A program made the translations under genes and the position numbers. Under the pieces are notes generated by a model. It did no database searches. It saw only the letters and a program-made list of their open reading frames with translations, and was not told where the DNA came from. Below are positions 1-26,289 of a DNA stretch of 26,289 nt, piece by piece; within the stretch, counting starts at the first letter, position 1; every line of letters begins with the position of its first letter. This DNA comes from Spirochaetaceae bacterium (GTDB lineage Bacteria > Spirochaetota > Spirochaetia > SZUA-6 > Bin103). The stretch lies in contig JAPPNY010000219.1 of NCBI GenBank assembly GCA_028818385.1, positions 1,414-27,702 of the forward strand. Direction: 5' to 3'.

Positions 1-903
1 GTCCCACAACCTGACCGTGCCGTCGCGTCCGCCGGAGACGATACGCTTCCCATCCAGATCGAACGCCACACTTTCAACTCCATCCCCATGACCCTCCAGT
101 GGGTCGCCTATAGCCTCGCCGCGCGCCGTGTTCCACAACCTGACCGTGCCGTCGCTGCTGCCGGAGACGATGCGCTGTCCATCCTGATTGAATGCCACAC
201 TCCGCACCGCACGCTCATGACCCGCCATTCGCCGGATCATACCCGTATGAACGGTACCAATGGCCCACAATATCATCGTGCCGTCGCTGCTGCCCGAGAC
301 GATATGCTCCCCATCCGAGCTGAACGCCAAACTCCATACCGAATTCCAGTGACCCTCCAGTGGCTCTCCATTATGGATGTCTCCATTCAGGGACCACAAT
401 TGCACTATGTTCGACGCCAGAAGAGTCTCCCATTGGCGGTTGGCGATCGATCGTCTGACCTTGCCGCTCGAGTCACTTATTACGATAGAGTCGTCCGATC
501 CTATGGCCATATAAACGTGATCTGAGGAGCCATCACGAGGTAACGGGTTGCCCAGATCGTACCAACTCTCATCTATCCACTGGTAGACACGACCGTCAGA
601 GTGGCGCACCGCGAGAGCGTCGTTCGCCCCGAGCTCTACGTCTTCGACACTGTCCCAGCTCCAATCTGTTCCGGACGGATATTGCCACGAAACAAAGCGT
701 CTCTCCGTGTATTGTGCCGCGCTGACTATTGAACACGGATGGAGCCAACAATGCAGATCCGAGAACTTGAACTCTCGGGGGCGGTCCGGAGGTTCTTGAT
801 AGCGAATTCCGCCTATAACAGCGACGAGGCACACGAACAATCCCAGCAGCAACAGCAGGATGCGTCCACCGATTCCCCTTCGAGATCTTTTCGACTCTGC
901 CAT
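1..903 (-). CDS. Membrane-anchored WD40-repeat protein (partial, C-terminus beyond the left edge)
   Basis: The minus strand reads open without a stop from an ATG at 903-901 to the window edge, giving 301 codons. The first residues are basic. A hydrophobic segment at about residues 13-33 (GRILLLLLGLFVCLVAVIGG) looks like a single N-terminal membrane anchor, which would place the rest outside the cytoplasm. After about 160 residues without clear repeats, WD40 units appear: EGHWNSVWSLAFSSDG, then HERAVRSVAFNQDGQRIVSG with SSDGTVRLWN, then EGHGDGVESVAFDLDGKR with GRDGTVRLWD at the edge. The repeats are close at DNA level too (positions 5-42, 134-171 and about 267-304). WD40 propellers are protein-binding platforms. 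No kinase or other catalytic domain is visible in the part present, and no clear Shine-Dalgarno precedes the ATG. The fold is certain; the role is unknown. Confidence 0.85.
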   Translation of the reverse strand, partial: MAESKRSRRGIGGRILLLLLGLFVCLVAVIGGIRYQEPPDRPREFKFSDLHCWLHPCSIVSAAQYTERRFVSWQYPSGTDWSWDSVEDVELGANDALAVRHSDGRVYQWIDESWYDLGNPLPRDGSSDHVYMAIGSDDSIVISDSSGKVRRSIANRQWETLLASNIVQLWSLNGDIHNGEPLEGHWNSVWSLAFSSDGEHIVSGSSDGTMILWAIGTVHTGMIRRMAGHERAVRSVAFNQDGQRIVSGSSDGTVRLWNTARGEAIGDPLEGHGDGVESVAFDLDGKRIVSGGRDGTVRLWD

Positions 904-1544
904 AGCTTAGCTTACGTTACATTGACGAGCCACGCACCAGACTCTCAGAATATACGGGATGTATGTTGGGCAGCCAGATGCTTCGTCGATCTGCTTCCTC
1001 GCGTCTCACCAGCAAGCGGCATCTGTCGATGGATGTCAGTGGCCTCGGCCAACTACAGTGTTCAGGTTGGGCCTTGGCCGTAGCGCTCCATTTGCTGGCT
1101 GGCTCAGGCGGATCGCACTCCTCGGTCTCGTACCGTATGAGCGGCATGAACTCGAGCACATCTCCAACTCCACGGCAACGGCTCGGTTGTGATCGTGATG
1201 TATCAACCCAATAGCCTGATCGCTACGCCATTCCTGCCGATTCTCAACAGATGATGCCGCATCCCGTGTACGTCTGTCCAGGGGTTTTCGGGATTAGGAA
1301 AATAGGCCGTCGGCGTTCTGGAATGCCCTGGGAGTCGGAATTGACCGGACGGGTGATCCAGAAGTGCCGATCGACGGACGCTCCGGGCGGCTCGGTCAAG
1401 GAGGGATCGGTGTTCGAGGCGTCCCGACGGCTCATCAGACGCTGGGAGGACCGCATGATGCGTCCGATAGGGACGTGATGCGGCGCGTTGCTACCGTGGC
1501 ACAGTCTCGGTGCGGCTTCTGTGGTCGGTACGGGCTCTCTCAGG
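904..1544. other. Intergenic stretch with no convincing gene
   Basis: This stretch separates the WD40 gene from the transposase relic. Open frames exist on both strands (for example 917-1159 on the minus strand, which contains DVLEFMPLIRYETEECDPP), but none has a ribosome site, a recognisable domain or a consistent extent. It may hold further decayed sequence linked to the neighbouring insertion-sequence remnant. I see no RNA gene or hairpin terminator in it. Confidence 0.4.
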
Positions 1545-1940
1545 CACTCGCTGGTCATCCTGCGCAGATGTTCGCGTTGACCAGCTTCGATGCGACCGCC
1601 CGCCATCGCCAGCATGATGGACAACGCCCGCGTGCAACCCCATCTTGGCCAGCCCGCGGATGAGTGGTTCGTCGAGGCCGGCCTAACGGCGTTCACCGCT
1701 CCACGGCGCTGCGCTGGTCGTAGTGGTCCTTCCAGGCGTAGCTGGAACGCGCCACCTGGTGAACACGCTCCGGTTCTCGCTCAGCGGTATGCACACCGCC
1801 GCGCCCACCGGGCGCTGCTCCATCCCCTTGCCCTCGATACCCACCGCGCACGACGGGCAGCGGACTTCAGGGATTGCGATCGCGCTCGAAGCCGCCGTCG
1901 TTCATGCTGCGCTCGGTGCCGGTGCGCGGACAGGTCAATT
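1545..1940 (-). pseudogene. Decayed IS transposase, C-terminal part, several frameshifts
   Basis: Read on the minus strand, pieces of one protein appear in changing frames. They are CPRTGTERSMN (near 1937-1905), EVRCPSCAVGIEGKGMEQR and IPLSENRSVFTR (about 1870-1760), VARSSYAWKDHYDQRSAVER (about 1757-1696), LDEPLIRGLAKMGLHAG (about 1680-1630) and LSIMLAMAGGRIEAGQREHL with RRMTS (about 1625-1548). In this order they match the end of DDE transposases of the IS1182/IS4-like type, whose usual text is Y-W-K...R-x-A-V-E-R-V-N...F-I-R-G-L-x-K-M...M-L-A-M-A-x-G-R-I. At least three single-base shifts and one in-frame TGA (at 1695-1693, after AVER) break it. No N-terminal catalytic region or terminal inverted repeats are visible, so this is an old remnant and cannot be active. 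Confidence 0.7.
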
Positions 1941-1981
1941 AATCCGAACGACGCTCCGTTTCGGCCCGGCAGCGGATCTGG

Positions 1982-1987
1982 TAGGAT
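1982..1987 (+). promoter_or_regulatory. Possible -10 element for the isopropylmalate dehydrogenase gene
   Basis: TAGGAT lies 13 bases upstream of a strong GGGAGG ribosome site (2001-2006), so transcription would begin near 1994 with a very short leader. The matching -35 region (around 1959-1964, TTTCGG) is weak, so this is only a tentative promoter call. Confidence 0.3.
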
Positions 1988-2011
1988 CGCGCCCGCACAA
2001 GGGAGGAACAG

Positions 2012-3094
2012 TTGTCCGAATCGATCAAGATCGCCGTCATCGGCGGTGACGGCACGGGACCGGAGGTGACCGCCGAGGCCTGCAAGGTGCTGGAGGCGGT
2101 GGCCCCGTTGGAGGGGATCTCCTACGAGCGGGCCGACTTCGACTACGGAGGGGACCGCTACCTGGCCACGGGTGACGTGATCACCGAGCAGCAGATCGAC
2201 GAGCTGCGCCAGTTCGACGCCATCTACCTGGGCGCCATCGGCCACCCGGAGGTGACGCCCGGCATCCTGGAGAAGGGGCTGCTGCTGGCCATCCGCTTCC
2301 AGCTCGACCAGTACATCAACCTGCGGCCCATCAAGCTCTATCCCGGCGTGGACACGCCGCTGAAGGACAAGGGGCCGGAGGACATCAGCTTCGAGGTCGT
2401 GCGCGAGAACACCGAGGACCTGTATTGCGGGGCCGGCGGCTTCCTGCGCAAGAACACCCCGCAGGAGGTGGCGACGCAGGAGATGATCGCCACCCGGTTC
2501 GGTGTCGACCGCTGCCTGCGCTACGCGTTCGAGCTGTGCCGCCGCCGCAAGGACAAGATGCAGCTCACGCTCGTGCACAAGACGAACGTGCTGACCTACG
2601 CGGCCAACCTGTGGGAGCGCGCCTTCCACGAGATGGGACCCGAATACCCGGACGTGACCCGCGACTACAACCACATCGACGCCGCCTGCATGTGGTTCGT
2701 GAAGAACCCGGAGTACTACGACACGGTCGTGGTGCCGAACATGTTCGGGGACATCATCACCGACATCGGCGCCATGATTCAGGGCGGCCTGGGCGTCAGC
2801 GCCGGGGGCAACATCAACCCGGATCCGGGCGGCTGCAGCATGTTCGAGTGCATGGGCGGTTCGGCGCCGAAGTACACCGGCAAGAACGTGATCAATCCGA
2901 TCGCAGCCATCGCGGCCATGGGGATGCTGCTGTCGGTCACGGGCGAGCAGAAGGGGTTGGACAACCTGACCCGCGCGTCACAGCGGGTCGAGAACGCGAT
3001 CCAAGCCACCACGCCGAAGATGCAAAGCATGTCGGCCGGCAGGATGGGCTACTCCACCACCGAGGTCGGCGACTTGGTAGCCGAGGCGCTCTGA
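2012..3094 (+). CDS. leuB: 3-isopropylmalate dehydrogenase family (TTG start)
   Basis: This NAD-dependent beta-decarboxylating dehydrogenase of 360 residues has the usual length for LeuB, which oxidises 3-isopropylmalate in leucine synthesis. The nucleotide-site start is IAVIGGDGTGPEV (residues 6-18). Other family landmarks are RENTEDLYCGAGG, the catalytic lysine in HKTNVLTYAANLW, the acid residue in NHIDAACMW, the metal-binding PNMFGDIITD, and a C-terminal GGSAPKYTGKNVINPIAAI. The GGSAP-YTG form in place of the common HGSAPDIAG, and the RENTE in place of RELTGG, are what I recall from actinobacterial-type LeuB. A related tartrate- or malate-type activity cannot be excluded. The start is TTG at 2012, set by GGGAGG at 2001-2006. 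No other leucine-pathway gene is beside it, so it stands alone and converges on the HEPN/MNT pair. Confidence 0.82.
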   Translation: MSESIKIAVIGGDGTGPEVTAEACKVLEAVAPLEGISYERADFDYGGDRYLATGDVITEQQIDELRQFDAIYLGAIGHPEVTPGILEKGLLLAIRFQLDQYINLRPIKLYPGVDTPLKDKGPEDISFEVVRENTEDLYCGAGGFLRKNTPQEVATQEMIATRFGVDRCLRYAFELCRRRKDKMQLTLVHKTNVLTYAANLWERAFHEMGPEYPDVTRDYNHIDAACMWFVKNPEYYDTVVVPNMFGDIITDIGAMIQGGLGVSAGGNINPDPGGCSMFECMGGSAPKYTGKNVINPIAAIAAMGMLLSVTGEQKGLDNLTRASQRVENAIQATTPKMQSMSAGRMGYSTTEVGDLVAEAL

Positions 3095-3104
3095 GCCGAA
3101 ACCT

Positions 3105-3509
3105 TCAGACCGGCGGCGACTGACCGCTACTTTGCCGGACCAAGGCGGAGATCTGTTCGGCCAGGCCGATCGCCTCTTTGGCCGCTTCTTTGTCGGGCTC
3201 GTCCGTTACCTCCATCGGGTAGCGTACTCTCACGCCGTACTCGCTCAGAATCTCGGCCGCCGACATCAGTTCCTCGAAGGCTGACTCTCGCGCGGCGCAT
3301 AGCTGCGTGAGATAAACGAGATCGTGAACGAAACGAAAAGACACTGATCTGGCAGTCAGGTACCCCTTCAGATACTTCTCGGCGCACTGCTGGGCGTGAT
3401 AGCAGGCAATCCCGGGCAGCGGTTTCCCCGGCTCCAAAGCGCGACGTGCGATTTCCAGATCTTGATCAGCCTTCTCAAACCACTTCCGTTCAGGCCGCAC
3501 GTCGCTCAT
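3105..3509 (-). CDS. HEPN-domain protein, likely toxin of an MNT/HEPN pair
   Basis: The 134-residue protein is a typical short all-helical HEPN (PF05168-like). Near the N-terminus is WFEKADQDLEIARRAL, then the family signature CYHAQQCAEKYLKGYL at about residues 36-51, and FVHDLVYL at 60-67. HEPN toxins are RNases or modification targets built on an R-x4-6-H motif. Here R54 and H62 are present but spaced seven residues apart, so catalytic status is uncertain. The end carries RVRYPME, also common in the family. The gene starts inside the end of the MNT gene (20-base overlap), preceded by GAGGGAGAAG, which indicates translational coupling. In paired systems the MNT partner AMPylates the HEPN protein to silence it. 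Confidence 0.82.
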   Translation of the reverse strand: MSDVRPERKWFEKADQDLEIARRALEPGKPLPGIACYHAQQCAEKYLKGYLTARSVSFRFVHDLVYLTQLCAARESAFEELMSAAEILSEYGVRVRYPMEVTDEPDKEAAKEAIGLAEQISALVRQSSGQSPPV

Positions 3510-3834
3510 ACAGCACTTCTCCCTCTTCCAGCACCTGGTGGATCATGGAATACGGGTCATTTCGCTGGACTGCAAGGACTTCCTGAGAGCGGATCATCAC
3601 GTCGACGGGCAACACGAACTGCTCGGCAATCGCCCGACGAATCGGATTGCCGCGCTGTGGCTCTACGGCATCTGAGCGCAGCACGACCAGCAGGTCGACA
3701 TCGCTGTGCTCGCAGCCCTCGCCGCGGGCATGGCTGCCGAAGAGAATGATCCGTTCCGGATCGAAGCGCTCGACGATCAGTTGCGCCATGGCCCGGATCG
3801 TCGCTCTGTCAATCTGGTCCTCAACGGCATTCAC
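3490..3834 (-). CDS. MNT-type nucleotidyltransferase, likely antitoxin of the HEPN partner
   Basis: This minimal nucleotidyltransferase (114 residues from the chosen start) shows the polymerase-beta signature GSHARGEGCEHSDVDLLVV, with GS at about residues 33-34 and the metal-binding pair D45 and D47. An ATG at 3849 is possible, but its sequence runs straight through TGGGAGGG, which is an ideal ribosome site for the GTG at 3834-3832 seven bases further on. I therefore use the GTG. Known MNT antitoxins transfer AMP to tyrosines of their HEPN toxins. The gene lies 55 bases after the glycoside-hydrolase gene on the same strand and overlaps the HEPN gene. The pair is a common mobile defence or stress module and need not be related to the sugar genes upstream. 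Confidence 0.85.
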   Translation of the reverse strand: MNAVEDQIDRATIRAMAQLIVERFDPERIILFGSHARGEGCEHSDVDLLVVLRSDAVEPQRGNPIRRAIAEQFVLPVDVMIRSQEVLAVQRNDPYSMIHQVLEEGEVLYERRAA

Positions 3835-3889
3835 AAGCTTCCCTCCCATGGACAGCTCATTGTCCAGCGTACGACTGACCGCGTCCAGG

Positions 3890-5677
3890 CTACGTGTAGT
3901 GCGAGGGGTTCCAGCCGTCGACCAGGAGCAGCCGGTGCATGAGCGGGTCGCACGGCTCGGCGGCCATCCGCTGCAGGTCGTCGCGGTGGCCGAGGCGGCG
4001 GATTGTGTTCCACTGGCTGCGGGTGATGATGCGCCGGTCGCAGTCCCACAGCGACAGCCCGGCGGCTCCCCCGGCGTACGCCTCCGCGGCGCGCCGCAGG
4101 TAGTCGCCGGCAGCCATGTTGCGCGGGTACAGGTCCGGGTAGAACACGCATCCCGTCCCCTCCACGACGCCGCGCATGTAGGCGAACTCCAGACTGCCGT
4201 GCTGGGAGTCGCCGGCCGCCGGCGCCAGGATGTCCACCAGCCCCTCGCGCGCCCAGGTCCGCAGATCCAGCCCTGACGCGCGGTTGGTGTCGTCGTCCGG
4301 CCAGACGTTGGCCGCCACCCGCACCCTGCGGCCGGCGGCCGAGGCGTCCAGCGCCTCGCGCAGCTCCCGCATGAAGGTGGTCACGTAGCCGGCCCACAGG
4401 TCCATCAGGCGCCCGTCGTGCCCGTACTCGAGCTGCCACTGCGGGTCGCCGCCGCGATGGTCCACCCCGCCGCGCAGCTCGCGCGGGTCGATGCCGTGGG
4501 CGGCCCGGAACGCCTCGATCACCGGCGGCTCGTAGAGCACGAACGGCGCCCGCCGCGTGTAGATGAGCTGCACGCCCTCCACGCCGTACGCGGCCAGCTC
4601 CAGGAGCAGGTCGACGTAGAAGCGGCGCACCTCCGGGTAGGCCATGCTCAGCCGCGCCACGGTGCGGCCGTCGCTGTCGCGGCAGCGCAGCTCCGGGTGC
4701 TCGCGCCAGAACGGCACGGAGTGGGTGTAGTCCGGCGGCGGCCCCGCCATCGTCCCCATGCGGAAGCCCAGGAAGACGGCGATCCCCATCGCCTGCACGA
4801 AGTCCACCCGCACCCTGACCGGGTCGATCCCCCGCTCCAGGAAGCCGCGCAGGCTGCGCACGGTGCGCGCGGCCCGCTCCGAGACGAAGGCCTCCTCGCC
4901 TTCCCCGTACGGCGTCCCCACCGCGCTGGGATAGAAGGTCGAGCCGGCGCCGGTGCCGCCGGTGCCCAGGAACAACGTGCCCACGTCGCTGTCGGCGAGC
5001 GGCGCATAGATGGACAGCAGGTCGTCGACGGTGCGGGCGCCGTCGAAGAAGGACGAGCCGGAGTGCCCGTCCAGTTGCGCGATGATCAGCTTGGCGGCCG
5101 GATCGCTGCCCGCGCCGGTGTACTCGGCCACCTCCGTCCCGCTCATCGGCACCAGCCGCACGAAGGCGAGCTGCGCGGCGCTCGGCGCCTCCACCCCCGG
5201 ACAGGCGATGACCAGTTCCTCGTCCGTCAGGTCGCCCGCCTTCCAGAATACCTCCTCGATCGAGCCGCCCGAGCCCGGGATCGACGCGTTCATGCGCGCG
5301 CCGTCCACGACGCTGGGGCGCACCAGCTCGGCGTGCGGCTCGCGTGCCAGCCGCACGTCCAGTCCGAACGGGTCGCTGAACGGCGGGCCGGGCTCGATGC
5401 CGCCGCGGTACAGGCCCAGGTAGATCGCGTGCCAGCCGGTGACCGGCAGCGGCAGCCGCAGGTCCGGCGGCCGGCTCTGCTCGGTCATGCCGACCATCAC
5501 GCCGGAGATGCCGCCGGCGGTCTCGTACTCAAGCGTGTACCAGCAGCCGTCGCGCAGCCCGGAGCCGATCGCCGCGCGCGGCTCGCAGCGCGACAGGTCG
5601 CTGAGCAGCATCCCCTCGCCCTGCGGGCGGTGCCAGAAGCGGCCGTCCCGTGCAATGCCCCCCGATGCCTCATCCAT
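3890..5677 (-). CDS. Putative TIM-barrel glycoside hydrolase, 595 aa, unassigned family
   Basis: The protein of 595 residues has no signal peptide. Its first ~190 residues look beta-rich (for example CWYTLEYETAGGISGVMVGM), like a carbohydrate-binding or jelly-roll module. The rest reads as an alpha/beta barrel of the glycosidase type: VRVRVDFVQAMGIAVFLGFRM, then YVDLLLELAAYGVEGVQLIY, RVRVAANVWPDD, LVDILAPAAGD and GLSLWDCD at strand ends. This is the layout of the GHL10/GH42-like groups of bacterial hydrolases. I cannot name the catalytic acids or the substrate. Its ATG lies within the last codons of the upstream fusion gene (8-base overlap, ATGGATGA), preceded by AAGGTGAG, so the two are translationally coupled. 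It is the third gene of a three-gene cassette starting at 8791. Confidence 0.6.
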   Translation of the reverse strand: MDEASGGIARDGRFWHRPQGEGMLLSDLSRCEPRAAIGSGLRDGCWYTLEYETAGGISGVMVGMTEQSRPPDLRLPLPVTGWHAIYLGLYRGGIEPGPPFSDPFGLDVRLAREPHAELVRPSVVDGARMNASIPGSGGSIEEVFWKAGDLTDEELVIACPGVEAPSAAQLAFVRLVPMSGTEVAEYTGAGSDPAAKLIIAQLDGHSGSSFFDGARTVDDLLSIYAPLADSDVGTLFLGTGGTGAGSTFYPSAVGTPYGEGEEAFVSERAARTVRSLRGFLERGIDPVRVRVDFVQAMGIAVFLGFRMGTMAGPPPDYTHSVPFWREHPELRCRDSDGRTVARLSMAYPEVRRFYVDLLLELAAYGVEGVQLIYTRRAPFVLYEPPVIEAFRAAHGIDPRELRGGVDHRGGDPQWQLEYGHDGRLMDLWAGYVTTFMRELREALDASAAGRRVRVAANVWPDDDTNRASGLDLRTWAREGLVDILAPAAGDSQHGSLEFAYMRGVVEGTGCVFYPDLYPRNMAAGDYLRRAAEAYAGGAAGLSLWDCDRRIITRSQWNTIRRLGHRDDLQRMAAEPCDPLMHRLLLVDGWNPSHYT

Positions 5678-7583
5678 GCGAGCTCACCTTCCTGACCGTG
5701 ATCGGCACCCCCTCCGCGTGAATCCGCCGCGGCGGGAAGCCGTCCCGTGAAATCACGTCGATCACCAGGATCGTATCCGGTCCGATCAGCGCCATGTCCT
5801 GCATGCCGCAGTGGTACGGCTGGCCCGACGCGTACGCGCCGTCGAAGTGAACGACCTGGTCGCTCCAGACGCTCCCCTGCCCGTCCGGGCTGAAGACCAC
5901 GCTGCCGCCCGGAATCCCGCGCGCGCGCAACACCGCCAGCACGCCGCCCTCCGTCAGCAGCAGGCGAGGATAGATGCCGGGGATCAGCTCGCCGTCCACG
6001 TACACGCGCTGCGGGTCGGTCCAGGTGCGGCCGCCGTCGGCGGACCATGCGGTCAACAGCGGCTGGTCCAGGTGCGCGCGCCCGTGCAGGTCGCGGTGGC
6101 CGTGGATGCCGGAGCGCATGGCGGCGAACAGCCGGCCGTCGGCCAGCGCGATCAGGTCGGACTCGTTGCTGCCCATGGGCGTGAGCTCCGGGTGGTAGCA
6201 GACCGTCGCCAGGAAGCGCCAACCGCGCCCGCGGTCGTCCGACTCGGCGACGATCACGCGGTTCTTGAACCAGTTGTAGCGATGAATCAGCTCGGCGGCC
6301 ACGGGCGAGGCGGTCCAGACGCGGTCGCCCTCCAGGTTGCCGTACAGGGTGATCAGTATCTTGCCGTCGGGCAGCTCCAGGAAGCCGCGCACCGGTATGA
6401 AGGTGGTGGCGAGTGGGACGTGCAGAGGCGCGCTGAAGGTCTCCACGGTCCGCCACTCGTCGGTGGAGATGGAGACCTCCAGGGTGGCCGTGCCCTCGCG
6501 CGGATCGGCGAAGCGCGCCTGCCCGGCGACCTGCATGACGGTGCCGTCGCGGAGCTGGCCGTAGGCGCCGTCGGCGCTCAGCGGCCGGGCAGGTTCCCAG
6601 GTCGCGCCGCCGTCGGTGGAGCGGCGGTCGCAGAGGATCATGGTGCCGCGGCGGGTCACGATGAACTGCGCGCTGTTGCCCGGCAGCGTGCCCAGGTCGA
6701 TGCGGTCGCCGACGGTGATGTCGAGCTGCGGGACGTCGGGGCCGGCCGGCCGTGCGGCGGTGATCGGGGGGCGACCGAGGACCGGGCGGGCGGTGTCGGC
6801 GGCTTCGTTGGGGCCGGGCCCCAGACCGCCGATGCCCGCGGCATCGCAGGCGACGCGGAAGCCCACACTCAACAGCCGCAGCTCCCCATACTTGAACGAG
6901 CCGAACACGTCGGCGCCGGTCATGTGCTGCGGCGAGTTGAAGGCGCCGCCACGGGTCAGCGAGCCGTCGCCGTCGGCGCAGATCTCCCAGACGTTGCCGA
7001 GCAGGTCGTGGAACCCCCAGGAGTTGGCGGGATACGAGCCAGCCGGCATCGGATGGCCGATCTGGGACACGCCGTAGTTCATGAGCCGGGCGTCAGGATG
7101 ATCGCCCCAGTGGTAGAGGGTGTCGGTGCCGGCGCGGGTCGCGCATTCGTGCTCGTGGATGGTCGGCAGGCGGTAGGCACGTTCCTCCCGTTCGGAGAGC
7201 CACGCGCAGAACGCGCTGGCATCCTCGTCCAGCACCCCCGTGACCGGCAGATCGTCGCCGGAGAAGTCCGGGGCCTCCCACGGGGTGGTCTCCGCGACCA
7301 GCTCCCAGTGGAAGGTGATCAGCTCGCCGCACGGCTGCCTATGGCCGGTCTCCTCGACGAAGCGGCGGTACAGGGCGTTGGTGACCGGGAACTGACTCAG
7401 ATGGAAGGGAGCGACCTCGACCGGGATTCCCACGTGCGGGCGGTTCTGGCCGAACGCGGCCTCGGGCCGCTCGCCGGCACTCACCTGCGCCGTGTAGCGC
7501 GCCATGCTCGGCGTCCAGGCATCGAACCGGCCGCCGGCCACCGGAATCATCCGCAGGCCGAGCGAGTTGACGAACCCGGTCAT
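5670..7583 (-). CDS. Fusion: FGE/SUMF1-like domain plus Asp-box (sialidase-fold) domain
   Basis: Residues 1-247 form a formylglycine-generating-enzyme-like (sulfatase-modifying factor, PF03781-type) domain: FPVTNALYRRFVEETGH, then AFCAWLSEREERAYRLPTIHE, NSWGFHDLLGNVWEICADG, and RGGAF near 211-215 with VGFRVACD at the end. The cysteine pair that binds copper in true FGE is absent after RGGAF (residues 215-222 read FNSPQHMT), so sulfatase activation is unlikely. A Gly/Pro/Ala linker (248-285) leads to a BNR propeller with Asp boxes STDGGATWEP (322-331), ESDDRGRGWRF and SADGGRTWTD. There is no signal peptide. The ATG overlaps the stop of the preceding sialidase-like gene by four bases (ATGA). 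The FGE-like part may be a binding or redox module, as in other Cys-less relatives. Substrate unknown. Confidence 0.8.
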   Translation of the reverse strand: MTGFVNSLGLRMIPVAGGRFDAWTPSMARYTAQVSAGERPEAAFGQNRPHVGIPVEVAPFHLSQFPVTNALYRRFVEETGHRQPCGELITFHWELVAETTPWEAPDFSGDDLPVTGVLDEDASAFCAWLSEREERAYRLPTIHEHECATRAGTDTLYHWGDHPDARLMNYGVSQIGHPMPAGSYPANSWGFHDLLGNVWEICADGDGSLTRGGAFNSPQHMTGADVFGSFKYGELRLLSVGFRVACDAAGIGGLGPGPNEAADTARPVLGRPPITAARPAGPDVPQLDITVGDRIDLGTLPGNSAQFIVTRRGTMILCDRRSTDGGATWEPARPLSADGAYGQLRDGTVMQVAGQARFADPREGTATLEVSISTDEWRTVETFSAPLHVPLATTFIPVRGFLELPDGKILITLYGNLEGDRVWTASPVAAELIHRYNWFKNRVIVAESDDRGRGWRFLATVCYHPELTPMGSNESDLIALADGRLFAAMRSGIHGHRDLHGRAHLDQPLLTAWSADGGRTWTDPQRVYVDGELIPGIYPRLLLTEGGVLAVLRARGIPGGSVVFSPDGQGSVWSDQVVHFDGAYASGQPYHCGMQDMALIGPDTILVIDVISRDGFPPRRIHAEGVPITVRKVSSHG

Positions 7584-8791
7584 GCGCCCGCGGCCTCCGG
7601 CCGCCAGTGCACGGCCTCCAGGCGCGTGCGGCCGGCGACGGTGTTGGCGCAGACCGTGATCACCCCTTGCGTGCCGCCGGCGATGGTGCCGGGATAGGAG
7701 GAGCCCGTGTTGGGGTCTTCCCCCTCGCCCTGGCTGATCACGTAGGTCTCGTCCCGCCAGGTGGCGCCCTCATCATGGCTCACGCGGGCGCGGACGCCGG
7801 TATGGGCGAGGTCGTCGGGGTAGCGGTGCAGGTACTGCAGCACCAGCGAGCCGTCGTCCAGCCGGGCAAGGTCCGCCGAGCACTGCAGGAACGAGGTGAC
7901 CGGCCGCTCGTCGACCCAGGTTCGGCCGCCGTCGGCGGACTCGGTGAGGTGGGTGTTCTTGATGCGGTTGGTGCTCTCGTCGCGCTCGCTCGGGCGCTCC
8001 TCGCTGTCGAACTGCGGCCGGTAGCCGGAGGCGATCTTCAGGTCGTACGGCGCGGGAGGATCCCCGGGCTGCCGGTGCCCCCGCTGCTTGCGCACGCAGG
8101 CCAGGAGCGTACCCGACGGGAGCTGGTACAGGTGCCCCTCGGCTGCATGCATGGCCACGCAGGAGCTCTCCGGCCACGTGCGCCCACCGTCGAACGAGCG
8201 CAGCACGTAGAGGAAGACCCCCTGCAGCTCGACCGGCAGCGCGCCGGGATCGGCCGCGGGATCGCCGCCCGGCGCGTGGAAGACGTCCACGGTCAGAAGG
8301 ATCGATCCGTCGGCGAGCTGCAGCAGATCGGAGTTGGCCGCCTGCATGCGCGTGTGCGGAGGCACCATGGGGTTCAGGGGAGCGAGCGACCACGTCCTGC
8401 CGCGATCCTCCGAGCGGCCGATCACGCCCCGCCGGGTGGGCAGGTGGTCGTCGACCATGAAGAGGACCAGGAACGTGTCGTCGCGCAGGATCGCGAACGC
8501 GCCGAGCCACGGCTCGCTTCCCGGATCGGCCGGCTCGAACGGGTCCAGGTCGAGCGCGAACTCGCCGGAGCTCCAGGTGAGCCCTTCGTCGGCGGAGCGC
8601 AGCACGCGCCGGCCGATGCCTGGCCCCATCACGAACAGGTCGCCGTTCGCCGACCGCCGGATCGATCGACACAGCCCGCCGCTCGCCACCTCCGCTACCA
8701 ACTCGACGCGCCGCGCCGGCAGATAGGTCACGCTCCCGCCGCGCACCAGCGCGACGCGGTCGGCTCCAGCGTCGGGTCTCAGGTCGAGCAT
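7580..8791 (-). CDS. Asp-box (BNR/sialidase-superfamily) protein, cytoplasmic
   Basis: The 403-residue protein has five regularly spaced Asp boxes: RSADEGLTW (65-73), RSEDRGRTW (126-134), RSFDGGRTW (198-206), ESADGGRTW (284-292) and SHDEGATW (338-345). This is the count and spacing of a six-bladed sialidase propeller. The FRIP motif typical of classical exo-sialidases is not seen. There is no signal peptide. The frame stays open far upstream, but that part lies antisense to the permease gene. The ATG at 8791 is set by GGGAGG five bases before it. It is the first gene of the minus-strand cassette, coupled by ATGA to the FGE fusion, and is transcribed divergently from the LplB permease 69 bases away. 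Many proteins of this fold act on glycans other than sialosides, so the substrate is open. Confidence 0.82.
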   Translation of the reverse strand: MLDLRPDAGADRVALVRGGSVTYLPARRVELVAEVASGGLCRSIRRSANGDLFVMGPGIGRRVLRSADEGLTWSSGEFALDLDPFEPADPGSEPWLGAFAILRDDTFLVLFMVDDHLPTRRGVIGRSEDRGRTWSLAPLNPMVPPHTRMQAANSDLLQLADGSILLTVDVFHAPGGDPAADPGALPVELQGVFLYVLRSFDGGRTWPESSCVAMHAAEGHLYQLPSGTLLACVRKQRGHRQPGDPPAPYDLKIASGYRPQFDSEERPSERDESTNRIKNTHLTESADGGRTWVDERPVTSFLQCSADLARLDDGSLVLQYLHRYPDDLAHTGVRARVSHDEGATWRDETYVISQGEGEDPNTGSSYPGTIAGGTQGVITVCANTVAGRTRLEAVHWRPEAAGA

Positions 8792-8860
8792 GCGAGCCTC
8801 CCCACCGACCCTACACCCGATCGGGCGGCAGGCGATACGGACGCGCGGGACGCTTCGGGC

Positions 8861-9793
8861 ATGCGGCGCTATGATCAGCAGGCGATGGGTGCCCTCCAGT
8901 ACCTCTGGCGCTACCGGTGGCTGTATGTGCTGGCCCTGCCGGCGGTCGCGGCGGTCATCGTCTTCAACTACCTGCCCATCTACGGTATCTCGCTGGCGTT
9001 CCGGGACTTCAACGCCTCGCTCGGCCCGTTCCGGAGCCCCTGGTCGAAGCCGCTGTTCTACAACTTCTGGTTCCTGCAGGACTCCGAATTCTGGTACGTG
9101 CTGCGCAACACGGTGCGCATCTCCGTCGTCAAGTTCGTCTTCTCCTGGCCGGCCCCCATCGTCCTGGCGCTGCTGCTCAACGAGGTGCGGCGCCCCGGCT
9201 TCAAGCGCGTGGTGCAGACGATCAGCTATCTCCCCCACTTCGTATCCTGGGTGATCCTGGCCGGCATCACCTACCGCGTCCTGGGTTTCGAGGCCGACAG
9301 CCCGATCAACCTGGTGCGTGGCCTGTTCGGCCTGGACCCGGTCGCGCTGATGGGCGACCAGTCCTTCTTTCTGCCGCTGGTGGTGATCACGGCGATCTTC
9401 AAGGAGGTGGGCTGGGGCACGATCATCTACCTGGCCGCCATGAGCACCATCAATCCCGAGCTCTACGAGCAGGGCGAGATCGACGGCGCCGGGCGGCTGC
9501 GCCAGGCGTGGAACATCACGCTGCCGGGAATCCTGCCGATCATCGCCATCCTGCTGGTGCTGCAGATCCCGGCGATCCTTCAGGCCGGCCTCGACCAGAT
9601 CTGGAATCTTGCCAACCCCGCGACCCGCCGGGTCGCCTACATCACCGACATCTACGTGATCCGCATCGGCCTCATGCAGGGGCAGTACTCGTTCGCCACC
9701 GCGGTCGGCCTGATCTATTCGGTCGTCGGGCTGACGCTGACGCTGATCGCCAACCGCGTCTCCAAGGGCTCGGTCGGCCACGGGATTTTCTGA
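8861..9793 (+). CDS. ABC sugar-importer permease, LplB type
   Basis: The 310-residue integral membrane protein matches LplB-type permeases of the CUT1/binding-protein-dependent group from its N-terminus: WRYRWLYVLALPAVAAVIVF as the first membrane helix, then YLPIYGISLAFRDFN. Later come SYLPHFVSWVILAGI and the EAA loop YEQGEIDGAGRLRQAWNITL, which docks the ATPase. Six membrane helices are expected. ATG 8861 gives a normal N-terminus, and ATG 8885 is possible. Neither has a strong ribosome site. It opens the plus-strand operon (permease, Asp-box protein, M19 dipeptidase, second permease), with gaps of 22, 4 and 25 bases. Partners are the YtcP-type permease at 12059 and the solute-binding protein at 14313. 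No ATPase gene is in the window, as is usual where a shared MsmK-like ATPase serves many importers. Confidence 0.88.
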   Translation: MRRYDQQAMGALQYLWRYRWLYVLALPAVAAVIVFNYLPIYGISLAFRDFNASLGPFRSPWSKPLFYNFWFLQDSEFWYVLRNTVRISVVKFVFSWPAPIVLALLLNEVRRPGFKRVVQTISYLPHFVSWVILAGITYRVLGFEADSPINLVRGLFGLDPVALMGDQSFFLPLVVITAIFKEVGWGTIIYLAAMSTINPELYEQGEIDGAGRLRQAWNITLPGILPIIAILLVLQIPAILQAGLDQIWNLANPATRRVAYITDIYVIRIGLMQGQYSFATAVGLIYSVVGLTLTLIANRVSKGSVGHGIF

Positions 9794-9815
9794 GATTCGA
9801 GGGAGGAGACCGCAC

Positions 9816-11045
9816 ATGCCTGGAGCCGAACCGTTCGAGTGCATGCCGATCGCGGAGGACCTCACCCCGTGGGAGGCAAGCGTGGTGACGCTCGCAGACG
9901 ACGCGGTCATGCTCACCTACAGCCTGCGGGAGGTGCGCTACCTGCAGGGCGTCGTCTCGCGCGACCGCTGCCGCACCTGGGAGGAGCCGTTCTTCCTCAG
10001 GTCGGTGTCGGGAGAGCGGATCGTCGGCTGGCGTTCCAGCCCGCTGCGGCTGGCCTCCGGCAAGCTCGGCATCTTCTATTCCACCCTGCCAAAGCAGCCG
10101 GGCCGCGACGGCCGCCTGGGGTTTCGGGTGTCCGCGGACGAGGGGCAGACCTGGTCGGAAGAGACCCTGGTGGACTCCCACTTCGCCGTGTTGCGCAACG
10201 GCTGCGCGCGGGTGCTCGGCGACGGGCGCATCCTCTGCCCCGCCTACCGCTGGGTCACCCACCACCTGGAGGACGCCGAGCAGGATGGCACGCAGCTCTC
10301 CTATTCGTTCGCCTACTTCTCCGACGACGAGGGCGGTACGTGGCAGCGCAGCGCCAACGAGCTGATGATCCGCCACAACGACGTCGAGTACGACCTCGTG
10401 GACGGCAAGGGGTTCCGCCTGGTGGAGGAGGAGCCGCCGGGCCTGCACGAGTACCTGCAGTTCGAGAAGTATGGCGAGCCGGTGGCGGAGGAGCTGCGCG
10501 AGGGCCGGCTGATCAACCTGGCCCGCTGCCGCCTGGGCACGCTGTTCATGAGCTACTCCGCGGACGGCGGCGTGAGCTGGTCGAAGCCGCAGCCGAGCGG
10601 CCTGGCCGCCGCCGACGCGCCGCCGACCACCGCGCGCCTGCCCGGCTCGGGCGACCTCCTGGTGATCTGGAACCAGGCGTCGCCCGACGAGATCGCCTGC
10701 GGCCTGGCCCGGCACCGTCTCTCCAGCGCGGTGTCGTCGGATGAAGGCCGCACCTGGAAGCACTTCAGGAACCTGGAGTCGCTGGACGACGAGTGCCGCC
10801 TGCCGGTGCCGCCCCTGCAGGTGTATCAGCAGCCGATCGACGGCTACAAGCAGCCGATCGACGGCAACCGGTACCACCGGGCGCCCGGCGCGGTGCGCTG
10901 CGCCTATTCGGCGATCACCTTCGTCGGCACCGACGCCGTGATCTGCTACGACTACGGGTGGCGGCCGGACCCGGTCACCGGCAAGCGCAAGCACTTCGGC
11001 ACCAAGGTCAAGGTGGTGCCCTGCGCATGGTTCACGGAAGGGTAA
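9816..11045 (+). CDS. Asp-box (BNR/sialidase-superfamily) protein, cytoplasmic
   Basis: The 409-residue protein carries five Asp-box-like turns: SRDRCRTWEE (48-57, degenerate), SADEGQTWSE (106-115), SDDEGGTWQR (169-178), SADGGVSWSK (248-257) and SSDEGRTWKH (307-316). There is no signal peptide or membrane segment, so it should work on imported material. The start follows GGGAGGAG at 9801-9808. It sits 22 bases after the LplB permease and 4 bases before the dipeptidase, so it is co-expressed with transport. Residues 339-350 contain a short in-frame duplication (QPIDGYKQPIDG). A hydrolase of sialidase fold is likely, but the Arg triad and nucleophile cannot be placed confidently by eye. Confidence 0.8.
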   Translation: MPGAEPFECMPIAEDLTPWEASVVTLADDAVMLTYSLREVRYLQGVVSRDRCRTWEEPFFLRSVSGERIVGWRSSPLRLASGKLGIFYSTLPKQPGRDGRLGFRVSADEGQTWSEETLVDSHFAVLRNGCARVLGDGRILCPAYRWVTHHLEDAEQDGTQLSYSFAYFSDDEGGTWQRSANELMIRHNDVEYDLVDGKGFRLVEEEPPGLHEYLQFEKYGEPVAEELREGRLINLARCRLGTLFMSYSADGGVSWSKPQPSGLAAADAPPTTARLPGSGDLLVIWNQASPDEIACGLARHRLSSAVSSDEGRTWKHFRNLESLDDECRLPVPPLQVYQQPIDGYKQPIDGNRYHRAPGAVRCAYSAITFVGTDAVICYDYGWRPDPVTGKRKHFGTKVKVVPCAWFTEG

Positions 11046-11049
11046 GGCG

Positions 11050-12033
11050 ATGGCGCAACTGACCGACGCGTTCCTGGTGGTGGACGCCCACTGCGACACC
11101 CTGATCCGGCGCCAGAACAAGAGCGACCCGGTTGACCTGACGCGCCCCGACCCGAGCTACCAGATCGACCTGCCGCGCCTGCGCGCGGGCGGCGTCGACT
11201 GCCTGTTCTGCATGGTCGGGGACAGCGATCTCGACGCCTCCGTATCGCTAATCGACTCGATCTACTGCATGTGCGGAGACCCCGACGGGGAATACGCATT
11301 CTGCCGATCCGCCGGCGACGTGCGGCGGGCGCGCGCCGCCGGCAAGATCGCCATCGTGATGACGATCGAGGGGCAGTCGATGTTCCGCGAACGGCTCGGC
11401 CACCTGCGCACGTGGCACCGGCTGGGCGTCCGGATCGCCAACCTCACGCATGGCGGCGGCCGGCCTCCGGAGCTGCAGTACTCGGACAGCTTCTTCGGCT
11501 ACATCACGCCCGCCGAGCGGGAGACCCTGCGGCGGCAGTCCAAGGGGCTGACGCCGTTCGCGCGCGAGGCGCTTGCGGAGATGGCCCGCCTGGCGATGCC
11601 CGTGGACCTGGCGCACAGCAACGATGCGGCGTTCTGGGAGGTGCTGGAGACGGCCGACGTCCCGGTCTGCTACACGCACGGGGGGTGCTACGCGCTTTGC
11701 CCCCACTCCCGCTCGCTGAGCGACGACATGATGCGCGCGCTGGCCGAGCGCGGCGGGGTGATGGGCATCGCCTTCTACCCCGGCTTCATCGACCGGGAGG
11801 AACCGACCCTGGAGCGGCTGGCCGACCACGTGCTGCACGCGCTCGACGTGATGGGACCCGACCACGTGGGCATCGGCTCCGACTTCGACGGCCTGCCGAT
11901 GTGGAGCGAGGCGATCCCCGCCGACGTGTCGCGCCTCGACGACGTGTTCCAGGCGCTGGACCGCCGCGGCGTGGACCGCAAAACCCTGGCGAAGATCGCG
12001 GGCGAGAACTTTCTCCGCCTGCTGCCTCCGTAG
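11050..12033 (+). CDS. Membrane-dipeptidase family (peptidase M19) zinc hydrolase
   Basis: The 327-residue protein has the landmarks of M19 renal/membrane dipeptidases. These are the zinc pair in VVDAHCDT (residues 11-18), the bridging glutamate in IEGQ, ANLTHGG, VDLAHSND, CYTHGGCYALCPHSRSLSD, and near the end GIGSDFDG. Bacterial members cleave dipeptides, often with D-residues, and some act on other amides. There is no signal peptide, so unlike the eukaryotic enzymes it appears cytoplasmic. It starts 4 bases after the Asp-box gene (GGTAAGGCG before ATG) and is followed 25 bases later by the second permease. Its place inside an importer operon suggests that the transported compound contains a peptide or amide bond. 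Confidence 0.87.
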   Translation: MAQLTDAFLVVDAHCDTLIRRQNKSDPVDLTRPDPSYQIDLPRLRAGGVDCLFCMVGDSDLDASVSLIDSIYCMCGDPDGEYAFCRSAGDVRRARAAGKIAIVMTIEGQSMFRERLGHLRTWHRLGVRIANLTHGGGRPPELQYSDSFFGYITPAERETLRRQSKGLTPFAREALAEMARLAMPVDLAHSNDAAFWEVLETADVPVCYTHGGCYALCPHSRSLSDDMMRALAERGGVMGIAFYPGFIDREEPTLERLADHVLHALDVMGPDHVGIGSDFDGLPMWSEAIPADVSRLDDVFQALDRRGVDRKTLAKIAGENFLRLLPP

Positions 12034-12058
12034 GGAGCGCGGGGTAGAGAGAACGGCG

Positions 12059-12988
12059 ATGGTTGCCGGATATCGCCTGACGGCTTCGGAGCGGCTGTTC
12101 GGGGTCGCCAACCACCTGTTTCTGACGCTGTTCGCGCTGGCGACCCTGTACCCGTTCTGGTTCGTGCTGCAGGGGTCGTTCACGGACCCGGGCTTTCCGC
12201 TCCGCTTCCTGTGGCCGAGGGGCTTCTACTACGCCAACTACCAGCAGGTGTTCACGGTCACCGGGATCTGGAAGGCCTACGTGATCACGGTCGCGCGCGT
12301 GGGCGTGGCGGTGCCGCTCACGCTGATGGTCACCGGCGGCGCGGCGTTCGCGCTGACGCGTCCCGAGTTCGTGGGCCGCAACGCCGTGATCCTGCTGTTC
12401 TTCATCACCATGTTCATCAACGGCGGGCTGATCCCCCTGTACATGGTCCTGCGCACCGTCGGCCTGATCAACAACTTCCTGGTCTACGTCATACCGGTCG
12501 TGTTCAACGTGTGGATGATGATCGTCATGAAGACCTCGTTCCGGAGCCTGCCCGACGGGCTGGTGGAGGCGGCGGTGATCGACGGCGCCAACTACTTGAC
12601 GATCTTCTTCCGGATCGTGATCCCGCTGTCGCTGCCCATGATCGCCACGATGGGATTGTTCAACGCCGTGTGGCACTGGAACGACTGGTTCTTCGGCGCT
12701 TTCTACGTGAGCGCGCCCGACCTGCGGCCGCTGCAGACCTTCCTCCAGGAAGCGATCCTCGAAGGCGGGCTGTCCGATCACCTGGCGGCGCTCTGGCACC
12801 ACGGCGGCGGCGCCGGCCGCGACGACCTGCGCCTCGACCACAACGTGCTGAGCCAACTCCATCGCCTCACGCCGGAGTCGCTGAAATTCGCCTTCATCGT
12901 GGTGACGACGGTGCCGATCCTGTGCGTCTACCCCTTCATCCAGCGCTACTTCATCAAGGGCGTGATGATCGGCTCCATCAAGGAATAG
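12059..12988 (+). CDS. ABC sugar-importer permease, YtcP type
   Basis: The 309-residue membrane protein is the partner of the LplB-type permease. Diagnostic parts are FALATLYPFWFVLQGSF in the first helix, LLFFITMFINGGLIPLYMVL, the EAA loop EAAVIDGANYLTIFFRIVIP, and the conserved end PILCVYPFIQRYFIKGVMIG. The loop between LQTFLQEAI and LTPESLKFAF (about residues 226-270) is longer and more polar and glycine-rich than I expect for the family. A compensated frameshift there was considered, but no alternative frame reads better. It is the last gene of the plus-strand operon, and its TAG directly abuts the stop of the convergent gene. Confidence 0.88.
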   Translation: MVAGYRLTASERLFGVANHLFLTLFALATLYPFWFVLQGSFTDPGFPLRFLWPRGFYYANYQQVFTVTGIWKAYVITVARVGVAVPLTLMVTGGAAFALTRPEFVGRNAVILLFFITMFINGGLIPLYMVLRTVGLINNFLVYVIPVVFNVWMMIVMKTSFRSLPDGLVEAAVIDGANYLTIFFRIVIPLSLPMIATMGLFNAVWHWNDWFFGAFYVSAPDLRPLQTFLQEAILEGGLSDHLAALWHHGGGAGRDDLRLDHNVLSQLHRLTPESLKFAFIVVTTVPILCVYPFIQRYFIKGVMIGSIKE

Positions 12989-14203
12989 TCAGATGGCCGT
13001 GACGTCCACCGCGCCGAGCTCGATGTCTTCCTTGTTCACGGAATAGCCGACCAGCAGCCGGCCGGGCTCCTCCAGGCAGCACGGATACATGTAGCCCGGC
13101 AGCTTGAGCAGCCCGAGGATCCGCTGGTCGGTCGGATCGTCGACCAGGATGTGAACGGAATCGAACCGATACCCGTCCTCGCCGATCAGCAGCGTCAGGT
13201 GCATGCGGTTGTGCAGCGTCGCGTTGGCGTTGTTGCACAGGTAGTAGCGGCCGTCGGTCAGCCGCCCCGCGTAGTTGCGCGACATCGCGTCCGGAATGTC
13301 GGAGATCATCGGATCGCTGAAGGTGCGTCCGCCGTCGGTGCTGTGGTTGACCCAGACGCGCCCCGACTGGCTCTCGTCCCGCCAGAAGATGACGATCGTG
13401 CCGTCGTCGGTCTGGTACCAGCTCGACTCGCCGCCGTCCAGCTTCGCCCCGAACGGCTGCGGCAGCGGCAGGGTCTCGGGCTCCTGCAGGATGTCCGCTC
13501 CCGGCCACAGGAGGATCGCCGGCCCGCTGCGCCGGTCGATCGACGCCACGCCGAGGAGCCGGCCTTCGGAGGTCAGGCGAGGCGACTCGTAGGTCGCCGA
13601 CACCCGCTCGGGGAGCTCCGCTTCCCGCGACCAGGTGCTGCCGTCGCATGAGGCGTAGACGTAGGTGCGCGCGTTGTGCCAGTCGGCGTAGTACCCGCCG
13701 CCGACCGCGGTCGAGTCGGGGTCGCGCACGCGTTGCGCCCAGCGGATCAACATGTAGAGCGATCCACCCAGCGCCGTCAGGCCCACGCATTTGTACGAAT
13801 CACGCGTGTCCTCTTCCCCGCCGATCACGGACGCGGGGGCGCTCCAGTCGCGGCCGTCGGCGGAGTGCGAGATGCGCACCTGCTGGCCCTCGGTGTCCTC
13901 GTCGAGGCGGCCGTTCGTGAACCCGTAGTAGTAGCGGCCGTCCAGCGCGGCGAGTTGTGAGTCGATGTTCCAGGAACCGGCCTCGCGGCTGGCGGTATAG
14001 ACGCGCGAGCGTTCGAACGGCGCATAGGGGACGATCGGCGGCACGCGCGCCCGCAACCCCTGGTCGGTGTAGCGCAGGATGCAGCCGCGTTCCTGCAGGC
14101 ACTCCAGGGTGTGGAACTTGCGGAGCTGGTCGGCCGCCTCCGGGCCGAGCATCGTGACGTACGGTCGAGACGCGATCTCCAGGCCTGCCGTGTGCTTCGT
14201 CAT
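12989..14203 (-). CDS. Asp-box (BNR/sialidase-superfamily) protein, cytoplasmic
   Basis: The protein has 404 residues from the chosen ATG (14203), which follows AAGGAGGGG eight bases upstream. The frame extends to an ATG at 14275, but that would translate through a terminator hairpin, so the shorter form is preferred. Propeller turns include SHSADGRDWSAP, SCDGSTWSRE and a good Asp box HSTDGGRTFSD. The protein is the most divergent of the five Asp-box proteins here, with blade-like sequences such as SSWYQTDDGTIVIFW. There is no signal peptide. It lies downstream of the solute-binding-protein gene on the same strand, behind a strong terminator, so it probably depends on readthrough or on its own weak promoter. 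Substrate unknown. Confidence 0.78.
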   Translation of the reverse strand: MTKHTAGLEIASRPYVTMLGPEAADQLRKFHTLECLQERGCILRYTDQGLRARVPPIVPYAPFERSRVYTASREAGSWNIDSQLAALDGRYYYGFTNGRLDEDTEGQQVRISHSADGRDWSAPASVIGGEEDTRDSYKCVGLTALGGSLYMLIRWAQRVRDPDSTAVGGGYYADWHNARTYVYASCDGSTWSREAELPERVSATYESPRLTSEGRLLGVASIDRRSGPAILLWPGADILQEPETLPLPQPFGAKLDGGESSWYQTDDGTIVIFWRDESQSGRVWVNHSTDGGRTFSDPMISDIPDAMSRNYAGRLTDGRYYLCNNANATLHNRMHLTLLIGEDGYRFDSVHILVDDPTDQRILGLLKLPGYMYPCCLEEPGRLLVGYSVNKEDIELGAVDVTAI

Positions 14204-14233
14204 CGGCACCGCCCCTCCTTGGTAGCGTGTACG

Positions 14234-14269
14234 AAAAAATGGCCGAGCGGGAACACTCCCGCTCGGCCA
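14234..14269 (-). terminator. Rho-independent terminator after the solute-binding-protein gene
   Basis: A perfect 13-base-pair stem (14240-14252 with 14257-14269, arms TGGCCGAGCGGGA and TCCCGCTCGGCCA) closes a 4-base loop. Six A residues (14234-14239) flank it on the plus strand, so the minus-strand transcript ends in a U tract. It lies 44 bases past the stop of the solute-binding-protein gene and just upstream of the ribosome site of the next minus-strand gene. Confidence 0.9.
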
Positions 14270-14312
14270 CGCCATCGGTGAATCCGCGGTCGGATCGTCG
14301 TGCGCCCCGCGA

Positions 14313-16025
14313 TTACCAGCCCATCACCGCGGCCCACTCGGCGCGCGGCGTGACGGTGTGCAGCGACTCGCGGTCGTCGACGTTGTTGTCGCTCATCCAC
14401 TGCTCCCACCGCTGCTGGCGCTCCTCGAAGATGGGCCGCCAGTCGGTGATGCCGATCATGCTGGCAACAAAGGCATCGTAGTCGGCCTCGAAGTCGCTGG
14501 AGGTGACCAGCCCCGCGAGAGCGGCGTCGAACCGCTCCAGGGCCGTGGCCACCGCCGACGCCTCGCGCGGCGGCAACGCCACCGTGAGCTGCGAATACGA
14601 CGGGATCGCACTCACCACGGCCGACAGATCGCCGACGCGCTCGCGGATGATGCCGTTCTCGCGCGCCGACTGCTGGCTGTGGTAGGTGAGCCGCGGCTGC
14701 CACGAGCCGTAGTTCGGCGTGCCGAACCAGTGCGCGTGCGGCGTCACCAGCGGCGGCCGTCCCGCCTGAATGGTGATCTCCACCGAGTCCTGCGAGTTGG
14801 CGATCTGACGCGTGTCGTGGGGATTCTTGCCCTGCAGCTCCGGCTTCATGCGCCACACCTCGGGTCCCTCCACGAAGTCCCAGTGCACGCCCAGGTAACC
14901 GGCCGCGAACATGTTGGAGATCCGGCCCTCGTCGGTCATGTGCCATTGGATGAAGCTCATCACCCCGTCGGGGTTGGGGATGTCGGCCGAGACCAGCGAC
15001 GGGTTGGGCTGCTTGTTGACGATCCGGCCCGGCGCGTCCTTGATCGGGTTGGCCATGATGAGGAGCTGCGAGTCGAGCGCGGCCTGCGTCTGCGGCGCGT
15101 CACGGCCGTGCTCCTCGATGAGAGCGGGGACGACGTCGGTGATGAGCGATGCGTACCACGGCTCGCCGGTGGCGACCGCGATGCTGGCCGTCTTCAGCAG
15201 GTCCTGGAATCCGGCCGTGTCCATGATGAACTGACCCTTGCCGAGCAGATCCTCGTTCCAGAGCAGGTTGAGGAACTTGAACGCCTCATAGGTTTCGACC
15301 GACGCCCACTCGGGCAGCAACCGGCTTTCGGCGTCCACTTCCCAGCCGGCTCCCTTGAGCTGATAGATGACGCGGCTGTTGACCGGCGACCAGGCGCTGC
15401 GCCACTGGAACGGGATGACCGGATCGCCCTTGAGGTCGGTCAGGCCGGACGCCTTGACCGCCCGCAGCAGGTCGAGCAGCTCATCGGTGGTCTGTGGATT
15501 GCCGTGCTCCTCGTAGAGGTCCTTGCGGATGTACCAGAGGACGTCCATGGACACGTCCTCGCACTTCACCGCCCATTCCCAGCCGGGCAGGCCGTAGATC
15601 TGGCCGTTGACCTTGTACTTCGACATGTAGCTCTGGCAGGCGCTGGCGATGATCGGGTAGTTCACGGAGTCGCGGAAATACTTGTCGAGCGGCAGCAGCC
15701 GCCCGCCGGCCGCCAGGGCGGCCATGGTCGTGAACGGCATGTTCCACATCAGGTCCGGGAACTGGTCCTGCGCGATCAGGAGCTGCAGCGCCTGGTCGGC
15801 GGTCTGCCCCGTCGGCACCTTGTCGACCCGGTCAACGGTGATACCGAACTTCTCGAGCGCCCATTCGTTGGAGACGTCGAGCAACTCGCCTTCGAAGGGT
15901 CCGCGTGGCACCCCCCAGATCCAGATACCGCGCTCGGGTTCCATCGTTGCGGACTCTCCGCCGCCTTCCGCGTACAGCGGCAGCGTCATGGAGAGAATGA
16001 TCAGAACTGCACCGATTTTTCTCAT
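14313..16025 (-). CDS. Extracellular solute-binding protein of the LplB/YtcP importer
   Basis: The 570-residue protein is within the range of the long LipO-type binding proteins that pair with LplB/YtcP permeases. The N-terminus MRKIGAVLIILSMTLPLYAE is a clear signal peptide, followed by GGGESA. There is no lipobox cysteine, so it is predicted to be free in the periplasm instead of lipid-anchored. Family-like parts are GQTADQALQLLIAQDQFPDL, YGLPGWEWA, WYIRKDLYEEHGNPQTTDEL and MSFIQWHMTDEGR. Many surface tryptophans and aromatics fit sugar stacking. The start follows AAGGGAGG. The gene points away from RraA, converges on the plus-strand operon that holds its permeases, and ends at a strong terminator, as expected for a binding protein made in excess over its partners. 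Confidence 0.87.
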   Translation of the reverse strand: MRKIGAVLIILSMTLPLYAEGGGESATMEPERGIWIWGVPRGPFEGELLDVSNEWALEKFGITVDRVDKVPTGQTADQALQLLIAQDQFPDLMWNMPFTTMAALAAGGRLLPLDKYFRDSVNYPIIASACQSYMSKYKVNGQIYGLPGWEWAVKCEDVSMDVLWYIRKDLYEEHGNPQTTDELLDLLRAVKASGLTDLKGDPVIPFQWRSAWSPVNSRVIYQLKGAGWEVDAESRLLPEWASVETYEAFKFLNLLWNEDLLGKGQFIMDTAGFQDLLKTASIAVATGEPWYASLITDVVPALIEEHGRDAPQTQAALDSQLLIMANPIKDAPGRIVNKQPNPSLVSADIPNPDGVMSFIQWHMTDEGRISNMFAAGYLGVHWDFVEGPEVWRMKPELQGKNPHDTRQIANSQDSVEITIQAGRPPLVTPHAHWFGTPNYGSWQPRLTYHSQQSARENGIIRERVGDLSAVVSAIPSYSQLTVALPPREASAVATALERFDAALAGLVTSSDFEADYDAFVASMIGITDWRPIFEERQQRWEQWMSDNNVDDRESLHTVTPRAEWAAVMGW

Positions 16026-16083
16026 TTGGGTTCCTCCCTTGTTGTGAGAATGGAGTTAGTCGATCATGGTGCGCAGATCACAC

Positions 16084-16113
16084 ACCGTAGGCAGCGGGCT
16101 CGGCGACCGTCAA
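16084..16113 (-). promoter_or_regulatory. Probable sigma-70-type promoter of the solute-binding-protein gene
   Basis: On the minus strand TTGACG (16113-16108) and TACGGT (16089-16084) are separated by 18 bases. Transcription would start near 16077, leaving a leader of about 50 bases with AAGGGAGG just before the ATG. The same spacing and nearly the same boxes occur before higB (18207-18236). Confidence 0.45.
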
Positions 16114-16146
16114 GGCTACCCGCCGCTGCCGCACCCGGAGCACCAC

Positions 16147-16884
16147 ATGGCAGCACCGCCCGCGGACACGACCCTCCTCGATGATCTGGCTCGCATCGAC
16201 ACTCCGACCATCTGTAACATCGTCGAGCTGTTCGACGTGCGCTCACCGGCCGCCGGCTTCATGGACGGGCGCATCCGCTGCGAGTATCCCGACCTGCCGC
16301 CGATGGTCGGGTACGCGGCCACGGCGACGTATCGGTCCGCCTACGCTTCGGCCGAAGGCGAGGGGTGCGAGCCCGCCGAGCTGCTTGCGACCTTCGAGTC
16401 GCTGCCCGGCCCCGCGGTGGTGGTGATCCAGGACCTGGACGAGCCGCCGGCCGCGGCCTGCTTCGGGGACGTGTCCTGCAGCAGCTACCAGGCGTTCGGG
16501 GCGCGCGGCGTGGTCACCTCCGGCGCCGGGCGCGACCTGGAGCAGGTGCAGGCCCTGCGCTTCCCGGCGTTCACGGCCGGGACGATCTGCTCGCACGGGT
16601 TCAGCTACCTGGTGGACACCGGCATCCCCGTGCAGGTCGGCGGGATCACGATACGACCCGGCGACCTGATCCATGGCGACCGCAACGGTGTCGTCACCAT
16701 CCCGAAGGCCATCGCCGCCCAGGTCGCCACGCTGGCCGACGACTTCATCGCCGCCGAACAGGAAGTGCTCTCCTACCTGCAATCGGCCCGGCCGCCGACC
16801 GTCGCCGGCTACCGCGACTCCGTGGCGCGCATGCAGCGGCAGCAGGCCGAGCTTAGGGACCGGATCGCCGCCGGGCGGCGCTGA
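16147..16884 (+). CDS. RraA/HMG-aldolase family protein
   Basis: From ATG 16147 the protein has 245 residues, with a core of RraA/4-hydroxy-4-methyl-2-oxoglutarate aldolase type. It begins LLDDLARIDTPTICNIVELF and contains GARGVVTSGAGRDLEQVQ, where the R-D pair corresponds to the substrate/metal-binding Arg-Asp of the aldolases, then DLIHGDRNGVVTIPKAIA. A C-terminal helix of about 35 charged residues follows. Members cleave or decarboxylate branched 2-oxo acids, and others only bind partners. An in-frame ATG at 16066 has a slightly better ribosome site but would overlap the presumed promoter and leader of the divergent gene, so I prefer 16147 (not certain). It is followed after 3 bases by an Asp-box gene. 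Confidence 0.8.
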   Translation: MAAPPADTTLLDDLARIDTPTICNIVELFDVRSPAAGFMDGRIRCEYPDLPPMVGYAATATYRSAYASAEGEGCEPAELLATFESLPGPAVVVIQDLDEPPAAACFGDVSCSSYQAFGARGVVTSGAGRDLEQVQALRFPAFTAGTICSHGFSYLVDTGIPVQVGGITIRPGDLIHGDRNGVVTIPKAIAAQVATLADDFIAAEQEVLSYLQSARPPTVAGYRDSVARMQRQQAELRDRIAAGRR

Positions 16885-16887
16885 CCC

Positions 16888-18060
16888 ATGGCCACCGAAC
16901 CCGACCTGAACGCAGCCGGCGGCGACCGGCCCACGCCCGAGGAGGCGGCGCGCAACGCTCCGCTGCTCGCCGGCTACGACTACGACCGCTACCCATCGTC
17001 GATCACGGGGTTCACGGGCATCAACCTGCAGCGCGTGTTCGTGCGGCGGCAGGCGCCCGCCGTGCGCACCCGCGTCGGGCCGCGCGGCAACTTCAAGGGA
17101 GCCATCGCGCGCCTGTCCGACGGCACGCTGATCGCCGCGGCATGCCGCAGGATCGATGTGCACGGGCTGTTCGGCGTCCACGTCTACCGCAGCGACGACC
17201 GCGGATTGACGTGGCGGGAGATCGGCGAGACGACGCTCCTGGGCAAGGAGATGAGCCTGACCGCGCTGCAGGACGACTCCCTGCTGCTCACGGTGGAGTC
17301 GGGGGCGATTCCCGGCAATGGCACCCGGATGCAGTACCACCGGTCGAACGACGGCGGCCGGACCTGGGCGACCGATTTCCTCGACGGGCTGGGAAAGCCG
17401 CGCAACGTGCTGGTGGAAGCGGACGGCAGCCTGCTCATGGTGCGCCCGCTCGGCTCGGCGTACCTGCAGCGCTTCTACGACGCGGCAGGCAGGGACTTCG
17501 AGCCGAACCCGCATCTCGAATTGTGCCGCTCGCGGGACGGCGGACTTACCTGGGAGCGCACCCCTGGGCGCGTCGCCTGGTCGGTGAGCACCTTCGGTGA
17601 GGTCTCGGTCGCTCGCCTTCCCGACGGCCGGCTGCTCGCGTCGCTGCGCACCAACCCGCCCGGAACGGAGGGAGAGGGGCAGCAGCTCACCTACCTCACC
17701 GAGTCCGAGGACGACGGCGCCACATGGTGCGAGCCGTGGCCGATGACCAACCTCGCCGAGGTGCAGGTGAACCTGCTCGTGCTGCGCGACGGCCGGCTGC
17801 TGGCGACCTACACCAACTACCACCTGCCGTTCGGCGTGTGTGCCCAGACCTCCGAAGACAGCGGCCGGACGTGGAGCTTCGACGCGCCGATCCAGCTCGC
17901 CGTCTCGGCGGACTGCTACACGGGATGGCCGGTGACCGTCGAGCTCGACGACGATGAGTTGATCACCTGCTACATGATCACCGCTTTCCAGAACGAACCG
18001 CCGGAGTCCAAGGGCGTGCTGCGCAACGTGTGCGAGGTGGTCCGTTGGCGGTTGCCCTGA
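16888..18060 (+). CDS. Asp-box (BNR/sialidase-superfamily) protein, cytoplasmic
   Basis: The 390-residue protein has five textbook Asp boxes: RSDDRGLTWRE, RSNDGGRTWAT, RSRDGGLTWER, ESEDDGATWCE and SEDSGRTWSF. Together with intervening hydrophobic strands such as LSDGTLIAA, LPDGRLLASL and LRDGRLLATY they make this the cleanest propeller in the island. There is no signal peptide, and the N-terminal ~50 residues are polar. It begins 3 bases after the RraA gene and is surely co-transcribed with it. An RraA-family enzyme beside an Asp-box protein suggests consecutive intracellular steps, cleavage of a glycan followed by handling of an acid product. That is inference only. The FRIP motif is not evident, so sialidase activity is unproven. 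Confidence 0.82.
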   Translation: MATEPDLNAAGGDRPTPEEAARNAPLLAGYDYDRYPSSITGFTGINLQRVFVRRQAPAVRTRVGPRGNFKGAIARLSDGTLIAAACRRIDVHGLFGVHVYRSDDRGLTWREIGETTLLGKEMSLTALQDDSLLLTVESGAIPGNGTRMQYHRSNDGGRTWATDFLDGLGKPRNVLVEADGSLLMVRPLGSAYLQRFYDAAGRDFEPNPHLELCRSRDGGLTWERTPGRVAWSVSTFGEVSVARLPDGRLLASLRTNPPGTEGEGQQLTYLTESEDDGATWCEPWPMTNLAEVQVNLLVLRDGRLLATYTNYHLPFGVCAQTSEDSGRTWSFDAPIQLAVSADCYTGWPVTVELDDDELITCYMITAFQNEPPESKGVLRNVCEVVRWRLP

Positions 18061-18206
18061 GGGACGGCGAAGCCGCTCACAGCGTCGTGAGCCGTTCCTG
18101 CGTGAAGGCGAACCGCTCGTCCATCAGCTCGCGCTGAGCCCCGAGCAACTCGCGCGAGGCGGCTGCGGCTCAGCCGGCCCGAGGCACAAGACAACCGCCA
18201 CGGCCG

Positions 18207-18236
18207 TTGACGGAACGTACCGTCAATCGTTACGCT
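18207..18236 (+). promoter_or_regulatory. higBA promoter with overlapping palindromic operator
   Basis: TTGACGG (18207-18213) and CCGTCAA (18220-18226) form a 7-base inverted repeat around a further ACGT palindrome. TTGACG also serves as a -35 box, with TACGCT (18231-18236) as a -10 box after 18 bases. The ATG of higB begins only 5 bases after the -10. The arrangement fits autorepression by the HigA helix-turn-helix protein. Confidence 0.55.
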
Positions 18237-18241
18237 GCTGC

Positions 18242-18523
18242 ATGATCGAGAGCTTCGCGGACAAGATGACCGCGGCTGTCTTCACGGGCCACGCCGTGCG
18301 CGGCCTGCCCATGCAGATTCAGCGTCGAGCGCGGGCGAAGCTCCTGGCGATCGACGCGGCCGGCCGGCTCGATGATCTGCTAGCGCCGCCCGGCAATCGT
18401 CTCGAGGCTCTCCGTGCCGACCGCGCCGGGCAACACAGCGTTCGCATCAACGATCGATGGCGAATCTGTTTCGTGTGGCGGAATGGTAACGCATGGGACG
18501 TCGAGATCGTCGACTACCATTGA
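18242..18523 (+). CDS. higB: HigB/RelE-family toxin
   Basis: The 93-residue protein matches the plasmid-maintenance-killer group (PF05015) of RelE-like mRNA interferases throughout. It opens MIESFADKMTA. The middle RRARAKLLAIDAAGRLDDL corresponds to the helix with the usual K/R-R-L-x-x-L-D-A pattern. Then come PPGNRLEALRADRAGQHSVR, INDRWRICFVW and the typical end DVEIVDYH. Such toxins cut mRNA on the ribosome. The ATG at 18242 gives the conserved MI-SF start but has no ribosome site and lies almost on the predicted transcription start, so the mRNA may be leaderless. The stop overlaps the ribosome site of the antitoxin gene that follows. Toxin-first order is the hallmark of higBA. Confidence 0.88.
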   Translation: MIESFADKMTAAVFTGHAVRGLPMQIQRRARAKLLAIDAAGRLDDLLAPPGNRLEALRADRAGQHSVRINDRWRICFVWRNGNAWDVEIVDYH

Positions 18524-18536
18524 GGAGGGAGCGAGT

Positions 18537-18917
18537 ATGGGCATCAAGCGCGAAGCTGTTGATCGACAGCAGATCGACTACTCCGATGTGAGCACGGGGG
18601 GGCGGCTGCCGCCGGTGCACCCTGGCGAGATCCTGCGCGACGAGTTTCTGAAGCCGATGAATCTGAGCGTATACGGGCTAGCCCGATCCCTGAATGTGTC
18701 TCGGCCTCGGCTGAACGATATCGTGCTAGGACGCCGCGGCGTCACGACCGATACCGCGCTGCGTCTCGGGCGCTACTTCGGCATGACGCCTGAGTTCTGG
18801 ATCAACCTTCAAACGCGCTATGACCTCGACGTTGCGGAGCGCACGATCAGCAGCCAGATCGAGCAGGAGATCGAGCCGCGCACAGCAGCAATTGGGCCCA
18901 CCGGCCAGGCATCTTGA
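18537..18917 (+). CDS. higA: HigA-family antitoxin (XRE helix-turn-helix)
   Basis: The 126-residue protein carries the HigA signature VHPGEILRDEFLKPMNLS, followed by the helix-turn-helix YGLARSLNVSRPRLNDIVLG, then RRGVTTDTALRLGRYFG and PEFWINLQTRYDL, all in the family order. An acidic N-terminal extension of about 25 residues and a C-terminal tail (QIEQEIEP) flank it. The frame is open further upstream, but the ATG at 18537 is set by GAGGAGGGA at 18522-18530, which overlaps the toxin stop codon. It should bind and neutralise HigB and repress the palindrome at 18207-18226. Confidence 0.9.
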   Translation: MGIKREAVDRQQIDYSDVSTGGRLPPVHPGEILRDEFLKPMNLSVYGLARSLNVSRPRLNDIVLGRRGVTTDTALRLGRYFGMTPEFWINLQTRYDLDVAERTISSQIEQEIEPRTAAIGPTGQAS

Positions 18918-18920
18918 AGA

Positions 18921-18949
18921 ACCGATAGGCCGGACCTGGCGCTATCGGT
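18921..18949. terminator. Stem-loop between convergent higA and the ABC exporter, possible bidirectional terminator
   Basis: An 8-base perfect repeat, ACCGATAG (18921-18928) and CTATCGGT (18942-18949), extends inwards with GCC/GGC across a small bulge. It lies just after the higA stop and covers the stop codon of the convergent exporter gene. There is no T tract on either side, so efficiency is uncertain. Confidence 0.4.
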
Positions 18950-20798
18950 ATCCGCTGGCCTGTGTCTCGAACATCCGCGCGTACAGTCCGCTGACCGCCG
19001 TCAGCTCATCGTGCGTTCCCTGCTGGACCACGCGCCCGGAATCGAGCACGATGATGTGATCGGCGAGGCGCACGTTCGAGAACCGGTGAGAGATCATCAC
19101 CGAGGTCTGCTCTCCGGTCAGCTCCAGGAATGAGCGAAAGACCTCGAACTCCGCCAGGGCATCCAGGTGCGCCGTCGGTTCATCGATGACGAACAGCGAT
19201 CCCTTCCGCATGTAGCCGCGAGCGAGTCCGACTTTCTGCCACTGCCCTCCCGACAGGTCCCGGCCGATCCCGAACTGGCCGCCGAGAAACGTCTCGAATC
19301 CATCGGGGAGTGCTGCCAGGTCTTCGTCGACGGCTGCGGCATCCGCCGCCGCCCGGATTCGCTGCAGATCGGACACGTGCGCGACGTCCCCAAAGCCGAC
19401 GTTCTCCCGCGCGGTGAGCGCATACCGCACGCAATCCTGGAACACCACCGCGAATCTCCGCTGCAGCTCCGCCAGGTCGAACTCCCTGATGTCCTCGCCG
19501 TTGATCAGGATCTGACCAACCGTCGGATCGTAGAGACGCGTCAGCAGCTTGACGATCGTCGTCTTGCCCGAGCCGTTCTGCCCGACCAGCGCAACCTTCT
19601 GCCCGCGTTCCATCACGAAGCTGACATCGTCCAGCACGTTCCCCTGCACTGATGGATACGCGAAGCTCACGTGCCTGAACTCCACGCGATCGATCGTCTC
19701 CGGCATCCGGCGCTTCACGGTCAGCCGTCGGAGCGAGCCCGGCACCGCCGTGGGGTCGAGATCAAGAAACGTGAAGAGGTTGACCAGCGTCAGCGTCTGC
19801 TCGAAGAACTGCCCGCCATAGCTGAAGGTCTGCTGCAGCGCCTCCTTGCCTCTCCAGGCGGCCTGGGTGCCCAGCACGACATCCCCGACCGAGATGGCTC
19901 TGGCCAGCGCCCTGAGCACGATGAACACCCACACGCCGGCCACCACGGCGTCCGAAAGGAGGCCGAGGCTCGCTCGCCACAGGGTGCTCTTCCGCGTGAA
20001 GGACTGCTCGCGCCGCAGCCGCTGTTCGTTGACTTGCCGAAAGCGGGGGATGAAATAGTCCGACAAGCCGAACAGCCGCACCTCGTTCGCCGTCTGGCGC
20101 TCGCTCATCAAGCCGGTGAGATACTTCAGGAGCCGGTGGTGGGTGGACAGACTGTTCTCCAGCGCCCAGCCCCGCCTCGCGAACCAGCTCGTGGCGATCA
20201 GTTGCGGCAGCGCGGACAGCACCATCGCCACGGGAATGGCCCAGTGGATGGTCGACAGGACCGCGATGGTCGCGACCAGCGAGATGGCCGCCTGCACCAG
20301 GAAGTAGAAGCCCCACATGAAGCTCAACGAGTTCATCAGCGCGCCGCGCACGGCACGTTCCAGGAGGTCCAGGTACTTCGGGCTTTCGTAGAACGCCGCA
20401 TCGAGCGTGCTGCACTTGCGCATGATGAGCGCGTGCACGTGGGACTCCACCCGATTCGTCGAGTGCGTGCGCACGATCTCTTCCGCGGCACCGGTCGCCT
20501 TGTCCAGCAGCCAGACCGACAGCAGCAGGCCTCCCAGCAGGTAGAGTCCCTGGGCGGAATCGGCAGTCACGCCCACGACGGGAAGGACGAGCGTGCCGCC
20601 GCCGATCACTTCCACGGCGACGTCCACGAACAGTTTGGCGACGCCGAGCACGAGCAGGGGTATGACGGCGCGGATCGCCGTGATGACGAGCTGGGTCAGC
20701 GACAGCCCCGGAGCGGCCCGGAAGAACAGGAACAGGGCCCTCGGGACGGTCCTCAGGACGCTCGGCCACTCGCTGGCCGCCGTGGTTTCGGGTTGCAT
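18942..20798 (-). CDS. ABC exporter half-transporter (membrane domain fused to ATPase)
   Basis: The 618-residue protein has an N-terminal six-helix exporter domain (about 20-330; hydrophobic runs such as LVITAIRAVIPLLVLGVAKL and GLYLLGGLLLSVWLL) and a C-terminal ATPase. The ATPase shows Walker A GQNGSGKT, Q-loop VFQD, signature LSGGQWQKV, Walker B LFVIDEPTAHLD with the catalytic glutamate, and H-loop MISHRF, so it should be hydrolysis-competent. Such half-transporters work as homo- or heterodimers and export lipids, peptides or drugs. No second half lies nearby, which favours a homodimer. The ATG at 20798 is the only sensible start, with a modest AAGG before it. The frame remains open upstream, but that stretch is non-coding. 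The cargo cannot be inferred. Confidence 0.87.
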   Translation of the reverse strand: MQPETTAASEWPSVLRTVPRALFLFFRAAPGLSLTQLVITAIRAVIPLLVLGVAKLFVDVAVEVIGGGTLVLPVVGVTADSAQGLYLLGGLLLSVWLLDKATGAAEEIVRTHSTNRVESHVHALIMRKCSTLDAAFYESPKYLDLLERAVRGALMNSLSFMWGFYFLVQAAISLVATIAVLSTIHWAIPVAMVLSALPQLIATSWFARRGWALENSLSTHHRLLKYLTGLMSERQTANEVRLFGLSDYFIPRFRQVNEQRLRREQSFTRKSTLWRASLGLLSDAVVAGVWVFIVLRALARAISVGDVVLGTQAAWRGKEALQQTFSYGGQFFEQTLTLVNLFTFLDLDPTAVPGSLRRLTVKRRMPETIDRVEFRHVSFAYPSVQGNVLDDVSFVMERGQKVALVGQNGSGKTTIVKLLTRLYDPTVGQILINGEDIREFDLAELQRRFAVVFQDCVRYALTARENVGFGDVAHVSDLQRIRAAADAAAVDEDLAALPDGFETFLGGQFGIGRDLSGGQWQKVGLARGYMRKGSLFVIDEPTAHLDALAEFEVFRSFLELTGEQTSVMISHRFSNVRLADHIIVLDSGRVVQQGTHDELTAVSGLYARMFETQASGYR

Positions 20799-20969
20799 GG
20801 GCCGAACCTTAGGAGCCACCGAACTGGCCGCCAAGGGCCACCCGCCCATGACCGTGCTTCTCGGCCAAGGCACGCTCGGCCTCGCTGAGGTAACCGTCAG
20901 CCGCCATCTGCACCCCTCGGCATTCCGCGACCCTGGCCCAAAGAAGGATTCGGCTATAGCGGCGCCGTG

Positions 20970-21058
20970 GGGCGTCGAGTGCGCGGGCCACCCCGTCATA
21001 GCGGCTGGCGCGGAGGTCGCAGCCGACCGCGCGGTCGGCGCCATAGTGCGGTGCTGGA
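20970..21058 (-). pseudogene. Relic copy of part of the thiamine-diphosphate enzyme gene
   Basis: These 89 bases align with 23043-23132, inside the intact thiamine-diphosphate enzyme gene, at roughly 75 of 90 positions by hand alignment with one single-base gap. On the minus strand they read [19 protein letters not shown] with ARALDA, against [19 protein letters not shown] with VRALDA in the intact protein (about residues 463-492). The missing base shifts the frame just before this text. No start, catalytic region or remaining gene is attached. It lies in the 266-base gap between the exporter and lnt, and I see no other gene in that gap. Confidence 0.7.
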
Positions 21059-21064
21059 GCTACC

Positions 21065-22771
21065 ATGAGCGGCGTGTTCCTCCATCGGTACGGGCCGGCG
21101 CTCGTGTCCGCGATCGCCGTGCCCCTGGCGCTCCCGAACGAGCTGGCGCTGCTCGGCAATCCGCTGCTCGGTCCGGTCGCCTTCGCGCCGCTGTTCCTCT
21201 CGATCTACCGCAGCCGCTCCTACGCCCAGGCCGCCGTCGCCGCCGTCCTGTTCATGGTGATCGCCACGCCGCTGTCGTACTACTGGCTGCTGTACTTCCA
21301 GGATTACGCGCTCTGGACGCTGGGCGGCACCGTGCTCGGGTACGCGCTGTTCGGCGCCCTGCTGGGGCCGATGCTGCGCGGCGTGGCCCTCGCCGCCGGC
21401 CGCCTGCGCCCGTACGCAATGGCCGCCGCATGGACGATCTACGAGTTCCTGAAGTCGTCGGGGTTCCTGGGTTTCCCCTGGGGGCTCGCCGCCCATCCGG
21501 TGAACGCGATCACGCCGCTGATCCAGGTCACGGCGCTGACCGGCGTGTGGGGACTGTCGCTGCTGATGGCCCTGGTCAACGCCGCGGTCGCCGAGGGCGT
21601 GCAGCGCCCGTGGCGGCGCCAGCCTGTAGGGACGTACCTCATGGTCGCGGCGTTGGCGATCGGCGCGTTGGGCTACGGCTTCCTGCGGCTGGAAGTAAAG
21701 GCAACCCGGGAGCCGGCATCAGGACCGACCAGGCCGATCACCGTAGCGCTGATACAACACGACCACGATCCATGGCCCGAACGGAACCCCATTGCACGTC
21801 ACCAAGCCATCAGCAACAGCCTTCGCACGCTGATGCGGCTTACGCGCCGAGTGCTCGACGAGGGCGATCCCGATCTGGTCGTCTGGAGCGAGACAGCCTT
21901 GGTCTACCAACCGGTCGGCGACATCGATGCCGAGGCCTACTATGAGGTCACTCCGGACGGCGATCCGCTCGGGCCGTTCCTGCGCGGACTGAATGCTCAC
22001 TTGATTACCGGCGCCCCATACGAAGTCGATCCCGCTGCCGGCGAGGACAGCAACGCCTCCTTCCTGATCGATCCGGGAGCGAACGGGTTCGACCACTACC
22101 GAAAGCAGCAGCTCGTGCCGTTCGCGGAAGCGAGACCGTTCTGGGAAGTCGACATCATACGCAGGTTCTATGGTTCGATCGTGGGGATCGGCCCCGGCTG
22201 GATAGCGGGCGACCATCCGACCGTGTTCACCGTCCCCACGTCCAACGGCCACCGCGTACGGCTGTCCACGCCGATCTGCTTCGAGGATGCCTTCCCGGCC
22301 CTGAACCGGCGCTTCGTGCGCGCCGGCGCGGATCTGCTGGTCAACCTCACCAACGACTCCTGGTCGCGCACCGTGTCGTCGGAGACCCAGCACTTGGTTG
22401 CGGCGCGCTTCCGGTCGGTGGAGACGGCGCGGCCGCTCCTGCGCGCGACCAACGGCGGCATCACGGCAGCGTTCGACGTGTACGGCCGGATGATCCCCGG
22501 ATCGGTGCTGCCGCCATTCACGGCGGACGCCGCACTGGTCACGCTGCACCTGCCGGCCACGCCGGCCACGACCCCGTACACTCGCTTCGGCGACTACCTG
22601 CCCGCGGGCCTGATCCTGGCCCTCCTCCTGTTGCTCACGCTCCGACACCGTCGTCTTGCGGAGTCTAGCATCCGTTGCGCACCGCTTCGGCGAGCATCGC
22701 GTCGGCGAGCACCGGGCTTCTCGTTTCCCGTGGAGGACCGATCTCGGCCACGACGCGGTCGCGGTCCGTGA
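21065..22771 (+). CDS. lnt: Apolipoprotein N-acyltransferase
   Basis: The 568-residue protein has an N-terminal membrane half (about residues 10-210) with the Lnt-typical FLKSSGFLGFPWGLAAHP, and a periplasmic nitrilase-type domain with the full catalytic triad: E276 in VVWSETA, K347 in YRKQQLVPFAE and C405 in CFEDAF. VNLTNDSWS and a last membrane helix (LPAGLILALLLLLTL) complete the family plan. It transfers the third acyl chain to the N-terminal cysteine of lipoproteins in the inner membrane. The start follows GGAG at 21055-21058. The last ~35 residues are arginine-rich, unlike the usual short tail, and run antisense to the phd-like gene, so the original stop may have been lost. It stands alone between two converging minus-strand genes. 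Confidence 0.88.
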   Translation: MSGVFLHRYGPALVSAIAVPLALPNELALLGNPLLGPVAFAPLFLSIYRSRSYAQAAVAAVLFMVIATPLSYYWLLYFQDYALWTLGGTVLGYALFGALLGPMLRGVALAAGRLRPYAMAAAWTIYEFLKSSGFLGFPWGLAAHPVNAITPLIQVTALTGVWGLSLLMALVNAAVAEGVQRPWRRQPVGTYLMVAALAIGALGYGFLRLEVKATREPASGPTRPITVALIQHDHDPWPERNPIARHQAISNSLRTLMRLTRRVLDEGDPDLVVWSETALVYQPVGDIDAEAYYEVTPDGDPLGPFLRGLNAHLITGAPYEVDPAAGEDSNASFLIDPGANGFDHYRKQQLVPFAEARPFWEVDIIRRFYGSIVGIGPGWIAGDHPTVFTVPTSNGHRVRLSTPICFEDAFPALNRRFVRAGADLLVNLTNDSWSRTVSSETQHLVAARFRSVETARPLLRATNGGITAAFDVYGRMIPGSVLPPFTADAALVTLHLPATPATTPYTRFGDYLPAGLILALLLLLTLRHRRLAESSIRCAPLRRASRRRAPGFSFPVEDRSRPRRGRGP

Positions 22772-22853
22772 TCAGAACGGTTTCACCTGACGCCGCGAGC
22801 CGCACGTACTCGCTCAGCCGGCTGTTCAGCACCTTTATGCCAACCGATCTCAT
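22665..22853 (-). CDS. Phd/YefM-type antitoxin, orphan and probably shortened
   Basis: The 62-residue protein begins MRSVGIKVLNSRLSEYVRLA and continues SGETVLITDRDRVVAEIGPP, the DNA-binding Phd/YefM fold that pairs with VapC or Doc toxins. Homologues usually continue another 20-30 residues past the VRNG seen at its end to form the toxin-binding tail. Here a stop follows at once. No toxin gene lies downstream, because that space is taken by the 3' end of lnt on the other strand. There is no ribosome site, but a -10-like TACTTT (22866-22861) ends 7 bases before the ATG, which would make the mRNA leaderless. It may be a relic or a solitary regulator. Confidence 0.7.
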   Translation of the reverse strand: MRSVGIKVLNSRLSEYVRLAASGETVLITDRDRVVAEIGPPRETRSPVLADAMLAEAVRNGC

Positions 22854-22914
22854 GGTCGACAAAGTAGCAACTGGTATCCACCCTTTCGAGACGACGCAGG
22901 TGACCAGGATCGAG

Positions 22915-24519
22915 TCAGGTGCGCGTGACGACCGGAGCGGCGACCGGCTGAAGGGCCACGTTGACGCAGGCGGTGGTGCCGGACGCGTGGGCCGCCTCCA
23001 ACGCCGCGGGCAGCTCGGCGGCCGAGTCGACCGCGGCCCCATGGGCGTCCAGGGCGCGGACCACCTCGTCGTAGCGGGTGGCGCGCAAGTCGCAGCCGAC
23101 GGCGCGGTCGGCTCCGTAGGTGCGGTGCTGGATCTGCACCTCGGCGTTCCAGCGGGCGTCGTTGCCTACCACCGCCACGAACGGCAGGTCGTGGCGGACG
23201 GCGGTGTCGATCTCCAGCGGGTGGAAGCCGAACGTGCCGTCGCCGAGGGTGGCGGCGATGCGGGCCTGCGGGAACAGCGTGCGCGCGGCGAGCGCGAACG
23301 GCAGCGCCGAACCGATCGCGCCGGCGGGGCCGTTGATGATGCGGTGCGGCGCGTTCGCGCAGGCCTGTGCCCACTGGCCGATCTCGCCGCCGTCGGAGAC
23401 GAACACCGATTCGGGCGATCGGGCCAGGAACTCGTCCACGGCGTAGCCGAGCCGTGCCGGATGGACCGGTGAATCAGGGCCGATGTTGCGCCACTCGGAC
23501 GGCCGGTAGGCGACTGCCGCGTCGACCGCCGAGCGCCAACCGGCATCGAGCAAGCAGCCGGCCAGCCGTTCCGCCAGCGCGACCGCCCAGCCGGCCGGAT
23601 CGCCCCGGGCCTGCAGCAGCACGCGATCGCCCGCGTTGCCCGCACCCTGGTGCAGCGCCTCCTGCTCCGGGTCGATCTGCATGAACCGGCAGCCCGGCGC
23701 GAACGGCGGCGATGCGCCGAGCTCCAGCATGTGGTCGAGCCGCTTGCCGAGCAGCACGACCAGGTCCGCCTCGGTCACCGCTTCCGCGAACGCGCCCAGC
23801 GCCGGATCGCGCAACCCGCGAGGGCTGTCCATCGCCACCGCCGCGGCGCCCGCGTCGCGCAGCAGTCGAATCGATTCGGCAGCGTGCCGGCGGCGGTACG
23901 GCGGACCGGCGATCACCAGCGGACGCGCGGCGTCGCGGATCGCCTGGCAGACGGCAGCCAGATCTTCCGGCGCCGGCGCCTCCGCGGCCTCATCCAGCTC
24001 CACCGCCGGTTCTCGGTCGCGAATGACGGACTCGAGCACGTCCACGGGCAGGGCCACGTGCACGGGTCCGGGACGCCCGGACGCCGCGCAGCGCCATGCC
24101 CGCGCGAAGTCGCCGGCGATCCGTTCCGGGGCCGTGCACGTCCACGACGCCTTGCAGACCTTGGCGGCGAGCCCCGCCTGGTCCATCTCCTGGAACGCCC
24201 CGGCCCCCGGGTTGCCGGCCGGCGAGGCGCCGGACAGCAGCACCAGCGGTGACTCCGCGCACTGCGCCACGTACAGGGCCGACAGCGTGTTGGCGAACCC
24301 CGGCCCGGCCGTGACCATCGCCACTCCCGGGCGGCCGCTCAGCCGGCCGATGGCGTCGGCCGCGTGCACGGCCGGCGCTTCGTGGCGGACGTGGATCAAC
24401 TCCAGCGGGACGTCGATCGCCGCGTCGAACAGCGACATGATCTGGTTGCCGGAGAGCGTGAAGACGTGCCGCGTGCCCGTGCCCACGATGGCGCGCACCA
24501 GCGCGTCTGCGGCTCTCAT
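22915..24519 (-). CDS. Thiamine-diphosphate-dependent enzyme, acetolactate-synthase-like
   Basis: The 534-residue protein has the three-domain plan of the family. The N-terminal pyrimidine-binding domain has the catalytic glutamate E47 in [14 protein letters not shown] and the usual [15 protein letters not shown] central Rossmann-like domain (about 185-330; [23 protein letters not shown]) follows. The C-terminal domain has the cofactor/metal motif [16 protein letters not shown] (GDG at 426-428) and N453 in VVGND. Relatives include acetolactate synthase, oxalyl-CoA decarboxylase and various 2-oxo-acid decarboxylases, and the substrate cannot be fixed from sequence alone. It begins 22 bases after the enolase-superfamily gene on the same strand without an obvious ribosome site, so coupled translation is likely. 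A 2-oxo acid made by that dehydratase is a reasonable but unproven substrate. Confidence 0.83.
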
Positions 24520-24541
24520 CGAACGCTGGATCGCCGCCGCT

Positions 24542-25801
24542 TCAGTCGCTGCCGACGACCGGGCTGGCCATCGTCAGCTCGTACAACCTCTGAAACCCGG
24601 CGCTGCCGTCGTCCTCGACCAGCTCGGTCACCACGCCGCCCTCATAGGCGGGCTGGTTGCCGGCCGCAAAGTAGTTCCACATCGTCGAGCCGGGACGCGC
24701 TTCGGAAGAGAATTGGACGGTCAGCCCGGACGGACGCCGGTAACGGACCAGCCGACGCGGCAGGCTGAGGTCCGCCTGGTCGACGCGGTACCGGTCGAGG
24801 GCCTCCTCGTCGACCTCGACGCCCAGCCCGGGCCCCGCCGGCACCGCGCCGTAGCCGCCGGAGACCGGGATGCGTGCCGTGAGCAGGTTGTGCTCGTACA
24901 GCTCGTGCACGGTGACCGCCGGCCAGCGCGCCGAGGCGAGCACCGATCCCAGGTGCAGGCACAGGGTGGTCGTCAGCCCGGTGCCGACCATCTGCAGGAA
25001 GAACGGCATGCGTGCCGCTCCGGCGAAGTGGCCTGCGCGGCTGATGGCGGCGATGCCGCCGCCGACCACGTAGCCGTCGCAGTGCTCGCTGCGCGCCACG
25101 CCCTGGCGAGCCTCGTTGTAGTGGTGGGCGATCTGCGTGCGCAGCCCCGCGCGCAGCCGCCGGTTGCCGTCGATGTCGTCAGCGGGAATCGGCCCCTCGT
25201 AGATCTTGATCTTCGGGAACTCCGTCTCCAGGGCGCTCAGCACCGGCAGCGCGGTCGGCGCGTCGAGCAGGAAGTCGTTCCAGTCTGCGTCGATCGCGAA
25301 CCACGGCGGGGTAGCCTCGGATATGCGGGCGATCGTCTCGTGCACGTCCCACCAGGGCCGGGTCTTGATCTTCATGCAGGTGTAGCCCAGGCGCACCGCC
25401 TCGCGCGCCTCCGCCTCGTAAAGCTCCGGCGACATGTCGTGGTCCCAGAACGACAGCGGGCAGTGGCTGCGCACCTGCTCGCCGAGCAGGCGATGCGCCG
25501 GCACGCCGGCCAGCTTGCCGGCCAGGTCCAGCACCGCCATCTGCAAGCCGGCGCCAAGGCTGTCGTCCCAGTACAGGTCGAACGGCGACCGGCCGATCAC
25601 CCGCTCGTCGATGTCGGCGCGTCCCCAGGTGTAGTTCTGGATGGTCTCGCCCCAGCCGATGACGCCGGACTCGCTGGTGACGCGGATCACCTCGAGTTCC
25701 GACCACGCGTGGATGCCCGCCCGCTCCATCTCGAGGCGGATGCGGTCCACCATCGGCACCCAGTGCAGGGTGCGCTCGACCGAAGCGATTCTGCCGTCCA
25801 T
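24542..25801 (-). CDS. Mandelate racemase/enolase-superfamily enzyme (sugar-acid dehydratase-like)
   Basis: From ATG 25801 the protein has 419 residues. The enolase-superfamily barrel shows the K-x-K pair in CMKIKTR (K144, K146), metal ligands in AIDADWND (D171 or D173) and IYEGPIP (E202), a likely third ligand in HYNEA, and D242 in CDGYVVGGG. Where mandelate-racemase-group enzymes carry the general-base histidine one strand later, this protein reads FFLQMVG (Q270). The reaction may therefore rely on the lysine side only or differ from classic dehydratases. The start is chosen because GGGGGA lies just before it. The ATG at 25813 has no ribosome site, and the open frame further upstream is antisense to the oxidoreductase. 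It is first gene of an operon with the thiamine-diphosphate enzyme. Confidence 0.82.
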
Positions 25802-25840
25802 CTGGTCCCCCATCGAAGCGGCGAGTAATGTACCACGGCC

Positions 25841-26289
25841 GTGAGTGAAAGATTCGACGCAATCGTGATCGGCGCCGGGGCGTGCGGCTGCACGACCGCC
25901 TATGAGCTCGCCCGCGAAGGTGCGCGGGTGGCGCTGCTGGATTCCGGCGAGGTCGGGCGCGAGGCGTCGTGGGCCTCCGCCGGCATCATAGGACCCGGGG
26001 CGAGCCCGGAACGCGACCCCTGGTTCGCACGGGCAACCCGGCTGTCGGCGGAGCGGTATGGGCAGCTCGACGGCGAGCTGCGCGAGCTCACCGGCCGGAG
26101 CATCGGTTACGGCGGCGCCGGCAGCCTGCTGCTGGCGCGGACGGAGGAGGAGCTGCCCGCGCTGCGGGAGAACGCGGACCTGTACCGGGCGGCCGGCGTC
26201 GACGCTCGGCTCCTCGAAGGTGCGGAGGCGCGCGGGGGGGGGCCGCCCCACCCCCCCGGCGGGGTTGAGGTGGGGCGCAAACCCCCCCG
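25841..26289 (+). CDS. FAD-dependent oxidoreductase, DAO/glycine-oxidase type (partial, C-terminus beyond the right edge)
   Basis: A GTG at 25841 opens a frame that runs to the edge without a stop. The N-terminus is a dinucleotide fold, FDAIVIGAGACGCTTAYELA with REGARVALLDSG, where GAGACG is the Rossmann glycine motif. This is followed by the DAO-family serine-rich turn ASWASAGIIGP and by YGGAGSLLLARTEEEL. Such enzymes oxidise amino acids or related amines and use FAD. The gene diverges from the enolase-superfamily gene across 39 bases. There is no ribosome site, and TAATGT (25826-25831) could be a -10 box for a leaderless message. The last ~20 codons (from about 26230) turn into Gly/Pro/Arg-rich nonsense caused by homopolymer runs and should not be trusted. 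Confidence 0.8.
   Translation, partial: MSERFDAIVIGAGACGCTTAYELAREGARVALLDSGEVGREASWASAGIIGPGASPERDPWFARATRLSAERYGQLDGELRELTGRSIGYGGAGSLLLARTEEELPALRENADLYRAAGVDARLLEGAEARGGGPPHPPGGVEVGRKPP
26228..26289. other. Homopolymer-rich, probably unreliable contig end
   Basis: The final ~60 bases contain runs of nine G, six C and seven C in quick succession, found nowhere else in the window. They turn a well-behaved protein into low-complexity sequence, which points to a sequencing or assembly error at a contig end. Confidence 0.6.

Follow-up and report, generated by a model that had tools for sequence, protein, structure and literature searches.

A candidate route for uptake and cytoplasmic breakdown of a 2-keto-acid glycoside at a Spirochaetia locus with an ABC importer and sialidase-fold propellers

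Introduction

What is the role of a gene cluster in which sialidase-fold proteins, none with a visible export signal, stand beside the components of an ABC importer? The question is raised by a stretch of 26,289 nucleotides from a Spirochaetaceae bacterium (contig JAPPNY010000219.1; the window, hereafter). A sequence-only reading had proposed that five propellers built around one importer take part in the uptake and subsequent dismantling of a complex acidic glycoconjugate, possibly other than sialic acid. We estimate at roughly 45% the probability that this locus, whose bacterium is closely related to a Spirochaetia MAG, takes up and then dismantles in the cytoplasm a 2-keto-acid (ulosonic-type) glycoside. 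The basis of this reading is the genes themselves, their synteny with one relative, two protein folds, a number of conserved residues and the importer association in the relative; we infer the catalytic steps, the cellular location and the substrate.

Results

Recomputed gene coordinates agree with the earlier ones, and the putative glycoside hydrolase, the M19 enzyme and the RraA protein were all found where they had been placed, the hydrolase now being narrowed to the GH156 fold (Table 1). BNR_2 (PF13088) scores above its curated cut-off in all five proteins described as sialidase-fold, and the sialidase propeller fold of GH33 was found. One description had to be corrected, in that the propeller of 5670-7583 is real and has an FGE/SUMF1-like domain fused in front of it. 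The non-ATPase parts of the importer are present as an SBP_bac_1 protein and two BPD_transp_1 permeases, assigned by their Pfam families ("LplB/YtcP-type" being the name used in the earlier reading). The start of the RraA-like gene is ambiguous: the shorter form (16147) is called in the relative, and similarity spans the longer form (16066).

Table 1. Genes of the window considered in this work
Feature	Position	Strand	Pfam match	Remarks
TIM-barrel hydrolase, GH156 exosialidase fold	3890..5677	-		accessory block; ~200 extra N-terminal residues
FGE/SUMF1-like domain (residues ~52-207) fused to Asp-box propeller	5670..7583	-	PF03781 6.8e-33; PF13088 1.3e-8	accessory block
Asp-box propeller	7580..8791	-	PF13088 1.2e-11	accessory block
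ABC importer permease 1	8885..9793	+	PF00528 6.3e-16	conserved core; start 8885 or 8861
Asp-box propeller	9816..11045	+	PF13088 6.5e-22	conserved core
M19 dipeptidase-like metalloenzyme	11050..12033	+	PF01244 8e-79	conserved core
ABC importer permease 2	12059..12988	+	PF00528 1.4e-11	conserved core
Propeller, BT1020/GH143-like family	12989..14203	-		conserved core
ABC solute-binding protein with predicted signal peptide	14313..16025	-	PF01547 5.4e-9	conserved core
RraA-like protein	16066..16884	+	PF03737 1.6e-23	conserved core; start 16066 or 16147
Asp-box propeller	16888..18060	+	PF13088 8.5e-18	conserved core
Thiamine-diphosphate enzyme, acetolactate synthase-like	22915..24519	-	PF02776 5.7e-32	neighbour kept in relative
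Enolase-superfamily (MR_MLE) enzyme	24542..25792	-	PF13378 5.3e-22	neighbour kept in relative

The view of five propellers around one importer as a single set did not survive comparison with the relative, a Spirochaetia genome (G001, locus L001). Three gene groups are kept there, namely permease-propeller-M19-permease, propeller-binding protein and RraA-propeller, with identities of 78-94% (permease 1, 94%; permease 2, 91%; 9816-11045 propeller, 90%; M19, 88%; RraA-like, 80%; 16888-18060 propeller, 79%; binding protein, 78%). Co-occurrence thus extends to a core with three propellers, and the 7580-8791 and 5670-7583 propellers and the TIM-barrel hydrolase are missing from the equivalent place. 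The thiamine enzyme stands ~0.9 kb past the core in the relative (80-82% identity), with pieces of the thiamine-enzyme gene and the binding-protein gene in between, and the MR_MLE enzyme is 88% identical. It is highly improbable that the adjacency of propellers and importer reflects recent cassette shuffling by mobile elements, with little functional coupling. The block 3850-8830, which is absent from the same place in the relative, is GC-richer than the core (71.9% vs 67.7%) and flanked by a HEPN/MNT toxin-antitoxin-like pair, and these features, like the gene fragments past the core in the relative, would fit such shuffling. However, GC is weak evidence for a foreign block because the conserved thiamine/MR_MLE stretch also stands at 72.3%; moreover, the core order is kept, and propellers elsewhere in the relative are also associated with permeases (see below).

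Two further leads were rejected. Used as a probe for further copies of the cluster, the M19 gene led to 15 loci, of which only that of the relative is syntenic; at L002, where M19 is 68% identical, a tblastn search with the remaining window genes had no match. The 2012-3094 dehydrogenase passes the LeuB cut-off (488.6 vs 393 bits) and falls below that for tartrate dehydrogenase (319.9 vs 470.4 bits), and is therefore treated as a housekeeping neighbour and not as a pathway member. A homologue of this dehydrogenase stands seven bases before permease 1 in the relative.

The association of propellers with importers is borne out genome-wide in the relative. When its 31 BNR_2 matches are merged to 28 places, three same-frame fragments being left out, 24 have a PF00528 match no more than 10 kb away, against a chance mean of 8.4 (P ≤ 5e-5 from 20,000 circular shifts); leaving out the home locus, 21 of 25 still do. 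GH156-fold genes lie within 3 kb of a propeller in four of eight cases, with 0.34 expected from random points that ignore clustering; this test took all eight GH-type places found in the genome, and the regions that we inspected were picked around propellers and GH matches. A MalK-type OB domain was found once in the relative and once in a second genome (G004).

The propellers had been described as lacking signal peptides, and this stands for all five at every in-frame start tried (ATG/GTG/TTG, between the stop codon that precedes the gene and a point 150 bases into it), the check being the best 12-residue Kyte-Doolittle hydrophobicity, a heuristic rather than a trained predictor. No propeller exceeds a best N-terminal value of 1.44, and the 3890-5677 hydrolase does not exceed 0.29; on the same scale the values are 2.57 for the binding protein and 2.88 for permease 1. 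By this measure, alternative starts of the propellers, upstream or downstream, show no signal peptide either. The top propeller score, 1.86, just under the threshold of 1.9, is that of the relative's copy of 9816-11045, in a genome whose N-termini come from our own gene caller. The propellers are thus predicted to be cytoplasmic, in line with the earlier proposal.

Do the propellers have the active site of a sialidase? The Glu-Arg pair is kept in all five, as E474/R490 in 5670-7583, E218/R234 in 7580-8791, E221/R237 in 9816-11045, E259/R275 in 12989-14203 and E238/R254 in 16888-18060. A Tyr occupies the presumed nucleophile place, set from sialidase sequence and, for 12989-14203, from BT1020, in three: 7580-8791 (Y366), 9816-11045 (Y364) and 12989-14203 (Y373). 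The place is taken by Met594 in 5670-7583 and by Trp347 in 16888-18060, and these two may not be sialidase-type hydrolases. The third Arg is present in 9816-11045 and 12989-14203 (R333) and replaced by His in 7580-8791; the Glu-Arg-Arg-Tyr set is complete in two of the five, Tyr being missing in two propellers and the third Arg in three. As had been noted, a FRIP motif is missing from the start of blade 1 in all five, F/Y/H/W-R-I/L/V/M-P strings occurring only in 5670-7583, within its FGE half, and in 16888-18060, at the C-terminus; R42 (in CRSI), near the blade-1 place of 7580-8791, might take the part of the FRIP Arg. In these respects (no blade-1 FRIP, no signal peptide seen, the third Arg in only two of five) the window propellers differ from the GH33 sialidases of M. 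viridifaciens and P. gingivalis.

Across 32 propeller domains, Glu and Arg are each found in 30, and both together in 30, the two columns aligning with Glu and Arg of the P. gingivalis sialidase; Tyr is found in 16 and the third Arg in 18 (the counts exclude two of 34 propeller proteins, of 1015 and 1064 residues, and 5670-7583 entered them without its first 270 residues). The incomplete retention of Tyr and the third Arg, including the missing Tyr in two window propellers, would fit a scenario, possible if on the unlikely side, in which the propeller scaffold was kept but serves, in some of these proteins or in all, as a lyase, esterase, acid-sugar hydrolase or binding protein rather than an ulosonic-type glycosidase, the import link being a general habit of cytoplasmic sugar enzymes in this lineage; the relative, with 109 PF00528 matches in total, does belong to an importer-rich lineage. 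The retention of Glu and Arg together, the complete sets in two window propellers and the invariant residues of the 12989-14203 family do not favour this scenario.

For 12989-14203, in which N79 and E102 were also located, the closest solved relative by sequence is BT1020 (profile E 1.5e-21), and in a Foldseek search with its model the BT1020 propeller ranked third (E 1.5e-14). BT1020 (Bacteroides thetaiotaomicron, RG-II) is reported to be a GH143 Dha hydrolase that keeps the Tyr-Glu pair, and to be bi-modular, with an arabinofuranosidase site (PMC6811678). The two proteins share Asn at N79, Glu at E102, Arg at R333/R361, Lys at K367, Tyr at Y373 and the YSVNKED stretch; BT1020 has Lys at the R275 place, and in the alignment Y373 is matched with Tyr and E259 lies beyond the aligned stretch. 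In contrast to BT1020 as reported, the window protein is free-standing, shows no export signal and adjoins an ABC importer. Its family counts 157 homologues, 38-96% identical among the 120 listed, and the five members with an organism name belong to Kiritimatiellaeota, Planctomycetota, Armatimonadota, Phycisphaerae and Microbacterium. Within 109 sequences, E259, R275, R333, Y373, R361 and K367 do not vary, and 106 of 108 homologues (those of the 120 listed that were kept by length) have no hydrophobic N-terminus; one alignment comprised 52 of the 120 plus the query.

A close orthologue was found only in the relative among 394 genomes of the class, a lower bound, as are all counts from the wide genome searches, which scored the best 3-6 first-look candidates per genome (four in this one). 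In the phylum to which Ca. Udaeobacter belongs, one genome has two 12989-type genes, each following an SSF symporter gene. In 12 regions of that phylum and one of Prevotellaceae, profile searches around the 12989-type gene detected no M19, RraA or LplB-type permease, and therefore what recurs there is at most the theme of a propeller with an importer, not this set of genes. The Pfam assignment of neighbours in this phylum covered 20 proteins, drawn from six of the 13 loci fetched, and at two of the 13 (L077 and L088) the simple gene caller missed the 12989-type gene itself.

The 3890-5677 hydrolase is related to GH156 in both fold and sequence, its match being better than that to GHL10, which we rejected (20.4 bits, below the cut-off of 27.9). 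Compared with the inverting GH156 exosialidase EnvSia156 (6rzd), it has an extra N-terminal domain, a gap at the acid His (His134) and no NDxH; two carboxylate-binding Arg are kept (of the Arg129, Arg202, Asn346 set), and the Asn346 place in its subgroup holds Asp or Trp in an alignment read by eye. The N-terminal part falls outside the 6rzd alignment, including the place of the base Asp14, and the model, built from 19 sequences, has a mean pLDDT of 65 and a poor N-terminal domain. A plasmid search with this hydrolase gave no match.

All the motifs AHCD, IEG, DLAH, YTHG and GSDFDG, presumably the metal ligands of M19 enzymes, occur in 11050-12033. In the RraA-like protein, D-X20-R-D, which we take to be the motif of RraA-type class II aldolases, is found at residue 135, and at residue 108 in the relative. 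The majority of RraA homologues are reported to be likely class II pyruvate aldolases (PMC5065237); for one, the reported substrate is a 2-keto-3-deoxy sugar acid (PMC8563752). The window protein has its Pfam family and D-X20-R-D in common with the 2-keto acid enzymes HMG/CHA aldolase and FlDet; unlike them, it is encoded directly before a propeller gene. RraA-like proteins as a family have several activities.

Discussion

Is the substrate an ordinary sialoside? It is improbable, we think, that the propellers are true but diverged sialidases and that the locus imports and degrades Neu5Ac sialosides. Clusters of Bifidobacterium longum offer a precedent in that their sialidase is, as reported, predicted to be intracellular (PMC5758520), as the window propellers are; those clusters, however, are reported to serve sialic acid metabolism, whereas NanE (PF04131) was found in none of the four genomes of the relative's family (control, 8 of 14), in agreement with the earlier statement that no epimerase is recognisable. 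Moreover, the single DHDPS-family protein that we classified in a propeller cluster, at 79.6 and 96.5 bits, is far below the NanA cut-offs of 382 and 281, the blade-1 FRIP is missing from all five propellers, and the closest solved relative of 12989-14203 being a Dha hydrolase upholds the suspicion that the substrate differs from ordinary sialic acid.

The uptake-then-dismantle reading of a 2-keto-acid glycoside, then, keeps the importer association, the location predicted from sequence and the lack of NanE, and loses the five propellers as one conserved set. In this pathway, the binding protein and the two permeases would import a small acidic glycoconjugate, with an ATPase presumably encoded elsewhere, and the sialidase-superfamily propellers would cut it inside the cytoplasm. 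From its substrate, the best-conserved of them, 12989-14203, would most probably release a 2-keto-3-deoxy acid of the Kdo, Kdn or Dha kind (2-ulosonic or 2-ulosaric), and may act with retention via Y373/E259, R275 and R333 holding the acid. Possibly, the RraA-like protein cleaves the freed 2-keto acid in the stead of NanA, as a class II pyruvate aldolase or a dehydratase/decarboxylase, and an amide or peptide portion is trimmed off by the M19 enzyme, a role that we guess, as we do those of the thiamine and MR_MLE enzymes. The accessory block 3890-8791 would add two propellers and the GH156-fold hydrolase for other linkages.

More broadly, and as a rather doubtful proposal, such loci could represent an unrecognised cytoplasmic route for non-sialic ulosonic/ulosaric ketosides (Kdo-, Kdn- or Dha-like, of the kind found in prasinophyte scales), in which free-standing GH143-like and related propellers take the place of a secreted sialidase and an RraA-type class II aldolase that of NanA, altered GH156-fold enzymes cutting further linkages. 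A literature search combining spirochaetes, sponge, sialidase and ABC transporter found nothing, and one on cytoplasmic or intracellular BNR-repeat sialidases with an ABC transporter returned mannosidase work only.

The active sites differ from those of true sialidases, and therefore "sialidase" labels on such genes may mislead. A survey of sponge symbionts, in which Spirochaetota are reported among the lineages enriched in glycoside hydrolases, takes GH33 counts to indicate that sialic acid of the host is used (PMC8163846). That reading would change if BNR_2 proteins of the window type act on other 2-keto acids, and, were the cytoplasmic ulosonate route true, a "GH33 sialidase" call in a marine or sponge-associated genome would in many cases be no sign that sialic acid is used. 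The family of 12989-14203, with its invariant predicted active site and a testable substrate class, is a defined target.

Gene order and conservation of the locus

The gene coordinates and families proposed in the sequence-only reading were correct, as judged from the gene order of the window and family matches (see table). Two short intergenic regions, at about 8792-8884 and 16026-16065 (the latter longer if RraA starts at 16147), are the points from which gene units diverge. The 93-aa frame ahead of HigA looks like HigB, and the MNT-type nucleotidyltransferase is MntA antitoxin-like, with a score below the MntA cut-off. The FGE-like half of the fusion protein had no tblastn match in loci L032-L058; no Cys pair was found by eye near its GFRVA stretch, and it is therefore perhaps not an oxidase.

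Features of the window in gene order
Feature	Coordinates	Strand	Remark
Open frame, WD40-type repeats	1-903	-	window edge; by eye
LeuB-type dehydrogenase	2012-3094		followed by HEPN/MNT
HEPN domain protein + MNT-type nucleotidyltransferase	3105-3849	-	edge of accessory block
Hydrolase	3890-5677	-	three-gene block
FGE-like/propeller fusion	5670-7583	-	same block; N-terminal half FGE/SUMF1-like
Propeller 7580	7580-8791	-	same block
Permease		+	start of run
Propeller 9816	9816-11045	+	same run
M19		+	same run
Permease		+	same run
Binding protein		-	pair with propeller 12989
Propeller 12989	12989-14203	-	
RraA-like protein		+	pair with propeller 16888
Propeller 16888	16888-18060	+	
93-aa frame and HigA antitoxin	18242-18523 and 18414-18917	+	HigA: NCBIfam, over cut-off
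MsbA-like ABC exporter + apolipoprotein N-acyltransferase (Lnt)	18942-22771		between core and thiamine/MR_MLE genes

An M19 scan of genome contigs yielded 15 loci, among which L001, from an uncultured Spirochaetia MAG (G001), is syntenic in the order LeuB, permease 1, propeller 9816, M19, permease 2, propeller 12989, binding protein, RraA, propeller 16888, thiamine enzyme and MR_MLE, with seven bases between the end of LeuB and permease 1. Because the syntenic genes are 78-94% identical, the organism of the window is probably closely related to this MAG. HEPN/MNT, the hydrolase, the fusion and propeller 7580 gave no tblastn match at the corresponding place in L001, nor did the HigA-exporter-Lnt stretch; the unit kept by the relative therefore has three propellers. 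Thus, of the suggested five propellers around one importer, the families are where they were placed, but only three stay with the importer in L001; likewise, the gene set sought in relatives recurs there as a core, without a match for the two propellers and hydrolase that form the accessory block. This block has a GC content of 71.9% versus 67.7% in the core, although a similarly high value (72.3%) is found in the conserved thiamine/MR_MLE stretch; gain in the window and loss in L001 both fit the two genomes compared. After its core, L001 carries (17128-17904) fragments of a thiamine-enzyme gene (114 aa, 59%) and a binding-protein gene (33 aa, 79%), separate from the full copies. An M19 orthologue (68%) also lies in a Chloroflexi MAG (L002:10001-10972), where its neighbours read by eye like mannose-6-phosphate isomerase, an MFS transporter and a zinc alcohol dehydrogenase.

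Active sites and predicted location of the propellers

In an alignment of 32 propeller domains from the window and relatives, a Glu is present in 30 and an Arg 16 residues further also in 30, the five window propellers having both. When 22 of these proteins were combined into a profile, the two columns aligned with Glu and Arg of the P. gingivalis sialidase; we take them to be the catalytic Glu and second triad Arg of GH33, which have equal spacing. The nucleophile position, which we set from known sialidase sequence and, for propeller 12989, also from the BT1020 alignment, is Tyr in 16/32 domains. In the window it is Y366 (7580), Y364 (9816) and Y373 (12989), but Met594 in 5670 and Trp347 in 16888. 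A third Arg occurs in 18/32 domains, two of them window propellers. None of the five has a FRIP-like motif at the start of blade 1, as had been noticed earlier, and propeller 7580 has an Arg (R42) near there. The sialidase residues are thus only partly retained, the Glu/Arg pair in all five, Tyr at the assigned position in three and the third Arg in two, and the active sites are therefore graded. From these residues, propellers 12989 and 9816 look catalytically competent and 7580 appears less so; the competence of 5670 and 16888 is doubtful. That the locus serves some other chemistry is possible, if rather unlikely.

The suggestion that the five propellers lack signal peptides was borne out at every in-frame start tried, in line with a cytoplasmic location. 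By a heuristic that takes the best 12-residue hydrophobicity over in-frame starts between the stop codon ahead of each gene and a point 150 bases into it, the propellers and hydrolase reached at most 1.44, and the binding protein 2.57. Across the window and fetched regions of G001 and G004 (a second genome), with starts chosen by our own gene caller, 0/34 propellers and 0/21 GH-type proteins (relatives of the hydrolase) exceeded the heuristic threshold of 1.9, the nearest values being 1.86 and 1.83; the two binding proteins of the locus reached 2.57 and 2.90.

Propellers and importers in other genomes

G001 has 31 BNR_2 matches, merged to 28 places, and 109 PF00528 matches. Of the 28 places, 24 lie within 10 kb of PF00528 (circular-shift mean 8.4, P at most 5e-5), 21/25 without the home locus, and 16/28 within 5 kb versus 5.0 by circular shifts. 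Moreover, four of eight GH-type places, found irrespective of propellers, are within 3 kb of a propeller (0.34 expected). The propeller-importer arrangement is real and non-random; importer-coupled intracellular glycan breakdown is of a kind already known, and the five propellers with their importer are not a single five-enzyme machine. Such importers usually share an ATPase, and the one MalK-type OB domain found in each of G001 and G004 fits this. Among the 394 genomes of the class, BNR_2 was matched in 136, GH-type at E up to 1e-10 in six, and a close 12989 orthologue in G001 only, with weak matches in seven others, all lower bounds because few candidates per genome were scored; G001 had 44 first-look BNR_2 candidates, the most among the genomes listed. 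By eye, propeller genes of G001 lie in or beside runs resembling oligopeptide-type ABC importers (L035, L036, L041, L043, L051). One G004 contig holds five GH-type genes in 8 kb (L055:2103-9993).

Outside the class, the phylum to which Ca. Udaeobacter belongs (Verrucomicrobiota) has a 12989 family member (E up to 1e-20) in at least 21/387 genomes. Thirteen regions with a 12989-type gene were fetched, 12 of them detected in that search and the other in a Prevotellaceae genome; in none did our profiles detect M19, RraA or an LplB-type permease. At two places in one genome of the phylum an SSF symporter gene precedes the family member, followed at one by a second member and a sulfatase; the pairing of importer and family member therefore recurs there with a different type of importer. 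The 12989 propellers form one clearly delimited enzyme family, which appears in the libraries searched under no label other than BNR_2 or a BT1020-like propeller.

Putative downstream enzymes and substrate

NanE was found in none of four genomes of the relative's family, which may be incomplete, in agreement with the epimerase reported missing from the window. G001 has seven DHDPS-family matches. One sits in another propeller-importer cluster (L039:7564-12660), where it is consecutive with two permeases, a propeller and a PhyH dioxygenase, and was rejected as NanA by NanA cut-offs; NanA may be encoded elsewhere, for instance among the other six matches. Ordinary sialosides are an improbable substrate, and sialic acid residues are described in sponge mesohyl (PMC8163846).

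The RraA-like protein keeps the D-X20-R-D motif. Since ulosonic acids are 2-keto-3-deoxy-4-hydroxy acids, an RraA-type enzyme could replace NanA, and the protein of this locus could have that role. An RraA-like enzyme is reported to act on a 2-keto-3-deoxy acid during alginate use (PMC8563752), and the scales of prasinophytes and the theca of Tetraselmis are described as containing Kdo-type and Dha-type acids (PMC10762512). Our tentative reading, with a probability of about 0.45, is that this locus takes up a 2-ulosonic-type acidic glycoside and breaks it down.
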